This document shows positions 1 to 64,000 of a stretch of DNA of 64,000 nucleotides, one piece after another. The translations under genes were made by a program, and so were the position numbers. Position 1 is the stretch's first letter. Every line of letters starts with the position of its first letter. The stretch is from contig NZ_FMXC01000004.1 of NCBI RefSeq assembly GCF_900103655.1, positions 1 to 64,000 on the forward strand. Reading direction: 5' to 3'. The notes under the pieces are model-generated. The model searched no databases and was not told the DNA's origin. It worked only from the letters and a program-made list of their open reading frames with translations. This DNA comes from Lactobacillus kefiranofaciens. GTDB taxonomy: Bacteria > Bacillota > Bacilli > Lactobacillales > Lactobacillaceae.

Positions 1-2
1 AG

Positions 3-308
3 AGTTTTATTCAAGCAATTGAAACAAACAACACTCAAGAGCTTAAATCATTGATTACCAGCAAAGATTCAATTGGAACCCTAATGCATAAGACGCTGCT
101 AACTTTTAAATACAATCTAAAAGCGGTGCTTAACGGTGCGGCGCTGCCTTATTCTAATGGCTGTCTTGAAGGCTTCAACCGCAAAATCAAGCAAATCGAA
201 CGAACAGCTTTCGGCTATTCCAATTTTATCAATCTATTAACCAGAATTCGTTTAGAGGAAAATCAATATAAAGAAAAAGAACCAAACAGCCTTTTAATGA
301 CTGCCTGA
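3..308 (+). CDS. ISL3-family transposase, C-terminal part (cut by window edge)
   Basis: The reading frame is open from the left window edge, so this is only the last ~100 codons of a longer gene. The C-terminal block (SNGCLEGFNRKIKQIERTAFGY, here split: SNGCLEGFNRKIK then an AFGYSNF motif) is typical of the DDE transposases of the ISL3 family, which end with an N-G-x-x-E-G-x-N-x-x-I-K segment holding the last catalytic Glu. The stop is followed after about 25 bp by an ISL3-like terminal inverted repeat. Whether the element is complete cannot be told, since its left part lies outside the window. Confidence 0.85.
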   Translation, partial: SFIQAIETNNTQELKSLITSKDSIGTLMHKTLLTFKYNLKAVLNGAALPYSNGCLEGFNRKIKQIERTAFGYSNFINLLTRIRLEENQYKEKEPNSLLMTA

Positions 309-334
309 TTCTATTCATTTACTCTCTATCAACA

Positions 335-351
335 GGATTTGACAAAGAGCC
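335..351 (+). repeat. Right terminal inverted repeat of the ISL3-type element
   Basis: On the minus strand this reads GGCTCTTTGTCAAATCC, which matches the usual ISL3-family terminus (GG-x-TCTTTGTCAA). It lies just beyond the transposase stop. The next bases are AT-rich (ataatata at 352-359) and could be the 8-bp target duplication, but the left copy is outside the window. Confidence 0.7.
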
Positions 352-392
352 ATAATATATATATAGCAACTGAATATGTTCTTTATTTTTTT

Positions 393-431
393 GCAAAAAA
401 ATAAAAGGCATGCCTTCTCGACATGCCTTTT
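393..431 (-). terminator. trxB terminator
   Basis: On the minus strand the arms AAAAGGCATG and CATGCCTTTT form a 10-bp perfect stem, followed by a run of seven T. It lies just after the trxB stop codon. Confidence 0.85.
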
Positions 432-436
432 AGCAT

Positions 437-1372
437 CTAATTTCTATCTTTCAAATCTTGATAATAGTTGTAAGCAGCTTGACCTGCCACACTGCCTTCA
501 CCGACTGCGTTAGCTATTTGCCGTAAGTCTTTTTCACGAACGTCACCTAATGCAAAGATGCCAGGCACCTTAGTCTTCATGTGATCATCAGTCACAATCC
601 AGCCTTGGTCATCCAAAATACCCAGTTCTTTAAATGGAGCAGTTTGTGGAAGAACGCCAACGTAAATAAAAACACCAGCTGTAGGAAGTTCTTTTTCTTC
701 CCCGGTTTCTTTATCACGGTACTTTATGCTTGTTACCCGATTGCCATCACCGACAATTTCTTCAGTTTGTGCATTCCAAACAAACTTCATCTTCTTGTTA
801 GCAAATGCTCTCTTCTGCAAAGTTGGTTGGGCACGCAGTTCATCACGACGGTGAACCACAGTCACGCTTTTAGCTAATTGAGCTAGGTAGATTCCTTCTT
901 CAATCGCGGAATCGCCGCCACCTATAACAGTGACATCTTCGTCTTTAAAGAATGCGGCATCACAAACGGCACAATAAGAAACACCCTTACCAGAATATTC
1001 CTCTTCACCGGGGACACCCAAATGACGATGATCGGAACCAGTTGCGATAATTAGAATCGGCGCACGATATTCATGATCATCGTCTGTCTTAATTACCTTC
1101 TCATTGCCATCAAGCGCAACTGTTTGAACATTGCCATACTTATAATCAGGTTCAAACTTCATCAGAGTATCGTACATCTTCTGACTAAGTTCTGGACCCT
1201 TAATCTCAGTAAAACCAGGATAGTTGTCAATGGCATCAGTGTTGTTCATCTGTCCGCCATATGGTCCACGATCTAGCACTAATACATTTAAATTGGCACG
1301 AGCGGCATACAAGGCAGCTGTCATGCCACCAGGACCTGCTCCAACTACAATCACATCGTATTTATCGGCCAT
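437..1372 (-). CDS. trxB: Thioredoxin reductase
   Basis: A 311-residue cytoplasmic flavoprotein that passes electrons from NADPH through FAD to thioredoxin, a main route of thiol redox control in catalase-negative lactobacilli. Visible motifs are the N-terminal FAD-binding GAGPGG (about residues 11-16), the redox-active CAVC (134-137), the NADPH-binding GGGDSA (about 151) and the C-terminal FAD motif ALGDVR. Length is usual for low-molecular-weight TrxR. The ATG is preceded by AAAGGAG at good spacing. It has its own promoter and terminator, so it is probably a single transcription unit. Confidence 0.95.
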   Translation of the reverse strand: MADKYDVIVVGAGPGGMTAALYAARANLNVLVLDRGPYGGQMNNTDAIDNYPGFTEIKGPELSQKMYDTLMKFEPDYKYGNVQTVALDGNEKVIKTDDDHEYRAPILIIATGSDHRHLGVPGEEEYSGKGVSYCAVCDAAFFKDEDVTVIGGGDSAIEEGIYLAQLAKSVTVVHRRDELRAQPTLQKRAFANKKMKFVWNAQTEEIVGDGNRVTSIKYRDKETGEEKELPTAGVFIYVGVLPQTAPFKELGILDDQGWIVTDDHMKTKVPGIFALGDVREKDLRQIANAVGEGSVAGQAAYNYYQDLKDRN

Positions 1373-1404
1373 AATCTCGACTCCTTTACTTACTTTTCAT
1401 AAGT

Positions 1405-1433
1405 ATAATACAATATCTTCAACTAATTGCCAA
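1405..1433 (-). promoter_or_regulatory. Probable trxB promoter
   Basis: On the minus strand a -35 TTGGCA (1433-1428) and a -10 TATTAT (1410-1405) are separated by 17 bp, about 30 bp before the trxB start. This is a pattern match only. Confidence 0.55.
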
Positions 1434-1446
1434 GTTTATTGCCTAA

Positions 1447-2466
1447 TTAAAGACGGATTTCTGGCTTAGGTTCTCTACCCATCATCTTTTTAATTTCAGT
1501 AGCAACATCTGCATTTTCATAAAGAACGCGGTAAATGGCATCGCTAATTGGCATATCAATGCCCTTTTCTTCGCTAAGTTCATGAACAGCCTTAACGGTA
1601 GTAGCACCTTCAACTACTTGACCCATATTCTTCAAGACATAATCCAAGCTCTTGCCCTCACCAATTTGTTTACCAGCACGCCAATTACGTGAGTTGACTG
1701 AAGTACAAGTTACGATCAAGTCACCAATACCTGACAAGCCGCTAAAGGTCATTGGCTTAGCACCAAAGTAGTTAACGCCTAAACGAGTAATTTCTGCTAA
1801 ACCTCTAGTCATCAAAGCAGCCTTAGCATCATCACCGTAACCTTGACCTACCAAAATACCTGCAGCAATCGCAATTACGTTCTTAACAGCACCGCCAACT
1901 TCAACACCAATTAAATCATCGTTAGTATAGAAACGAACGTAATCATTAGAGAACAGCTTTTGTACTTTCTTAGCATTATTTTCATCAGTTGAAGCACACG
2001 CAATAGCAGTTAAATCTTTTTGCGCTACATTTTCGGCATGACTTGGTCCAGAAATAGCAACAATTTTATCACTATCATTTGGATAAATTTCTTCGGTTAA
2101 AATTTCAAAAATAAGTTTCTTAGTACCTGGTTCAATTCCTTTGGTAGCAGTGACTAAGAGTGGCTTAGCACCGGTTTTATCCAAAACTTTGCGCACATTC
2201 TTAGCTACAATTCTAACAGCCTTGGTTGGCAAAACGAACAAAACCAATTCTGCGCCATCAAGCGCTTCTGCCAAGTCTCCAGTAGCCTTAGCTGTCTCGT
2301 TTAATTTCCAGTCTTTCATATAGTGACTATTAGTATGAGTCTTATTGATTTCTTCATTGACGCTATCAATATTTCCGTAAAGGGTTACTTCATTGCCGTT
2401 ATCAGCGAGCATTGAACCTAACACAGAACCCCATGAACCATTACCTAAAACTGCAATCTTTGTCAT
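1447..2466 (-). CDS. gpsA: Glycerol-3-phosphate dehydrogenase [NAD(P)+]
   Basis: Reduces dihydroxyacetone phosphate to sn-glycerol 3-phosphate, the backbone for membrane phospholipids and lipoteichoic acid. The N-terminal Rossmann motif GNGSWGS is at residues 8-14, and the GpsA signature with the catalytic Lys is seen around GGAVKNVIAIAAG. I chose the ATG at 2466 rather than the in-frame TTG 12 bp upstream, because GAGAG just before the ATG serves as ribosome binding site and the protein then begins MTKIAVLG, as in the family. It follows lgt by about 35 bp, probably in one operon with hprK and lgt. Confidence 0.95.
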   Translation of the reverse strand: MTKIAVLGNGSWGSVLGSMLADNGNEVTLYGNIDSVNEEINKTHTNSHYMKDWKLNETAKATGDLAEALDGAELVLFVLPTKAVRIVAKNVRKVLDKTGAKPLLVTATKGIEPGTKKLIFEILTEEIYPNDSDKIVAISGPSHAENVAQKDLTAIACASTDENNAKKVQKLFSNDYVRFYTNDDLIGVEVGGAVKNVIAIAAGILVGQGYGDDAKAALMTRGLAEITRLGVNYFGAKPMTFSGLSGIGDLIVTCTSVNSRNWRAGKQIGEGKSLDYVLKNMGQVVEGATTVKAVHELSEEKGIDMPISDAIYRVLYENADVATEIKKMMGREPKPEIRL

Positions 2467-2501
2467 TTTTTCTCTCAAACTTTCTAACTAATTTTTCTTT
2501 A

Positions 2502-3341
2502 TTAATCTCTAGTATACGGATATTTTAACCCGCTACCATCTAAATACCATTTTGGTTTAACAACTTTACGCCGATAAATCCATAAAATTATTGTAGCAAT
2601 AAAAAGGACTAAACTTAATGCTTGTGATACACGTATTATACCAAAAATGTATAGACTATCTGTCCTCATACCTTCTACAAAAAATCTAACTACGCTGTAC
2701 CAAAGCAAATAAGTCATAAAAACCTCGCCTTGCTTAAACAAATGCTTGCGGTGACGCAAAGATAAAATTAGGATTAACCCAATTAAATTAAAGAAAGATT
2801 CATACAAATATGTTGGTTGATAATACGTACCACCAATTTTCATTTGCTGAATAACGAATTCAGGTAAATGCAAACTCTGTAGAAACTGTAAACTAATCGG
2901 GGCACCGTGGGCTTCCTGATTAACAAAATTCCCCCAGCGACCTAGGATTTGGGCAGCCATTACCCCCGGAGCAATAATATCCAGCATCAAAAATGGCGGG
3001 AGCATCCTTTTATAACAAAATACCAGCAAGACAATTAAACCTGCAATTAAACCACCATAAATTGCGATCCCACCTTGCCAGATCGCAATAATCTGTTCAG
3101 GATGGCGAGAATAATAACCCCATTCAAAGATAACGTAGTAAATACGCGCTCCTACATAGCCAAGCGGTACAGCCCACAAAAGCAGATCGACAAAATCATC
3201 ACTAATGATTTGTCTTTTTTTGCCTTCATTAATCGCCATCCAAGCAGCTAAAACGATAGCTACAGCCATTATTATACCGTACCATTTAACGCTCAGACTG
3301 CCAATTTGAAAAGCTACTGGATTAATGATCAAATTAATCAT
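2502..3341 (-). CDS. lgt: Prolipoprotein diacylglyceryl transferase
   Basis: Integral membrane enzyme that moves diacylglycerol from phosphatidylglycerol to the lipobox cysteine of prolipoproteins. The 279-residue protein has about seven hydrophobic segments. The Lgt signature [13 protein letters not shown] (residues 134-146) and the conserved HGxLxG-like first-half residues around GGIAIYGGL are present. Its start overlaps the end of hprK by 8 bp, so the two are translationally linked. The hprK-lgt-gpsA-trxB order is common in Firmicutes. Confidence 0.95.
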
Positions 3342-4302
3342 CGTGGTGAACCTTATCCTTGTCTTCCTTTGAGTGCTCTGAGATTAAACTAGTTAAATTA
3401 TTATCAAAAGTTTGTGTCGCATCAAAGCCCATCTTCTTAGCTCTAAAGTTCATTGCAGCAACTTCGATAATAATTTCTAGGTTACGCCCAACTTTAACCG
3501 GAATATTAACCTGTGGAATCGCTACGTTGCAGATTTCACGCGTATTTTCTTGGAAACCTAGGCGATCATAATTAGCTTTAGGGTCCCAGTTGACTAAATT
3601 AATTACCAATTGAATTTCGGTTCTATTTTTAACAGCACCTGCACCAAATAAGTTCATCACATCAATGATGCCGATTCCTCTAATCTCCATCAAATGCTTT
3701 AAAATTTTCGGTGCCTCACCTACGACCGTATTATGATCTTTTTGGAAGGCATCGACCCGATCATCTGCGATTAATCTATGTCCACGTTGTACTAAACCTA
3801 AGGCTGTTTCAGATTTACCTACGCCAGATGCTCCTATTAAAAGGACACCCATACCTTTAATTTCAACTAAAACGCCATGAACACTCGTTCTCTTAGCTAA
3901 CCGCGCACGTAAATACTCAGTTAGGATACTAGATATATAAGTAGTTGACTCTCGCGTCCGCAGAATTGGAATTTGCGCTTCCTCTGCAGCAGTCGATAAC
4001 TCCTCAGGTACAGGCAAGGATCTCGAAACTAGAAAACACGGTGTAGCCTCAGTAGCCATCTTATTAAAGACATGCGTTCTAATATCATGGTCTAGTCGCG
4101 CCGCATAAGAAATCTCTGTTCGACCTAGCAATTGAATACGTTGAGCAGGATAAAAATCAAAATATCCTGTTAATTCTAGTCCTGGACGATAAATATCCGA
4201 AACATAAATTTCAGTGTCTTGCACATATTCTGCACCTTGATATATTTCAAGAATGCTTTTATTATCTTGAATTAATTTTGCTAATTTAACTTCAGTAACC
4301 AT
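3334..4302 (-). CDS. hprK: HPr kinase/phosphorylase
   Basis: Bifunctional sensor enzyme that phosphorylates or dephosphorylates Ser46 of HPr, the switch for carbon catabolite repression through CcpA. The 322-residue protein has an N-terminal domain (1 to about 130) and a C-terminal P-loop domain with Walker [10 protein letters not shown] (157-165) and the HPrK signature [10 protein letters not shown]. The substrate HPr is encoded at 40.6 kb in this window. The ATG is preceded by GGGGAAG. The start of lgt overlaps its stop. Confidence 0.96.
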
Positions 4303-4319
4303 AGGAATCTTCCCCCTAA

Positions 4320-4592
4320 CTATTTATCGACATCTTTTGTAGTGACATTACGAGCTTTTTTTCTAGTAGGATTATGTGTTGAATTTTCTTTCTTAAACCA
4401 GTCATAATAACTACCGCTGCTTGGCATGCTAGCTTTATTCTTTCTCCCGGTAAACCAACCGATCAGCCAAATTAAAGCAATAGCAATTAGACCAACAGGT
4501 AATAAAAAGATGAATGCCTTAAAAAAGACGAATAATAAACTTAAGATAATTAATGCTATAAATACTAGCAATACAATTCCCCAAAAACTCAT
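4320..4592 (-). CDS. Small two-segment membrane protein of unknown function
   Basis: A 90-residue protein. Residues 3-24 and about 28-48 are strongly hydrophobic, giving a hairpin of two membrane segments, followed by a short basic hydrophilic tail of about 40 residues. I do not recognise a named family. It sits 8 bp after prfB and 17 bp before hprK on the same strand, so it is probably co-transcribed with them. Small membrane proteins occur at this place in other lactobacilli, but nothing here gives a function. Confidence 0.75.
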
Positions 4593-4600
4593 TTTTTCAC

Positions 4601-5717
4601 CTATTCCGGATTCTCTTGACTAAGTAACCATTGCAAATATGCATAAATAAACGGTTGCAATTTTCCATCCATTACACCATTTGCGTCAGCGGTCTCATAA
4701 CCAGTACGCAAATCTTTGACCAAGTTATAAGGATGGAAAACATATGACCTAATCTGCGAGCCCCAGCCGATTTCTTTTTGATCACCCTTTAACGCTTGTT
4801 TTTGCTTACGCTTTTTCTCTTCTTCTAAATGGAAAAGCTTAGCTCTCAACTCATTCATCGCCGTCTCACGATTTTGCAGTTGTGAACGCTGCGCCTGCGA
4901 AGTAGTAACAATTCCTGTTGGCAAGTGAGTAATTCTAACCGCACTAGAAGTCTTGTTAATGTGCTGACCACCAGCACCACTAGAACGATAAACATCAATT
5001 CGCAGATCTTTAGGATTAATATCAATTTGAATACTGTCATCTACTTCTGGAATTACTTCCACTGAAGCAAATGAGGTATGCCGTCTTTTAGCAGCATCAA
5101 ATGGCGAAATTCGCACTAACCGATGCACGCCATTCTCTGACTTAAGCATTCCGTAAGCATTTTTACCTACAATTCTTGCACTTACGCTTTTAAGGCCGGC
5201 TTCTTCACCAGGTTCATAATCGTTAATTTCAAATTTAAAACCTGCTGTATCACAATAGCGCTGATACATTCTTAAGAGCATCTGTCCCCAATCCATTGCT
5301 TCAGTACCACCAGCACCAGGATGGATTTCTAATAAGGCATTATGACTATCATATTTGCCTGATAAAAGTAAATCTAACTCATAATTATAAAATTCTTCTT
5401 GCAAAGAGTCTAAATCTGCCTCTACTTCTTTTTGCAGTTCAGGATCAGGTTCCTCTCGCAATAATTCAAGCGCGGTTGTTTCATCTTCGTAGCCCTTTTT
5501 CAGCTTTAAAAATGAATCACGCTTTTCTTTTAATATATTGTTATCACTAATTAATTTTTGGGCTTTGTCCTGATCATCCCAAAAATCAGGTTGGGCCATC
5601 TTGGCTTCATTAATCTCAATGCTTTCATCAATCGCATCTAAGTCAAAGAGACCCCCTAAAGTGATTTAAACGCTTCTTTAATTCGTCTAACGCACTTTGA
5701 ATTTCACTAATTTCCAT
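4601..5717 (-). CDS. prfB: Peptide chain release factor 2, with programmed +1 frameshift
   Basis: Release factor for UAA and UGA codons. The first frame runs from the ATG at 5717 for 24 codons to an in-frame TGA at 5645-5643. Reading shifts by +1 at CTT-TGA-C and continues to the stop at 4601, giving about 371 residues. The shift site has the classical layout: an internal Shine-Dalgarno AGGGGG a few bases before CTTTGAC. The anticodon-like SPF tripeptide (about 204-206) and the catalytic GGQ (about 249-251) are present. This autoregulatory frameshift is known across bacteria. The initiation RBS is AAAGGTGAG. Confidence 0.96.
5641..5660 (-). promoter_or_regulatory. prfB recoding site
   Basis: On the minus strand the SD-like AGGGGG is followed by TCT CTT TGA C. 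Low RF2 makes the ribosome pause at UGA and slip one base forward from CTT to TTT, restoring the long frame. All elements of the textbook site are visible. Confidence 0.95.
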
Positions 5718-5735
5718 CTTTTCTCACCTTTATGA

Positions 5736-5763
5736 CAAAAAAGGGAAGCTGTTAACTCCCCTT
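5736..5763 (-). terminator. secA terminator
   Basis: Minus-strand stem AAGGGGAG / CTTCCCTT (one G-U pair) with a 7-base loop and a T6 tail, placed between the secA stop and the prfB start. Confidence 0.8.
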
Positions 5764-5772
5764 CTTTCTTTA

Positions 5773-8172
5773 TTAACGACTAAGATTTTGTCTAATTTCA
5801 GCCTTCATGAACAAACGAGTTACATCGAATTCAATATTTGAAATCATCTCTTCAAACATTCTGTAACCAGAATCTTGATATTCAACTAATGGGTTAAGCT
5901 GACCATAACCACGAAGACCAATTGATTGCCGCAATTGGTCCATGGCATCAATATGATCAGTCCAACGATCATCGACGACACGTAAAATAACAACTTTTTC
6001 AAATTCCAGCATTTGACTTGGATCACCCAATGCTTTTTCTTTATCGGCAAAGTTCTTCTCTACGATATCATATAGCTTCTTCTTCAAATCTTGAACACTG
6101 ATTGTCTTAAAATCAATCGAATCTGCTACTTGTTCTGAAGTCAAACTCGAAGCAATAAAGTCACGCAATGAATCAAGACGCCATTCGCTTCTATCACCTT
6201 GAGTAAACATGTCTACTTGACTATCAATGGTGCGATAAATCATTGGTACCAAAACATTCTTCAGTGATTTATCAGCGTCAATGACTTGCATTCTTTCACC
6301 GTAGATAATTTCACGCTGAATACGCATAACGTCATCGTACTGCAAAGTCTGCTTACGAGTATCGTAGTTGTTACCTTCAACACGTTTTTGAGCGGATTCA
6401 ACTTGGCGAGTAATCAAGCGACTTTCAATCACCTTATCATCATCATTATCAGATAAACGATCTAAGAAGTCCTTAACTCGATCGCCACCAAATCGCTTCA
6501 TCAAGTCATCTTCAAGTGATAAGTAAAATCTAGTGTAACCAGGATCACCCTGACGACCAGACCGACCACGAAGCTGGTTATCAATACGACGTGATTCGTG
6601 ACGCTCAGTACCAATAACTGCTAAACCGCCAAGTTCCTTAACTCCAGGCCCTAACTTGATGTCAGTACCACGACCGGCCATGTTAGTCGCAATCGTTACC
6701 GCACCACGTTGACCGGCGTTCATAATGATCTGCGCTTCCTTGGCGTGGTTTTTAGCGTTTAAAACTGCATGAGGAATATTAGCCTCATCAAGCAAATGAC
6801 TAAGTCTTTCTGAACTTTCAATCGCTACAGTACCAACTAAGACAGGCTGACCTTTAGCATGACGCTTCTTAATTTCTTCAACTACAGCATGGAATTTTGA
6901 ATCCAAAGTTGGATATAAAATATCAGGCATGTCTTTTCTGGCAATTGGACGGTTAGTAGGAATCGTGATTACCTGCATGTTGTAGATTTCACGGAATTCT
7001 TCTTCTTCAGTCTTAGCAGTACCAGTCATCCCAGACAACTTCTTGTACATTCTGAAGAAGTTCTGGTAGGTAATCGTAGCCTGTGTCTTAGATTCTTCTT
7101 GAATCTTGACGCCTTCCTTAGCTTCAATGGCTTGGTGCAAGCCATCTGAATAACGACGGCCCTCCATTACACGACCCGTAAATGAGTCAACGATCAATAC
7201 TTCACCATCTTGAACCACATAGTCAATATCTTTAAGCATGATGTAGTTAGCACGAAGAGCTTGATCGATATGGTGCACCAACTTTTGGTTTTCAACATCG
7301 TACAAATTCTTTATACCGAAGTGTTCACAGGCTTTTTCAATCCCAGTTCTAGTAAGTGAAATAGTCTTAGTAGGCCAGTCAATCTTGTAATCGCCGTGAT
7401 CTTCATCATCATCGGCATCGTCATCGCTCTTGTCTTCTGATAAGGTCTTAACAAAGCGATCGGCACGGATATAATCACTGTTAGCTTGTTCAGCTTCACC
7501 AGAAATAATCAATGGCGTTCTGGACTCATCAATCAAAATCGAGTCAACTTCGTCGATGATGGCATAGTTAAGTGGACGTTGCACCATTTGCTCCTTGTAA
7601 ACAACCATGTTGTCACGCAAATAATCAAAACCAAGTTCTGAGTTGGTTGAATAAGTAACGTCACAGTTATAAGCTTCACGTTTTTCATCTGGTGACATGG
7701 AGTTCAAGTTCAAGCCTACTGTCAAGCCAAGCCACTTATACAATTGGCCCATTTCTTCTTCATCACGGCTGGAAAGATATTCGTTAACCGTAACAACGTG
7801 AACACCCTTACCAGTCAAAGCATTTAAGTAAACTGGCATCGTAGCGGTCAAGGTTTTACCTTCACCTGTCATCATTTCAGAAATATTACCAAAGTGCAGT
7901 GAAATACCACCTAAAATCTGAACGTGGAATGGATACAGCCCCAGAACACGCTTAGCCCCTTCACGAGAAACTGCAAATGCTTCCGGCAAAAGATCATTTA
8001 AGCTTTCACCATTTTTAATCCGCTTACGAAACTCTGGAGTCTTAGCTTGAAGCTGTTCATCGGACAGCTTGCTCATTTCATCAGCGTAGGATTCTACTTT
8101 TTGTGCATATTTTTCAAATTTTTTAAGTTCTCTTTTATCAGTGTTATATAGTTTCTTTAAAATATTTGCCAT
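5773..8172 (-). CDS. secA: Preprotein translocase ATPase SecA
   Basis: Motor that drives unfolded preproteins through SecYEG. The 799-residue protein has Walker A MTGEGKT (about 101-107), the IIDEVDS Walker B region (about 204-210), the preprotein cross-linking domain, and the second helicase half with [10 protein letters not shown] and [11 protein letters not shown]. It ends at [10 protein letters not shown], without the C-terminal zinc-binding tail seen in many SecA proteins; 799 residues is usual in lactobacilli. Its own terminator separates it from prfB, and hpf lies upstream with its own terminator. Confidence 0.97.
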
Positions 8173-8254
8173 TAAATCGATCCTTATATGTCGTTAAGTC
8201 TAAAAATACAGATTAATTTTAACATGATTGCTTGTAAAAGGAAAATATTCCATA

Positions 8255-8280
8255 CAAAAAACCCGCGCCAAAAACGCGAG
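8255..8280 (-). terminator. hpf terminator
   Basis: Minus-strand stem CTCGCG / CGCGGG (one U-G pair), 7-base loop, then T6. Lies between hpf and secA. Confidence 0.8.
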
Positions 8281-8311
8281 GCTTGTATATTTAATGAGTA
8301 TGTTAACTCGT

Positions 8312-8854
8312 TTATTCGTTAGTTTCAATTAAACCATAGCGACCATCGTTTCTGCGGTAAACAACGCTAGTACCGTTAGTTTCCGCATCTTCAAATACAA
8401 AGAAGTCGTGTTCCAACATATCCATTTGCAAAATTGCTTCTTCTGGATCCATTGGTTTCAAGCTAACGCGCTTGTTACGAACAATGTCGAATTCACTAGG
8501 TTTCTTTTCTTCTTGAGGTTGTTCAACGAAGAAGTCTTGCAAACCCTTTTCACGACTCTTTTTATTTACACGGGTCTTGTATTTTCTGATTTGACGTTCA
8601 AGTTTTTCTGAAACGAAGTCAATGCTACGATACATGTCATCCGTGGTTTCTTCAGCTCTCAAAACTAAGTATGGTAAAGGAATAGTAACTTCCACCTTAG
8701 CAGAATGATCACGGTAAACTCTTAAGTTAACGTGTGCAATCACATCTTGAGTCAATTCAAAGTATTTCTCCAACTTGTTTAACCGTTTCTCAACATAGCT
8801 TCTTAAAGCGTCAGTTACTTCAATATTTTCTCCACGAACATTGTACTTTAACAT
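8312..8854 (-). CDS. hpf: Ribosome hibernation promoting factor, long form
   Basis: Binds the 30S subunit near the mRNA channel and dimerises ribosomes into inactive 100S particles in stationary phase or stress. The N-terminal RaiA/HPF domain covers residues 1 to about 100. A linker leads to the C-terminal dimerisation domain (about 125-180, with DFFVFEDAETN and YRRNDGRYGLI), so this is the long form of Gram-positive bacteria. I chose the ATG at 8854 instead of the in-frame GTG at 8872, because GTG lies within the GTGAAAGGAG ribosome binding site. A hairpin abuts that site and a cre-like palindrome overlaps the promoter. Confidence 0.95.
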   Translation of the reverse strand: MLKYNVRGENIEVTDALRSYVEKRLNKLEKYFELTQDVIAHVNLRVYRDHSAKVEVTIPLPYLVLRAEETTDDMYRSIDFVSEKLERQIRKYKTRVNKKSREKGLQDFFVEQPQEEKKPSEFDIVRNKRVSLKPMDPEEAILQMDMLEHDFFVFEDAETNGTSVVYRRNDGRYGLIETNE

Positions 8855-8867
8855 ATAAGATTCTCCT

Positions 8868-8880
8868 TTCACCGCAAAGC
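8868..8880 (-). promoter_or_regulatory. Leader hairpin next to the hpf ribosome binding site
   Basis: Minus-strand ACCGC-TTT-GCGGT forms a 5-bp perfect hairpin that ends directly before AAAGGAG. It could influence access of ribosomes to the start. On the plus strand it is followed by T6, but no plus-strand gene reads into it. Confidence 0.5.
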
Positions 8881-8900
8881 GGTTTTTTCTTTACAAATTT

Positions 8901-8928
8901 ATTATACCAAAAGATGAAAGCGTTTCAT
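8901..8928 (-). promoter_or_regulatory. hpf promoter -10 with overlapping cre-like palindrome
   Basis: A consensus -10 TATAAT lies at 8906-8901 on the minus strand. Just upstream, 8914-8928 is a perfect inverted repeat, ATGAAA-GCG-TTTCAT on the plus strand. This resembles a CcpA cre site but is one base shorter in the middle than the consensus, so CcpA binding is only a possibility. The position over the -35 region would suit a repressor. Confidence 0.4.
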
Positions 8929-8935
8929 AATAAAT

Positions 8936-9631
8936 CTACCGACAAATTGAAAAGCTTTCAATTTTTGCCTTTGGAAAATCCCGCCGCAAACAGTCCCGCG
9001 CGTGATATAACGTTCTGCCTGTAGTATAAATATCATCCAAAATTAATATTTTTCCTGTTTTGATACTTTCATCCAATTCAACTGCAGAATCAATGAAAAA
9101 ACTTTGTGGCGTTTTAAGTCGCTCTTGCTTGTTTTTCTCCCCTTGTGCATGACTACCAGTTTTCTTTTTTAAAAGTGGCGTTAAAGGCAAAATATCGCCA
9201 TAAACCGCGAAAATCGTATCAAACTGACGTCTGTCTTGATGCTCAGGTGAGGTCGGAACAGGAACATAATAATCGTAATCTGTTTTAATTAAATATTCAT
9301 AGCATAATTCCTGCAATACCTCACGCAGGACATAATCACCACGCCGTTTATAAGCCACCATCAAATCATGAAAAGCTAAATTGTAGTGATATAAGGCATG
9401 ATTATGAAGGACATTATTGGGATACATTTGTTGCCATTTTTTACAATCAAGGCATACAAGTCCCTGATCCATTTCTTTATGACAAAAACTACAATAGTTG
9501 CCCGTTAATTTCTGAAATTTTTGCAAGCAATGTGAGCAAATTCTAGTTGACCTTGATTGTTTAAACGAAAAAATTGGGGCGAAATAAATTGGCGGCACAA
9601 ATTCTTGTTCACATAATAAACATGTTCTCAT
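8936..9631 (-). CDS. comFC: ComF family phosphoribosyltransferase-like protein
   Basis: Late competence protein of 231 residues. The N-terminus carries Cys pairs (CLLC at 4-7, CSHC, CSFC, CLDC) that probably bind zinc. The C-terminus has the PRPP-type motif LILDDIYTTGRTL. In transformable bacteria ComFC works with the ComFA translocase in uptake of single-stranded DNA. The start overlaps the comFA stop by 4 bp (ATGA). If the broken comFA is real, comFC may still be made from the same transcript. Confidence 0.9.
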   Translation of the reverse strand: MRTCLLCEQEFVPPIYFAPIFSFKQSRSTRICSHCLQKFQKLTGNYCSFCHKEMDQGLVCLDCKKWQQMYPNNVLHNHALYHYNLAFHDLMVAYKRRGDYVLREVLQELCYEYLIKTDYDYYVPVPTSPEHQDRRQFDTIFAVYGDILPLTPLLKKKTGSHAQGEKNKQERLKTPQSFFIDSAVELDESIKTGKILILDDIYTTGRTLYHARDCLRRDFPKAKIESFSICR

Positions 9632-10914
9632 TTATTCATTTCCCTGATTTGTTTAATACTTGTGCGAATATTCTTAGTATAGCGATGATAACAGTACAAA
9701 ACTAAGCCAGTGGGATCCTCCTGTGCTCGACCTACTCGTCCAGCAATCTGAACTAAGCTAGCAGTAGTATAAATAGCATCATCCGCTGCAATAATAATTA
9801 CCCAGACATTTTTAAAAGTTACGCCGCGCTCTAAAATCGTCGTAGTTAATAGCACATCCAGTTTTCTTTCTCTAAAGGCTTGCACTTTCTCTAATCTTTG
9901 AGGATCTTGAGCGTGAACGCCAGCCATTTTCAGCTCTTTCATTTTTAATTTATCTTGCAAAGTTTTTAAGTAAGTCGGAATCTCCTCAATCCGCGGTACA
10001 AAAATCAAAAGTGGATGCTTACTCAAAATCACTTTTTTAATTTCCGTTAATAATGCTGGATGAATTTGTTGTCTTTTATTCAAAAATGGCTTAATAAATA
10101 GTTTTTCCTTCGGCACTGGCAAAAGTCCGCCATGAAAACGGCGATTTAACTTTAAAAGCTGAATTGTACCTTTTTTTACTTCTTGCAACAAATCATTCGT
10201 TGGCGTAGCTGTTAAATATGCTCGCATGCCAGTATTTTTGACAGCATTTTTAGCCGCAAAATGCAATTCAGCGTTGCCTACATATGGGAAAGAATCTACC
10301 TCATCAATTACCAATAGATCAAATGCTTGATAAAATTTCATCAATTGGTGCGTTGTACAAATAGTCAATTGCTCCAGTCCAGGCTCCTTATATTCTCTAC
10401 CATGATATTTACCAATCTCAATTTGAGCAAAGGCTGCTTGAAAGCGCGGATAAAGTTCATTAACCACATCAATTCGCGGTGTAGCAATACACGCTCTCTT
10501 CCCTTGACTTAAACAAGTAGCAATTAGCTGAAAAAGCATTTCGGTCTTCCCCGCGCCAGTTACCGCATGCACCAGACTACTCTTCTTCTCTCTAAAATTT
10601 AGTACCAGTTGATCTGAGATCTCCTGCTGCAACGGCGTTAATTTACCTTGCCAGGTTAAACCATCATTTTTTCTTTTTTCAAAACGATCAGTTGCTGGCA
10701 GCCGTATTAGCCAATTGCCTTCGCTAGCTCTACCTAAGCCGATACAGCCGCGACAATAATACTTGCCACTTGGTAATTTATATTTCAAGCGATCGCCACA
10801 ACGATTGCAAATTCCCTTTTAAAACACTGGAACTTGGTTGCATCCCTCAAGTATGCTAGAATCCTCTTGACTAACAATCCATTGACGACCAGATAATAGA
10901 GTTAAATCTTCCAT
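9628..10914 (-). pseudogene. comFA: ComFA DNA-uptake helicase, interrupted by an in-frame TAA
   Basis: The superfamily 2 helicase that drives DNA import. The natural frame starts at the ATG at 10914, with AGAGGTG just upstream. It reads 31 codons, hits TAA at 10821-10819, and continues open in the same frame to 9628. Codons after the stop encode CNRCGDRL, the first half of the four-Cys zinc finger whose second half is CRGC. Walker A VTGAGKTE, the DEVD box and GRVGRAQ are intact. CAA to TAA would explain the stop. A restart at TTG 10788 would lose the first Cys pair. Full length would be about 428 codons, usual for ComFA. A sequencing error cannot be excluded. Confidence 0.8.
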
Positions 10915-10930
10915 AATTTTCACCTCTATT

Positions 10931-10950
10931 ATTTATTACGCAAAAAGAGG
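10931..10950 (-). promoter_or_regulatory. Competence-type (ComX/SigH) box before comFA
   Basis: On the minus strand CTCTTTTTGCGTAATAAAT, with the GCG 27 bases before the comFA ATG. Nearly the same element precedes coiA and recA. It resembles the streptococcal cin-box (T-tract plus TACGAATA), so it is probably the site of a competence sigma factor. Confidence 0.65.
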
Positions 10951-10958
10951 CGATTTTT

Positions 10959-11621
10959 TTGTCAGAAAAAGAAATTTTTTTAACAATTAAGCAAAATGGT
11001 AGCAGTGAATTAATTATCAAAAAAAGCAGATTCATTACTAGCATGGCTCGCACCACTACAGTTGACGAGGCAAATGCGTTTATTCAAAAAATCTCTAAGC
11101 AATATCGTGATGCGACTCATAACACTTTTGCTTACACCATCGGACTAAATGATAATCAGGTTAAAGAAAGCGATAATGGCGAACCTTCAGGTACAGCGGG
11201 CGTACCCGAATTGAAAGCACTCCAATTAATGAAACTAAAAAATGTTACCGTAGTAGTCACGAGATACTTTGGTGGGATTAAATTAGGTGCTGGCGGTTTA
11301 ATTCGTGCTTACTCCAACAGCGTCACCAACGCCGTAGAAAACATTGGCGTAATCAAGCGTGTATTGCAGCAAGAATTAATTTTCAGGGTTCCCTATAATC
11401 GCTTCGATGAGGTAGATCATTATCTTAAAACAAATAATATTTTTATAGCTAACACCGAATATGGCGTTGATGTTAAAATCCATATTTTTTTAGATAGCAA
11501 TGAACAAGAACAAACAAAAAATGACCTAACTAATCTCTTAGCAGGTCAAGTCAATTTTACTAATGGCGAAAAACGTTATAACGAAATTCCAGTAGAAGAC
11601 AATAATTATCATGAGCAATGA
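10959..11621 (+). CDS. yigZ: YigZ/IMPACT family protein
   Basis: A 220-residue protein with the UPF0029 (IMPACT) N-terminal domain, signature TRYFGGIKLGAGGLIRAYS at about residues 105-123, and a C-terminal DUF1949 ferredoxin-like domain from about 140. The biochemical role is not settled; eukaryotic IMPACT regulates translation, and bacterial members are conserved without a clear phenotype. The start is probably the TTG at 10959, after AAGAGG. It is divergent from comFA, and the comFA competence box lies between the two starts, so its own promoter must lie inside the 5' end of comFA. It converges with tagO on a shared terminator. Confidence 0.88.
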   Translation: MSEKEIFLTIKQNGSSELIIKKSRFITSMARTTTVDEANAFIQKISKQYRDATHNTFAYTIGLNDNQVKESDNGEPSGTAGVPELKALQLMKLKNVTVVVTRYFGGIKLGAGGLIRAYSNSVTNAVENIGVIKRVLQQELIFRVPYNRFDEVDHYLKTNNIFIANTEYGVDVKIHIFLDSNEQEQTKNDLTNLLAGQVNFTNGEKRYNEIPVEDNNYHEQ

Positions 11622-11655
11622 AAAAGAGCTTGGTTAACCAGGCTCTTTATTTTTT
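11621..11655 (+). terminator. Bidirectional terminator between yigZ and tagO
   Basis: AAAGAGCTTGG and CCAGGCTCTTT form a stem with flanking A-rich and T-rich runs, so it can end transcripts from both sides. Confidence 0.8.
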
Positions 11656-12807
11656 CGCTTTATTTTTGCTTTTTAGTTGGTCAGGTTTCTCGTCACCTAA
11701 ATGCCAAACTTCTACTGTAGGATCAGTTTTGCTTTTCTGATTAATAATTTTTTGAATTACATGCATTAAAGGATGATATTTTTCACCTAATAAGCCAATT
11801 GATTCCACGAAATATTCTAGTGCAACTAATAGTCCTAATATTAATAACCAAGTGCCCCATGCTGGTGAAAGCAAGAACAATAGCGAAATAAAAGAAAATA
11901 CTAATGACAAAGCATATATTGTTAATACAGTTTGTCTATGCGTCAATCCCATACGCATTAACTGGTGGTGCAAATGATGCTTATCAGCTTCTGAAATTGG
12001 CTTTTTATTTAGTTTACGCCGGATCATTGCATATACCGTATCAGTAATTGGCACGCCTAAAATGATAATTGGTACCAGTAATGAAATAAAGGTCACATTT
12101 TTTAAGCCTTTCAAGGATAATACCGCAACCATAAAGCCGATATAAAGAGCACCAGTATCTCCTAAAAAAATCTTAGCTGGATGGAAATTATACGGTAAAA
12201 AACCCAATAGACAGGCAGCCAGCATAAAACAAGCAATTGGCACATATAACTGATGCGTATGCAGGAAGAAATATCCTACAATCCCCATGGTTGTCAAAGA
12301 AATTAACGATACACCATCAGCTAAACCATCTAAACCATCTATTAAATTAACAGCATTAGTTAAAGCTAAAATCCAAAAAATCGTAATCGGAAAACTCCAC
12401 CACCCCAAATTAACTTCATGCGCTACAAAGGGCAATTTTAAAACATTCATGCGTATTCCTGCTAAAAAATAAATAATTAACGAAGCAATAAAAATCCCAA
12501 ACATTTTTTGTCTTGGTTTTAATTCTAGAATATCATCAATTAATCCCGTCAACACGATTACGCTTGAAGCCAGCAAAATTGAAAAAATTTCATGCGTAGG
12601 GAATTGTTCTCGTAGAAGCACGAAGGCCCCAATGTTAAAGGTAACGAAGATACCAAGTCCCCCAATCGTTGGCATCGGCTTTTTATTAACGCGGCGCGCG
12701 TTAGGATTATCTACGGCCCCTAATACAAAAGCAAGACGCCTGATAAAGGGTGTAATAGCGGCCGAAATGATAACTAATAAAAATAATTCAACAATAATTT
12801 TAAACAT
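11647..12807 (-). CDS. tagO: Undecaprenyl-phosphate GlcNAc-1-phosphate transferase (TagO/WecA type)
   Basis: Polytopic membrane enzyme of the MraY/WecA family. It moves GlcNAc-1-phosphate from UDP-GlcNAc to undecaprenyl phosphate, the first step of wall teichoic acid or related glycopolymers. Visible are the DDILELKPRQK loop, the Mg-binding NAVNLIDGLDGLADG, FLGDTGALYIG and the cytoplasmic HHLHHQLMR motif typical of WecA/TagO rather than MraY. About ten hydrophobic segments are followed by a charged tail. At 386 residues it is slightly longer than Bacillus TagO. It stands alone between rny and yigZ. Confidence 0.92.
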   Translation of the reverse strand: MFKIIVELFLLVIISAAITPFIRRLAFVLGAVDNPNARRVNKKPMPTIGGLGIFVTFNIGAFVLLREQFPTHEIFSILLASSVIVLTGLIDDILELKPRQKMFGIFIASLIIYFLAGIRMNVLKLPFVAHEVNLGWWSFPITIFWILALTNAVNLIDGLDGLADGVSLISLTTMGIVGYFFLHTHQLYVPIACFMLAACLLGFLPYNFHPAKIFLGDTGALYIGFMVAVLSLKGLKNVTFISLLVPIIILGVPITDTVYAMIRRKLNKKPISEADKHHLHHQLMRMGLTHRQTVLTIYALSLVFSFISLLFLLSPAWGTWLLILGLLVALEYFVESIGLLGEKYHPLMHVIQKIINQKSKTDPTVEVWHLGDEKPDQLKSKNKAKK

Positions 12808-12871
12808 ATTTGGCTACTTTCCTTATTTACTTGGTTTAATTATACAAGTAGAGGAGATTTTGTACAAATAA

Positions 12872-12905
12872 CAAAAAAGTTTGAGATTTTCATCCCAAAC
12901 TTTCT
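12872..12905 (-). terminator. rny terminator
   Basis: Minus-strand stem AAAGTTTGGGA / TCTCAAACTTT, short loop, then a T6 run, right after the rny stop. Confidence 0.85.
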
Positions 12906-12909
12906 TTTC

Positions 12910-14544
12910 TTATTTAGCAATTGCCACAACCCGCTTCTCACGGATAAGGGTAATTTTAATATTTCCCGGATAATCAAGTTCTTTTTCAACTTGGTTGCGA
13001 ATATCCCGAGCTAAAATTACTGTACGATCATCTGAAACCTCATCAGGTTCAACCATCACGCGTACTTCACGTCCAGCTTGAATTGCATATGCTTGCTTGA
13101 CGCCATGATAACTCTTAGCTATCTTCTCAAGTTCGGTTAAACGTCTGATATAGTTTTCTAAACTTTCGCTTCTTGCACCAGGACGAGCCGAGGAAATCGT
13201 ATCTGCTGCAACTACAAGTTCAGCAATAAACGATAACTTAAGTACATCTCCGTGGTGAGCGGCAATCGCATTAACTACAATCTCATTTTCATGATACTTA
13301 CGAGTTAATTCAACCCCAATTTCTACATGGGAACCTTCAATATCATGATCGATTGCTTTACCAATATCGTGTAATAATCCCGCGCGAACCGCTAATTTTT
13401 CATCTAGACCTAGTTCAGCAGCCATAGTGCCGGCTAGCTTACCAACTTCAATTGAATGAGATAAAACATTTTGACCATATGAAGTACGATACTTAAGTCG
13501 GCCTAGTGTCTTAACTAGCTCCGGATTCATACGGTGAATTCCGAGTTCCATTAAGGCACTTTCACCAGCTTCATAAATATCGTCGTTAACTTCTTTTCTG
13601 GCCTTATCAACCATCTCTTCAATTCTAGTCGGATGAATTCGACCATCTTTGATTAAACGCTCCATTGCCCTCTTAGCAATCTCACGTCTAATTGGATCAA
13701 ATCCACTCAAGGTAACTACCTTTGGCGTATCATCAATGATTAGATCAATGCCAGTTAAAGCTTCAAATGAACGAATGTTGCGTCCTTCGCGGCCGATAAT
13801 CCGTCCCTTCATCTCTTCATTTGGTAAATCTACTACAGAAACAGTCGTCTCGGCAACCGTATCTGCAGCACTACTTTGAATAGCATCAACAATGATTTGA
13901 TTAGCATAATGATCAGCCTTAGCCTTAACTTCTTCATTGCTATTTCTGATCATTTCGGCACGTTCTTTGACTAGTTCATCAGATAATTGACTAAGCACAA
14001 TTTTTTTAGCTTCTTCTTTATCTAATTTCGCCACATCATAAAGCTTTTGCCGTCTAGCCTCAACCAATTCATCAGCCTTAGTTAGTTTTTCTTTTAAACT
14101 AGCATTCTGCTGCTTTAATTGATCCTCTTTTTGCGTAAGTCCAGCTTCTCGCTCATCTAATAAAGAATTCTTATGTTCCAAGGTATCTTCACGTTGTTGC
14201 AAACGATTTTCTTGGCGAGCTAAGACATCTTTCTTAGAATTTAGTTCGTCTTCGGTCTTTTGCTTATAATCGCGGATTTGTTCTTGAGCCTCAAGAATTT
14301 TTTCTTTCTTAGCGTTCTCTGCACTTTGCTTAACAGCTTCCGCCGCTTGCTTTTGTGCATTAACTTCTGCCTGAGCTGCAGTTACCTGAGCTTTAGCATC
14401 AGCCAAAATATGATCAGCATCATTTTGAGCATTCTGAGCTTTTTGCTCCCATGAATGCTTGCGAACAGCATAACCAATTGCTGTACCTACCAAGATTGAA
14501 ACAATGGCAGTTGCGACGGGAATCACAATTAACAAATTATTCAT
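12910..14544 (-). CDS. rny: Ribonuclease Y
   Basis: Membrane-anchored endoribonuclease that starts mRNA decay in Firmicutes. The 544-residue protein has a single N-terminal membrane segment (about 5-25), a long coiled coil (about 30-200, rich in Glu, Lys, Gln and Ala), a KH domain with [15 protein letters not shown] (about 235-250) and an HD domain with [10 protein letters not shown] and [10 protein letters not shown]. All catalytic HD residues are visible. It lies downstream of recA, separated by the recA terminator. Confidence 0.96.
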
Positions 14545-14622
14545 GATTACTATCGCCTTTTTTTGAAATTATTCACACTACTTTTATGATAAAGAACCTC
14601 TGTGTTGATGTCAATTAAGATG

Positions 14623-14650
14623 AAAAAACCTTGGAAAATTATTCCAAGGT
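14623..14650 (-). terminator. recA terminator
   Basis: Minus-strand perfect stem CCTTGGAA / TTCCAAGG, 5-base loop, T6 tail. Confidence 0.9.
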
Positions 14651-14662
14651 AAAAGGTAAATT

Positions 14663-15772
14663 CTATTTAGCTTTATCTTTTTGATCGGCTTTTTCAGCAT
14701 TTTTCTGATCAATTTTTTCTTCTGCTTCTTCTCGCTTTTCCTTTATTTTTTCTGGATTTTCGCGGTCAGCAATTGATTTTTCATCAATACCATAAGCCTT
14801 ACGAACTTGCTCTTGAATATCTTGATAAATATCTGGATGATCTTCAAGATACTTTTTAGCATTTTCACGGCCTTGACCAATTCGCTCAGTCTTATATGAG
14901 TACCATGAACCAGCCTTATTAATAATATCCTTGTCGGCAGCCATATCCAGCAATTCTCCACTCTGAGAAATACCCTTACCGTACATAATATCAACTTCAG
15001 CTACCTTGAAAGGTGGGGCAACCTTATTCTTAACTACCTTGATCTTAACTCGGTTACCTAAAACATCACCTGATTGTTTAATCTGTTCAGCTCTTCTAAC
15101 TTCCAGACGAATAGTTGAATAAAACTTCAGCGCACGACCACCAGGAGTAGTTTCAGGATTACCAAACATCACGCCAACTTTCTCACGAATTTGATTGATA
15201 AAGATGGCAATTGTCTTAGTTTTAGAAATGGTACCCGACAATTTCCGCAGAGCTTGACTCATTAAACGAGCTTGCAGACCAACATGGGCATCCCCCATTT
15301 CACCTTCAATTTCTGCACGTGGTACTAATGCAGCAACTGAGTCAACCACCACAATATCAACTGCACCACTAGAAATTAAGGTATCTGCGATCTGCAATCC
15401 CTCTTCACCTGTGTTAGGCTGCGACAAAATCAAAGAATCAATATCGACGCCCAATGCCTCAGCATAAGCGGGGTCCATTGCATTTTCAGCATCGATATAT
15501 GCAGCAGTACCACCGCGCTTTTGTACTTCAGCAACAGCATGTAGCGCCACAGTCGTCTTACCAGATGATTCAGGGCCATAGACTTCAATAATACGACCCC
15601 GAGGATAGCCACCTACACCAATGGCGGCATCTAAAGCTAATGAACCGGTAGGTACAGTAGATATTTGCGTATCAGCCTTTTCGCCCATCCGCATAACAGC
15701 ACCTTTACCGAAATTCTTTTCGATTTTTTTAAGCGCTGCATCAAGGGCAGCCTTTTTTTCATCTTTGGCCAT
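14663..15772 (-). CDS. recA: Recombinase RecA
   Basis: Strand-exchange ATPase and SOS co-protease. The 369-residue protein has Walker [10 protein letters not shown] (66-74), the RecA signature [14 protein letters not shown] and the L2-loop segment [11 protein letters not shown]. The C-terminal tail is very rich in Lys, Glu and Asp, usual in lactobacilli. The ATG follows TAGGAGG. The upstream region holds a sigma-A promoter, an SOS-like box and a competence-type box, so both DNA damage and competence may drive it. cinA, which many Firmicutes carry between pgsA and recA, is absent here. Confidence 0.97.
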
Positions 15773-15801
15773 TAATTTCCTCCTAAATTTAATACTTTAT
15801 A

Positions 15802-15831
15802 ATTATACTTTGACCAGTATTCAATTTGCAA
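15802..15831 (-). promoter_or_regulatory. recA sigma-A promoter
   Basis: Minus strand: -35 TTGCAA (15831-15826), 18-bp spacer, -10 TATAAT (15807-15802), 30 bp before the recA start codon. Confidence 0.65.
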
Positions 15832-15839
15832 GCAAAATG

Positions 15840-15853
15840 CAAACGAGCGTTCA
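15840..15853 (-). promoter_or_regulatory. SOS (LexA)-like box at recA
   Basis: Minus strand TGAACGCTCGTTTG, close to the Gram-positive SOS consensus CGAACnnnnGTTCG. The core GAAC-N4-GTTT has one mismatch. It lies directly upstream of the recA -35 element, a sensible operator position. Confidence 0.5.
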
Positions 15854-15871
15854 AAGAATTTATCCTTCACT

Positions 15872-15890
15872 ATTTATTACGCAAAAAAAG
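15872..15890 (-). promoter_or_regulatory. Competence-type (ComX/SigH) box before recA
   Basis: Minus strand CTTTTTTTGCGTAATAAAT, 100 bp before the recA ATG and upstream of the sigma-A promoter. It is the same element as before comFA and coiA. Confidence 0.62.
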
Positions 15891-15911
15891 AAAACTTTTT
15901 TCTCAAAAAAT

Positions 15912-15940
15912 AAAAAAAGAAGCATTTTTCTGCTTCTTTT
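15912..15940 (-). terminator. pgsA terminator
   Basis: Minus-strand perfect stem AAAAGAAGCA / TGCTTCTTTT with a 6-base loop and further T residues. It ends the ymf-rodZ-pgsA transcript and insulates recA. Confidence 0.85.
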
Positions 15941-15960
15941 AATTTATTTTTCAGTTTATC

Positions 15961-16521
15961 TTACATTGAGCCCTTGAATATACCCCATGATTGATGGAAG
16001 TAGTCATACCCTGAATAAATAGTAAAGATCAATGCTAAGTAGAGCAAGATCGTACCAATGTACCAGAAATTGCCAATTAATAAAAAGATAATTGAAAGCA
16101 TCTGACAAGTCGTCTTGATCTTACCTGGCATTTTAGCTGCCAACACTTGACCTTTATTTTCGGCCAAAATTAAACGTAAACCAGTAACAGCTAATTCGCG
16201 ACAAACAATAATCGCTACAATCCAAGCTGGAGCAAGCTTCAATTCTACTAAAAAGATAAAAGCAGTCATCGTCAGCATTTTATCTGCCAACGGATCAGCA
16301 AACTTGCCAAAGTTGGTAACCATATTGCGTGAACGTGCAATATGACCATCAAACCAGTCAGTAGCAGAAGCAACGGCAAATACAATTGCTGCAATTACCC
16401 AGCTCCAAATAACAGTTGAGTTACCTACGGTAGTATGAGCAGTCCCACCAAAAATAATAATTAACATAAATACTGGAATCAAAAAGATTCTAAAAACAGT
16501 AAGTTTATTGGGTAAATTCAT
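15961..16521 (-). CDS. pgsA: CDP-diacylglycerol-glycerol-3-phosphate 3-phosphatidyltransferase
   Basis: Membrane enzyme that makes phosphatidylglycerol phosphate, the committed step to phosphatidylglycerol and cardiolipin. The 186-residue protein has four to five hydrophobic segments. The CDP-alcohol phosphotransferase signature D-G-x2-A-R-x8-G-x3-D-x3-D is seen in DWFDGHIARSRN through FGKFADPLADK. It lies 22 bp after rodZ, the last gene of the conserved ymfF-ymfH-ymfI-rodZ-pgsA block. Confidence 0.95.
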   Translation of the reverse strand: MNLPNKLTVFRIFLIPVFMLIIIFGGTAHTTVGNSTVIWSWVIAAIVFAVASATDWFDGHIARSRNMVTNFGKFADPLADKMLTMTAFIFLVELKLAPAWIVAIIVCRELAVTGLRLILAENKGQVLAAKMPGKIKTTCQMLSIIFLLIGNFWYIGTILLYLALIFTIYSGYDYFHQSWGIFKGSM

Positions 16522-16543
16522 TCTTCTTTATTTCTCCTAAATC

Positions 16544-17671
16544 CTAATTGCCATTATCATTATTACCACTGTCATTACCGCCGCCATTATTGTTATTTTG
16601 GGTAGTGGTTGATGATTGTTGGGCACTAGATGATTGTTGAGTTTGACTACTTTGATGAGTTTGACTGCTCTGAGTAGTGGTTGATGATTGTTTCTGACTG
16701 CTTTGGGTAGTAGTTTTATTTCTAGTAGTGCTACTCTGCGTGCGACTTTGAGTAGTTGAACCAGTTTTATTATCGTTATTACCAGTGTTGCCATTATTAG
16801 TCGTCGTGCCAGTTGAATCATTTGAATGATCACTATGAGTAGTTGATTTCTTAGCTTTACCAATTAACAAAGTAATGGTCCGATATGCATTATTCGGTGC
16901 GTATGGAATTTTCTTACCGGCAATGGTAATTGAAGTCCCGTTATCGTTACCTAAGGTAACTACTACACGTTCTACATTAGCTGACAAATTAACAGTATGC
17001 TTTTTCTTAGCTAGCAAAGTTGAACTCCAAACACTAACGTTATTAGCTATCACACTAGCTGAAATGTTTTGAGTAGAACCTGCACGAACAACCAACTTAC
17101 GGTTCTTCTTTAAACCAGTTACACGATATTCATTGTCGCTAATCTTCTTCACTTTCACTGGGTTAACCGCAATTTTCTTCTTTGGTTTCTTTGACGAAGA
17201 TGAAGATGATTTCTGTGATGAAACAGTTACGCTATTGTTATCAGCTTGATTATGCTGCCCACCTGATGCAATATGTGCATATAAAGCATATACAACTAGA
17301 ATTACGATAATTAAACCAAGTGCAATCGCAATACGAGGTAAGTAGTTCTTCCATAGATTCTTTTTATTATCTGTGGTTTGACGAACTTCTTCGCTCTTAT
17401 TATCAATTGAATTTTCTACATATTCATCTGGATCAGCCTCAGGCACATCTTCGTGGTAATCGCTGAGTAATTCCTTGCCATCTAATCCAACAACTTGAGC
17501 ATATTGACGAATAAATGCTCTAACATAAAAATCACCAGGAAGCTTATCGAATTCATTTTTTTCAATTGCTGTCAGATATCTACTTTGAATCTTAGTAGCT
17601 TTTTCAATATCTCCAATCGAAAGTCCTTTTGCTTCTCTAGCACTTTTTAATTTATCTCCGATATCTGCCAT
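16544..17671 (-). CDS. rodZ: RodZ-like helix-turn-helix membrane protein
   Basis: A 375-residue protein with a cytoplasmic Cro/C1-type helix-turn-helix domain (about 5-70), one membrane segment (about 110-130), an extracellular DUF4115 beta domain (about 165-265) and a low-complexity tail. RodZ links MreB to the wall synthesis machinery, and the Bacillus member is YmfM. The last ~95 residues are almost only Ser, Thr, Gln, Asn and Gly, and are coded by imprecise DNA repeats, so the tail length probably varies between strains. This is a likely surface-exposed or wall-spanning tail. Confidence 0.88.
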   Translation of the reverse strand: MADIGDKLKSAREAKGLSIGDIEKATKIQSRYLTAIEKNEFDKLPGDFYVRAFIRQYAQVVGLDGKELLSDYHEDVPEADPDEYVENSIDNKSEEVRQTTDNKKNLWKNYLPRIAIALGLIIVILVVYALYAHIASGGQHNQADNNSVTVSSQKSSSSSSKKPKKKIAVNPVKVKKISDNEYRVTGLKKNRKLVVRAGSTQNISASVIANNVSVWSSTLLAKKKHTVNLSANVERVVVTLGNDNGTSITIAGKKIPYAPNNAYRTITLLIGKAKKSTTHSDHSNDSTGTTTNNGNTGNNDNKTGSTTQSRTQSSTTRNKTTTQSSQKQSSTTTQSSQTHQSSQTQQSSSAQQSSTTTQNNNNGGGNDSGNNDNGN

Positions 17672-17738
17672 ATTTACCTCTTCAAAATTAAGTTTAACAA
17701 ATTGAGTATACCATAAAATTTTGCTTACAACGTCTTAG

Positions 17739-18467
17739 TTATAAAAGCCAGCCACCTGTAACATAAATTGTCTGCCCAGTAAGATAGCTACTACGCGGAT
17801 TCAATATAGTTTTAACCCAATAAGAAATATCTTCGCCTTGAGCCCAGCGACCTGCCGGAATTTCTTCCTGCACCTCTTCAATTGTAGCTTGAGAAAAAAT
17901 GCTATTCATTTGTGTTTTCACAGCACCAGGTGCAATTACATTCACGGTTAGGTTATTTGACGCGACTTCGCGCGCATATGCTTGAGCAAAACGACTCAAT
18001 CCACTTTTAGTCCCGCTATATACGGATTCTAATGCACTGCCAGCACCACCATAAACGGAGCCTAAATAAACAATTCGACTAAAACTCTGCTTCATTAATT
18101 GCGGCTCTAATAATTTAGTTAATTTAATTGGCGTAGCTAAATTAATATTAATCACTTGACTAATATTAGTTAATTTTTCATCACCTAAAAAACCATAGTT
18201 AGTTATCCCTTGAGCAAAAATCGCAGCATTAACTGGCAATAAACTATTTACAAAACTAGTTAGTTCTTGATCGCTGGTCGCAAAATTCAACTGAATAGGC
18301 ATAAAATCTAATTCAGGATACTTAGCAAAAAGTTCTTGGGCTAATTGTTCAGCTTGTTCTTTTTTCGTATTGTAATGCAAATACAGCGACCAGCCACTTA
18401 ACGCCAATTCTCGGCAAATAGCTTGTCCAATACCACCAGTGGCACCAAAAACAATCGCTCGCTTCAC
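17739..18467 (-). CDS. ymfI: Short-chain dehydrogenase/reductase (YmfI type)
   Basis: A 242-residue Rossmann-fold reductase with GATGGIGQAIC at the NAD(P) site (about 6-16) and the catalytic Ser plus YSGTK (Tyr-x-x-x-Lys). In Bacillus the gene at this position, YmfI, reduces the 5-aminopentanone modification on Lys of elongation factor P; the same role is inferred only from synteny and similarity. I chose the GTG at 18467, because AAGGAGTGAT lies correctly before it; the upstream TTG at 18476 has no such site. The RBS lies within the end of ymfH. Confidence 0.85.
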   Translation of the reverse strand: MKRAIVFGATGGIGQAICRELALSGWSLYLHYNTKKEQAEQLAQELFAKYPELDFMPIQLNFATSDQELTSFVNSLLPVNAAIFAQGITNYGFLGDEKLTNISQVININLATPIKLTKLLEPQLMKQSFSRIVYLGSVYGGAGSALESVYSGTKSGLSRFAQAYAREVASNNLTVNVIAPGAVKTQMNSIFSQATIEEVQEEIPAGRWAQGEDISYWVKTILNPRSSYLTGQTIYVTGGWLL

Positions 18468-18472
18468 TAAGA

Positions 18473-19723
18473 TCACTCCTTATTAGAATTCAAATAGGCA
18501 AAGCAAATTTCACTATCTTTCATGATTTTTTGACAACTCTGATAAAATTCTTCAAAACTCATCGACTGCAGCTTCATTAAATTCTGCTGCAAATTTTCAT
18601 GATCTAGGCTTTCTTCTACCATTTCAATAGCTAAAGATGAAATATCATTCCGCGTTCGTACGGTTCTAGCGAGCCATTCTTTCTTTTGTAAATCAAAATT
18701 ATCTCTAATAAAACGATATTGCTCAGAATTATTCTTAATAGGTTGAGTCAATATCTTTTTTATTTCACTAATAATAACTTCAGCCTGAGCACTCACACCA
18801 AAGATTGTAGCAAAATCACCTTGTCTAGTGTAATTAACCGATATCTGAAGCGAATCGGTTAATAATTGTTTATTCCTCATCTCTTCAAACCACAGTCCCA
18901 TTACACTTAGTTTTGATTCTAACATTATTTCTAGCAAAATTTGAGTTAAATCAGAACTTGATAATACTTTCTTAAAGTTTTTAAAGCGAATGCCTAGACC
19001 AAATGCATTAGAATTCCCTCTTGCGGGTAAAATTTGATTTTGTAATTTACCTACTGGAGCAATAATTTGAGCACTTTTAGTTGATTTATTGGTAAGATAC
19101 ATTTTTTCTAATTTACCTACCTGACGCAAAATGGTTTGCACCTGATTAGTGGAAAAATCACCGCAAGCTACAAACTGCATTTTACCAGGCAGATAATTGT
19201 TTTCATAAGCCTGAGTCAAGTTTTCCACAGTGACCGCTTTAATCGACTTTTCATCCCCTACAACTTCAGTCCCTAAATTAGAATGACCAAACATGCTGGT
19301 CATAATCGCATTATTAACGCTCCAAATTGGGTTATCCTTATAAGTCGCAAGCTCTTGTTCGATAATTGGGGCTTCCTTAGCGATATTTTGCTTAGTAAAA
19401 TACGGCTGACCAACTAGTCTAAATAATAGCTCGATCATCTTAGGGATATGCTCAATCCCAGTGCAATAAAACATGGTTTCATTAAAGGAGGTAAAGGCAT
19501 TAACATATGCACCAATTTCCTCAAATTGCTGTGAAATGTCCCCTTCTTTTTTAGCAAATAGTTTATGTTCTAAAAAATGAGCAGATCCCGCTACTTCTTG
19601 CTCATCACTACTACCAAAATCAATCATGATTCCGAAAAAGCGTTGATAAAAATGGGGCTTTAAAATAACTTCAGCCGTAAAGCCAGATTTATATTTTCGT
19701 TTAATAATTTTTGGTGTAATCAT
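18473..19723 (-). CDS. ymfH: M16 family zinc metalloprotease (YmfH type)
   Basis: A 416-residue pitrilysin/insulinase-like protein. The inverted zinc motif HFLEH (HxxEH) is present at about residues 49-53, with a further Glu about 75 residues on in IIEQELATYKDNP, so this is the active partner. The neighbour ymfF product lacks the motif; M16 proteins of this type often work as a pair. The start overlaps the ymfF stop by 4 bp. The physiological substrate is not known. Confidence 0.88.
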   Translation of the reverse strand: MITPKIIKRKYKSGFTAEVILKPHFYQRFFGIMIDFGSSDEQEVAGSAHFLEHKLFAKKEGDISQQFEEIGAYVNAFTSFNETMFYCTGIEHIPKMIELLFRLVGQPYFTKQNIAKEAPIIEQELATYKDNPIWSVNNAIMTSMFGHSNLGTEVVGDEKSIKAVTVENLTQAYENNYLPGKMQFVACGDFSTNQVQTILRQVGKLEKMYLTNKSTKSAQIIAPVGKLQNQILPARGNSNAFGLGIRFKNFKKVLSSSDLTQILLEIMLESKLSVMGLWFEEMRNKQLLTDSLQISVNYTRQGDFATIFGVSAQAEVIISEIKKILTQPIKNNSEQYRFIRDNFDLQKKEWLARTVRTRNDISSLAIEMVEESLDHENLQQNLMKLQSMSFEEFYQSCQKIMKDSEICFAYLNSNKE

Positions 19724-20934
19724 TTCAAAATATAGCTTTCATTAAAAAATAGATTGCGGGCAAAATTAACCATTTGATGTGGCGTTGACTTTTTAATAGC
19801 ATCTTCGCGATCAAAGTTGACATATTCTGGCAATAATTCTGCGCGCAAGGCTTGCCCTAATTGCCAATTTTGACTATCCGAACCAATCCAGTGATTACGC
19901 TGCACTGCTTTTTTCGCTTTTTTAAAAATTACTTCATCAACGTCGCCATTAGCTATTTTGCCCATCTCGTTTAAAATAATTTGCTTAACTAATCCTACTT
20001 TTTGGGGATCAATTCCTGTATTAATCAAAAATAAAGAATTATTGGCAAAGCTGCTGGCACTAACATCATAAGCTGCACCTAATTCTGCCCGAATTTGACT
20101 AAATAATTTAGAAGACTCATCCCCTGCTAAATACTGCTCAAGTAAAGTACCAGCAATTTGATCTTGATAAGTAGTTCGGTCTTTAAATTCAAAACCCAAC
20201 ATTACTTGAGCTTGAATATTGCCTTGTTGATCCACTTGATCAATCAAGCTCCGCTTAGCAGGAATAGTCATATCATCTACCTGAAATTGACCAATCACGC
20301 CTGCACCACGAAACTCTTTTTGCGCTAATTTAGTTAGTAAAGTATTATCACGGCCCATCCCTAAAATAGCCACTGGTTGCTGTCGCAAACTGCTAATAAA
20401 GTCTTCCATTTGCTTGTGATCAGCACTTTTAATTTCAGCAATTGGACCCATAAAATTCTCGGCATAGTCTGGTTGATCTTGATACCAAAATTTAAAAAAG
20501 CGATCTAAAGCATAGTTGAATGGTTGCCCCATTAACTCGCGGTAATCGTCCTTTAACTGCCTTTGAGCCAAATTTAAAGCAGCAGGTTGATTATTAGGAA
20601 AGCGAATAATCCGACCTAAAGTACCAATTATTTTTTCATAGGTATAATCTGGATCCAAGATCTCAATTGGCTCTACAAAATTTGCATAATAAGTCAAAAT
20701 GATTTCTTTACCAAAAAGCTGCGGCATCACTTCAAATTGCAAATCATACAATTGAGATAAAGCACGCTGTTGACTGGCAATTGACGGATAAGAGAGAGAA
20801 AGATTCATCTGCATCCTTGCTAATAAACTGGCAAAGGCCAAATTATGACTAGTAAGTGGGAAACGCACGAAATAGCCAATTGTACCCGTAGTAAATTTTT
20901 TATTTTTTCGAATTGCAATATTAGTTGTTAGCAT
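19720..20934 (-). CDS. ymfF: M16 family protein without zinc motif (YmfF type)
   Basis: A roughly 404-residue protein with the M16 fold but no HxxEH; at the equivalent place the sequence is FPLTSHNLAFASLLARM. It is probably the inactive half of a heterodimer with YmfH. I chose the ATG at 20934 (MLTTNIAIRK) rather than 20952, since GAAGGTAA lies before it. The start is inside the 3' end of ftsK (14-bp overlap), so translation is probably coupled. Confidence 0.82.
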   Translation of the reverse strand: MLTTNIAIRKNKKFTTGTIGYFVRFPLTSHNLAFASLLARMQMNLSLSYPSIASQQRALSQLYDLQFEVMPQLFGKEIILTYYANFVEPIEILDPDYTYEKIIGTLGRIIRFPNNQPAALNLAQRQLKDDYRELMGQPFNYALDRFFKFWYQDQPDYAENFMGPIAEIKSADHKQMEDFISSLRQQPVAILGMGRDNTLLTKLAQKEFRGAGVIGQFQVDDMTIPAKRSLIDQVDQQGNIQAQVMLGFEFKDRTTYQDQIAGTLLEQYLAGDESSKLFSQIRAELGAAYDVSASSFANNSLFLINTGIDPQKVGLVKQIILNEMGKIANGDVDEVIFKKAKKAVQRNHWIGSDSQNWQLGQALRAELLPEYVNFDREDAIKKSTPHQMVNFARNLFFNESYILK

Positions 20935-23341
20935 GAGCTGTATTACCTTCATTCTTTGCTGGAACCAATACCTGACGCGGCTTAGAGCCTTCAGATGGGC
21001 CTACTATTCCTTTAGCTTCCATTTCATCAACCATCCTAGCGGCACGATTATAACCGATTCTAAAACGACGCTGCAGCATCGAAACACTAGCTGTTTGCTG
21101 GTGACGAACTAATTCAACGGCTTGCGTATAAAGCTCATCTTCCGGCTCATCGTCTTCTTGGTTATCACTAGAAGCCGCTTCACCCTTCTTAGGAATCATT
21201 GATGCATCATAATCAGCTTTTTGTTGCTTTTTAACCCAGTCAATAACGCGTTCAACTTCATCACTAGCAATATAAGCACCCTGAATACGTTCAGGCTTAG
21301 AAGCGCCAATAGGCATATAGAGCATGTCGCCCCGTCCCAATAGTTTTTCAGCGCCAGTCTGATCCAAAATAGTCCTTGAATCGACTCCACTAGAAACGGC
21401 AAATGAAATTCTAGAAGGAACATTAACCTTAATCAAGCCAGTAATAACATCCACACTAGGACGCTGAGTTGCTAAGATCATATGAATCCCAGCAGCACGG
21501 GCCATCTGCCCTAAGCGAACAATCGCACCTTCTACATCATGACCGCCTACCATCATCAAATCACTAAGTTCATCAACTACCACGAGAATATATGGTAAAA
21601 GCGGCATTGCTGGCCTTGACTTATCCTGATTATTCTCCGCTGCTTTCTGATTGTATTCCTTCATGTTACGTACGCCGCCAGCCGCAAACAATTTATAGCG
21701 TCGTTCCATTTCTTTAACGACCTTGCGCAAAGCATTGGCTGCCAATTTTGCATCAGTAACTACCGGAATCAATAAGTGTGGTACGCCGTTATAAACTGAT
21801 AATTCCACCATCTTAGGATCGATCAGCACTAGTTTGACTTCTTCTGGTCGAGCTTTCATCAAGATACTAGCCAGAATTGTATTAATAGCCACTGACTTAC
21901 CCGAACCAGTTGATCCAGCAATTAACAAGTGCGGCATTTTAGCTAAATTAGCAGAAATCGTCATTCCTGTAACATCCTTGCCTAAAGGAACATCCATTAG
22001 ATTATTTTTGGCCTTAGCATCTTGATGCTCCATTACATCCTTAAAAGAGACTACAGACGTAGCTCGATTAGGTACTTCAATTCCAATAAAAGGCTTACCA
22101 GGAATTGGCGCTTCAATTCTGATATCTTTAGCCGCCAAAGCTAGAGCCAGATCATCAGCTAGATTAACGATACGGCTAACCTTAACTCCTACAGCGGGTT
22201 GAACCTCATAACGAATAATAGTGGGGCCTAGAATTGCCTTTTTAATAATTACCTTAACCCCAAAACTCTTAAACGTGGATTGTAAAACCTGTGTATTCTT
22301 CTTAATTAAATTCCGATCAGCACTTTGATCAGTTGCTTTTATAGGATCAAGCAAACTGATTGGGGGCATTTTATATGCTTTATTAACTGCCGCATCTGTC
22401 TTAAGTTCTCCATGATCCACATTAGCTAAGTCTTGTTTTAACTTACGATCTTCCTCAGCAAAAGAATGAGATTTAGGTAAGTCTTTTTCTGAAGAAGTTT
22501 CATTAGACTGCGGCGCGATTTGAATCTGTGGTTCTGGCTCAGGATCCGTTTTTTCAACTTCAACATCCTCACTAGACGGAGTTATTTCACCAGGAGTAGA
22601 ATCATCTGGATCAAAATCAGCTACATCAGGAAAAATAGTCTTATCATCTTGCTGCTGTTTTTCAGTCGCAAGAGTCTTTTGCTTTTTCTTTTCCAAAACA
22701 TCGCTGTACTTATTCTTTAATTTAACTCCAGCTTCTTTATTGCGTTGAATAAATAATTGACTGACCGACTGAAATTTTTCCATAATTGTTCTAAATTTCA
22801 CGTCAAAGAACATCAGAATACCAATTGGAATTAAAAGAATCGCGAAAATTCTCACTCCCAATTGACCTAGTAATGGATAGAAAATTTGATAGCCTAATGA
22901 ACCAATTAATCCACCGCCTACATCCTCAGTTACACCGGCCCGTCCAAACTCGGCACTAATTGCATGCCAAAAAGAATTCAGAAAGCCACTATTAACTAAT
23001 TCATGTTCAAAATATAAACTGCTCTGGATAAGCAATACGCCTAAAAAAGCCAGACAAAGTCCAATAGTCCTTTTAATGGTCAAATGAATTGGTTGATTAT
23101 AAATTGTATTTACCAAACCAAATAAACCAAATAGTCCAGCAGTAAATAAATAAGAATCACCAAAAAAGAGTCGAATTAAATTGGCAATCTGCTTACCTAA
23201 AATTCCAAATCTAACTAAAGCCAAAACAGCAATTAACAGCAAGACTAGACCAAAAACGCTCCAATTTAGATTTTGCTCTTTATTTACTTTCTTTTTATGA
23301 TATTTTCTTTTAGTTTTTCTCTTTTTCTTTTTTACAGGCAT
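20921..23341 (-). CDS. ftsK: DNA translocase FtsK/SpoIIIE
   Basis: Septal DNA pump that clears chromosomes from the division site. The 806-residue protein has four to five N-terminal membrane segments (about 25-180), a charged linker rich in Asp, Glu and Pro (about 210-310), the motor domain with Walker A IAGSTGSGKSVAIN and Walker B LVVVDELSDLM, and a C-terminal winged-helix gamma domain (about 725-790) that reads polar sequences. The first 25 residues are very rich in Lys and Arg. It probably starts the ftsK-ymfF-ymfH-ymfI-rodZ-pgsA transcript, or is read with the DUF1149 gene. Confidence 0.96.
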   Translation of the reverse strand: MPVKKKKRKTKRKYHKKKVNKEQNLNWSVFGLVLLLIAVLALVRFGILGKQIANLIRLFFGDSYLFTAGLFGLFGLVNTIYNQPIHLTIKRTIGLCLAFLGVLLIQSSLYFEHELVNSGFLNSFWHAISAEFGRAGVTEDVGGGLIGSLGYQIFYPLLGQLGVRIFAILLIPIGILMFFDVKFRTIMEKFQSVSQLFIQRNKEAGVKLKNKYSDVLEKKKQKTLATEKQQQDDKTIFPDVADFDPDDSTPGEITPSSEDVEVEKTDPEPEPQIQIAPQSNETSSEKDLPKSHSFAEEDRKLKQDLANVDHGELKTDAAVNKAYKMPPISLLDPIKATDQSADRNLIKKNTQVLQSTFKSFGVKVIIKKAILGPTIIRYEVQPAVGVKVSRIVNLADDLALALAAKDIRIEAPIPGKPFIGIEVPNRATSVVSFKDVMEHQDAKAKNNLMDVPLGKDVTGMTISANLAKMPHLLIAGSTGSGKSVAINTILASILMKARPEEVKLVLIDPKMVELSVYNGVPHLLIPVVTDAKLAANALRKVVKEMERRYKLFAAGGVRNMKEYNQKAAENNQDKSRPAMPLLPYILVVVDELSDLMMVGGHDVEGAIVRLGQMARAAGIHMILATQRPSVDVITGLIKVNVPSRISFAVSSGVDSRTILDQTGAEKLLGRGDMLYMPIGASKPERIQGAYIASDEVERVIDWVKKQQKADYDASMIPKKGEAASSDNQEDDEPEDELYTQAVELVRHQQTASVSMLQRRFRIGYNRAARMVDEMEAKGIVGPSEGSKPRQVLVPAKNEGNTAHANN

Positions 23342-23354
23342 GTACTCACCCTAA

Positions 23355-23750
23355 TTAGTGGTCAAAATTGGCCTTAAAGTTTAAGTTGATCGGCTGATCC
23401 AAAGTAACCTGGGTTACTTCATAGGTCAAAGTTTCAATATATTCAACTAAAGGCCGACTTAACAATTGCCAATCTGCATTGCTAATATCTGAGCCATCAC
23501 CATGATAGCCTACTAATTGCACAATTTGGTGAATTTCACCACTTACTTCAAATTCACCTGGTGCAGGAATAACATCATAAAAAACAGCCACATCATAAAA
23601 GCTGCCATTTTCTTCTGAATGTTCCTGATCTTCACTAACATCAATTTTTCTAAGACCTGGCTTAACGTCACTCTTAGGTGTGGCATTACCATCAGTTAAA
23701 TCATAGTGAAATGCTTGTACAATAACTGAAGTTTGCTTTTTAATATCCAT
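23355..23750 (-). CDS. DUF1149 family protein
   Basis: A 131-residue acidic soluble protein with a conserved pattern of a lactic acid bacterial family of unknown function (DUF1149, fold similar to the SecB-like superfamily by my recollection). No membrane segment or catalytic motif is seen. The start shares one base with the trmL stop (TAATG type) and ftsK follows after 13 bp, so all three are probably co-transcribed. Confidence 0.75.
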   Translation of the reverse strand: MDIKKQTSVIVQAFHYDLTDGNATPKSDVKPGLRKIDVSEDQEHSEENGSFYDVAVFYDVIPAPGEFEVSGEIHQIVQLVGYHGDGSDISNADWQLLSRPLVEYIETLTYEVTQVTLDQPINLNFKANFDH

Positions 23751-24310
23751 TATTTTTTCTCTCCTAAATTACGTTCATATCTTTCTGGACGGTTATAATC
23801 ATCCTTTAACTTATCATTTTCATAATGGTGCGCCGTTTCCATGTTTGGAAAGCCTTGTTGACGCAATGCTTCAAGCAATACCATCGCTACCGAATTAGAT
23901 AAATTATAGCAGCGAATATTATCTGACATTGGGATACGCAGATTGCGGTCATAATACTCACGCATAAATGTCTCTGGTAATCCTGTTGTTTCTTTACCAA
24001 AAACAAAATAATAGTTTTTCTTAGGGTCAGTATAGTCAACTTCTGCATAATTCTTAGATGAAAACTTAGAAATCAAATACATCTCATCATTTGGTCCCAA
24101 TGTTTTTAAAAAAGCATTTAAATCATCATGCATCCGTACGTCAACCTTATCCCAATAGTCAAGGCCTGCCCGTTTCATTTTTTTATTATCAATTTGAAAA
24201 CCCAATGGCTCAATTAAATCTAAAACTGTATTAGTTCCCGCACAAGTACGTGCAATATTGCCAGTGTTTGCTGGCATTAAAGGTTCATATAAAACAACGT
24301 GATTTGTCAT
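23750..24310 (-). CDS. trmL: tRNA (cytidine/uridine-34 2'-O)-methyltransferase
   Basis: A SPOUT-class methyltransferase of 186 residues that methylates the wobble ribose of certain leucine tRNAs. Motifs of the SpoU family are visible: N-terminal PLMPANTGNIARTC, the FGKETTGLP loop and the C-terminal knot IPMSDNIRCYNLSNSVA. A short C-terminal extension of charged residues follows. Just upstream is the terminator of the AI-2E permease gene. Confidence 0.92.
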   Translation of the reverse strand: MTNHVVLYEPLMPANTGNIARTCAGTNTVLDLIEPLGFQIDNKKMKRAGLDYWDKVDVRMHDDLNAFLKTLGPNDEMYLISKFSSKNYAEVDYTDPKKNYYFVFGKETTGLPETFMREYYDRNLRIPMSDNIRCYNLSNSVAMVLLEALRQQGFPNMETAHHYENDKLKDDYNRPERYERNLGEKK

Positions 24311-24328
24311 TCAAAAAACTCCTTAATC

Positions 24329-24359
24329 AAAAAAGCGTAGCTTTTAAGCCACGCTTTAA
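24329..24359 (-). terminator. Terminator of the AI-2E family permease gene
   Basis: Minus-strand stem AAAGCGTGGCTT / AAGCTACGCTTT (one mismatch or wobble) followed by T6. Confidence 0.8.
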
Positions 24360-24361
24360 AA

Positions 24362-25564
24362 CTATTTAGTATTATTTGTTTTTACTTGATCTGCATCCCC
24401 CGTGGTCGAAGAAGCAGCCTCTGTTTCTTTAAAAACGTCAGATTCTCTTCGATAATAATTGTACACGCGAGATACGATAATCTTCAAGACTGCATAAATC
24501 GGAATTCCGAAAATTACGCCCCAAAGTCCCCAAACAGCACTAGCACCAATTAAAAGCAAGATAGTCGTCACGGGATGCATCTCCATCTTATTGCCCATGA
24601 CCAATGGACTGAGAAGTCGACTCTCGATTCCCTGCTCAATTACAAAGACAACCAATACTTTAATCAGCATTGGCACTGACGTCATAATCGCAATTACCAG
24701 GACTGGAATCAAAGCTAGTGGCGTACCAAAATATGGGATTAAATTCATAAAGGCAGCCAAGATTGCCAAGGCAAGCCCATATGGCAAACCAATCACGGTA
24801 TAACCGATAACAAACATCACGCCAACCCAGAAGGCAACCGTAATCTGCCCACGAATATATGAGGCCAATGCACGGTTGATATCATAAAGAAGCTGACTAA
24901 AACTTGCTTGCCAGTCTTCAGGTACAAACTTGGTAATATATGGTCTTAATTGATGACCATCCTTGAGCATGAAGAACAAAATAAATGGTGCCGTCAAAAG
25001 CGTCATTACTATCATCGTAATCACGCTGACAGCTGATGAGATATTACCGATCGTAGCCGCAAACGTACTCTGTCCAGATTTGAACAAAGTCTTCTGAGTA
25101 TTATCAATCATGTGCTGCAAGCTGCCCTTGACTTCGTGCAATCGCGGATCCTGTAATGCATTCTGTGTAACATTGACCGCATCATTCCAGATATGTGGCC
25201 AATTTTTGATCAACGCATTAATCTGATTCTGCACTATAGGCACCAAAATATTGATAATCCAAATTAAAGCTACCAAGATCAGCAAGAACAAAACCAAGAT
25301 AGTCGCTACTCTTGGAATCTTGAACTTCTTTTCACACCAATCTACTACTGGATTCATCACATAGTATTGAATAACCGCCAATAAAAGTGGTGGCAAAATT
25401 GCACTGAAGAAAACCCAGGCTGGATTCAATACGAATGAAACCTTATTAAAGACCCAAATGATCAAGAAGAACAACAAGATGTTCAGCAAAACGATGCTAA
25501 AACGATTATCTAGAAACCATCTTTGAAAGATCGTTTCTGCTTTACGTTTTCGTTTATGTTTCAT
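24362..25564 (-). CDS. AI-2E family (PerM-type) transporter
   Basis: A 400-residue membrane protein with about eight hydrophobic segments in the AI-2E/UPF0118 layout: two pairs at the N-terminus, a middle soluble part (about 120-170) and a C-terminal group with GLPYGLALAILAAFMNLIPYFG. The family includes AI-2 exporters and Na+/H+ antiporters, so the substrate cannot be assigned. A basic N-terminus (KHKRKRKAE) and an acidic, Thr-rich tail are cytoplasmic by the positive-inside rule. Confidence 0.88.
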   Translation of the reverse strand: MKHKRKRKAETIFQRWFLDNRFSIVLLNILLFFLIIWVFNKVSFVLNPAWVFFSAILPPLLLAVIQYYVMNPVVDWCEKKFKIPRVATILVLFLLILVALIWIINILVPIVQNQINALIKNWPHIWNDAVNVTQNALQDPRLHEVKGSLQHMIDNTQKTLFKSGQSTFAATIGNISSAVSVITMIVMTLLTAPFILFFMLKDGHQLRPYITKFVPEDWQASFSQLLYDINRALASYIRGQITVAFWVGVMFVIGYTVIGLPYGLALAILAAFMNLIPYFGTPLALIPVLVIAIMTSVPMLIKVLVVFVIEQGIESRLLSPLVMGNKMEMHPVTTILLLIGASAVWGLWGVIFGIPIYAVLKIIVSRVYNYYRRESDVFKETEAASSTTGDADQVKTNNTK

Positions 25565-25583
25565 CTTTTTATGGTCCTAGTCT

Positions 25584-25964
25584 TTAAATATGTTCATAAA
25601 CAATGTCGTCATCGACTTTAAAGTTTGGCAATATCCCTGCTGCATCTGGTTCAAAATAGACAGCATTTGCTAAAGGCGTCTTAGGAACCTTACAGTTAAA
25701 GAACAAAGTTGCGTGACCTAATGCCTTCATGTTGCTTTCTACCATTGGACCAACATAGCTTGCCACATAGGTTTGACCGTCAACAGTAACAGTATCGCCT
25801 TTTTTAAAGACAAAACCACTAACTGGCGTTTCATTACCAAACTTTTGGATCACAGAAACATCTTCTAAATCCTTGTTGGCACCTTCACCAAATAAAATTA
25901 CCATACCGTCTTTATTATCAACGGCTTTTTTACCAATTGCTTTAATAGTTGAAATCCATTTCAT
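25584..25964 (-). CDS. Orphan PTS glucitol/sorbitol IIA-like protein
   Basis: A 126-residue protein that matches the glucitol/sorbitol IIA fold: the REGA-like block FGEGANKDLEDVSVIQ (about 25-40) and the block ALGHATLFFN (about 82-91), whose His sits in the family's conserved GHxTL motif. No IIB or IIC for glucitol and no sorbitol-phosphate dehydrogenase lie nearby, so it may have a regulatory or unrelated role. It precedes the AI-2E permease gene by 19 bp and follows the P-type ATPase gene; co-transcription with the permease gene is likely. Confidence 0.78.
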   Translation of the reverse strand: MKWISTIKAIGKKAVDNKDGMVILFGEGANKDLEDVSVIQKFGNETPVSGFVFKKGDTVTVDGQTYVASYVGPMVESNMKALGHATLFFNCKVPKTPLANAVYFEPDAAGILPNFKVDDDIVYEHI

Positions 25965-26035
25965 AATTTATATCTCCTTAAAAATAATTTTAGCATAAGG
26001 AAAGCCGCTTAAAAACTTTAAACAGCTCAAATTCT

Positions 26036-28792
26036 CTAATTATTTTTCTTGTGATACATCAGCCATTTTCTAGCTTCTTCCAAAAGCACTAATGGGATTG
26101 GCAATAAGAACAAAAACAGCCAATCTGAAGCAGCTAAAGTTGTAGTATTGAAGACCTGCTGGATCCCTGGTGTAATCGTCAAGATAAAGAATAAGCAAAT
26201 TTCAAAAATAATGCCATACCAAATATTTTTATTGCTGAATAAGCCTTTCTTAAAGACTGAGGTTTTATTAGTACGGCAATTCAAGACATTCGCAATCTGC
26301 GTAAAGACAATTGCGCCTAAAACCATGGTAGTAGCTCTCATATAAACGGGACCACTAGCGGCTAAAACAGTTTGAGGCCACCCATTTTGATAATTGACAA
26401 AGAAGTAGGCAGCAGTAGAAATCAGACTTGAAATTAGACCATACCAGCAAATTGCTTTAATCATTACATGTTTGTTTAATAAGTGCTCTGATCTCTTCCG
26501 CGGTGGCTCCTTCATTGTATCTGGATCTGCTGCCTCAGCACCTAAGCCTAAAGCCGGCAACATATCAGTACCTAAGTCAACAGTCAAAATCTGCATAATG
26601 GTCATTGGCAAAGGAATAAGCCCAGCTGAAAACAGGAACAATACTGATGGAATAGCTTCAGGAACATTCGAAGTCAAAATATAAGTTAAGAACTTGCGAA
26701 TATTGCTATAAACCGCACGCCCTTCTTCAATAGCAGCCACAATAGAAGCAAAGTTATCGTCCGTTAAAATCATATTGGCTGCATCTTTAGCAACATCAGT
26801 ACCAGTCATCCCCATGGCAATACCAATATCGGCCTGCTTTAAAGCTGGGGCATCATTTACGCCATCACCAGTTGAAGCCACGATTTCTCCATTTGCCTGA
26901 CAATTCTTTACAATACGGTATTTTTGTTCAGGAGCAACCCGGGCAAAAATAACTTCGCCTTGCAAAACTTGACGAAGCTCTTCATCGCTCATTTGATTAA
27001 GCTCCGTACCTGAAATAACTCGTGCCTTGTCTGAGGTAATCCCAATTTTTACCGCTACCGACTTAGCAGTTAATTTAGAATCTCCGGTAACCATAATGAT
27101 TCTGATTTTTGCTTGATGACAACGTTTAACAGCATCATAAATCTCTGGCCGTGGCGGATCGCTCATTGTAGCCAAACCCACAAAGATTAAGTGTTGCTCA
27201 GCGTGAGCAATATCAATTTTATTGATATCGGTATCTTGATCAATAATTCTGTAAGCTAAAGCCATGCTCCTCAAGCCGCGAGAAGCATAATCTGCATTAG
27301 CTTTTTTAGTACGAATTAAATCGGCCTGTGTCATTTTTCTCACTTGGCCATTAACTTGGATGCGATCACACTGTTTAATTGTGTCGCTATAAGCACCCTT
27401 AGTAAAAATAATATCCTGAGTGTCATTCCAGCGATGAATAGTGGACATCCTCTTACGTTCAGAATCAAATGGCAATTCTCGCAAACTGGGATATTTAACC
27501 AACACTTTTTGCTTATCAAATCCTGCTTTTTGCGCCATTACAATCAAAGAAGCTTCAGTCGGCGTGCCTAAAATCTTAGGTTTGCCACCATTCTTATTTG
27601 GCTCTACAGTTGTGTCGTTATCCAAGGCTGCAATTTGCACCAATTTATGCAAATCTGGATTTTCTTCATACCACAATTGTTGCTTGTTAAATTCAACTTT
27701 ACCGTTATTGACATAACCATTACCAGTAACTTGATATTCACCAGCTGGAGTCCAAAGATAATGGATCGTCATTTGATTCTGCGTTAATGTGCCCGTTTTA
27801 TCGGAACAAATCACCGTAGTCTCACCCAAAGTTTCAACTGAATTAAGCTCTTTAACCAAAGCATGTTTTTTAGCCATTCGTTTGACTCCTTGGGCCAAAC
27901 TTAAGGTAACGGTAGGCAACAGCCCTTCTGGAATAAAAGCAACGATCATCCCTAATGCAAAAATAAAGGCCTTTGCTAAAGGATATTTAACAAAGAAAAT
28001 TGCCGCAATAAAGAAAATAACTCCAATTGTAATCGCAATAATCGAAATTTGCTTGGTTAAGCGATTAAGCTCAGCTGTCAAAGGACTAGAAGTCTTCTCT
28101 TGCTTTTGCGTTAAACTGGCAATTCGACCGAATTCCGTGTTCATTCCTGTCGCAAATGCAATCGCCCTGGCATTGCCAGCACCAACAGTCGTGCCGGAAT
28201 AAACCAAGTTACTCTCTGCATATTCGCCTTCACCAGGATCATACTTAGTGGTCTTAGACTCGGGAACAGACTCTCCATTTAATGCACTCTGATCTACCTG
28301 CATAGAACTAGCAGAAAGAATTCGTGCATCAGCTGGAATCGAATTACCTGCCTGAAGGACAAAAACATCTCCGGGCACCAAATTTTTACTATCAACCTGC
28401 TTTTTCTTACCACTACGAATTACCTCAACATAAGTTGGTAACATTTTATTCAACGCGTCAGTTGCACGCTTAGCGGCTTTTTCCTGCCAGAAGCTAAACA
28501 AGCCATTAATAATATTTACTAGCCAAATAGCAATTCCTAGTTCAATAGTTCCTGATACAATCGCAATTAGACCAGAAATCCAAAGCAAAATCGCCATCAT
28601 GCTGGTGAAGTTTTTAAAAAATGTACGCCATTCTGATTCAGTTGCTGCTTTTTTAATGGTATTTAAGCCATATTTCTTTAAACGTTTAGCAGCTTCCTCA
28701 TCAGACAACCCATTTTTAGAAGAATGCAAATTGTTAAAAACATCCATTAAACTAGCTTTAGCATAAAGTTCACGAACCTTTTTTTCATCCAA
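26036..28792 (-). CDS. P-type (P2) cation-transporting ATPase
   Basis: A 918-residue ion pump with the phosphorylation motif CSDKTGTLTQNQ, the actuator loop LNGESVPESK, the hinge TGDGVNDAPALKQADIG and about ten membrane segments. The M4 motif is PEGLLPTVTLSLAQG, closer to the PEGLL of Na/K-type pumps than to PEGLP of calcium pumps. The ion is therefore uncertain; calcium or a monovalent cation are both possible. An N-terminal cation ATPase domain and a C-terminal six-helix cation ATPase_C domain are present. The likely start is the TTG at 28792, with AGAAGG upstream. Confidence 0.92.
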   Translation of the reverse strand: MDEKKVRELYAKASLMDVFNNLHSSKNGLSDEEAAKRLKKYGLNTIKKAATESEWRTFFKNFTSMMAILLWISGLIAIVSGTIELGIAIWLVNIINGLFSFWQEKAAKRATDALNKMLPTYVEVIRSGKKKQVDSKNLVPGDVFVLQAGNSIPADARILSASSMQVDQSALNGESVPESKTTKYDPGEGEYAESNLVYSGTTVGAGNARAIAFATGMNTEFGRIASLTQKQEKTSSPLTAELNRLTKQISIIAITIGVIFFIAAIFFVKYPLAKAFIFALGMIVAFIPEGLLPTVTLSLAQGVKRMAKKHALVKELNSVETLGETTVICSDKTGTLTQNQMTIHYLWTPAGEYQVTGNGYVNNGKVEFNKQQLWYEENPDLHKLVQIAALDNDTTVEPNKNGGKPKILGTPTEASLIVMAQKAGFDKQKVLVKYPSLRELPFDSERKRMSTIHRWNDTQDIIFTKGAYSDTIKQCDRIQVNGQVRKMTQADLIRTKKANADYASRGLRSMALAYRIIDQDTDINKIDIAHAEQHLIFVGLATMSDPPRPEIYDAVKRCHQAKIRIIMVTGDSKLTAKSVAVKIGITSDKARVISGTELNQMSDEELRQVLQGEVIFARVAPEQKYRIVKNCQANGEIVASTGDGVNDAPALKQADIGIAMGMTGTDVAKDAANMILTDDNFASIVAAIEEGRAVYSNIRKFLTYILTSNVPEAIPSVLFLFSAGLIPLPMTIMQILTVDLGTDMLPALGLGAEAADPDTMKEPPRKRSEHLLNKHVMIKAICWYGLISSLISTAAYFFVNYQNGWPQTVLAASGPVYMRATTMVLGAIVFTQIANVLNCRTNKTSVFKKGLFSNKNIWYGIIFEICLFFILTITPGIQQVFNTTTLAASDWLFLFLLPIPLVLLEEARKWLMYHKKNN

Positions 28793-28962
28793 CTATGTAC
28801 GCCTTCTTAGTTTTTACTACGAACTTTATTCATTTTTCCTTATGGAATAACCGTAACACTTTTCTGAAGAAACAAGTCATAATCCGCTTTGGTGCTTCAC
28901 ATGGTATACTTAATTTCAGTAATGGCTAAGATATTTTCTAAAAAAGAAAGGCAATTAAATAA

Positions 28963-29991
28963 ATGAAAGTATTAATCGGTGGTTATACCAAAAAAACTTC
29001 TAAAGGTATTTATGAATTACCTTTTACCGGTGAAAATAATGATGCTCGACTAAGCAAAGCTGAGAATATTATCAGTGTGGGCGGGCCTACATACTTCCAA
29101 AAAGATGGAGATTTAGTTTTCGCGATTAATAACGCGGGAGACGAAGGCGGGATTAGTGCCTTTAAATTAAGCACACAAGGTGCAAGTGAAGTTGACCATT
29201 ACTTGACTCCTGGTGCTTCACCTGCTTATGTAGGAATCAATCGTGAACAAAAACTGCTTTACACGGCAAACTATCACACCGCTGTTTTATCAGTTTTCAG
29301 CTACAACAATGATGGCAAGTTAGACTTGATCACAACTACTACACATAAGGCTGAGATTCTTGGTCCTCGTCCAGAACAAACAGATGGCCCTCATCCTCAT
29401 TTCTTCGATCAAACTCCAGCTGGCAACTTGGTCAGCTGCGATTTAGGCAACGATACAGTTGATTTTTATCATCTTGAAAAAGGAAAATTAAAACATTTGG
29501 CTCAATACAAAAACGAGGCTGGCTTTGGCAGTCGTCACATTGTCTTCTCAAAAGATGGTAATTACTTCTACGTTGTCGGCGAATTATCCAGCAAAATTAA
29601 TGTAGTTAAGTTTAATGAAGATAACTGGAATTTTGAAAATATCGCCACAGTTAAGACTATTCCTGAAGACTTCACTGCTCATAACGGTGCCGCAGCTCTC
29701 TATATCAGTAAAGACGGCAAATATGTTTATAATTCCAATCGCGGTCATAATTCAATCACTGTCTTTAAAGTTAACGATGACCATACTTTGAGCTTAGTTC
29801 AACGGGTTTCAACCTTTGGTGATTTCCCTCGAGATTTCAATTGGGATGCTAACCAAAAATATGTCGTAGCTGCTAACCAAAACACTGATAATGCTACGCT
29901 TTACCTAAGAAACGCTGGAACAGGAACCCTAACTCCAATCCAAAAAGAAATTGCAGTTCCAGAAGGTACTCGCGTTTTATTTACTAAATAG
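28963..29991 (+). CDS. pgl: 6-phosphogluconolactonase (beta-propeller type)
   Basis: A 342-residue seven-bladed propeller of the lactonase family (YkgB/Pgl), hydrolysing 6-phosphogluconolactone in the oxidative pentose phosphate route. Typical family segments are GGYTKKTSKGIYEL at the start, GPRPEQTDGPHPHF, SCDLGNDTVDFY and YNSNRGHNSITVF. The ATG follows AAGAAAGG. A -10-like TATACT lies at 28905-28910. It ends at a strong terminator, so it is monocistronic. Confidence 0.88.
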   Translation: MKVLIGGYTKKTSKGIYELPFTGENNDARLSKAENIISVGGPTYFQKDGDLVFAINNAGDEGGISAFKLSTQGASEVDHYLTPGASPAYVGINREQKLLYTANYHTAVLSVFSYNNDGKLDLITTTTHKAEILGPRPEQTDGPHPHFFDQTPAGNLVSCDLGNDTVDFYHLEKGKLKHLAQYKNEAGFGSRHIVFSKDGNYFYVVGELSSKINVVKFNEDNWNFENIATVKTIPEDFTAHNGAAALYISKDGKYVYNSNRGHNSITVFKVNDDHTLSLVQRVSTFGDFPRDFNWDANQKYVVAANQNTDNATLYLRNAGTGTLTPIQKEIAVPEGTRVLFTK

Positions 29992-30009
29992 CTTCACTCT
30001 TCATTAATT

Positions 30010-30042
30010 AAGTCATGGCAATAGCTGTCATGACTTTTTTCT
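30010..30042 (+). terminator. pgl terminator
   Basis: Stem AAGTCATG / CATGACTT with an 11-base loop and a T6 tail. Confidence 0.85.
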
Positions 30043-30099
30043 TATCATTTTTTAAAGTAAAATAAGTAATAGATACTTTGAAATTAAGAAGGTGACAAA

Positions 30100-30792
30100 G
30101 TGAAACCAAAAATCATTCGCATTATCTTATTTATTCTAGGAGGACTGCTTGGATTACTATTACTTTATAAATTGTACTTAAGCTATCTCCCCGAATTAAA
30201 ACTATTAGTTCATTTTGACCACCATAATGAAGAGTTGCTAATTAAAATGGTCCGTAGTCATGGAATTGAAGATCTAGCCTTTTTATTCATTTTAAATGCT
30301 ATCTGCGTGGCAATTCCTGGTTTATCAAACGGAATTTTCTGCGTCTTAAATGGAATTTTATATGGCCCAGCTTTCGGCTTTATTGTTAACTGGATCAGTG
30401 ATATTTTAGGGCAAATCGTTCTGATGGAGCTCTTGCGCAAGCTTTATGATATTAAACATATGACCCATAGCAAGATTTATAAATTACTGACCTCACAAAA
30501 ATATCCAATGATTGCTTTAACAATCGGCTATATGATTCCGTTTATTCCGAGCGCAACCGTCAGTTACGTCAATGGCATGATTAATAAAAATAATCGTAAA
30601 AAACAGCTGCTTCCAATCGTGATTGGCGTAGCTCCCGTTGCTTATATTTATGCATACGGTGGCGACTCGATCCTCCACCTTGATAGCAGCAGGATCATTA
30701 AAGCGGTAATTGTTTTTATTGTACTGGCATTAATAGCCGGCGCTATTCTCTTAGTAATGAAAGTTTTAAAAGAACATGCAAAAAAAGCTTGA
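30100..30792 (+). CDS. VTT-domain (TVP38/TMEM64-like, DedA superfamily) membrane protein
   Basis: A 230-residue polytopic membrane protein. The VTT/SNARE-associated pattern is seen: AICVAIPGLSNGIFCVLNGILYGPAFGF in two hydrophobic stretches (kept here as a description of residues 67-94), and later GYMIPFIPSATVSYVNGMI. DedA-superfamily proteins can flip lipid carriers such as undecaprenyl phosphate; that role here is an inference. The start is GTG after AGAAGGTGAC. The terminator overlaps its stop. Confidence 0.82.
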   Translation: MKPKIIRIILFILGGLLGLLLLYKLYLSYLPELKLLVHFDHHNEELLIKMVRSHGIEDLAFLFILNAICVAIPGLSNGIFCVLNGILYGPAFGFIVNWISDILGQIVLMELLRKLYDIKHMTHSKIYKLLTSQKYPMIALTIGYMIPFIPSATVSYVNGMINKNNRKKQLLPIVIGVAPVAYIYAYGGDSILHLDSSRIIKAVIVFIVLALIAGAILLVMKVLKEHAKKA

Positions 30793-30813
30793 GTTTTAGC
30801 TCAAGCCTTTTTC
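30787..30813 (+). terminator. Bidirectional terminator between VTT gene and ohyA
   Basis: Stem GCTTGAG / CTCAAGC with a 6-base loop; A-run before and T-run after, so it serves both convergent genes. The VTT stop codon lies inside the first arm. Confidence 0.82.
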
Positions 30814-30829
30814 ATTTTGTCTTTTTTAT

Positions 30830-32605
30830 CTAAATTAAATTGGCTTCTTTAAGCAATTCTTCTACCCAAGTCTTCTTAATCTTCTTCATACCAGTTTTAA
30901 CTGCCCATTTTTCAGGCAATGGCATATCTTGATCTTCGATCTTCTTTTTATCTGACATGTAGTACATCGCACGCAGAAGCTGACGAATATCATAGATTGA
31001 ATCAAAGACTTCTGGAACGCCACGGTCAACATTAAGCAATGTGTAAACTGCTTCCATCGCAGTTCTAACTGAATATTCAGTAGTAAAGACCGTATCTCTA
31101 GTTGGCGATTCAGCGAAGTTCCCAATAAAGGCAATGTTAATTGATCCTTCTGGTACAACTGCAGGGCGATCGCCATCACGACGCGGCATGAAGTAACTAG
31201 TAATATATGGCATGTAAACCGGAACAGTATTCATATTCTCTTTACTAGCCATTTCACTAATTTGACTGTCTGGCACACCTAAGTGATATAGCAATTCTTC
31301 CGCAATTTCCTTACCAGTACAATCGACGATTCTCTTCTTAATGTAGTTACCTTCAGTATCTGAATACAAAGCATAAATCCAAACTACAATTTGATCTGGA
31401 TTTTGGCTCTTGAAGTGTGGCTGACGATGAATAGTAAAGCTAAGTTCCCAATTAGAGTCAACAATTGTGATAATCCCACCAGTATTAACTTTGCCATCAT
31501 AGAGACTACGCTTAGTCAACCGTTCAAAGTATGGGGCTAATTTTCTATTTTCTAAAGTAGCAGTTGCAGATACAAACCAGCTCCGCTCTGGCAAGTTTTC
31601 ACAGAAGACATCTGGATGACCAAAGGCCGGATCCTGCTTAGCCAAGTTTTCCCATAATTTCCAGGAGCTGCCCTTGGCATGAGTAATTGGAGCTGGCGTA
31701 TTTTGATCACCATAAGTTGAACTTTCAGTGATTGAACCATTAGTAATAAAGACAATATCATTTGGCGTTAAAGGAATTTCAGCTTCCTTGCCCTTTTGAG
31801 TCATGATAATTTTCTTGGCAATCTTTTGACTACCATCATGATCTACTTCTACATTCTTAACATGACAATCATATTCAAATTGAACGCCGTGATCCTTCAA
31901 GTAAGCCAATAATGGCTTAACCATTGATTCATATTGGTTATACTTGTTAAACTTCAAAGCAGTAAAATCTGGCAGGCCATCAATATGGTGAATGAAACGC
32001 ATGCAGTAGCGCCGCATTTCAGCTACTGAATGCCACTTTTCAAAAGCAAACATAGTTGACCAATAAGACCAGAAGTTAGTCTTGAAGAAGTCATCACTGA
32101 AGAATTCCTCAATAGTTTCACCCTCAAGTTCTTTTTCCGGAGTCATGATCAATTTCACAATTTCTTTAGTGCATTTGCCTAAACCATATTGACCATCGCT
32201 TGGCAGACGATCACCGCGCTTATATATTAACCGGCAATTTGATGAGTTAGGATCTTTTTTATCGAGCCAATAATATTCATCCAGATAGGATGCACCTGGA
32301 ATTTCCAAACTTGGAATTGAGCGATACATATCCCACAAACATTCAAAGTGGTTTTCCATTTCACGACCGCCACGCACTACAAAGCCTGCGTTAGGACGGT
32401 TGGCACCATCAAGTGAACCACCTGCGACTGGTAATTCTTCTAAAACATGAATATTTTTGCCCTTCATTTGAGCATCACGAACTAAGAATACAGCAGCAGA
32501 AAGTCCTGCCAATCCGCTACCAATAATATAAGCGGACTTATGATCTACACCTGCAGGCTTCTGAGCATCTGCAAGGGCTTCATAATTACCATTGGAATAA
32601 TACAT
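30830..32605 (-). CDS. ohyA: Oleate hydratase (myosin-cross-reactive antigen family)
   Basis: A 591-residue FAD-dependent enzyme that adds water to the cis-9 double bond of oleic and linoleic acid, giving 10-hydroxy fatty acids. This detoxifies free unsaturated fatty acids. The FAD-binding [12 protein letters not shown] is at about residues 29-40. The family segments [12 protein letters not shown] and [15 protein letters not shown] are intact. Length is usual for lactobacilli. It is monocistronic, with AGAGGAC before the ATG. Confidence 0.95.
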
Positions 32606-32721
32606 AAAAGTGTCCTCTTTTCTGTATAGGTATAATTTTATCTTACACTTTCAATTCTAAAGAAAACGGTTTCCTTATGCAAGTCCTTAGTAGATTTCGC
32701 TAATAATTTTAGAATTCTTTA

Positions 32722-33634
32722 TTAATTAGCTAATTTACGCCATAATTCTTGCATATCAAGAGGATCACTGACCTCGACAGTTTGTAGCTGATCATGATTA
32801 AAAGAATCTGGAAAATTTAGATAAAAGCAGTTTAAAACTTGCCGTTTAAAGCCATCTTTAATCCCGTATAATGGATCACCATACAAGGGATGACCTAAAT
32901 AAGCCATGTGCACGCGTATCTGGTGCGTTCTCCCAGTAAGTAAGCGGAGCTGGATTAGACTAGCACCCGGAACTTGCTTAAGAACTTGATACTGTGTTTG
33001 TGCTTTTTTACCATCGGCAACTACTGCCCGCTTCACCCCACTACCCTTTTTACCAATTGGTTGATTAATCAAACCAGTCAATTCAGTTTCAGTAAAATTA
33101 CCATGGACAATGGCATGATATTTTTTGATAAATTTTTCTTTGCCGAGCTTGCTAAAACGAGCATGGGCAACCGCATTTTTACCTACTAAAACTAAGCCAG
33201 AAGTATCTCGGTCAAGCCGCGTAATAACATGTGGCTTCAAATTGACATTGTGGCTTCAAATTGACATTTTTTCGTGCGAAATAGCCCATAACCCGGTTAA
33301 CCACCGCATCATTATCTTCATACCTAGAGGGAATAGACAAAACACCAGCAGTCTTATTAACAATCAAATAATTTTTAGTTTCTAAAACAATTTTGATCGG
33401 ATTGGTAGACGGCTTTAAGAAATCATTTTTCTTTTCTTCTCCAGTAACGAAAATTACTTCATCCCCAGCTTTTAGCTGAAAACTAAGATACCGTCTCTTG
33501 TGATTCACCAAGATCATGCCATGGTGATAACGAGCCTTAATCAAGGCCTGATGTGAAAAACCGTTTTTTAACAAAAAAGAGCCCAATTTTTTTGGGTCTC
33601 TTTCATGCACAATTAGTTTGAATAAACTAGTCAT
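32722..33634 (-). pseudogene. RluA/RluD-family pseudouridine synthase, frameshifted by a 19-bp duplication
   Basis: The 5' part (33634 to about 33250) encodes an S4-like segment and the start of the synthase domain. The 3' part (from about 33240 to 32722) begins KPHVITRLDRDTSGLVLVG, holding the catalytic Asp of HRLDRDTSG. They are in different frames. The break is exactly at a perfect tandem duplication of 19 bp (33230-33248 and 33249-33267). Taking out one copy restores KNVNLKPHVITRLDRDTSG. The start at 33634 overlaps the nadK end by 8 bp. The nadK-rluD order matches Bacillus yjbN-yjbO. An assembly or sequencing artefact is possible but a clean duplication points to a real event. Confidence 0.9.
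33230..33267. repeat. Perfect 19-bp tandem duplication
   Basis: The unit tgtggcttcaaattgacat occurs twice in direct succession (33230-33248, 33249-33267). Nineteen is not a multiple of three, so it shifts the reading frame of the pseudouridine synthase gene. Confidence 0.97.
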
Positions 33635-34430
33635 TTTCTTTATTTTCTCCAATAAATGCATCTTCTACACGTGACCAAAAATGATGGTGTCCAAAACGAT
33701 CAAATTGAATCGAATGCCTAGAAATACGATATTCAATTTTCTTGGCATTACGGACATCTATTCTTGCTCCATCTACCGTCATCACGAAATGATCTGCATT
33801 AGGAATAATTGTAATCCATTGATCTGGTGCAATCACAATTGGCGCAGATAATGTCCTAAATACACGATTGTTAATCGAGGCAATTTCTGTCATCTGTAAA
33901 GCCTTTAAACGGGGATGAATCACTGCCCCACCTAAGGACTTGCTATAAGCCGTAGATCCCGTAGGTGTAGATACACATAGGCCATCCCCACGAAAATTTT
34001 CAAATAATTCATCGTTAATGTACACATCAGCTTCTAGAGTATGCGAAACCCGCTTCACTGCCGATTCATTAACGGCTAGATGATATTGCGTCTCACCCGA
34101 CTCTGTCAGCATCTTAATTTCAAGCAAGGGGTATTTGGCTGGCTCTCCTTTAGTCATAAAAAGTGCATCTACCATCTTATCAATGTCATAATTACGCCAA
34201 TCCGTATAAAAACCCAGGTGTCCCGTATGAACCCCAATGAAGCGCACTGAGTCTACCTGATTTTCATAACGGTGAAAGGCATTAATTAATGTGCCATCCC
34301 CACCTACGGTAATTACCACATCAGGATATTTAGCATCATACACAACACCTTTTTTATCTAATAACTCCTTTAAACGAGCCACTGTTTTTAGCGTCTGGTC
34401 GTAGTTATTATGCGCGATCGTTACTTTCAT
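33627..34430 (-). CDS. nadK: NAD kinase
   Basis: Phosphorylates NAD to NADP. The 267-residue protein has the GGDGT motif (TVGGDGTLINAFH, about 41-53), the second conserved block NESAVKRVSHTL and the glycine-rich GDGLCVSTPTGSTAYSKSLGG. It overlaps relQ by 4 bp upstream and the pseudouridine synthase gene by 8 bp downstream, so relQ-nadK-rluD-like form one operon, as in Bacillus (yjbM-yjbN-yjbO). Confidence 0.96.
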   Translation of the reverse strand: MKVTIAHNNYDQTLKTVARLKELLDKKGVVYDAKYPDVVITVGGDGTLINAFHRYENQVDSVRFIGVHTGHLGFYTDWRNYDIDKMVDALFMTKGEPAKYPLLEIKMLTESGETQYHLAVNESAVKRVSHTLEADVYINDELFENFRGDGLCVSTPTGSTAYSKSLGGAVIHPRLKALQMTEIASINNRVFRTLSAPIVIAPDQWITIIPNADHFVMTVDGARIDVRNAKKIEYRISRHSIQFDRFGHHHFWSRVEDAFIGENKEND

Positions 34431-35062
34431 AACTTTTCCTTGCCCTTATTCTTGGTAAAAATCTTCTGAGCTTCTTGAACCTCATCTTTAATCGACGACA
34501 TTTCTTCATCCAAGCGATAAGCAGCTTCAGCTGTAGACTTCAAACGTTCAGAAATATCATCTGGATAGACACCTTGATATTTATAATTTAAGGTATGTTC
34601 TACAGTAGCCCAGAAATTCATTGCTAAGGTTCTAATTTGAATCTCTGCAATTAATTTTTTAGGGCCCTCAGGCAGATAAACAGTATAATTAATCACCATG
34701 TGATATGAACGATATCCGGATGGTTTGGCATTTTTGATATAATCACGCTCTTCAACTACTTCCATGTCATCACGAGCGTGAATTAAATCTACCACCTTAT
34801 AGATATCATCGACAAATTGCGTTACGATTCGAATACCAGCGATGTCCTGCATATCCGTTTCAATTACGTCTGGATTAATCACCCGACGCTGCATCTTTTC
34901 TTTAATAGAATCTACTGTTTTAACCCTACCAATTACAAACTCAATCGGTGAATGTTCTCCCTTAGTTAAAAAGCCTTGTCTAAGAGAACGAAATTTAACC
35001 TTTAATTCACGAACAGCTTCGTTATAAGGCCACAAGAAATTATCCCAATCTATTTCTTTCAT
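34427..35062 (-). CDS. relQ: Small alarmone synthetase (RelQ/YjbM type)
   Basis: A 211-residue single-domain (p)ppGpp synthetase without hydrolase, TGS or ACT domains. The RelA/SpoT synthetase pattern is present: IGRVKTVDSIKEKMQRR, the D-I-A-G-I-R block QDIAGIRIVTQFVDDIY, and KPSGYRSYHMVINY. The C-terminal helices are those of tetramer-forming RelQ proteins. Members are usually controlled by transcription on envelope or alkaline stress. It is divergent from the CYTH gene and leads the relQ-nadK operon. Confidence 0.93.
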   Translation of the reverse strand: MKEIDWDNFLWPYNEAVRELKVKFRSLRQGFLTKGEHSPIEFVIGRVKTVDSIKEKMQRRVINPDVIETDMQDIAGIRIVTQFVDDIYKVVDLIHARDDMEVVEERDYIKNAKPSGYRSYHMVINYTVYLPEGPKKLIAEIQIRTLAMNFWATVEHTLNYKYQGVYPDDISERLKSTAEAAYRLDEEMSSIKDEVQEAQKIFTKNKGKEKL

Positions 35063-35137
35063 GAGAAAACATTCCTTTCTTAAGCAAACAAACTCATTTT
35101 ACCATATAATTAATGTAGATAGTTTGGAGGAAAAATT

Positions 35138-35746
35138 ATGAGTAAAAATCGCGAAATTGAAGCCAAAACACTATTAACTAAAAATATTTATGAAAAAATC
35201 ACCCATTCATTCCCAGTAAAACAAGATTTTGTCCAAGAGAATTATTATTTTGACACTCCTAATAGTCTGTTAAAAAAGCACCAAATTAGTCTAAGAATTA
35301 GAATTTACGCTGACCATGCCGAACAAACAATGAAAGTTCCAGATCCTAATCCCGTGCAAAAAAATTTTCATGAAGTAATTGAAATCAATGACAACCTAAC
35401 TCATGCCGAAGCTAAAAAATTAGTTGCACAAAAGCATTTTACTTTTCAAGGCAATATCGGTCATTATCTGAATGAGCATTTTAAACAAGAGCAAAAAGAT
35501 CTAGCTCTTTTTACCTGGAGTAAAACACGTCGCATCCTCATGAATGGACCTAAAAATGCCGAGTTAACTTTAGACGCGACATCATATCCAGATGGCTACC
35601 AAGACTTTGAACTCGAAATCGAAAATACTAACCCTAAATTAATTGGTCAAGTTCAGCAAGTGCTAGAATATGATTATGATTTTAGTCAAACCAGTACTAA
35701 TACTAATCAAAGCAAGATCGCTCGTGCAAACGCTCACAGAAAATAA
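35138..35746 (+). CDS. yjbK: CYTH domain protein (YjbK type)
   Basis: A 202-residue protein of the triphosphate tunnel metalloenzyme fold. The ExExK-type signature is at the very start (REIEAKTLL), followed by alternate charged strands such as QENYYFDTPN, SLRIRIYADHAEQTMKVP and ELTLDATSYPDGYQDFELEIE. Substrates of this group include inorganic triphosphate; here unknown. It faces relQ, as in Bacillus. RBS TTGGAGG precedes the ATG. Confidence 0.88.
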   Translation: MSKNREIEAKTLLTKNIYEKITHSFPVKQDFVQENYYFDTPNSLLKKHQISLRIRIYADHAEQTMKVPDPNPVQKNFHEVIEINDNLTHAEAKKLVAQKHFTFQGNIGHYLNEHFKQEQKDLALFTWSKTRRILMNGPKNAELTLDATSYPDGYQDFELEIENTNPKLIGQVQQVLEYDYDFSQTSTNTNQSKIARANAHRK

Positions 35747-35832
35747 CATATAGAAAATAAAGCATATTTTTTGTCACTGTTTTTGTTTCTTGCTAAAGTA
35801 ACAATTAGTAAAATATCAAAGAGGTCGAGAGT

Positions 35833-36450
35833 ATGTTTGAAATTTTTCTATTCATCAATCCAATAGGAATCTATTGCTATGACACAGAAAGACAAATCCG
35901 TAAAACCGTTGATGAATTAGGGGTAGATGTTTGTTATCATTACATCCCAATCGCTAATGTTTGTCTAGTTAATGACGATGCCATCCGTCGTCGTCAAGAT
36001 GCCCAAAAATTGCCTGATATCAGTACTTTTTCTAAAGCTACTTATGAAGCACTAGAGAACTATCATGCAATCAAGCTAACTTATGGTAATAAAAAGGCAC
36101 GCAGATATTTATATGAATTGCAAAAACGGTTAAGTCAAGACGCTTCTGCTTATAAGCCTGAATTGTTACAAGAGATTGCAACTGAACTAGATATTAAGAA
36201 TTCACCCATTGAAACGATTAAGCAGAGCGATTATCTACATACTTCAATTAAAGAAGACCAAAAACTGGCTAATCAATGGAGAATTCAAGCTACGCCTACA
36301 ACTATTATTTTTGACGAAAATAATGATCAAAACGGCGTCTTACTTGAAGGGCCAGTTAACCAAACTGACTTGATTCATCTATTTTTACCTAACTCATCTA
36401 ATTGGTTCTCCAATTTTTTACCACAACAAAATCATTTGCGCCTGATCTAA
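35833..36450 (+). CDS. spxH: DsbA-like adaptor (SpxH/YjbH type)
   Basis: A 205-residue thioredoxin-fold protein. In Bacillus, YjbH (SpxH) hands Spx to ClpXP for degradation. The N-terminal strand FLFINPIGIYCYDTE shows the family's degenerate redox site with one Cys only, and the late block RIQATPTTIIFDE has the cis-Pro. Spx itself is encoded 2 kb away, and the gene order fits the Bacillus spx-mecA-coiA-yjbH-yjbK-yjbM series. Its 3' end overlaps the convergent coiA end by 33 bp. Confidence 0.85.
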   Translation: MFEIFLFINPIGIYCYDTERQIRKTVDELGVDVCYHYIPIANVCLVNDDAIRRRQDAQKLPDISTFSKATYEALENYHAIKLTYGNKKARRYLYELQKRLSQDASAYKPELLQEIATELDIKNSPIETIKQSDYLHTSIKEDQKLANQWRIQATPTTIIFDENNDQNGVLLEGPVNQTDLIHLFLPNSSNWFSNFLPQQNHLRLI

Positions 36451-37308
36451 ATCAAGGCGTTTTTTTCGCAAAAATTTAGTTACTGAATCTTCTTCACCAG
36501 GATCTCGCCAAACTTGAAACAAACTATCCGGTAAATCCGTAACAGTCATTTTTCTCTCATACAACATTTGGCCGATTCGCAAGCCTAATTTACTCTTCTG
36601 CCTTATTTGTTTAATTAAGTATTCTCTTTGACTAGCTTTTTGTAAGACATACTTTCTCTTCAACGGCCTAAAATTCCAGAACGTTCTTAGATCAACCTCG
36701 TCTAATGCAAAATACTTGGTTTGATAGACTAACTTCTTAGTAAGTGGCTCCTGTAAAACATTATATTTTAAACAGAAATAATTTCTCTTAGGATTTACTT
36801 CCAAATAATAGTTACCCCATTTTTTATTTTTTCTAAAAAAGATTAATTGAGTATGCTTTAAGTTTCTTTTTAAATAATGTCGTTGACCTACAATCCAAAT
36901 ATCCATTACGCCAATTGTTTTATATAGGTTATGACGATGATTAAATTCGGCAGTACTTAATGGTGCACATTGTACCTCAAAAGCTAATTTTTTAGATGCC
37001 AACACATCCGCCCGCAATTGTCCATCTGCTAATGGTATCTCTACCTGAGCATTGAACCCAGCAGCTGTCAGCGCTGATTTGAGGAGCATCTTAGACAGAT
37101 GATGTTCTTCTTTTTCTCCTAAGGCACTGCCATAACTAGATATATGCTTAAAGAAAGCAGCTTTCTGCTCTGAAACAATTAAAATTACCTTTTTATTGCA
37201 ATGAGGACAACGATAATTATCCCAGTTTAACTTTTTTTGTCCTTTATTTACCAAATATGCTTCACTAACCGCAAGTACAATTTTCTTATTTAACATGGCT
37301 GCATACAT
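36418..37308 (-). CDS. coiA: Competence protein CoiA
   Basis: A 296-residue protein needed in streptococci for recombination of imported DNA. The N-terminal zinc-finger-like CPHCNKK (about 36-42) and the nuclease-like middle (HHLSKMLLK, then RADVLASKKLAFEVQCAP, a PD-(D/E)xK-like core D-x-n-E-x-Q) are visible. I chose the ATG at 37308 because GGGTGAT lies right before it; upstream codons fall inside a competence-type promoter box. The gene appears intact, unlike comFA. Confidence 0.9.
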   Translation of the reverse strand: MYAAMLNKKIVLAVSEAYLVNKGQKKLNWDNYRCPHCNKKVILIVSEQKAAFFKHISSYGSALGEKEEHHLSKMLLKSALTAAGFNAQVEIPLADGQLRADVLASKKLAFEVQCAPLSTAEFNHRHNLYKTIGVMDIWIVGQRHYLKRNLKHTQLIFFRKNKKWGNYYLEVNPKRNYFCLKYNVLQEPLTKKLVYQTKYFALDEVDLRTFWNFRPLKRKYVLQKASQREYLIKQIRQKSKLGLRIGQMLYERKMTVTDLPDSLFQVWRDPGEEDSVTKFLRKKRLDLDQAQMILLW

Positions 37309-37324
37309 TTTTATCACCCATGTT

Positions 37325-37340
37325 TTATTACGCAAAAAAG
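37325..37340 (-). promoter_or_regulatory. Competence-type (ComX/SigH) box before coiA
   Basis: Minus strand CTTTTTTGCGTAATAA, with the GCG 25 bases before the coiA ATG. It matches the comFA and recA boxes. The T-tract is also the tail of the mecA terminator. Confidence 0.65.
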
Positions 37341-37365
37341 AGCCGTTTTTTCACACCGACTCTTT
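37334..37365 (-). terminator. mecA terminator
   Basis: Minus-strand stem AAAGAGTCG / CGGCTCTTT (one G-U pair), 11-base loop, T6 tail. The T-tail is shared with the coiA competence box. Confidence 0.8.
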
Positions 37366-37383
37366 TTCTTTAAAAAATCTTAA

Positions 37384-38139
37384 TTATTTATTTGATACTA
37401 AAAAATAGTGACGAATATTACCTAAAGCATCTTGTCGCAACAAGCATTTGCCAGTTTCCTTAACAGTATTCATTTCTTCATCATTAATCTTAATACCATA
37501 CTCATTAGCAATTGCCCAGGCATCTGCCGGTTTGAGTTCAGCATAATTTTCATCAAGAAAAGCTAAGTCCAAGTAATATTGCCCACGCAAATAGTATAAG
37601 CTTGAAGCCAAATCGCTAACTCGCAAACTATCAGCTAACTCGATTACATTGCCTAATTCATTAAAACTGTAAGCATGCTTTTTCTGAAATTTCCAATATT
37701 CATTATTAACGCTGCTATCTTGATTAGTATTAGCTTCCTGCTGCTTTTGCACTGCAGGATCAAGTTCGGTATTTAAATCATCATCTGGATCAAGATCGAA
37801 CAAACTCCTTCTTGCATCAGATTGCGTCTGCTTTTGATTAGTGGTATCTTCATCGTCAAACCCGCTGTTCATCATCTTTCGTAAAGTATTTGCTTCATCC
37901 GGATGAACCTTAGTAATCATTAGATCAAGGCCAACATTATTAGGCATTACTTGAAAAGTAACTGGTACACCCTGGCCAAAAGTATGATCCGTATCAACTT
38001 CAGATAAGATTGAGTAAAAGAATTTCTGGATCTTTTCTTTGTCACCCAACAAATCTAAAACCTTTAAACCGCGATGGGCTAACTCATCTTTATTAATTCT
38101 AACCCTGATCGTATTTTCATTAATATGATCCACTTGCAC
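37384..38139 (-). CDS. mecA: Adaptor protein MecA
   Basis: A 251-residue ClpC adaptor. In Bacillus and streptococci MecA targets competence regulators (ComK or ComX) for degradation. The N-terminal substrate-binding domain (about 1-80, MQVDHINENTIRVRINKDE) and the C-terminal ClpC-binding domain (about 155-251) are joined by an acidic, Gln- and Asp-rich linker. clpC is not in the window. It lies between spx and coiA, each with its own promoter or terminator. Confidence 0.93.
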   Translation of the reverse strand: MQVDHINENTIRVRINKDELAHRGLKVLDLLGDKEKIQKFFYSILSEVDTDHTFGQGVPVTFQVMPNNVGLDLMITKVHPDEANTLRKMMNSGFDDEDTTNQKQTQSDARRSLFDLDPDDDLNTELDPAVQKQQEANTNQDSSVNNEYWKFQKKHAYSFNELGNVIELADSLRVSDLASSLYYLRGQYYLDLAFLDENYAELKPADAWAIANEYGIKINDEEMNTVKETGKCLLRQDALGNIRHYFLVSNK

Positions 38140-38196
38140 AGGAATTTCACCTCCATGATTAATATAAATCTATTGTAGCGTACTTCTTGTTTAAAC

Positions 38197-38226
38197 CAAA
38201 AGTGTTAGCTTTAACACTAACACCTT
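38197..38226 (-). terminator. spx terminator
   Basis: Minus-strand stem GGTGTTAG / CTAACACT with flanking A and T runs, between spx and mecA. Confidence 0.75.
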
Positions 38227-38231
38227 TATCT

Positions 38232-38630
38232 CTATAAATCTGCGATCTTTTGTGCTTCAGCCAGTTCTAGCCGCCGTACTTTTCTTGGTAAGAAACGGCG
38301 AATCTCATCTTCATTATAACCAACCTGGAGCCGACGATCGTCCATAATAATCGGTCTTCTTAATAAACTAGGATTCTTTTCTACTAAATCAAGCAACTGA
38401 TCAATTGATAAATCATCTAAATTGATTTTTAACTGTTGAAAAGCTCTTGAGCGGGTAGAAATGATTTCTTCAGTACCATTTTCGGTCATACGCAAGATGT
38501 TTAACAATTCTTTTTTAGTTAAAGGCTCAGAGAAAATATTTCTTTCTTTATAAGGAATATCATGCTTTTCAAGCCAAGCTCTTGCCTTGCGACATGAGGT
38601 ACAACTAGGAGATACATATAAATCTACCAT
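38232..38630 (-). CDS. spx: Transcriptional regulator Spx
   Basis: A 132-residue ArsC-fold protein that binds the alpha subunit C-terminal domain of RNA polymerase under thiol stress. The redox switch CTSC (residues 10-13) and the conserved RPI segment [18 protein letters not shown] are present. It is preceded by a good promoter and GAGGAG. Turnover by the SpxH adaptor (encoded at 35.8 kb) and ClpXP is the known control. Confidence 0.95.
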
Positions 38631-38682
38631 AAAATCACGCTCCTCAGAACAATTATTTGTATACGTTCTTTAACTTAAAATT

Positions 38683-38711
38683 ATTATAACATACTAACTT
38701 CTTTTTTGTAA
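38683..38711 (-). promoter_or_regulatory. spx promoter
   Basis: Minus strand: -35 TTACAA (38711-38706), 17-bp spacer, -10 TATAAT (38688-38683). The leader contains an AGAAC...GTTCT inverted repeat. Confidence 0.65.
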
Positions 38712-38803
38712 GTGCTCATTTTATCTTCTATGTTAACTTTTGACTATATTCTAAGGATAAAACATGAATAATTTGTGAAGAAATTCTATTTTTTACTTAA
38801 AAA

Positions 38804-38831
38804 ACAAAAAAGAGACCTTACAGTCTCTTTT
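38804..38831 (-). terminator. ptsI terminator
   Basis: Minus-strand stem AAAAGAGAC / GTCTCTTTT with a 6-base loop and extra T residues. Confidence 0.87.
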
Positions 38832-38848
38832 CTCAATTCAATTTTGAA

Positions 38849-40582
38849 TTACTTGTTAATCTTCTTCATCAAGTCATTAACTAACTTTTCATTTTCTTCA
38901 GCAGTTTCTGAAACGAAACATGCTTCATTAGCTAATTCTTTAAGATCCTTGGTATCGAACTTCTTCATTAAGCTTCTAATACGCAAGATTGAAGTTGCAC
39001 TCATTGAGTATTCATCAAGTCCCATTGAAAGTAAAATTGGGAACATGGTGTTATCACCGGCAGCTTCACCACACATACCACACCAAATACCATTTTCATG
39101 AGCAGCATCAATAGTATGCTTGATCAAACGAAGTACTGATGGGTTATATGGTTGATACAAGTATGATACATTATCGTTACCACGGTCGGCAGCCATAGTA
39201 TATTGGATCAAGTCGTTAGTACCAATTGAGAAGAAGTCAACTTCCTTAGCAAATTGATCTGCTAATACAGCAGCTGCTGGAACTTCGATCATCATACCAA
39301 CTTGTAAGTTATCACCGATCTTAACGCCCTTATCAATCAACTTTTGCTTTTCGTCATTTAAGATAGCCTTAGCTTGACGAAGTTCAGCTAAAGTACCGAT
39401 CATTGGGAACATGATACCAAGCTTACCGTATGCAGATGCACGAAGCAAAGCCCTTAATTGGGTACGGAAAATCTTTTCGTTCTTAAGTGAAAGACGAATA
39501 GCACGTACACCTAAGAATGGGTTCATTTCTTCTGGCAAGTCCCAGTAATCAAGGTGCTTATCACCACCAATATCCATGGTTCTGATGATAACTTGCTTAC
39601 CGTTCATACCTTCGATAACCTTCTTGTAGGCTTCGAATTGGTCATCTTCGGTTGGGAAGTCTGATGAATCCATGTACAAGAACTCAGTCCTGTACAAACC
39701 AACAGCTTCAGCACCGTTTTCATGAACACCTGGCATATCGTTAGGAGTACCAATATTAGCTGCAATAGTAAATTGCTTACCATCAGCAGTTAATGAAGGT
39801 TCATCCTTCAACTTCTTCCATTCAGCCTTTTGCTTAAGGAAGTCGTCACCCTTCTTCTTGTAGTCTGTAACTTGATCATCGCTTGGAGCAATAATAGCAG
39901 CACCATCAAGACCATCATCGATCAGCATGTCGCCATTCTTAACGTCCTTGGTGATTGAATCAGTACCAACTACAGCTGGTAATTCAAGTGAACGAGCCAT
40001 AATTGCTGAGTGAGCAGTACAACCACCAACATCAGTGACAAAGCCCTTAACATACTTTTTATTAAGTTGAGCAGTATCACTTGGAGTTAAGTCGTGAGCT
40101 ACAACAATAACTTCATGATCAATTGAAGCTGGGTTTGGCAATCCCTTACCAAGAAGGTGAGCCATGATACGCTTTGAAACGTCACGTACATCGGCAGCAC
40201 GTTCTTGCATGTATGGATTATCTGTCATCCCTTCAAAAATTTCGATGAATTTTTGAGCAGTTTCATCAAGAGCAGCTTCTGCATTAATCTTGGAGTTTTT
40301 AATTTCATTTTCGATGGCACCAGTGAATTCTGGGTCATTCAAAATCATTAAGTGAGCCTCAAAAACTTGGGCTTCTTCTTCGCCCAAACTTTCCTTAGCA
40401 GTATCACGAATTTTTTCAACTTCTGAAGTTGATTCCTTAATAGCATCATTATAACGAGCTACTTCTGAATCAACGTCATCAATTGATGACTTAGTGAATG
40501 AAAGATCAGGTTCTACAAGAAGATATGCTGGAGCAATAGCGATACCGTCACTGGCAGCAATTCCTTTTAAAGTCTTGGTCAT
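38849..40582 (-). CDS. ptsI: PTS enzyme I
   Basis: Phosphoenolpyruvate-protein phosphotransferase, the first general enzyme of the sugar phosphotransferase system. The 577-residue protein has the active His in [17 protein letters not shown] (about 190), the PEP-binding TIM barrel with TEFLYMD and the C-terminal signature [16 protein letters not shown]. Its start overlaps the ptsH stop by one base. The codon use looks strongly expressed. Confidence 0.97.
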
Positions 40583-40848
40583 TATTCAGCTAAACCTTCT
40601 TTTTTCATAGTGTCAGCGATTGCGTCTAATGCGTCTTTTTCGTCGTCACCTTCAGCAGTGATAGTAACATCAGCATTTTGACCAACACCAAGTGACATAA
40701 CACCCATGATTGACTTCAAGTTAACTGACTTGCCATTGTATTCCAAGTTAATGTCTGAACCGAACTTTGAAGCAGCTTGTACTAAAAGAGTAGCTGGACG
40801 TGCATGAATACCTGTTTCTGCAATAATGTGAAAATCGCGTTTTTCCAT
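40582..40848 (-). CDS. ptsH: Phosphocarrier protein HPr
   Basis: An 88-residue carrier. His15 is in [13 protein letters not shown] and the regulatory Ser46 in SIMGVMSLG, the target of the HprK encoded at 3.3-4.3 kb. RBS AAAGGAG. It is co-transcribed with ptsI. Upstream are a possible promoter and a palindrome. Confidence 0.97.
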
Positions 40849-40909
40849 TGTGAATATCTCCTTTAAATTGAAAAATTAAGCTGGTAATAAATACCCATTC
40901 GAGTACTAG

Positions 40910-40956
40910 ATTATCATGTTTTTACGGATTAGGCAACAAAAATGTAACAGTTTACA
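40910..40956 (-). promoter_or_regulatory. Possible ptsHI promoter with upstream palindrome
   Basis: Minus strand: TTGTTG (40939-40934), 18 bp, GATAAT (40915-40910). Directly upstream at 40956-40943 lies TGTAAACTGTTACA, with TGTAA/TTACA arms. It resembles a cre site but lacks the central CG in the right place, so the binding protein is unknown. Confidence 0.4.
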
Positions 40957-40960
40957 TTAT

Positions 40961-41143
40961 TTACTTACCAGTATTGGTAGCGGTATATACAATCGCACCG
41001 CCTCTTTCAGCCCTACCAGTAATGTATTGTCTTTTACCATAATTACGAATAGTTTTCTGAAGATCGTAGGCATCTTTAGCTTCAACTTCATATTCTTTCA
41101 GCTCACCGGAAACCAATTGATCTAGAATTTTTTGATAATCCAA
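40961..41143 (-). CDS. Small conserved-looking protein of unknown function
   Basis: A 60-residue soluble protein (starting at LDYQKILDQLV) with balanced charge and no membrane segment. I place the start at the TTG at 41143, since GTGGTGAT lies 6 bases before it. The ORF has good codon use and a plausible RBS, but I recognise no family. It lies upstream of ptsHI on the same strand and divergent from clpE. Confidence 0.6.
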   Translation of the reverse strand: MDYQKILDQLVSGELKEYEVEAKDAYDLQKTIRNYGKRQYITGRAERGGAIVYTATNTGK

Positions 41144-41266
41144 AAATATCACCACACTTTTAAGATTTTATAATTTTTTTACTCTTTATTCTACTATTTA
41201 TATTGATTTTTCTAAAATATTAATATTTTCGTATCATTTTTCTTGTAAAAAGTAAGTATTAGATGC

Positions 41267-41293
41267 TTAGCACTTGACTATAAAGAGTGCTAA
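41267..41293 (+). promoter_or_regulatory. CIRCE operator (HrcA site) at clpE
   Basis: TTAGCACTT, 9-bp spacer, GAGTGCTAA. This is the CIRCE inverted repeat TTAGCACTC-N9-GAGTGCTAA with one mismatch in the left arm. Confidence 0.93.
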
Positions 41294-41302
41294 TAATATA
41301 AT
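41274..41302 (+). promoter_or_regulatory. clpE promoter
   Basis: TTGACT (41274-41279), 17-bp spacer, TATAAT (41297-41302). The CIRCE element covers the -35 and most of the spacer, so HrcA binding should block RNA polymerase. Confidence 0.88.
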
Positions 41303-41330
41303 TTTGTTACAGTTTAAAAGAAAGGCGGTA

Positions 41331-43520
41331 ATGTATTTGCTTTGCCAAAATTGTCATAAGCGGCCTGCCTCTATTCATCTTTTTACCAAGGTGAATGGCC
41401 AAAGCCGTGAAATTAGTTTATGTCAACACTGTTATCAAGAATTAAGAAATCAACAAGGAAATCTAGGAAATATGAATAACGATAATAATGAATTTTTTGG
41501 CGACTTTGATGACTTATTCAACGCATTAAACGGAAATAATAACAATGCCGCAAATAATAATATGCGGGGCGAAGGCCCTAGAATGCAAATGGGTGGTGGT
41601 GCCGGCAATGGCGGTCAAGGTGGTAAAAGCCTGCTTGACCAATATGGTACCGATTTAACCGCTCTTGCTAAGAAAGGCAAAATTGATCCAGTAATTGGTC
41701 GAGATAAAGAAATCGCTCGGGTAATCGAAATCTTAAATAGAAGAACTAAAAATAATCCTGTCTTAATCGGTGAAGCCGGTGTCGGTAAAACTGCCGTAGT
41801 TGAAGAATTAGCACAAGAAATTGTTGATGGTTCTGTCCCAGCAAAATTACAAGATAAGAAAATTATTTCATTAAATGTCGTATCACTTGTTCAAGGTACG
41901 GGAATCCGTGGTCAATTTGAACAGAGAATGGAGCAATTAATCAAGGAATTGCAACAACGCGATGATATCATCCTCTTCATTGATGAAATTCATGAAATTG
42001 TCGGTGCTGGGAACGCAGAAGGTGGTATGGACGCAGGCAATATCATTAAACCCGCTTTGGCCCGTGGTGAATTGCAATTAGTCGGTGCAACCACGATTAA
42101 AGAATACCGTGATATTGAAAAAGATTCTGCTTTAGCACGGAGATTCCAACCTGTTGAAGTTAAAGAACCTTCCATTGATGAAACAATTAAGATTCTAAAA
42201 GGTATTCAAAAGCGCTACGAAGATTATCACCACGTTCGTTACACTGATGAAGCAATCGAATCAGCTGCAAAATTATCTTCGCGCTACATTCAAGACAGAT
42301 TCTTGCCTGATAAAGCCATTGACTTACTTGATGAAGCTGGCTCTAGAATGAACTTAACCATCCCTTATATTGATAAGGATAAAGTTCAAGAAAGAATTAA
42401 CGCTGCTGAGCAACTTAAAGAAGAAGCATTAAAGAGTGAAGATTATGAAAAAGCTGCCTACTACCGTGATCAAATTGAAAAATACGAAAAGATGAAGGAT
42501 CAAAAAGTTGACCCTGATAAATCTCCGATTATTACCAATAAGGTCATGAATAAGATCGTGGAAGAAAAAACTGGCATCCCTGTAGGCGATATCCAAAAAC
42601 AAGAGGAAAATCAGTTGCAGAATTTGGCTACTGATTTAAAGGCGCATGTAATTGGACAAGATAAGGCAGTTGAAAAAGTTGCCCGTGCCATTCGTCGTAA
42701 CAGAATTGGTTTCAACAAGTCTGGCCGACCAATTGGCTCTTTCCTCTTTGTTGGTCCAACTGGTGTCGGTAAGACGGAATTAGCTAAGCAATTGGCTAAG
42801 CAAATGTTTGGCTCAGAGAATGCCATGATTCGATTTGATATGTCTGAATACATGGAACAATACTCAGTTTCCAAGTTAATCGGCTCCGCACCTGGTTATG
42901 TTGGCTATGAAGAAGCTGGTCAATTAACTGAACAAGTTCGTCATAACCCATACAGCTTAATTTTGCTTGACGAAATTGAAAAAGCTCACCCAGATGTATT
43001 AAATCTCTTCTTGCAAATCCTAGATGATGGTCGTTTAACTGACTCTCAAGGCAGAACAGTTTCCTTCAAGGATACGATTATTATCATGACTTCTAATGCA
43101 GGGCAAGGCATCAAGAATGCTAGTGTCGGTTTTGCGGCAGAAAACGAACAAGAAGACAAAGAATCTGCTAGAAAAGATATGTCTCAATTCTTTAAGCCAG
43201 AATTCTTAAATCGTCTAGATGATGTCATTGAGTTCAACGAATTAACTAAGCCAGATTTACTTAAGATTGTTGATTTAATGCTTAAAAACACTAATGACAT
43301 GGTCAAAGACCAAGGCTTACACATTGCTGTCACTGACGCAGCTAAGGAAAAGCTAGTTGAAGAGGGCTTTAACCCTGCATTAGGTGCTCGTCCACTTCGC
43401 AGAACTATTCAAGAAGAAATTGAAGATAAAGTAGCTGATTTTAAACTCGATCATACCGACAGCAAGAACCTAAAAGCTGACGTTCAAGATGGCGAAATTG
43501 TAATTAGTGAAAATAACTAA
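41331..43520 (+). CDS. clpE: ATP-dependent Clp unfoldase ClpE
   Basis: A 729-residue HSP100 protein that unfolds damaged proteins for ClpP. The N-terminal four-Cys zinc finger (CQNC at 5-8, CQHC at about 29-32) marks ClpE. Two AAA domains carry GEAGVGKT and GPTGVGKTE, with a UVR-like coiled segment between them. A Gly/Asn-rich linker follows the zinc finger. I chose the ATG at 41331, with AAAGGCGG upstream, over the in-frame start at 41274 that lies in the promoter. The CIRCE site indicates HrcA control. Confidence 0.95.
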
Positions 43521-43541
43521 GAAATTTTTTCAAAGCGTATG

Positions 43542-43575
43542 AAAGATTCCGAAACTAATCATTTCAGAATCTTTT
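43542..43575 (+). terminator. clpE terminator
   Basis: Stem AAAGATTC-GAAA / TTTC-GAATCTTT with one C-A mismatch, 7-base loop, T-rich tail. Confidence 0.75.
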
Positions 43576-43654
43576 TCTTTAAAAATAAAAAATACTTTTC
43601 AAATTGAGTTATACTAAAATTAAGAATAATAACTAAGAGAAACAGGTGAAATTC

Positions 43655-43936
43655 ATGCATTTAATTGATGTAACCAACAACTACGCCAACTTGGTTCACA
43701 GTCAGCTCAACACTACCGATGCTAGCTATGTTAAGGTATATTCTCTCGGCAATACCTCAGTCATTTATACTGAAAGCAAGGGTGCTATCGGTATTGCACT
43801 TGAAAATCATGATCGTCGGGTGCGCGAAGACGAGATTGAATTTGTAATTAAGCGTTTGCTTAAAAATTATGACTCTTCATATACTTTAACTGTTGATAAG
43901 AGCCGCCACGTAATTGAAGTTCACGTTGACAAATAA
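43655..43936 (+). CDS. DUF1827 family protein
   Basis: A 93-residue soluble protein of a lactic acid bacterial family of unknown function that is often found beside clpE. It begins MHLIDVTNNY and has alternating strands with a helix (REDEIEFVIKRLLKNY). I chose the ATG at 43655; CAGGTG serves as RBS. It ends at a bidirectional terminator. Confidence 0.75.
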   Translation: MHLIDVTNNYANLVHSQLNTTDASYVKVYSLGNTSVIYTESKGAIGIALENHDRRVREDEIEFVIKRLLKNYDSSYTLTVDKSRHVIEVHVDK

Positions 43937-43950
43937 AATTAAACCATCAA

Positions 43951-43985
43951 AAAAATCCTAGGAGATAAATCCTAGGATTTTTTGT
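43951..43985 (+). terminator. Bidirectional terminator between DUF1827 gene and prfC
   Basis: Perfect stem AATCCTAGG / CCTAGGATT with A6 before and T6 after. Confidence 0.9.
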
Positions 43986-43991
43986 TTATTC

Positions 43992-45563
43992 TTATAATTT
44001 CTCAGTTAATTTTACATCTGGATACTTATCACGGAAGAAGCGCTCTGCAAATTCATTTTCAAATAAGAATAATGGATTGCCATAACGATCTTTTACTAAT
44101 AAGTTACGGCTGTTAGACATTGCCGGATCAAGCTGCTCTGGATCAATCCAACGCGCGACACGATGCCCAATGCTATTCATTTCAACTTCAGAATTATATT
44201 CATTCTTCATTCTAAATTGGAAAACCTCAAACTGCAACTGACCAACGGCACCCAAAATATATTCATCCGTTTGATAATTACGGTACAGTTGAATAGCACC
44301 TTCCTGCACTAACTGATTCATCCCCTTATGGAATGATTTTTGCTTCATGACGTTCTTGGCAGTTACCCGCATAAATAATTCAGGCGTAAATTCTGGAAGC
44401 GGTGGATAAACAATCTTGCGCTTGCCAGCATAAATGCTATCACCAATTTGAAAATTACCGGTATCATACAAACCAACAATATCACCGGCTACGGCATCAG
44501 ACACTTGTACACGCTCGCTGGACATGAATTCTGTAGCATTGTTCAACCGAATCGGCTTGCCGGTTCTAGCTAACGTAACGTCTAATCCCTTCTTAAATTC
44601 ACCACTACCAACACGCACAAAGGCAATACGATCACGGTGATGCGGATTCATATTCGCTTGGATCTTAAAGACAAAGCCGGAAAAGTCTGGATCCTCAGGA
44701 CTCAATTCTTCATCACCATTAACAGTATGACTCTCTGGAGCTGGGGCTAAATCAACAAAACTATTTAAGAAAGTTTCCACCCCAAAATTGGTCAAAGCTG
44801 AACCAAAGAAGACAGGAGTTTGATCACCCAAGGCAATTTTCTCACGGTCAAACTTATTGCCAGCTTCCTTAATTAATTCAATTTCATCAAGAGTATCCTT
44901 AAATTGTGGATCTTGACTAAGAGGCTCGCTATCTGGCAAAGTGCCATCCTCATTTAATGGCAAAAAGCGGTCCTTTTCATCTTTCCGATAAAGCTCAACT
45001 CGATTATTGGCAATATCATATAACCCCTTTAAAGTCTGACCTGAGCCAATTGGCCAGTCCATTGCCACGCCTTCAATGCCAAGCAAATCTTCCAATTCCG
45101 CAATCAAATCTAGTGGCGGACGACCATCACGATCAAGCTTATTCATAAAGGTGAAAATTGGAATACCACGCTTTTTAACAACCTTGAATAATTTCTTAGT
45201 CTGGGGTTCAATACCCTTAGCCGAGTCAATCACCATGACAGCTGCGTCCACTGCCATCAAAGTACGATAGGTATCTTCAGAGAAATCCTGGTGCCCTGGC
45301 GTATCCAAGATATTGATTCGTTTGCCCTTATATTCAAACTGCATTACAGAACTAGTAACTGAGATACCACGCTTTTTTTCAATTTCCATCCAGTCACTGG
45401 TGGCGAAATTACCAGTTTTACGTGCTTTAACCGTTCCTGCTTTACGAATTACCCCACCGAACAACAGCATCTGTTCCGTAATAGTCGTCTTACCTGCGTC
45501 AGGGTGAGAAATAATTGCAAACGTTCTTCTCTTTTTAACTTTATCTGCTAACTCTTTATCCAT
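43992..45563 (-). CDS. prfC: Peptide chain release factor 3
   Basis: A 523-residue GTPase that recycles RF1 and RF2 from the ribosome. G-motifs: SHPDAGKTT (G1, about 17-25), DTPGHQD (G3) and NKLD (G4). The RF3-specific switch region [25 protein letters not shown] is complete. Its ATG shares a base with the stop of the upstream CBS-domain gene, so the two are coupled. Confidence 0.95.
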
Positions 45564-46429
45564 TAGTCTGTTGTATCTTCTTCCTTTTTCGTCTTATCAA
45601 CCGCTAATAAAACTGTCAGTAGCCGTGAGCCCTTCATCCTTCTGGTAGTCAAAGTCTTCCCGTCTCCAATAGCGACAGTCAGCTTTTCTCCCTTAGCTGG
45701 GATCATTTTAAGAGTATTAATCACATAGCCAGCAACAGTATCAACATTTTCCATCTCTAGATTAGTACCAAACTGTTCATTAAAATCATCTAGAGGCATT
45801 TTGCCATAAATTATATACTTATTAGGCGCAATTTGATTATAAAGAACCTCTGTATGATCGACCTCATCATCGATATCACCAACGATTTCTTCAATTACAT
45901 CTTCAATCGTAGCTAATCCTGTTACGCCGCCATATTCATCAGTCAAAATAGCTAGCTGACGCTGCGTCTGCTGCATTTCCATCAGCAAATCACCTAATTC
46001 TGCCGTTTCTGGAGCAAAAAGCGGTTCATACATCACGTCATCGTAATCCAAATTTTGAAAGCCCCTCTTCTTAGCCTTACGCAGAACTGTTCTAATATGA
46101 ATTACACCAATAATCTTGTCCTTATCTCGGCGATAAACAGGAATGCGTGAATAAGGCTCACGCAAAATTTCGTCTAAATTATCCTGAAAACTAACCTCTG
46201 CATCGACCATAAAGGCATCTGTCCGTGGCACCATTACCTCACGCGCCATCTTGCCTTGAAAATCCAAAATTCCCTCTAGCATCGAGAATTCAGTATCATT
46301 AATCTTATGGTTATTATGTAAAGCAATAATCTCTTTTTCTAAATGATCTTTAGTTTTCTCTTTTTTCTCACCTGACAATCGATTTTTCAGACGAGCAAAA
46401 AGATTTCCCGCTCCAGGATCACTACTCAT
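45563..46429 (-). CDS. CBS-domain CorC/HlyC family protein
   Basis: A 288-residue soluble protein with two CBS domains (about 70-190; [14 protein letters not shown], then [20 protein letters not shown]) and a C-terminal CorC_HlyC domain (about 205-275) with [20 protein letters not shown]. It lacks the membrane DUF21 domain, so it is the CorC-like cytoplasmic type associated with divalent cation efflux. I chose the ATG at 46429 (MSSDPGAG); the longer frame adds a basic hydrophobic stretch without an RBS. Confidence 0.85.
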
Positions 46430-46534
46430 TCTTCTACTCTCTTTCTTAAAAAATATCTTAAATAACGTTATTATAGCATAGTGCACTAGTCAGTATGTTA
46501 AAATAACCCCAAAGACTATTAGGAGGTCATCCTC

Positions 46535-46996
46535 ATGCAAAAAAGCCATATCTTGCTTGTATTTACATTTTTATTATTAGTGCCCTATATTTGTAGCTTA
46601 ACTATTATTGGCATTGGCTATAATGCTTTGGTGCTGCATTCAGCCGAAATCTACCGCACCATCATTGGCGCTTTAGTTGGTTCGATTATAATGTTTGCCG
46701 TAAAGGCAACAATCCAGCGCCCCGTTGACTTATTAGCCATGCAGACCAACGATAGTTTTCTCAAGCAGCTGCTTCGCTTTTTCAGCATTCGGCGCCGCTA
46801 TCTTTTATTATTTGCTAATATTATTTTAGATTTTATCCTGTGTTTTGCTTCAACTTATCTAGTACGCGCAGTTTTAACGTTAGATCAGATTGTGGGCAGT
46901 TCAATTGGCTTTGTTTTACTAATCATGTTTGTTTCGACCTGCCTTGGGGCTTACGTCGAATATGACAATTTATCAATTGACCCGCGACAACATTAA
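46535..46996 (+). CDS. Membrane protein of unknown function
   Basis: A 153-residue protein with four hydrophobic segments (about 7-28, 40-57, 86-106 and 114-138) and a basic loop (FFSIRRRY) between the second and third. A very strong RBS (AGGAGGT) precedes the ATG. No motif identifies a function. It is divergent from the CBS-domain gene and meets the minus-strand gene at 47000 end to end, with only 3 bp between the stops. Confidence 0.7.
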   Translation: MQKSHILLVFTFLLLVPYICSLTIIGIGYNALVLHSAEIYRTIIGALVGSIIMFAVKATIQRPVDLLAMQTNDSFLKQLLRFFSIRRRYLLLFANIILDFILCFASTYLVRAVLTLDQIVGSSIGFVLLIMFVSTCLGAYVEYDNLSIDPRQH

Positions 46997-46999
46997 TTA

Positions 47000-47476
47000 T
47001 TATTTACTGGCTTTCAAGTACAATATTTGGGCCAGTTTTTTTGTATCTAAATTTAGATCCCAGAGAATATATGGCGTATCACTGTCACCTAAGTTTTGAT
47101 AAACGTGGATGCCGCTATCTACTATTTTCTTAGTAAAGCGTGAAACTGTACTGTTCAATGGCAAATTAAAGAAGACGATGCTTTGATTGTCTTCATCTTC
47201 TTCAGCAACCTCAGCCTTAGGCAACTCAAACTTCATTAAACCAGCTGGCGCCTCATCAACATCCGCAATTACGCCGTACCAGTACATGAAGCTGTCTGGT
47301 CCTGAAACAACCATGGCAGCACGCTTATTTTCTAAATTATTATCAGCTAAAAATTTTTGAAAAACTTCGTCATTTTCCATTTGCTGATTGGATTCCATAA
47401 AACTCTCTTGCGCATTCATCATACTATCTGGAAATGGACGACCTACAAAAATCTTCTTATCAATAGTTTTTTTCAT
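47000..47476 (-). CDS. Soluble protein of unknown function
   Basis: A 158-residue acidic protein without membrane segments. Recognisable features are a Met-rich, Gln/Asn/Glu-rich stretch (about 18-38) and a core with MVVSGPDSFMYWYGVI and IVFFNLPLNSTVSRFTKK. I know no family for it. It lies 14 bp after recX and has an AGGAG-like RBS, so co-transcription with recX is likely. Confidence 0.7.
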   Translation of the reverse strand: MKKTIDKKIFVGRPFPDSMMNAQESFMESNQQMENDEVFQKFLADNNLENKRAAMVVSGPDSFMYWYGVIADVDEAPAGLMKFELPKAEVAEEDEDNQSIVFFNLPLNSTVSRFTKKIVDSGIHVYQNLGDSDTPYILWDLNLDTKKLAQILYLKASK

Positions 47477-47490
47477 TTTTTCTCCTCGTA

Positions 47491-48312
47491 TTAATATTCA
47501 GCTAATTCAGCTAGATCAATAATCTCACCATTTAAAAAGGCATCAATCTCGCTTGATGAAAAGCCGTGACTAAATAAATACTTTTTGATCTTAAAATTGC
47601 GCTCACGCTCATCAAAACGACGGAAACGTTTATAAGCCTTAATGCCCTGTTTTTTCAGTGCTTCAATCTGTAAATCTTCATCTTCTGCAAGATCTAAAGC
47701 GGAAATGATCACACTACTAATTCCACTATCAAAGCCATGCATGAGCAGCTTAGTTTTCATCTTGCGCCCAAGTTCCCGCTGTGATAATTTACCCGCTTGA
47801 TGAATCATCGACTTGATTACTCGCTGACCAACATTTAGCCAGTCGTTCTCATCTACTTCATCCAGTGTGTTTTGACTAAGTTCCGGATCAACGCCCTTCT
47901 GCGTTAACTTGCGTAAAAGCGACTTAGGACCATCGCTGCCCACTTGTAAATCATTTTTAATAAATAATTTAACATACTGCTGATCATCTAAGTAGCCTAA
48001 TTCATTTAACTGACTAACCGCGCTATTAGCCGCTTCATCAGAAATTTCATGTTTTTTTAGATATTGCAGCACTTCAAAAACGGTTCTCGGCTCATAACTT
48101 AAAAAGTGCGCCGCTAAGTCACTAGCCTTAGCATCCGCATCAAATTGTCTGATCTCTTCAACCTGCTGATCATTTAATTCTTTGCCTTTTAATAAGACAA
48201 ATTCGGCAACTGTCTTTTCACTAGCGGAAAAAGCATATTTACCGTCCAAGAAAATATTATAGCGACCTGGCCGTCTTTGTGCACTTACTTTGGTTATTAG
48301 CACTATTTTCAC
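47491..48312 (-). CDS. recX: Regulatory protein RecX
   Basis: A 273-residue, three-helix-repeat protein that modulates RecA filaments. Repeats are seen as FEVLQYLKKHEISDEAANS, LNELGYLDDQQYVKLFI and later RFDERERNFKIKKYLFSHGF. An N-terminal strand-rich extension (1-70) is usual in lactobacilli. It is far from recA here, and no SOS box is seen before it. Confidence 0.9.
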   Translation of the reverse strand: MKIVLITKVSAQRRPGRYNIFLDGKYAFSASEKTVAEFVLLKGKELNDQQVEEIRQFDADAKASDLAAHFLSYEPRTVFEVLQYLKKHEISDEAANSAVSQLNELGYLDDQQYVKLFIKNDLQVGSDGPKSLLRKLTQKGVDPELSQNTLDEVDENDWLNVGQRVIKSMIHQAGKLSQRELGRKMKTKLLMHGFDSGISSVIISALDLAEDEDLQIEALKKQGIKAYKRFRRFDERERNFKIKKYLFSHGFSSSEIDAFLNGEIIDLAELAEY

Positions 48313-48426
48313 CTCACTATTATCTCAACTACATGCTAGCAAATTTTCGTAAAGCTTGCTAAGAACTTTTTTCAAGTAGTACAATTAAAAGTAATGTAAT
48401 TAGTTTTTAGTAGAAAGAATAAGGTA

Positions 48427-49809
48427 ATGAACAGAAAATTTTTTCATAACAAACAACATCACGAAAAAGATGTCATTATTACCATTAAGCGTTTAGGCAT
48501 CAATGGCGAAGGCATCGGTTATTACAAGAAGAAGATCATCTTTATTCCCGGTGCGCTTCCTGACGAAGTAGTTGTAGCTAAGATCATTAAGAACTACCCA
48601 CACTACATTCAAGCTGAGTTAGTTCGCATTAAAGAAAAAAGTCCTGACCGCGTGCCGTTTCCAGAGGGCGTCAACCCTGAGATTGGTGGCCTGGAGCTAG
48701 CTCATCTGTCTTATGACAAGCAACTAGAATTTAAACGCAATAATATGTTAGAGTCCTTGCGCAAATACCACCCTAGAAATTATAGCAAGTACAAGGTCAA
48801 GAAGACCATTGCTGCTCCAGATCCATGGCATTACCGTAATAAGGCCCAGTACCAAATTGAAGATGTTCGTGGCAATCTCAAGCTTGGTTTATTTGCACCA
48901 AATTCTCACCACTTGATTGATCTACCTAAGATGCCAACTCAAAGTGAAGACACGCAAAAAACAGAGCGTGCCATTAAGGCCTTGATTGAAAAGCTTCACG
49001 TACCAGTTGCCAATTACTTCAAGCATCTACCTGGCATCAAAACAGTAGTCGTACGTCAATCCGAAGCCACTAAGGAAATTCAAGTTACTCTAATTACCAT
49101 TGACCATAAAATTAAGAACTTAATTCCCCTGGCTAAAGAAATCATGCAGCTCGATCATGTCGTTAGCGTTTATCAAAACGAAACAGAATGGCAAAATCCA
49201 CAAGTCTGGGGCAATAAAACCGAAAAACTGTTAGGTAAGAATCAAATTACTGAGGAAATCTTAGGCAAAAAATTTGCCTTGTCTCCTCGAGCATTTTTCC
49301 AGCTTAATCCGGTTCAAACTGTCAACCTCTATTCAGAGGCATTGAAATACCTCGATTTAACTCCAGATCAGACATTAATTGATGCCTATAGTGGTGTAGG
49401 TACCTTAGGAATTTTAGCTGCTGATAGAGTTAAACAAGTAGTCGGAATCGAAACTATTCCTGAAGCAGTTAGAGATGCTCAACATAATGTAGAATTAAAT
49501 CATGTTAAGAATGCAGAATACATTCAAGGTAGTACTGAAAAAGTTTTGCCAGAATTGCAAAATAGCGGCGTGCCAATTGATGCCTTAATTGTAGACCCAC
49601 CAAGAACCGGCTTGGCTAAGAACTTGATTAAGACCATCTTGCGTGTTAAGCCACAAACTTTCGTTTACATTTCATGCAACCCATCGACCTTAGCCCAAGA
49701 TCTAGTTTTACTAAGTGAGGCCTATGACGTGCGCTTAATTCAAAACGTTGATATGCTGCCACAGACACCACGCTGTGAAGCAATTGCAAAATTAGTTCTA
49801 AGAAAATAA
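48427..49809 (+). CDS. rlmD: 23S rRNA (uracil-C5)-methyltransferase, RlmCD/RumA type
   Basis: A 460-residue protein with an N-terminal TRAM domain (about 12-70), a central domain and a SAM-dependent methyltransferase domain with DAYSGVGTLGILAAD. The catalytic Cys is in FVYISCNPSTLAQDL. The four Cys that hold a 4Fe-4S cluster in E. coli RumA are missing; the region reads VPFPEGVNPEIGGLELAHL. Loss of this cluster is plausible for a bacterium with low iron needs. Single transcription unit. Confidence 0.9.
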   Translation: MNRKFFHNKQHHEKDVIITIKRLGINGEGIGYYKKKIIFIPGALPDEVVVAKIIKNYPHYIQAELVRIKEKSPDRVPFPEGVNPEIGGLELAHLSYDKQLEFKRNNMLESLRKYHPRNYSKYKVKKTIAAPDPWHYRNKAQYQIEDVRGNLKLGLFAPNSHHLIDLPKMPTQSEDTQKTERAIKALIEKLHVPVANYFKHLPGIKTVVVRQSEATKEIQVTLITIDHKIKNLIPLAKEIMQLDHVVSVYQNETEWQNPQVWGNKTEKLLGKNQITEEILGKKFALSPRAFFQLNPVQTVNLYSEALKYLDLTPDQTLIDAYSGVGTLGILAADRVKQVVGIETIPEAVRDAQHNVELNHVKNAEYIQGSTEKVLPELQNSGVPIDALIVDPPRTGLAKNLIKTILRVKPQTFVYISCNPSTLAQDLVLLSEAYDVRLIQNVDMLPQTPRCEAIAKLVLRK

Positions 49810-49814
49810 TTAAG

Positions 49815-49841
49815 TCCTAGTCGAAATGACTAGGCTTTTTT
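49815..49841 (+). terminator. Terminator of the rRNA methyltransferase gene
   Basis: Perfect stem CCTAGTC / GACTAGG, 5-base loop, T6 tail. Confidence 0.88.
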
Positions 49842-50234
49842 GCATACAAAAAGCGACCGCCGGACGATTTCCTGTCTCTTAGCAGCCGCAATTCAAGTGG
49901 ATGAGGTAGCTCATCAATTGATAGTCACGATTTTTAATTGTTTGGTATGTGTAAAACAATGGCATTATCGCAACCAATATTAACATTCACTTGTTCGGGT
50001 CTTTACATAAAACGTAACTTTTTAATGAATTGGAGTTTTGCGAACAGCCATTGAAAATAAATTAGTAGTTAAATTATTTATGGCTGACACCTCTACATAT
50101 AGAGAATCTTTTAAGTATCCAATAATAATACAATTCTGGAGATAAAAACTTATTGTAATTTATATCTGCTAACTTTAATTTCTACCTATTCCACATTTCC
50201 CATTATATCCGCTTATGTAACCGCTTGCAAGAAA
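49842..50234. other. Gene-free region with several inverted repeats
   Basis: No convincing ORF is seen on either strand. Four short inverted repeats occur: GATGAG/CTCATC near 49901-49916, ATTGTTT/AAACAAT at 49937-49960, CAGCCAT/ATGGCTG at 50045-50086 with further A/T pairing inside, and CTCTA/TAGAG at 50091-50104. It could hold a small RNA, a decayed mobile element, or nothing. Confidence 0.5.
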
Positions 50235-51156
50235 TTAATCAATATATTTTGCTAAAAATGCATCAACCTGCCGCTGGTATTCCGTATAATACATGGGCAG
50301 CGACATTGCATGACCAGCTAAAGGGGGCAATCCAAAGTTTCTTAGGAGCAGTCGTGGCAGCATAATTTTGATAAACCATTTTAGTAGGCACGAAGTGATC
50401 TTTACCACCATGAATAAACAAAAATGGGCGCGTATTCTTTTTTAATTGCTGAACACAAGATGCCTGCCCTAGGAAAAAGCCATTTTTTATTCGATTAATT
50501 TCACTAACCAAACTAACTAAACATTTTCCAGCTGCTGGTTTTAAATTCACCAAATTAGCCGCTTGATAAAGTACTTCTTCCTTCACGTTGGAATAGCCAC
50601 AATCTTCGATGAAGGCTTTAACTTGCACCGGTAATTTCATTCCACTGACCATCATGGCTGTAGCACCGCCCATGCTCTGGCCCATGACCACGATTTTACT
50701 ACTTTGTCCTATACGTGCAATTATTTCGTTAATCCACTGCAAGATATCTGCTTTTTCAACCCAACCATAACCAATGTAATTACCTTGACTTTTGCCATGC
50801 GCGCGTGCATCCGGCAACAAGACCTTATAACCTAGATCATAGAATAACTTGGCAAAACCGGCCATGCTATCGCCATCAGCCATAAAACCATGCAATAAGA
50901 TGACGCTCTTTGCGGTATGGTGGTCAAGATAACTAGCAAATAATTTGAGGCCATTTGGCGTTTTAATCAACCAGTCCTCTTTAGGGAATTTCTTAAACCA
51001 ATTTTTTTGACTAAAAAGAGCATCGGTTCCTAAGATTTCTTTAGAATCTGGCTGTTTATTATATGGTGTCATGGCAAACTTAAAAAAATAATCACCGGCT
51101 GTCAAAATACCCGCTCCTGCCAAACAACACGTCGCTAAAAATAGTTTCTTCTTCAA
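50235..51156 (-). pseudogene. Alpha/beta hydrolase with a C-terminal frameshift
   Basis: A secreted or membrane-anchored hydrolase of about 306 residues if repaired. The N-terminus KKKLFLATCCLAGAGILTAG (about 2-21) is a signal anchor. HGFMADGDSM gives the oxyanion region and GQSMGGATAM the nucleophile Ser. Near the end the run GCCCCCTTTAGC shifts the frame, so the product ends WSCNVAAHVLYGIPAAG. In the next frame the natural ending AGHAMSLPMYYTEYQRQVD (catalytic His in GHA) runs to a stop at 50235. One C too many in a C5 tract (50323-50327) explains it. I chose the TTG at 51156, preceded by GGAAG. Confidence 0.82.
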
Positions 51157-51187
51157 TTTGAGCACTTCCAACTTAATTTAATCAGTT

Positions 51188-51213
51188 TTAAACTATAATT
51201 GATTATAGTTTAA
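51188..51213. promoter_or_regulatory. Perfect 26-bp palindrome between divergent genes
   Basis: TTAAACTATAAT-TG-ATTATAGTTTAA: twelve-base arms with a 2-bp centre. Each arm holds TATAAT, one per strand, so it could act as overlapping divergent -10 elements and/or an operator for the hydrolase gene and the 94-residue gene. Confidence 0.6.
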
Positions 51214-51236
51214 TTTTTACCAACTTAGATATCAAA

Positions 51237-51521
51237 ATGCGTTTAACAGATTTACTTCAACTTATTGACGATTTAAATATTAATACTGCTCTTTATTTCA
51301 AAAATGAGGAACGCCTCTATCCGCTAAGCAAATTAACCATCGAAAATGGTCGGTGCTTGCTACACGTGGGCCCAAGAGCAATGACTAAGGCCAAACTAAT
51401 TAAAATCGTCGGCCACATGCATGGTCGTGGCATCCCCTTATTAATAAAAATTCAAGAACGAGAAATTCACATCTTTGGTTTGCAAATCAAAGAAGACAAT
51501 GGCACAGTGATCCTAATGTAA
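51237..51521 (+). CDS. Small protein of unknown function
   Basis: A 94-residue soluble protein with helix at 1-15, then strands (LYPLSKLTIENGRCLLHVG) and a basic helix (MTKAKLIKIVGHMHG) ending in strands. No known family is recognised. It starts with ATG just after the palindrome; the RBS is weak. It ends at a bidirectional terminator shared with mvaS. Confidence 0.65.
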   Translation: MRLTDLLQLIDDLNINTALYFKNEERLYPLSKLTIENGRCLLHVGPRAMTKAKLIKIVGHMHGRGIPLLIKIQEREIHIFGLQIKEDNGTVILM

Positions 51522-51548
51522 AAAGCCAGGACAATCCTGGCCTTTTTT
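51521..51548 (+). terminator. Bidirectional terminator before mvaS end
   Basis: Perfect stem GCCAGGA / TCCTGGC, 3-base loop, A-run before and T6 after. Confidence 0.9.
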
Positions 51549-52713
51549 ATATTATTTTCTTATATTGGCGAATATGATCGCGCAGACCAGCAAAATACCA
51601 AGTCCCCACTTCATCATCACTAGTTAATTCTTGACCATCCGCAGGATCTGTCAACGCCTCATTAAAGATATGCTCATATTCTGGAATACTAAGTTTTTGG
51701 CGACGATTAAGCATCTTCTCATCAGCTGCTCGATCGAGTTCCTGTTCATAGCCAGCCACTAACTTGCCACTATAGAACTCCGCCATCGCACCTGAACCAT
51801 ATGAGAATAATCCTACTAACGAACCGGCAGACAAATTGCCATTTTCAAGTAGGCTTAATAAACTTAAATACAAAGAAGCGGTGTAAATATTGCCTACCCT
51901 ATTCGACAATAATTTAGAGGACTCAAAACTAGACTGCAGCTTTTTAGTGTTTGTTTCATCCTGATCTGCCACTGCAATTCTATTAGCTTTTAATCCCATC
52001 TTAGTAAAAGGCAAGTGATAAATAATTGCAGCGAAATCTTTAGTTGCTAAATCCTTTTGTTTCTTATAATCTGCAAAAGTCTTTTTAAAGAAATCCAAAT
52101 AAATCTGCGTTGAATATTTGCCATCAACCAAAGCCACGCGTGAATCATTGGGCCGCCAGAAATCATTGATGTCCTCACTATAAGCACTATGGCCATTATT
52201 CAGGGCTAGAATGCTTGGAGTGGCCTTAACTAGCATACTTATACTACCCGCACCTTGCGTCACTTCTCCACGCGTTTTAACGCCATAACGTGCAATATCA
52301 CTGCCGATCACAATTGCAGTTTGTTCAGGATGAACTCTGACAAAATCACGAGCTACCATCAAAGCCACAGTTAACCCAAAGCAGGCTTCCTTGACTTCAA
52401 AAGTTCGTACTTCTGGTTTTAGCTTCAAAGCAGTTTTAACAAATAATGAGGCTGACTTAGACTGATCAATCCCGCTTTCAGTACCCAAAACCAGTAACCC
52501 CACCTTGTCTTTATCAATTCGGTCTAGGTACCGTAAAGTCGCGTTGATCCCCATTGAAACTGCATCCTGAGTCTGATCAGCCACGCTCATTTCACTTTGA
52601 CCAATTCCAATTAAGAATTTATTGGGATCCTGGTTTCTCGCGTGAGCTAAGTCTACCATGTCCACATATTTATTAGGCGTAAAAAAGCCAATCTTATCAA
52701 TCCCTACTTGCAT
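51547..52713 (-). CDS. mvaS: Hydroxymethylglutaryl-CoA synthase
   Basis: Condenses acetoacetyl-CoA with acetyl-CoA to HMG-CoA, step two of the mevalonate pathway to isoprenoids such as undecaprenyl phosphate. The 388-residue protein begins MQVGIDKIGFFTPNKYVD and has the catalytic Cys in EVKEACFGLTVAL (about 110). It is the last gene of the thiolase-mvaA-mvaS operon and its start shares a base with the mvaA stop. Confidence 0.95.
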   Translation of the reverse strand: MQVGIDKIGFFTPNKYVDMVDLAHARNQDPNKFLIGIGQSEMSVADQTQDAVSMGINATLRYLDRIDKDKVGLLVLGTESGIDQSKSASLFVKTALKLKPEVRTFEVKEACFGLTVALMVARDFVRVHPEQTAIVIGSDIARYGVKTRGEVTQGAGSISMLVKATPSILALNNGHSAYSEDINDFWRPNDSRVALVDGKYSTQIYLDFFKKTFADYKKQKDLATKDFAAIIYHLPFTKMGLKANRIAVADQDETNTKKLQSSFESSKLLSNRVGNIYTASLYLSLLSLLENGNLSAGSLVGLFSYGSGAMAEFYSGKLVAGYEQELDRAADEKMLNRRQKLSIPEYEHIFNEALTDPADGQELTSDDEVGTWYFAGLRDHIRQYKKII

Positions 52714-53921
52714 TATTTGTCCTTTCTTATTTCTTGTAAAATCTTTCTAGCGTAGCTTTCTGAATAATCCTTGCGCGCGATCATTTCGGCTAAAACCTGC
52801 TTTTTTTCATCAGCATTAGCATCTAGCTCCGTGACAAAATTGCGGGCTTGCAATTTCATATGTCCTGCCTGAATACCGACCGTAGAAATCGCTAATAAGG
52901 CGGCCAAATTGTTGGCCAGTGCCACTCCAGTGATTATTTCGGCCAATTGCTTACTAGTAACTTGCCCTAAAATTGCAAAACTTTGCTGGACATCTTCACG
53001 TGCCTTGATTGACCCGCCAACTACGCCAATCGCCATTGGCAAAGTCAATTCACCTACCAATAGGCCATCTTCCATCGTCCACTTGGATAAACTACGATAT
53101 TGACCAGTCTGGCTAGCTAAAACCGCCGTCGCGCTTTCAATTGCACGATAATCATTGCCTGTAGCTAATAAAACTGCATCAGCACCATTCATAATGCCCT
53201 TATTATTTGTTACCGCCCGGTAAGGATCTTCATAGCCAATCTTGCTTAACAGAGCAATTCGCTCGGCCACTCGTTTTCCGCCCAACGTTGCGGGATCTAA
53301 TTTAACCTTAGCGGTAGTCAATTGACTAGAATAATTAGATAAAATAGCAAACAACTTTTCAGCAACTCCAGGCAGCTCTACTAACTTAGTACTTAAGAAT
53401 TCTAGAATTGAATTGGTTTTATTAGCCCCCATCGCTTCAGCGGGATCAACCAGCACTCTGAGATAAACTAACTTATTGATTTGCTTAGCAGTAATTTCTC
53501 TGGTGCCACCACCGTGCTTAACTAAACTAGCAAATTTTTGATTAGCCAAAGCAATTAAATGGGGAAAGGCATTCTCCAACTCAGCTAAGACAAAATCGTC
53601 ATTCACCCGCAAAACTATTTGACCATAAATTCCATCTCGCTTGCTTACTGCCTGAACACCGCCATTTTGAGCGAAAATATTTGTTCCATGATTAGCTGCT
53701 GCCACCACGGATGGTTCTTCTACAGTCATCGGTACCCAATACTTGTGTCCATTAACCTGCAAGTTCTGCACCACCCCTAAAGGCAGGCGCAATTGACCAA
53801 TCACGTTTTCACTTAATTGATCTAAACGCGCGAGCACCTGATCGTCAATTTTTTCTAACTTAATTCCTTCACTTTGCAAAATTTCTCGTCTTTGCTTAGG
53901 CGTTAATTGATAAAATTTCAT
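52713..53921 (-). CDS. mvaA: Hydroxymethylglutaryl-CoA reductase, class II
   Basis: Reduces HMG-CoA to mevalonate. The 402-residue protein is of the bacterial class II length. Motifs seen are the CoA-binding VEEPSVVAAANHG, the DAMGAN-like VDPAEAMGANKTNSI and GIMNGADAVLLATGNDYRA. Its 4-bp overlap with the thiolase gene indicates coupled translation. Confidence 0.95.
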   Translation of the reverse strand: MKFYQLTPKQRREILQSEGIKLEKIDDQVLARLDQLSENVIGQLRLPLGVVQNLQVNGHKYWVPMTVEEPSVVAAANHGTNIFAQNGGVQAVSKRDGIYGQIVLRVNDDFVLAELENAFPHLIALANQKFASLVKHGGGTREITAKQINKLVYLRVLVDPAEAMGANKTNSILEFLSTKLVELPGVAEKLFAILSNYSSQLTTAKVKLDPATLGGKRVAERIALLSKIGYEDPYRAVTNNKGIMNGADAVLLATGNDYRAIESATAVLASQTGQYRSLSKWTMEDGLLVGELTLPMAIGVVGGSIKAREDVQQSFAILGQVTSKQLAEIITGVALANNLAALLAISTVGIQAGHMKLQARNFVTELDANADEKKQVLAEMIARKDYSESYARKILQEIRKDK

Positions 53922-55081
53922 TCTACATTTTCGATTTCATAAGCAATTGCCTGTCCGCCACCAATACATAAGGTAACCAGCGCGCGCTGAGCATTGCGAT
54001 ACTTTAACCCGCTAATTGCAGAAGCGATTAAACGCGTCCCAGTTGCTCCTAATGGGTGACCTAGCGCAATCGCTCCACCCATGATGTTCAAGCGCTCAGC
54101 AGGAATAGCTAAATCACGAGCTACTGCTACGCTTTGAGCGGCAAAGGCTTCATTTAATTCCACAATATCATAATCGGTAATCGAACGACCCGTATTTTGC
54201 AGCATTTTTTTTACGGCAAAATATGGCGTATAACCCATATATGCAGGATCAAAGCCAGCTTCAGTAAAGTTGCCTAACTTGGCAATAGGTTTTAACCCTA
54301 ATTCAGTCACTTTTTCCTTGGTAGCTAGAACTAACATGCTAGCCCCATCCGTTAGAGGCGAGGAATTACCTGCAGTCACTAGGCCATTCTCCTTAAACAC
54401 CGGCTTTAGTTTACCTAATGCTTCTAATGTAGTATCTGGGCGAATCAGCTCATCATGATCCAATTTTTTTCCATTAAGTTCAATTGGCAAAATTTCATTT
54501 TTAAAAAAGCCCGATTTAACAGCTGCAGTTGCCTTTTGATGTGAACGCAAGCTGAATTTGTCCATTTCCTGACGAGAAACATGGTATCTCTCAGCTACAT
54601 TTTCAGCCGTCATTCCCATATGCTCATTAGAAAAAGCATCCATTAAACCATCATTGATTATTGAACTAATTAAGTGCTTGTCTGGGTGATCCTTATCCTC
54701 TTTTTTCACTAAATAAGGTGCCCGAGTCATGCTTTCGCTGCCACCAACAGCTACCAAGCCTAGGTCGCCCAGCTCCATTTGTCCTTGAGCTAAACGAACA
54801 GCCTTTATGCTAGAGCCACACACTTCATTAATTGTCACTGCAGCGGATTCTTGCCTCATCCCTGAGTAAAGTGCTACTTGCCGCGCAACATTTTCGCCTA
54901 AACCGCTACTAAGCACGTTCCCCATAAATAATGCTTCTACATCTTGCGGATCAATATTGCCTGCGGCTAAGGTGCCTTTAAGCGCCATTACTCCTAAGTC
55001 TGTTGCCGTCACATTCTTAAAAAAGCCACGATATTTGCCAAATGGCGTTCTCTTGGCTGCCACAATATAAATATCTTTCAT
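53918..55081 (-). CDS. Acetyl-CoA acetyltransferase (thiolase)
   Basis: A 387-residue thiolase joining two acetyl-CoA to acetoacetyl-CoA, step one of the mevalonate pathway. The three signatures are present: the acylated Cys in INEVCGSSIKAVRLAQ (about 88), GGAIALGHPLGATGTR with the active His, and the second Cys in VTLCIGGGQA. First gene of the thiolase-mvaA-mvaS operon, so this cluster supplies mevalonate from central metabolism. Confidence 0.94.
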   Translation of the reverse strand: MKDIYIVAAKRTPFGKYRGFFKNVTATDLGVMALKGTLAAGNIDPQDVEALFMGNVLSSGLGENVARQVALYSGMRQESAAVTINEVCGSSIKAVRLAQGQMELGDLGLVAVGGSESMTRAPYLVKKEDKDHPDKHLISSIINDGLMDAFSNEHMGMTAENVAERYHVSRQEMDKFSLRSHQKATAAVKSGFFKNEILPIELNGKKLDHDELIRPDTTLEALGKLKPVFKENGLVTAGNSSPLTDGASMLVLATKEKVTELGLKPIAKLGNFTEAGFDPAYMGYTPYFAVKKMLQNTGRSITDYDIVELNEAFAAQSVAVARDLAIPAERLNIMGGAIALGHPLGATGTRLIASAISGLKYRNAQRALVTLCIGGGQAIAYEIENVE

Positions 55082-55146
55082 CTATTTCTTCTCCATCAAT
55101 GAATTTTTAATACTAAAATCATACCAAAAAAATATTAAGGAAAACA

Positions 55147-55171
55147 TAAAAAGACTACAAACGCGTAGTCC
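55147..55171 (-). terminator. galU terminator
   Basis: Minus-strand stem GACTAC / GTAGTC, 6-base loop and T5 tail, between galU and the thiolase gene. Confidence 0.75.
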
Positions 55172-55192
55172 CTTGATAACTTTATTAATTTT

Positions 55193-56092
55193 TTACTTCT
55201 TTTTCTTATCTTCAGCTTCAAATTTCTTGGATAAATGCTTGATGTATTCACGCAGTTGATCCTTGATCTCTGGGTGCTTCAAGCCATATTCAATTGAAGT
55301 TTCCAGGTAGCCTTCCTTGTTGCCGACATCATGACGTTCACCTTTAAAGACATGAGCAAAGACACGTTGGGTCTTGTTCATTGTATCAATGGCATCAGTC
55401 AATTGAATCTCGCCACCACGTCCAGGCTTTTGATTTGCTAAAATGTCAAAAATTTCTGGTGTTAATAAATATCTACCAATAATCGCGTAATCACTTGGTG
55501 CCTTATCTACATCTGGCTTTTCTACAAATGACTTAACATTGATTAAACCAGGCATGATTGCATTTTCAGGCTCAATAATGCCATACTTGGAGACTTCTTC
55601 GTGAGGCACTTGCATTACGGCAATAGTAGAAGCATGGGTCTTATTGTAGCGGTCAATTAATTGCTTAGTTAATGGCACCTTGTCGTCCATTAGGTCATCA
55701 CCCAGCATAACTACGAATGGTTCATCACCAACGAAGCTGCGAGCACGGAAAATGGCATCCCCCAAGCCTGCTGGATGGGGTTGTCTGGTGTAATACAAGT
55801 TAACGCCTAGATGGGTAATCCCTTGCGTTAACTTAAGCAACTCATCCTTACCTTTTTCTGCCAAATCTTGTTCAAGTTCTGGATTAGAGTCGAAGTGATC
55901 CTCAATTGGTCGCTTATTCTTACCAATAACGATTAAAATATCCTCAATCCCAGACTTCTTAGCCTCTTCAACGATGAATTGAATTGTTGGCTTATCTACG
56001 ATTGGCAACATTTCCTTAGGTAAGGCCTTAGTTGCAGGTAAAAAACGCGTACCTAATCCGGCTGCCGGAATAACAGCTTTTCTTACTTTCAT
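55193..56092 (-). CDS. galU: UTP-glucose-1-phosphate uridylyltransferase
   Basis: Makes UDP-glucose for exopolysaccharide, teichoic acid glucosylation and galactose use. The 299-residue protein has the nucleotidyltransferase motif [20 protein letters not shown] (residues 6-25) and VEKPD. I chose the ATG at 56092 (MKVRKAVIP) over an upstream in-frame start at 56116 in a purine-rich leader, because family members begin this way. Confidence 0.95.
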
Positions 56093-56155
56093 ATATGCAC
56101 ACTTTCTTTTTTTCAATCTTTATAAAATAATCATAGCAAATTTTAGTTTAATTCA

Positions 56156-57073
56156 CTACTTTCGCTGGTGTCTTTTATCCTGAATGTAACTTGCAATTCT
56201 ACCAGCTGAATATTCTAACTCACCCACACGATTGTGAATAATTGCCGCGTTAACGCCAACTCCGAGTAAAAATAGCCAAGCTGATAAGTTTAGCCATAAC
56301 ATGAAAATGATAAAAGTCCCCACAATACCGTAATTCTCCCAGCTAATGGGAAAATTATGCAGATAAAAACTAAATAAAAATGATAAAGCTAACCAGCCTA
56401 CTACCGTAACCAAGACCCCAGGCCAGATGACCCTCTTCTTGAGCTTGATATTTGGCAAAACATAGTTTAAATAGGCAACTGCCAAGATTATTACCAATAA
56501 AACTACCGGATAACGATAACTAAAAATCTTATTAATCTCCGTTAACGGCAAATGGAAAATAGGACCAAGAAATTCTAATAATTGTTGCCCAAAAACTAGG
56601 ACAATGCTGACAGCGGTAAAAAAGATAATCATCAATGCGGTAAAGAGCACTGTCAGCACTCTTGTCCAAATAAAATTAAGCATCGACAATTTCAGTTCCA
56701 CTTGATGCACGCCATAGAGCCGATTCTCACCTAAACGAATTGCATTAACTAAATTCGAAAATGACCAAATCGCTAAGATAATACCAAAGGAAATATATCC
56801 GGTTGAGGTCGTTTTCAATAGCGAATTAATCATCGGCAGAACAAAACTAGCTACCTTATCTGGAAAGACTAGGTTTAAGTATTCCGCAATCGGCGAAGTG
56901 TCGATGCGAAACAAAGGTAAAACATTTCCGATAATAATGATAATTGGAAAAATCGAGAATAAAATATAGTAAGCAATTACAATTGAGCCGTTGGATATTT
57001 CACCCTGCGAAATTGTACTGCGCAAAGTTAAAATAAATTGACTAAATTTATGACCTAGCTTCTGCTTTTTCAT
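56156..57073 (-). CDS. YihY/BrkB family membrane protein
   Basis: A 305-residue membrane protein with six hydrophobic segments and the YihY pattern (NGSIVIAYYILFSIFPIIIII through FSNLVNAIRLGENRLYG, and NFPISWENYGIVGTFIIFMLWL). Members were once called ribonuclease BN, which was an error; the true function is not known. It follows map by 8 bp and is probably co-transcribed with it. Confidence 0.88.
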   Translation of the reverse strand: MKKQKLGHKFSQFILTLRSTISQGEISNGSIVIAYYILFSIFPIIIIIGNVLPLFRIDTSPIAEYLNLVFPDKVASFVLPMINSLLKTTSTGYISFGIILAIWSFSNLVNAIRLGENRLYGVHQVELKLSMLNFIWTRVLTVLFTALMIIFFTAVSIVLVFGQQLLEFLGPIFHLPLTEINKIFSYRYPVVLLVIILAVAYLNYVLPNIKLKKRVIWPGVLVTVVGWLALSFLFSFYLHNFPISWENYGIVGTFIIFMLWLNLSAWLFLLGVGVNAAIIHNRVGELEYSAGRIASYIQDKRHQRK

Positions 57074-57081
57074 TCAAGGAC

Positions 57082-57909
57082 CTAATCATCCATTTCATCA
57101 AAATGAGGGATGTACTTTTCTAGGCCATCGTAAGGGTGCTGCAAAGTTAAAATCTTAGGACCGCCCTTAGTAATTGCAAAGGTATGTTCAAATTGGGCCG
57201 CATTTGAACCATCTGGAGTTGCATAGTAAACCCAATCATCGTTAGGATCATCAACAGTTCTTTGATCAATATGCCAATCGCCACCTGCTTCAACCATTGG
57301 TTCACAAGTAATGGTCATGCCTTCACGTAAGCGGATACCATGACCAGCCTTACCCCAATGTGGTACTTCTGGGTCTTCATGAATTGAAGGTTGAATACCG
57401 TGACCAATTAATTCACGCACATCGCCATAATGGTTCTCGTCTTCAACCCAATGTTGGATTGCAGCACCAATGTCACCAATACGGTTGCCTAAAACGGCTT
57501 GATCAATACCAAGATACATTGCCTTCTTGGTGACTTCGATTAACTTTTTGTCAGCATCTGAAATTTTGCCAACTGGATAAGTAGTACATGAGTCGGATTC
57601 ATAGCCATTTAAATTGCAGGTAACATCAACCTTAACAATGTCGCCTTCCTTTAAGATACGATCTTTTCTTGGCGTTTGGTGGGCAATCTCATCATTAACT
57701 GAGATACAAGTACCATACTTGTAGCCTTCAAAGCCTTGTTCTGAAAGACGGCCACCACGACTCTTAACGAATTTTTGACAAAATTCTTCGATTTCCCAGG
57801 TTGAAATACCTGGCTTAATTACATCGCGCAAGCCTTCAAACATGGTAGCAAGCAAATGTCCGGAAGCTTGCATCCCCTTAAGTTCACGAATTGATTTAAT
57901 AGTAATCAA
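57082..57909 (-). CDS. map: Methionine aminopeptidase, type I
   Basis: Removes the initiator Met from nascent proteins. The 275-residue protein has the pita-bread metal ligands in KVDVTCNLNGYESDSC (two Asp), the His in IGHGIQPSIHEDPEVPHWG, the Glu in TCEPMVEAG and the final Glu in QFEHTFAITKGG. The start is a TTG at 57909 with a strong AAAGGAG. A TATAAT lies about 40 bp upstream. Confidence 0.94.
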   Translation of the reverse strand: MITIKSIRELKGMQASGHLLATMFEGLRDVIKPGISTWEIEEFCQKFVKSRGGRLSEQGFEGYKYGTCISVNDEIAHQTPRKDRILKEGDIVKVDVTCNLNGYESDSCTTYPVGKISDADKKLIEVTKKAMYLGIDQAVLGNRIGDIGAAIQHWVEDENHYGDVRELIGHGIQPSIHEDPEVPHWGKAGHGIRLREGMTITCEPMVEAGGDWHIDQRTVDDPNDDWVYYATPDGSNAAQFEHTFAITKGGPKILTLQHPYDGLEKYIPHFDEMDD

Positions 57910-58052
57910 AATTATTTCTCCTTTTTCAAATATTTTATTTCTTATTATAACGTTTTATTGAATATTTTTAAAAGTTTAGCAAAACTTCGTTAAAATCTCT
58001 TAGTTTCATGTATAATAAATCACGTATACTGCAGTGAAAGGTATGGATAATC

Positions 58053-58499
58053 ATGAAAGCAAGAATTGTCTACGCCAGCATGACTGGCAACGATGAAGAT
58101 ATGGCAGATATTTTAGAAGAAGATCTTCAAGATTATGGCTTTGACGTTGAAACTAGCGATGTAGGTTTTACTGACGCCAGCGATTATTTAGAATCTGATC
58201 TTTGTATTTTCGTCACCTATACTTATGGTGAAGGTGCAATGACCGATGAACTAGCAGACTTTTATGATGAATTAAAAGAACTAGATCTCACAGGCAAATA
58301 CTTCGCCGTGATGGGATCCGGCGACAAGACTTATGGCGAGCATTTTTGCGAAAATGTTTTTGATTACGAAAAAGCATTTAAGGCATGTGGCGCTAAAGAA
58401 ATTACCAAGCCTGTCACGATTGAAAACGCACCAGATGATGCTGCGATCGATTTAATCGACCAAGCAGCTGAGGAAATGAATGATCAACTAAATGGCTAA
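58053..58499 (+). CDS. Flavodoxin
   Basis: A 148-residue acidic FMN electron carrier. The phosphate-binding loop ASMTGNDEDMAD is at about residues 8-19 and the second FMN loop at YTYGEGAMTDELADFYDEL, followed by GSGDKTYGEHFCENV. Its partner reductase is not in the window. It overlaps the GtrA gene by 8 bp. A TATAAT lies at 58011-58016. Confidence 0.92.
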   Translation: MKARIVYASMTGNDEDMADILEEDLQDYGFDVETSDVGFTDASDYLESDLCIFVTYTYGEGAMTDELADFYDELKELDLTGKYFAVMGSGDKTYGEHFCENVFDYEKAFKACGAKEITKPVTIENAPDDAAIDLIDQAAEEMNDQLNG

Positions 58500-59016
58500 A
58501 AATAAAAAAAAAGTCACGGCAATTGATCAAGCGCAGATTCGCCAATTAGGTCAAAAGTTAATCAAGCGTCACCGTAATTTATGGGTGTACATGATTTTTG
58601 GATTTGTCGCTGCCTTAATCAATACTCTTGTCTTCATGGTGCTGCATTCCTGGTGGCACAGTGTAATGGTGATTTCTAATACTATCGCCTTCATTGTCTC
58701 TAATCTTGTCTCTTTTTATTTTAATCAGAAGGCAGTTTTTATTAACAATGTAGATCATGAACACACTACGTGGCATAAATTAATCGTATTTTTCACTTAC
58801 CGCATTATCAGTTTGATCCCTGATACATTGATTATGTTGGTCGGCTTATCCTGGCTTCATCTCAATGCTCTGCTAGTCAAGATTATCGATCAAGTTTTAG
58901 TAGGGGTATTTAACTACCTTACTACCAGATCCGTCTTTCAAAAACAAGAACATACAATGATTGAACGCGCGAAAATGCGACTTCAAGAACAAAAGCAAAA
59001 AAGAAACGGTAAATAA
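58492..59016 (+). CDS. GtrA family membrane protein
   Basis: A 174-residue protein with four membrane segments in the GtrA pattern (ALINTLVFMVLH, SNTIAFIVSNLVSFYFNQKAVF, and FFTYRIISLIPDTLIMLVG). GtrA proteins take part in flipping or transfer of lipid-linked sugars and in cell surface polysaccharide modification. N- and C-termini are basic. Probably co-translated with the flavodoxin gene. Confidence 0.88.
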   Translation: MAKNKKKVTAIDQAQIRQLGQKLIKRHRNLWVYMIFGFVAALINTLVFMVLHSWWHSVMVISNTIAFIVSNLVSFYFNQKAVFINNVDHEHTTWHKLIVFFTYRIISLIPDTLIMLVGLSWLHLNALLVKIIDQVLVGVFNYLTTRSVFQKQEHTMIERAKMRLQEQKQKRNGK

Positions 59017-59031
59017 TCCGTTTCTTTTTTA
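59003..59031 (+). terminator. Bidirectional terminator between GtrA gene and wecB
   Basis: Perfect stem GAAACGG / CCGTTTC, 8-base loop, T6 tail; A-run before the first arm serves the minus-strand gene. Confidence 0.85.
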
Positions 59032-59032
59032 T

Positions 59033-60175
59033 TTATTCAAAATCTTTTGGTTTTTGCACTGTCTTTTTATTAAAGTAATAGTAAATATCATCCATGATAC
59101 GGTCGCTAGCATGACCATCACCATACGGATTCTTAGCATTAGCCATTTTCTCATAGGCTGCTTTATTTTCAAGCAGTTCCAGCATGCTCTCGCGCACTTG
59201 CTCTACCTGAGTGCCCACCAGCTTTAAAGTACCAGCTTTCACCCCTTCTGGCCGCTCAGTTGTATCGCGCAATACCAAAACTGGCTTGCCCAAGCTTGGT
59301 GCTTCTTCCTGCACGCCGCCAGAATCAGTCATGATAAAGTAGCTGCGCTTAGCTAAATTATGAAAATCGACTACGTCCAATGGTTCAATCAAATGAATCC
59401 GGGGATCACCGCCTAAAACCTCATTGGCAACCTTTTGTACTCTGGGTGATAAGTGCACTGGATAAATTATTTCTACATCATCATGGCTGTCAATTACTTG
59501 CCGCATGACCTTAAATACCCGGCGCATTGGTTCACCTTGATTTTCGCGTCGGTGCATGGTTACCAAAATCACCTTATTCCCTGGTGTAATCTCATCCATG
59601 ACTGCGTGATGATAATCTTTTTGCACGGTTTGCTCCAAAGCATCGATTGCAGTATTACCGGTGACAAAAATATTTTCCGCATGATGATTTTCTTTTAACA
59701 AATTACTCTTAGATAATTCAGTTGGAGCGAAATACAAGTCAGCCAAATCATCAGTCATTTGCCGGTTCATCTCTTCAGGATAAGGGGAATACTTATTCCA
59801 CGTTCTAAGACCAGCTTCAACATGACCTAATGTCGTCTGCTGATAAAAAGTGGCTAAGCTAGCTGCAAAACTGGTCGTCGTATCGCCATGTACCAACACA
59901 ATATCTGGTTTTTCTTCTTTAATCACCTTAGATAAATCAATCATCACCTTGGAAGTAATATCTTCCAACGTTTGATTCTTGTGCATGATGTTGAAATCAT
60001 AGTCTGGCTTAATTTTAAAAATATTTAGCACCTGGTCCAACATTTCCCTATGCTGCGCACTAACAACTGTTACCTCGTCGAAACGTTTATCCTTTTTTAA
60101 TTTCAAGACTAACGGTGCCATTTTGATAGCCTCTGGTCTCGTGCCAAAGACCGTCATTACCTTTATTTTGTCCAT
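59033..60175 (-). CDS. wecB: UDP-N-acetylglucosamine 2-epimerase (non-hydrolysing)
   Basis: Interconverts UDP-GlcNAc and UDP-ManNAc, the donor for teichoic acid linkage units or polysaccharides. The 380-residue protein has GTRPEAIKMAPLVLKL (about 10-25), HGDTTTSFAA, GHVEAGLRT, VTMHRRENQG and TDSGGVQEEAPSLGKPVL. It fits with TagO encoded at 11.6 kb. Single gene on this strand. Confidence 0.95.
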   Translation of the reverse strand: MDKIKVMTVFGTRPEAIKMAPLVLKLKKDKRFDEVTVVSAQHREMLDQVLNIFKIKPDYDFNIMHKNQTLEDITSKVMIDLSKVIKEEKPDIVLVHGDTTTSFAASLATFYQQTTLGHVEAGLRTWNKYSPYPEEMNRQMTDDLADLYFAPTELSKSNLLKENHHAENIFVTGNTAIDALEQTVQKDYHHAVMDEITPGNKVILVTMHRRENQGEPMRRVFKVMRQVIDSHDDVEIIYPVHLSPRVQKVANEVLGGDPRIHLIEPLDVVDFHNLAKRSYFIMTDSGGVQEEAPSLGKPVLVLRDTTERPEGVKAGTLKLVGTQVEQVRESMLELLENKAAYEKMANAKNPYGDGHASDRIMDDIYYYFNKKTVQKPKDFE

Positions 60176-60262
60176 AATATTTCCTCCGCCAATTTCTTAC
60201 TATCATGCATCCTGTTAATATGCTTTAATAAAAGATGTATCAAAAGAAAGTTGGATATATTT

Positions 60263-60451
60263 ATGAATTCTAGTTTAATTTTTTTACTCACAACAGCTCT
60301 GTTTATCATTATTGGCTGTTTTTGCTTAGTGTTTGGTCTGGATAAAGCCAAACCACCTAAAACAAGAAAATACTTGTTGTATACCGCATTGATCTGCGTC
60401 TTTCTTGTCTGGGGATTAATCACATATATTATGCTTAACCCTTTAGGTTAA
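60263..60451 (+). CDS. Small two-segment membrane protein
   Basis: A 62-residue protein starting MNSSLIFLLTTALF, with hydrophobic segments at about 3-25 and 38-58 and a basic loop (DKAKPPKTRK) between. The RBS (GTTGGA) is modest. A minus-strand ORF covers part of it but lacks a credible RBS and shows no domain. It ends in a strong bidirectional terminator, which supports it as a real transcript. Confidence 0.55.
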   Translation: MNSSLIFLLTTALFIIIGCFCLVFGLDKAKPPKTRKYLLYTALICVFLVWGLITYIMLNPLG

Positions 60452-60452
60452 C

Positions 60453-60486
60453 AAAAAGTCATCTGGAAGTACCCAGATGACTTTTT
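60453..60486 (+). terminator. Bidirectional terminator between the small ORF and tRNA-Arg
   Basis: Perfect stem AAAAAGTCATCTGG / CCAGATGACTTTTT with a 5-base loop. It ends both the plus-strand small ORF and the minus-strand tRNA. Confidence 0.92.
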
Positions 60487-60489
60487 CTA

Positions 60490-60562
60490 TGACCCCGGTG
60501 AGATTCGAACTCACCTCTACGGTTTAGGAGACCATTGTTCTATCCAGATGAACTACGGGGTC
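60490..60562 (-). tRNA. tRNA-Arg (anticodon CCT)
   Basis: A 73-base cloverleaf on the minus strand. The acceptor GACCCCG pairs with CGGGGTC plus discriminator A. The anticodon stem ATGGT/ACCGT has the loop CTCCTAA, giving anticodon CCT for the rare codon AGG. The T-arm is GTGAG-TTCGAAT-CTCAC. CCA is not encoded. Confidence 0.95.
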
Positions 60563-60568
60563 AAACCT

Positions 60569-60608
60569 AAGATTAACTTTACCAAAAAATAGCAAAATAG
60601 TTAATCTT
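60569..60608. repeat. Perfect 10-bp inverted repeat with 20-bp loop
   Basis: AAGATTAACT (60569-60578) and AGTTAATCTT (60599-60608). It lies between the PTS IIC stop and the tRNA start. On the plus strand T residues follow, but there is no plus-strand gene to end; on the minus strand it may overlap the tRNA promoter. Confidence 0.5.
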
Positions 60609-60613
60609 TTTTT

Positions 60614-61942
60614 CTAAAATTGTGTACTAAAAAATGTTTTTGGATTATTCGTATCCGCAATTTTATCCGCTGCAATAACAAATGGTGACCAAATTGCCAA
60701 GGCGATCAGCATATCAACAATACTCAAAATAATGGCTCGCCAATCATAATTGCAAGCTAAAAATGGCCCGATAATTGGTGGCATGATGCTTGGCACCGCT
60801 ACCTGGACGGGATTCACCAGCCCCATTACGCTGATCCAATAAGAAAAAGCCACATTAACTACCGGCGTTAGTAAAAATGGAATCAAATAAACCGGATTGA
60901 GCACTACTGGCAAGCCTAATAAAATCGGTTCCCCAATATTAAAGATGCCCGGTGCTAAGGAGATTTTAGCAATTGTGCGGTAGTCTGTTCGCTTAGAAAA
61001 GATTAAAATCGCCACAATCAGCATTAATGTGCCTCCAGCTCCGCCAAACCAGGCAAAGACATCAAAGGAGCCACGCACCCACAAGTAAGGTGGGACATGA
61101 CCATTACAAATCGCCGTAATATTGCCGTTTTGTGCAGTTAGCCAGATTGAATCAAAAATCGGCGACAATACTCCTAAACCATTAATTCCAAAGAACCAAA
61201 AGACCTGTACTAGCAAAGTAACCAATAGGACGGTCCCAAAACCTTGGCCCCATTTTACCAAAGGTTCTTGGATACTGGTTAATAACCAATTGCCAAAATA
61301 TTTACCCTTCATTACCTGGAACAAATAATTAATTCCGCCGATGCTAAAAATTGCAATCATTGCCGGAATCATTGAATCAAAGGCCGCTTGCTCTGCATGA
61401 GGCAAATTAGCCTTCATCTGGATCATAATTCGACCTTTATAGCAGGCTAGATAAATTGCAAAACCAATCGAACCAAATAAAATAGCCGTAAACAAACCAG
61501 TTGTCGAAAACTGACTAATATCAAAGGCATTTTTTACCGCGATGTTGTCACCATGAAACTTAATTTGAGCTACATTTGCGATACTTAAGGCAAATGAAGA
61601 CAGCGACACAATCGCTGCAGCTAAGCGGTTGCCCTCAAATGCTTTAGCTAGTTGATAGCCTAAAGCTAAAGCAAAGAAGAATGCATAGAGCGAAAAAGTT
61701 CCGCGCCAAACTAAATTACTGATGGAAACTAGGGGCTGCATTAGATAAGCGAATGTCTCCCAGCCTAGATGATCCCGAGCGGCGATAACCAGACTCTTGA
61801 TTAAAACCGCTAAAGATCCAGCAATCGTAATCGGCATTAAGGAAATGAAGGCATCCCTAAGAGCCACCAACCATCTAATCTGACCCAACCTGCTAGCCAA
61901 CGGCAAAACATAATCTTCCAGCCATCTAACTAATCGATTCAT
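60614..61942 (-). CDS. PTS IIC component, lactose/cellobiose family
   Basis: A 442-residue sugar permease with about ten hydrophobic segments. The IIC signature FNIGEPILLGLPVVLNP (GEP motif) is clear and the N-terminus MNRLVRWLEDYVLPLASRLGQ is that of CelB-like proteins. No IIA, IIB or glycosidase gene is near, so it must borrow partner proteins or act elsewhere. The sugar is unknown. It overlaps the helicase stop by 4 bp. Confidence 0.9.
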   Translation of the reverse strand: MNRLVRWLEDYVLPLASRLGQIRWLVALRDAFISLMPITIAGSLAVLIKSLVIAARDHLGWETFAYLMQPLVSISNLVWRGTFSLYAFFFALALGYQLAKAFEGNRLAAAIVSLSSFALSIANVAQIKFHGDNIAVKNAFDISQFSTTGLFTAILFGSIGFAIYLACYKGRIMIQMKANLPHAEQAAFDSMIPAMIAIFSIGGINYLFQVMKGKYFGNWLLTSIQEPLVKWGQGFGTVLLVTLLVQVFWFFGINGLGVLSPIFDSIWLTAQNGNITAICNGHVPPYLWVRGSFDVFAWFGGAGGTLMLIVAILIFSKRTDYRTIAKISLAPGIFNIGEPILLGLPVVLNPVYLIPFLLTPVVNVAFSYWISVMGLVNPVQVAVPSIMPPIIGPFLACNYDWRAIILSIVDMLIALAIWSPFVIAADKIADTNNPKTFFSTQF

Positions 61943-63162
61943 TTCTTCCCTTTCAAATAATGAGGATGATATCCCTTATTTTTATTATGCTTCTTGCGCT
62001 TCTTCTTTTTCTTAAGTACAGCTTTTTCAATTTGCTGTTCTACATGCTTAGCCTTCTTCTTAGGCCGGTCAGTAGTCAAATGATAACCTGCAAAATAAAC
62101 CCGCTTAATTTCAACTTCATCAGCCATTAATTTCTTCAAATCACGAAAATCATGGTCATCACCTAAGGTAACTACATAGCCTTCAGCATTCATTCGACCG
62201 GTTCTACCTGCTCGATGCAAATAAGTATTAGACTCACTAGGAATGTCAAAATTAATGACATAAGTTACGCCCGGGATATCTAAACCGCGGGCAGCTAAGT
62301 CCGTTGCCAAAAGCAGCTTAGCCTTGCCCGTTGCTAAATCATGCAAGGCTTTTTCACGCCGTTCTTTGCCAAATTCATTCGCCAATAATTCAAATCTAGT
62401 CTTAGTATGACCAAAAATCCCAGCAAAGCGCATCATCGTTTTATTAGAATCAAAAAATAAAATGCCCTTGAAGTGATCCAGCTTAGTCATTCGCTGTAAG
62501 AATTCAATCTTATGTTGATTATCAACCTGTAAGAAATAATGCTTCGTGGTCGATTTTTGCTCCTGGCGCACATCGATTAATAAAAAATTGCGCGCAAAAA
62601 TCTCTTCACAGTTCTTAGTAATTTCAGAATCAGTCGCTCCAAAGAGCAGAATCTGGCTATCTGGATCTAAATTCTGACCTAATGCGGATAAAAGTTCTAA
62701 CTTGGCAAACTCTAAAATATCATCTGCTTCATCAATAATTAAACTCTTGATCTGACTAGTCTTAATCCGGTTAGCTGAGAAAAAGTCGAAAAATCTTCCT
62801 GGTGTAGCAACCACTACTTCGGGATGCTTTTTCTTCAACTTATCTTCTTGACGCTTCCGGTTGCCGGCACCAACTAGACTAACTCCAGTTAAGCCAAGTG
62901 CGTGCAAATAAGGATTGATCGCGTGACGAATCTGCACTGCCAATTCCGTAGTTGGTGCTAAAATAACTACGCTGTTAGCCTTGCCTTTTAGCGTCCGCTC
63001 TAATACCGGAATAGCATAGGCCAGCGTCTTGCCTGTCCCTGTTTTGGCTAAGCCGACTACACTTGCGCCATTTCTGATTGCTTCATAGCTAGCTTTTTGA
63101 ATTAAAGTAGGCTGATCTTTATGCTCTTTTTGTAAAACTTGTTTAACTTCTGCTTGATACAT
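61939..63162 (-). CDS. DEAD-box RNA helicase (CshB-like)
   Basis: A 407-residue ATP-dependent RNA helicase. Motifs in order: Q motif region, GLAKTGTGKTLAY (I), TPGR (Ib), IDEADD (II, DEAD variant), GATDSE (III; SAT is replaced by GAT), and HRAGRTGRM (VI). The tail is very rich in Lys (KKKKKRKKHNKNKG), likely for RNA binding. Overlaps the GH25-like gene by one base upstream and the IIC gene by 4 bp downstream. Confidence 0.92.
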   Translation of the reverse strand: MYQAEVKQVLQKEHKDQPTLIQKASYEAIRNGASVVGLAKTGTGKTLAYAIPVLERTLKGKANSVVILAPTTELAVQIRHAINPYLHALGLTGVSLVGAGNRKRQEDKLKKKHPEVVVATPGRFFDFFSANRIKTSQIKSLIIDEADDILEFAKLELLSALGQNLDPDSQILLFGATDSEITKNCEEIFARNFLLIDVRQEQKSTTKHYFLQVDNQHKIEFLQRMTKLDHFKGILFFDSNKTMMRFAGIFGHTKTRFELLANEFGKERREKALHDLATGKAKLLLATDLAARGLDIPGVTYVINFDIPSESNTYLHRAGRTGRMNAEGYVVTLGDDHDFRDLKKLMADEVEIKRVYFAGYHLTTDRPKKKAKHVEQQIEKAVLKKKKKRKKHNKNKGYHPHYLKGKK

Positions 63163-63881
63163 TATTGTGTTAACTGTCCATATCTCTCTTTATATTGACT
63201 AACGGTTCCGTTATACGCGTACATGGTAATGTCTTTTTCTAAACCGGCAACATTCTTCACGCGTCCATTAGTGGTATAACGCCAGAATGAATACTTCAGC
63301 TTGCTAGGTGCCTTGCTAGGTGCCTTGCTATCTTCTGACATTAACATCGTTTGATTATCGAAGTAACGCCGATAACGTTGATCTACCTCGACCATGACCT
63401 TCTTATTGCGCTGCTGCAGCATCCCCACAAATTTGCTCATTGACTTGAGATATTTACTCGAGCGACTGTTTACTGCTGGAACAACCAAAATTGGCAGACT
63501 ACCTGTATTATCACCAACTTGTTTAAAGAAATAGCGATAATGCTGCAGAGGCGTTGATTCATTGCTATAAGAAATGATGCTGCCGAAGGCCAACTTGGTT
63601 CCCAGAATCTGATCACGGTAGGATAAATAATTCTCATCAAAATATGATCGTCCTTGCGTTGCTTTCAAATAGACAAAGGAGATGCCATTAGCCTGCAATT
63701 TATGCAAATCTACATAATCAATCTCTTGATTAAGCTGAATACCAATAGCACTAGTATTGGCATCCGGAGGCAAAGTGGTTTGCCTCTTAAAATTAAAAAA
63801 GCCAATTAAAAGAAACGCAATTGCCAAAATAAGCAAAGTAATAATTGTTGGCAAAGTATACTTATGATGATATCTTTTCAT
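63162..63881 (-). CDS. GH25-like (lysozyme-fold) membrane-anchored protein, probably inactive
   Basis: A 239-residue protein with a membrane segment near the N-terminus (about 10-30) and an extracellular GH25-like domain (about 45-239). GH25 landmarks are recognisable: ISFVYLKATQG (usual KATEG) and FWRYTTNGRVKNVAG. The catalytic residues are not: the usual first Asp (GIDVS) reads GIQLN, and the LDxE strand reads ILVVPAVN. A 12-bp tandem repeat encodes SKAPSKAPSK at about 193-202. I chose the ATG at 63881, with GGGGGAAAGG upstream. Confidence 0.75.
   Translation of the reverse strand: MKRYHHKYTLPTIITLLILAIAFLLIGFFNFKRQTTLPPDANTSAIGIQLNQEIDYVDLHKLQANGISFVYLKATQGRSYFDENYLSYRDQILGTKLAFGSIISYSNESTPLQHYRYFFKQVGDNTGSLPILVVPAVNSRSSKYLKSMSKFVGMLQQRNKKVMVEVDQRYRRYFDNQTMLMSEDSKAPSKAPSKLKYSFWRYTTNGRVKNVAGLEKDITMYAYNGTVSQYKERYGQLTQ
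63307..63336. repeat. 12-bp in-frame tandem repeat in the GH25-like gene
   Basis: The unit ggtgccttgcta (plus strand) occurs twice in a row, preceded by a partial copy cttgcta. It adds SKAP units to the protein without a frameshift. Confidence 0.85.
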
Positions 63882-63986
63882 GGCCTTTCCCCCTGCCAAT
63901 ATTTTAACCAAATTTTACCTTATTATCCAACTCTAAAAAATAAATGTGCTAAAATAACTTAAATATATTATTTGAAGGTGAAGCAT

Positions 63987-64000
63987 GTGAAACGACAAAT
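63987..64000 (+). CDS. Start of an unknown gene (cut by window edge)
   Basis: GAAGGTGA is followed by a GTG start at 63987 and the codons for M-K-R-Q before the window ends. The upstream ATG is directly followed by TGA, so GTG is the likely start. Product unknown. Confidence 0.5.

Follow-up and report, generated by a model that had tools for sequence, protein, structure and literature searches.

A box of the form TTTTTGCGTAATAA precedes comFA, recA and coiA in the 64-kb window analysed (Lactobacillus kefiranofaciens contig NZ_FMXC01000004.1, positions 1 to 64,000), and is very likely a promoter read by RNA polymerase with SigH, a ComX-type alternative sigma factor of this Lactobacillus. It is just as likely the form that SigH promoters take in this branch of Lactobacillus, a variant of the streptococcal CIN-box. 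Its reader is probably a dedicated sigma factor whose gene has a conserved SOS-like control site. The presence and position of the box, its recurrence in three species and the enrichment of its exact form where SigH is similar were observed directly. Literature searches found no printed description of the box. The conserved putative operator of sigH was unforeseen.

Exactly three copies of TTTTTGCGTAATAA, all on the minus strand, were found in the window (Table 1), and 100 dinucleotide shuffles gave none, in agreement with the original observation of a common minus-strand box before these genes. Pfam identified the products encoded downstream as a ComFA-type helicase ORF, RecA and CoiA. The G of GCG lies 27 nt from the start codon of comFA and 25 nt from that of coiA, as first noted, whereas the distance for recA was 110 nt rather than 100. 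The absence of a fourth copy from the window was confirmed for the T-tract form, but GCGTAATAA without a T-tract also occurs at 33219-33227 on the plus strand. A site at 3879 (GAACACTCGTTCTCTTA) is inside an ORF (3334-4302) and was set aside. The comFA frame includes one in-frame stop after codon 31, ahead of the zinc-finger cysteines. In the mecA-coiA hairpin, the 3' arm takes in the T-tract of the coiA box; the pattern scan, with a loop limit of 8, listed no terminator at this hairpin, which has a loop of 11. Upstream of recA, the LexA-operator-like GAACGCTCGTTTG is located downstream of the SigH-type box. A plasmid search gave no match.

Table 1. Positions of boxes, genes and other features in the 64-kb window
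Feature	Position	Strand	Basis or components
TTTTTGCGTAATAA copies	10933-10946, 15874-15887, 37325-37338	-	exact match
comFA SigH-type promoter (predicted)	10923..10960	-	sequence, exact match, genome profile; A-tract 10960-10954, T-tract 10946-10942, GCGTAATAA 10941-10933, then AATAATAGAGG
recA SigH-type promoter (predicted)	15864..15901	-	sequence, exact match; A-tract 15901-15896, T-tract 15889-15883, GCGTAATAA 15882-15874
coiA SigH-type promoter (predicted)	37321..37351	-	sequence, exact match; A-tract 37351-37346, T-tract 37339-37334, GCGTAATAA 37333-37325
comFC-like gene, downstream of comFA	8936..9631	-	double zinc ribbon and phosphoribosyltransferase
comFA reading frame	9628..10914	-	helicase domains from 10788 on
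recA	14663..15772	-	Pfam
LexA-operator-like GAACGCTCGTTTG in recA upstream region	15840..15852	-	same form as lexA operators
coiA	36418..37308	-	Pfam; start is the ATG 25 nt past the box
Terminator-like hairpin between mecA and coiA	37334..37368	-	-13.8 kcal/mol, z -4.1

Genome-wide, exact TTTGCGTAATAA occurs 22 times, against a single match for a backwards-pattern control, and 19 of the 22 copies are promoter-like, the remaining three resembling background. An ORF or gene remnant lies downstream of 18 of the 19. The promoter-like sites belong to uptake genes (comGA, comEA, comC, comFA and coiA), to recombination and repair genes (dprA, recA, rpsF-ssb, dut-radA, radC and tag) and to accessory genes (four Rpn-type nuclease genes or remnants, hicA and a DUF3990 gene); one further site precedes an ORF of no assigned identity and one has no assigned gene. 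Most uptake and recombination genes identified in this Lactobacillus carry the box upstream, including late com genes at which it had been expected. None of the 22 exact matches belongs to comEC itself; an ORF that by eye resembles comEC comes after comEA. Conservation across the 19 sites extends to several columns beyond the search pattern, namely A at -18, -17 and -16 (18, 19 and 18 sites), T at -6, -5 and -4 (18, 19 and 19 sites) and T at +13 (all 19), and the sites have an A-tract in common at about -35. A degenerate search of the same genome allowing three mismatches was of no use, as it returned 62 matches against 56 for the control. A near-miss, GCGTAATTA, ahead of a 100-aa ORF looks genuine.

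The box was also found in two related species, G010 and G005. In G010, 15 of the 19 exact copies look like promoters and 14 of those precede relatives of the targets identified here; in G005 the figure is 12 of 14, and all 12 do so. A matching box is carried by recA in both genomes and by comFA and coiA in G005. The seven relatives whose SigH is 57% or more identical hold a mean of 12.9 box copies (control 2.0), against 1.7 (control 1.2, maximum 7) where identity is below 57% (n=51). Strong enrichment of the exact box is confined to genomes with a similar SigH, with the caveat that the seven probably form a single branch and the figures ignore phylogeny. This comparison used 58 of 74 relatives; rows left out include G031, G047, G060, G066 and G070, which gave no SigH match, G040, with a partial match, and a second G064 copy. 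Among the best 30 of 248 Lactobacillaceae genomes with comGA, the comGA upstream region has a T-tract-CGTA core in 18, compared with 1.7% in first-order resampled sequence (the null, in place of exact shuffles, also for the operator and matrix tests below). The defined box suggests that it and the fast-evolving sigma factor drift together.

A divergent SigH/ComX-type gene, whose presence had been anticipated, was found as a 182-aa ORF that follows rlmB and a gene with an RNase III domain. Region 2 of its product matched SigH-family models (best E 1.5e-6), and among named SigH proteins the one from L. ultunensis is closest (67%). As the best score of 27.9 bits is far below the curated cut-off of 212, the identification as SigH is putative and draws on the region-2 matches together with gene order. 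A 17-bp inverted repeat upstream of this sigH is, by eye, not retained beyond the closest relatives. Together with the boxes before the com genes, dprA and ssb, the SigH-type gene supports the original proposal of a SigH/ComX regulon in this lactobacillus group.

In the proposed promoter, the A-tract would lie at about -35 and the T-tract within the spacer, with GCGTAATAA as the -10 element, and SigH is predicted to bind. Transcription would start ~14 nt past the G of GCGTAATAA, leaving several com transcripts with only a minimal leader that opens at the ribosome site. The genes induced would make up the uptake machine (comG, comE, comC, comF and coiA), recombination and repair functions (recA, dprA, ssb, radA, radC, tag and dut) and an accessory set (Rpn-type nucleases, HicA and DUF3990). 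Among lactobacilli, experimental evidence of SigH driving such genes is known only from Latilactobacillus sakei, where SigH overexpression induces comG, comE, comC, comF and dprA (PMC3364868). In the same study, recA (2.7-fold) and ssb (1.2-fold) hardly responded, which, as both are boxed here, would count against the SigH reading.

The sigH gene itself may be under a conserved operator, RAAC-N4-GTTY, which was found upstream of sigH in 54 of 63 loci compared with 2% in resampled sequence, and which would possibly act via LexA. The arms of this operator match LexA half-sites in sequence, and several sigH boxes are reversed copies of the lexA operators of the genus, which have the form AGAAC-RYYT-GTTTG in all 30 promoters examined. 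With a matrix built from lexA, 26 of 63 sigH upstream regions exceeded the 95% level of resampled sequence, and 13 of them the 99% level (1/30 and 0/30 for the comGA control). The three near-complete genomes with no LexA match also lack the sigH operator; near-misses were scored as absent (lexA-less G056 and, by eye, G022), and G008, G022 and G035, with LexA only 51-55% identical, were scored as lexA-positive. Over 251 family genomes, AAACNNNNGTTCNCTTA matched in 84, several at sigH by coordinates and others scattered, thus it defines no regulon alone.

The matching arms, the reversed lexA operators and the three genomes with no LexA match count against the alternative that a dedicated activator other than LexA binds RAAC-N4-GTTY and turns competence on, though this is a serious contender that falls just short of an even chance. 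In its favour, the operator centres show little resemblance to LexA sites (11 of 47 distinct centres against 7.4 expected, a value reached by 7% of column permutations). The operator lies at a fixed distance from the -10-like hexamer (25 nt in 42/54, 26 nt in 8/54) and the -35 is weak by eye; however, lexA promoters, by eye, also keep a constant spacing, thus spacing does not discriminate between LexA and an activator. According to the available part of PMC6722424, H2O2 raised lexA and lowered sigH in anaerobic L. reuteri and left sigH unaffected microaerobically, which would argue against LexA control. The evidence is mixed, and LexA may control sigH.

As the sigH operator resembles that of lexA, DNA damage might trigger competence. 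Family-wide, it is possible, if somewhat doubtful, that a LexA-type operator holds SigH in Lactobacillaceae and that the competence regulon is opened by DNA damage instead of a pheromone, via GCGTAATAA promoters with a T-tract and drifted versions of them. Such a cascade would open the uptake machine, recA, dprA, radA and Rpn-type nucleases and, if true, could explain the scarcity of laboratory natural transformation in lactobacilli, which have DNA-uptake gene sets. In L. sakei, no sigH-inducing condition was found and transformation was undetected even with SigH overproduced (PMC3364868). A defined box supplies reporters and reads out the regulon from sequence alone in this branch, and the conserved operator makes the competence trigger a directly testable question.

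The box is unlikely to be bound by an activator such as ComK that reads paired A/T tracts and acts with the housekeeping sigma factor. Many sites do have the An-N5-6-Tn layout of the B. subtilis ComK box. A ComK family is counted in Lactobacillaceae and not Streptococcaceae in the available part of a regulon study of lactic acid bacteria (PMC3616900); despite that listing, ComK was rejected as the reader, as its family matched in none of 75 genus genomes (E 0.001), with B. subtilis positive as control. Lactobacillales are also described as without a ComK homologue in the accessible text of PMC3364868, the study in which SigH overproduction induced the L. sakei com genes, and GCGTAATAA occupies the -10 place, with by eye no other strong -10 at a fixed position. 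Upstream-terminator T-tracts beside a common 9-mer, due to shared ancestry or chance with no regulatory role, are a most improbable explanation: the coiA T-tract does double as part of a hairpin and background-looking copies occur (3/22 here, 4/19 in G010, 2/14 in G005), but the copy counts already disfavour it, as do the recurrence at the same genes in three species and the conserved columns beyond the search pattern.

Read as a SigH promoter, the box has both a T-tract upstream and a place before late com operons, as has the streptococcal CIN-box (com-box) of ComX/SigX, likewise a short -10-like box with a SigH-family reader. The streptococcal core is TACGAATA, whereas the Lactobacillus core is GCGTAATAA in the three window and 19 genome sites, consistent with the prediction of an element alike yet distinct; among relatives, 18 of the 30 best of 248 genomes carry CGTA at comGA in place of CGAATA. 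The Lactobacillus system also differs in its A-tract at about -35 and in the location of sigH near rlmB. For S. suis, the box is given as YTACGAAYW in the available part of PMC5167698. The neighbourhood of the sigma locus and a purine-rich -35 are shared with B. subtilis SigH. Its promoters have another -10 than GCGTAATAA. According to PMC3364868, B. subtilis SigH is no direct activator of the uptake genes. The L. sakei SigH, assigned by gene order, shares the targets comG, comE, comC, comF and dprA, but Table 2 of PMC3364868 does not list Rpn, HicA, DUF3990, tag and radC, all boxed here, and the main text holds no promoter motif ('motif', 'consensus' and 'box' have no occurrences). Finally, the sigH operator shares its RAAC-N4-GTTY arms with the Gram-positive LexA/SOS operator as seen at lexA in the genus, but has a more variable centre and lies, by eye, ~4 nt farther from the -10.

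The putative competence promoter box, a T-tract followed by a -10-like core, was found as the exact 14-mer TTTTTGCGTAATAA in three copies in the 64-kb window, versus none in 100 dinucleotide shuffles. The original prediction had claimed such a box on the minus strand before comFA, recA and coiA, and this was borne out by exact matching and by Pfam, which identified helicase domains in ComFA, with a comFC-like gene adjoining, and also supported RecA and CoiA. From the sequence, the predicted distances from the G of GCG to ATG were correct for comFA (27 nt) and coiA (25 nt), but that for recA is 110 nt rather than 100 nt. A fourth GCGTAATAA in the window lacks the T-tract.

Positions of the features, in the window or at the locus named
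Feature	Coordinates	Strand	Remarks
comFA box	10933-10946	-	exact TTTTTGCGTAATAA
recA box	15874-15887	-	exact TTTTTGCGTAATAA
coiA box	37325-37338	-	exact TTTTTGCGTAATAA
Fourth GCGTAATAA	33219-33227	+	
comFA	10914-9628	-	in-frame stop after codon 31, ahead of zinc-finger region
LexA-like operator upstream of recA	15840-15852		
Terminator-like hairpin, mecA/coiA gap	37334-37368		includes T-tract of coiA box
ORF at locus L006	1530-2213	+	227 aa; no Pfam/NCBIfam match

The comFA reading frame of a related species (G005, locus L348) is open at the position of the stop in this strain, suggesting that DNA uptake here may be impaired, unless a downstream comFA start serves. Dual control seems to apply to recA, which has a LexA-like operator as well as the competence box in front of it. 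A hairpin/T-tract design similar to that at coiA was seen by eye at coiA of G005 (L346) and at comEA (L008).

Across the genome of 2.28 Mb, the search pattern TTTGCGTAATAA has 22 matches and its reversed form one. Each site was inspected, with Pfam run on the genes, and 19 copies are promoter-like; the other three, at L007 (folD), L013 and L018, are intragenic and background-like by eye. The promoter-like sites precede uptake genes (comGA, comEA, comC, comFA and coiA), dprA, recA, radC, rpsF-ssb, dut-radA and tag, as well as the accessory genes hicA and a DUF3990 gene; those at comGA, comEA, comC, dprA and rpsF-ssb had been anticipated. The remainder are at the L006 ORF, which has a HELGH motif and a metallopeptidase-like look (both by eye), at L003, near a contig end and with no assigned gene, and at four Rpn-type genes or remnants, of which only L017 and L022 match family models, L005 and L016 being linked via relatives (BLAST). 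The search pattern sets no more than twelve columns, which makes any conservation beyond these independent: counted from the G, A occupies -18, -17 and -16 in 18, 19 and 18 of the 19 promoter-like sites, T occupies -6, -5 and -4 in 18, 19 and 19, and T occupies +13 in all 19.

Most exact copies in two related species have similar putative targets. In G010, 15 of 19 are promoter-like, and four background-like; the putative targets are rpsF, tag, three Rpn-type genes (L323, L336 and L338), comC, dut-radA, a hicA-like fragment, comEA, radC, a DUF3990 gene, comGA, recA, dprA (1.2 kb downstream of the box) and a toxin-antitoxin-like Gp49-like gene with an HTH partner. In G005, 12 of 14 precede target genes (dut-radA, comC, tag, rpsF, an Rpn-type gene at L345, coiA, recA, comFA, comGA, radC, comEA and dprA), and two are background-like. 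Genes or remnants of the Rpn family (recombination-promoting nuclease/transposase-like) lie behind the box in three species; we know of no described role for this family in transformation. Also behind it, at L004, L326 and L332, are genes for toxins of the toxin-antitoxin kind (HicA, or Gp49-like accompanied by an HTH partner).

Searching the genome with PF04542 yielded one strong and two weak matches, one of the latter in a 40-aa frame and the other a 182-aa ORF. This ORF, which has rlmB and a gene with an RNase III domain before it, is the candidate for the comX/sigH gene expected in the original prediction, though its region 2 gives only weak matches to the SigH models of NCBIfam, the best (E 1.5e-6) falling far short of the cut-off. 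SigH was found in 70 of 75 genus genomes. Passages of PMC3364868 describe a conserved lactobacillar sigH locus with low mutual protein identity and, in L. sakei overproducing SigH, strong induction of comG, comE, comC, comF and dprA versus just 2.7-fold for recA and 1.2-fold for ssb. Seven relatives with SigH at least 57% identical carry a mean of 12.9 exact box copies (control 2.0), versus 1.7 (control 1.2) in the other 51 counted, two of which have 7. In other clades the core has drifted, all six comGA upstreams L061-L066 reading GCGTACTAATAA; T-tract plus CGTA is kept at comGA in 18 of the best 30 of 248 family members, versus 1.7% of resampled sequence. We read this comparison, made regardless of kinship, as sigma factor and box drifting together.

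The 170 nt inspected ahead of the strain's own sigH contain no GCGTAATAA. Within 170 nt upstream of sigH, RAAC-N4-GTTY was found at 54 of 63 loci from a named collection, versus 2.1% of resampled sequence, in genera including Lactobacillus, Companilactobacillus, Latilactobacillus, Lapidilactobacillus, Agrilactobacillus, Bombilactobacillus, Loigolactobacillus and Paucilactobacillus. A -10-like hexamer lies 25 nt from the operator end in 42 of the 54 and 26 nt from it in 8, its choice as the best in a range somewhat favouring regular spacing.

Sequence resemblance makes LexA a candidate reader of this operator. AGAAC-RYYT-GTTTG is present in all 30 lexA promoters examined, a sample of the 70 genomes of the genus that gave a match to LexA, and several sigH boxes are reversed lexA-type operators, e.g. 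AGAACATTTGTTT of Companilactobacillus insicii. When scored with a matrix built on the lexA operators, 26 of the 63 regions upstream of sigH exceed the 95% level of resampled sequence and 13 exceed the 99% level, versus 1 and 0 of 30 comGA controls (rank test 6e-10). Counting against LexA, only 11 of 47 distinct centre tetranucleotides are LexA-like (7.4 expected; 7% of permutations reach 11), and the matrix signal therefore comes mostly from the arms. Among 69 genus genomes, the operator is found in 54 of the 64 that match LexA versus 1 of the 5 that do not (Fisher 0.005), and among near-complete genomes in 47 of 57 versus 0 of 3 (Fisher 0.008), the three being Lactobacillus genomes (G009, G015 and G034) with neither LexA match nor operator, though the LexA-less genomes may be kin to each other. 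Also against LexA, ten LexA-bearing genomes lack the operator; in anaerobic L. reuteri H2O2 raises lexA and lowers sigH, sigH being unaffected under microaerobic conditions (PMC6722424, in part); and changed SigH levels left UV survival of L. sakei unaltered (PMC3364868, in part). Because of these points LexA is a live but unproven candidate. Passages of a regulon study of lactic acid bacteria predict 13 LexA operons in Lactobacillaceae, naming parEC, addBA and nrnA, and make no mention of sigH (PMC3616900).

No such box is described in passages of studies of L. plantarum (PMC10886434) and Lactococcus (PMC11244767) or of a review (PMC12470161), and no description of the box or of a LexA-type operator at sigH was recognised in the open-access literature, covered mostly by listing. 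As the core of streptococcal CIN-boxes is also unlike that found here (YTACGAAYW in S. suis; PMC5167698, in part), the box is taken as a new version of the CIN-type element; the element upstream of sigH is the more surprising of the two, and is testable.
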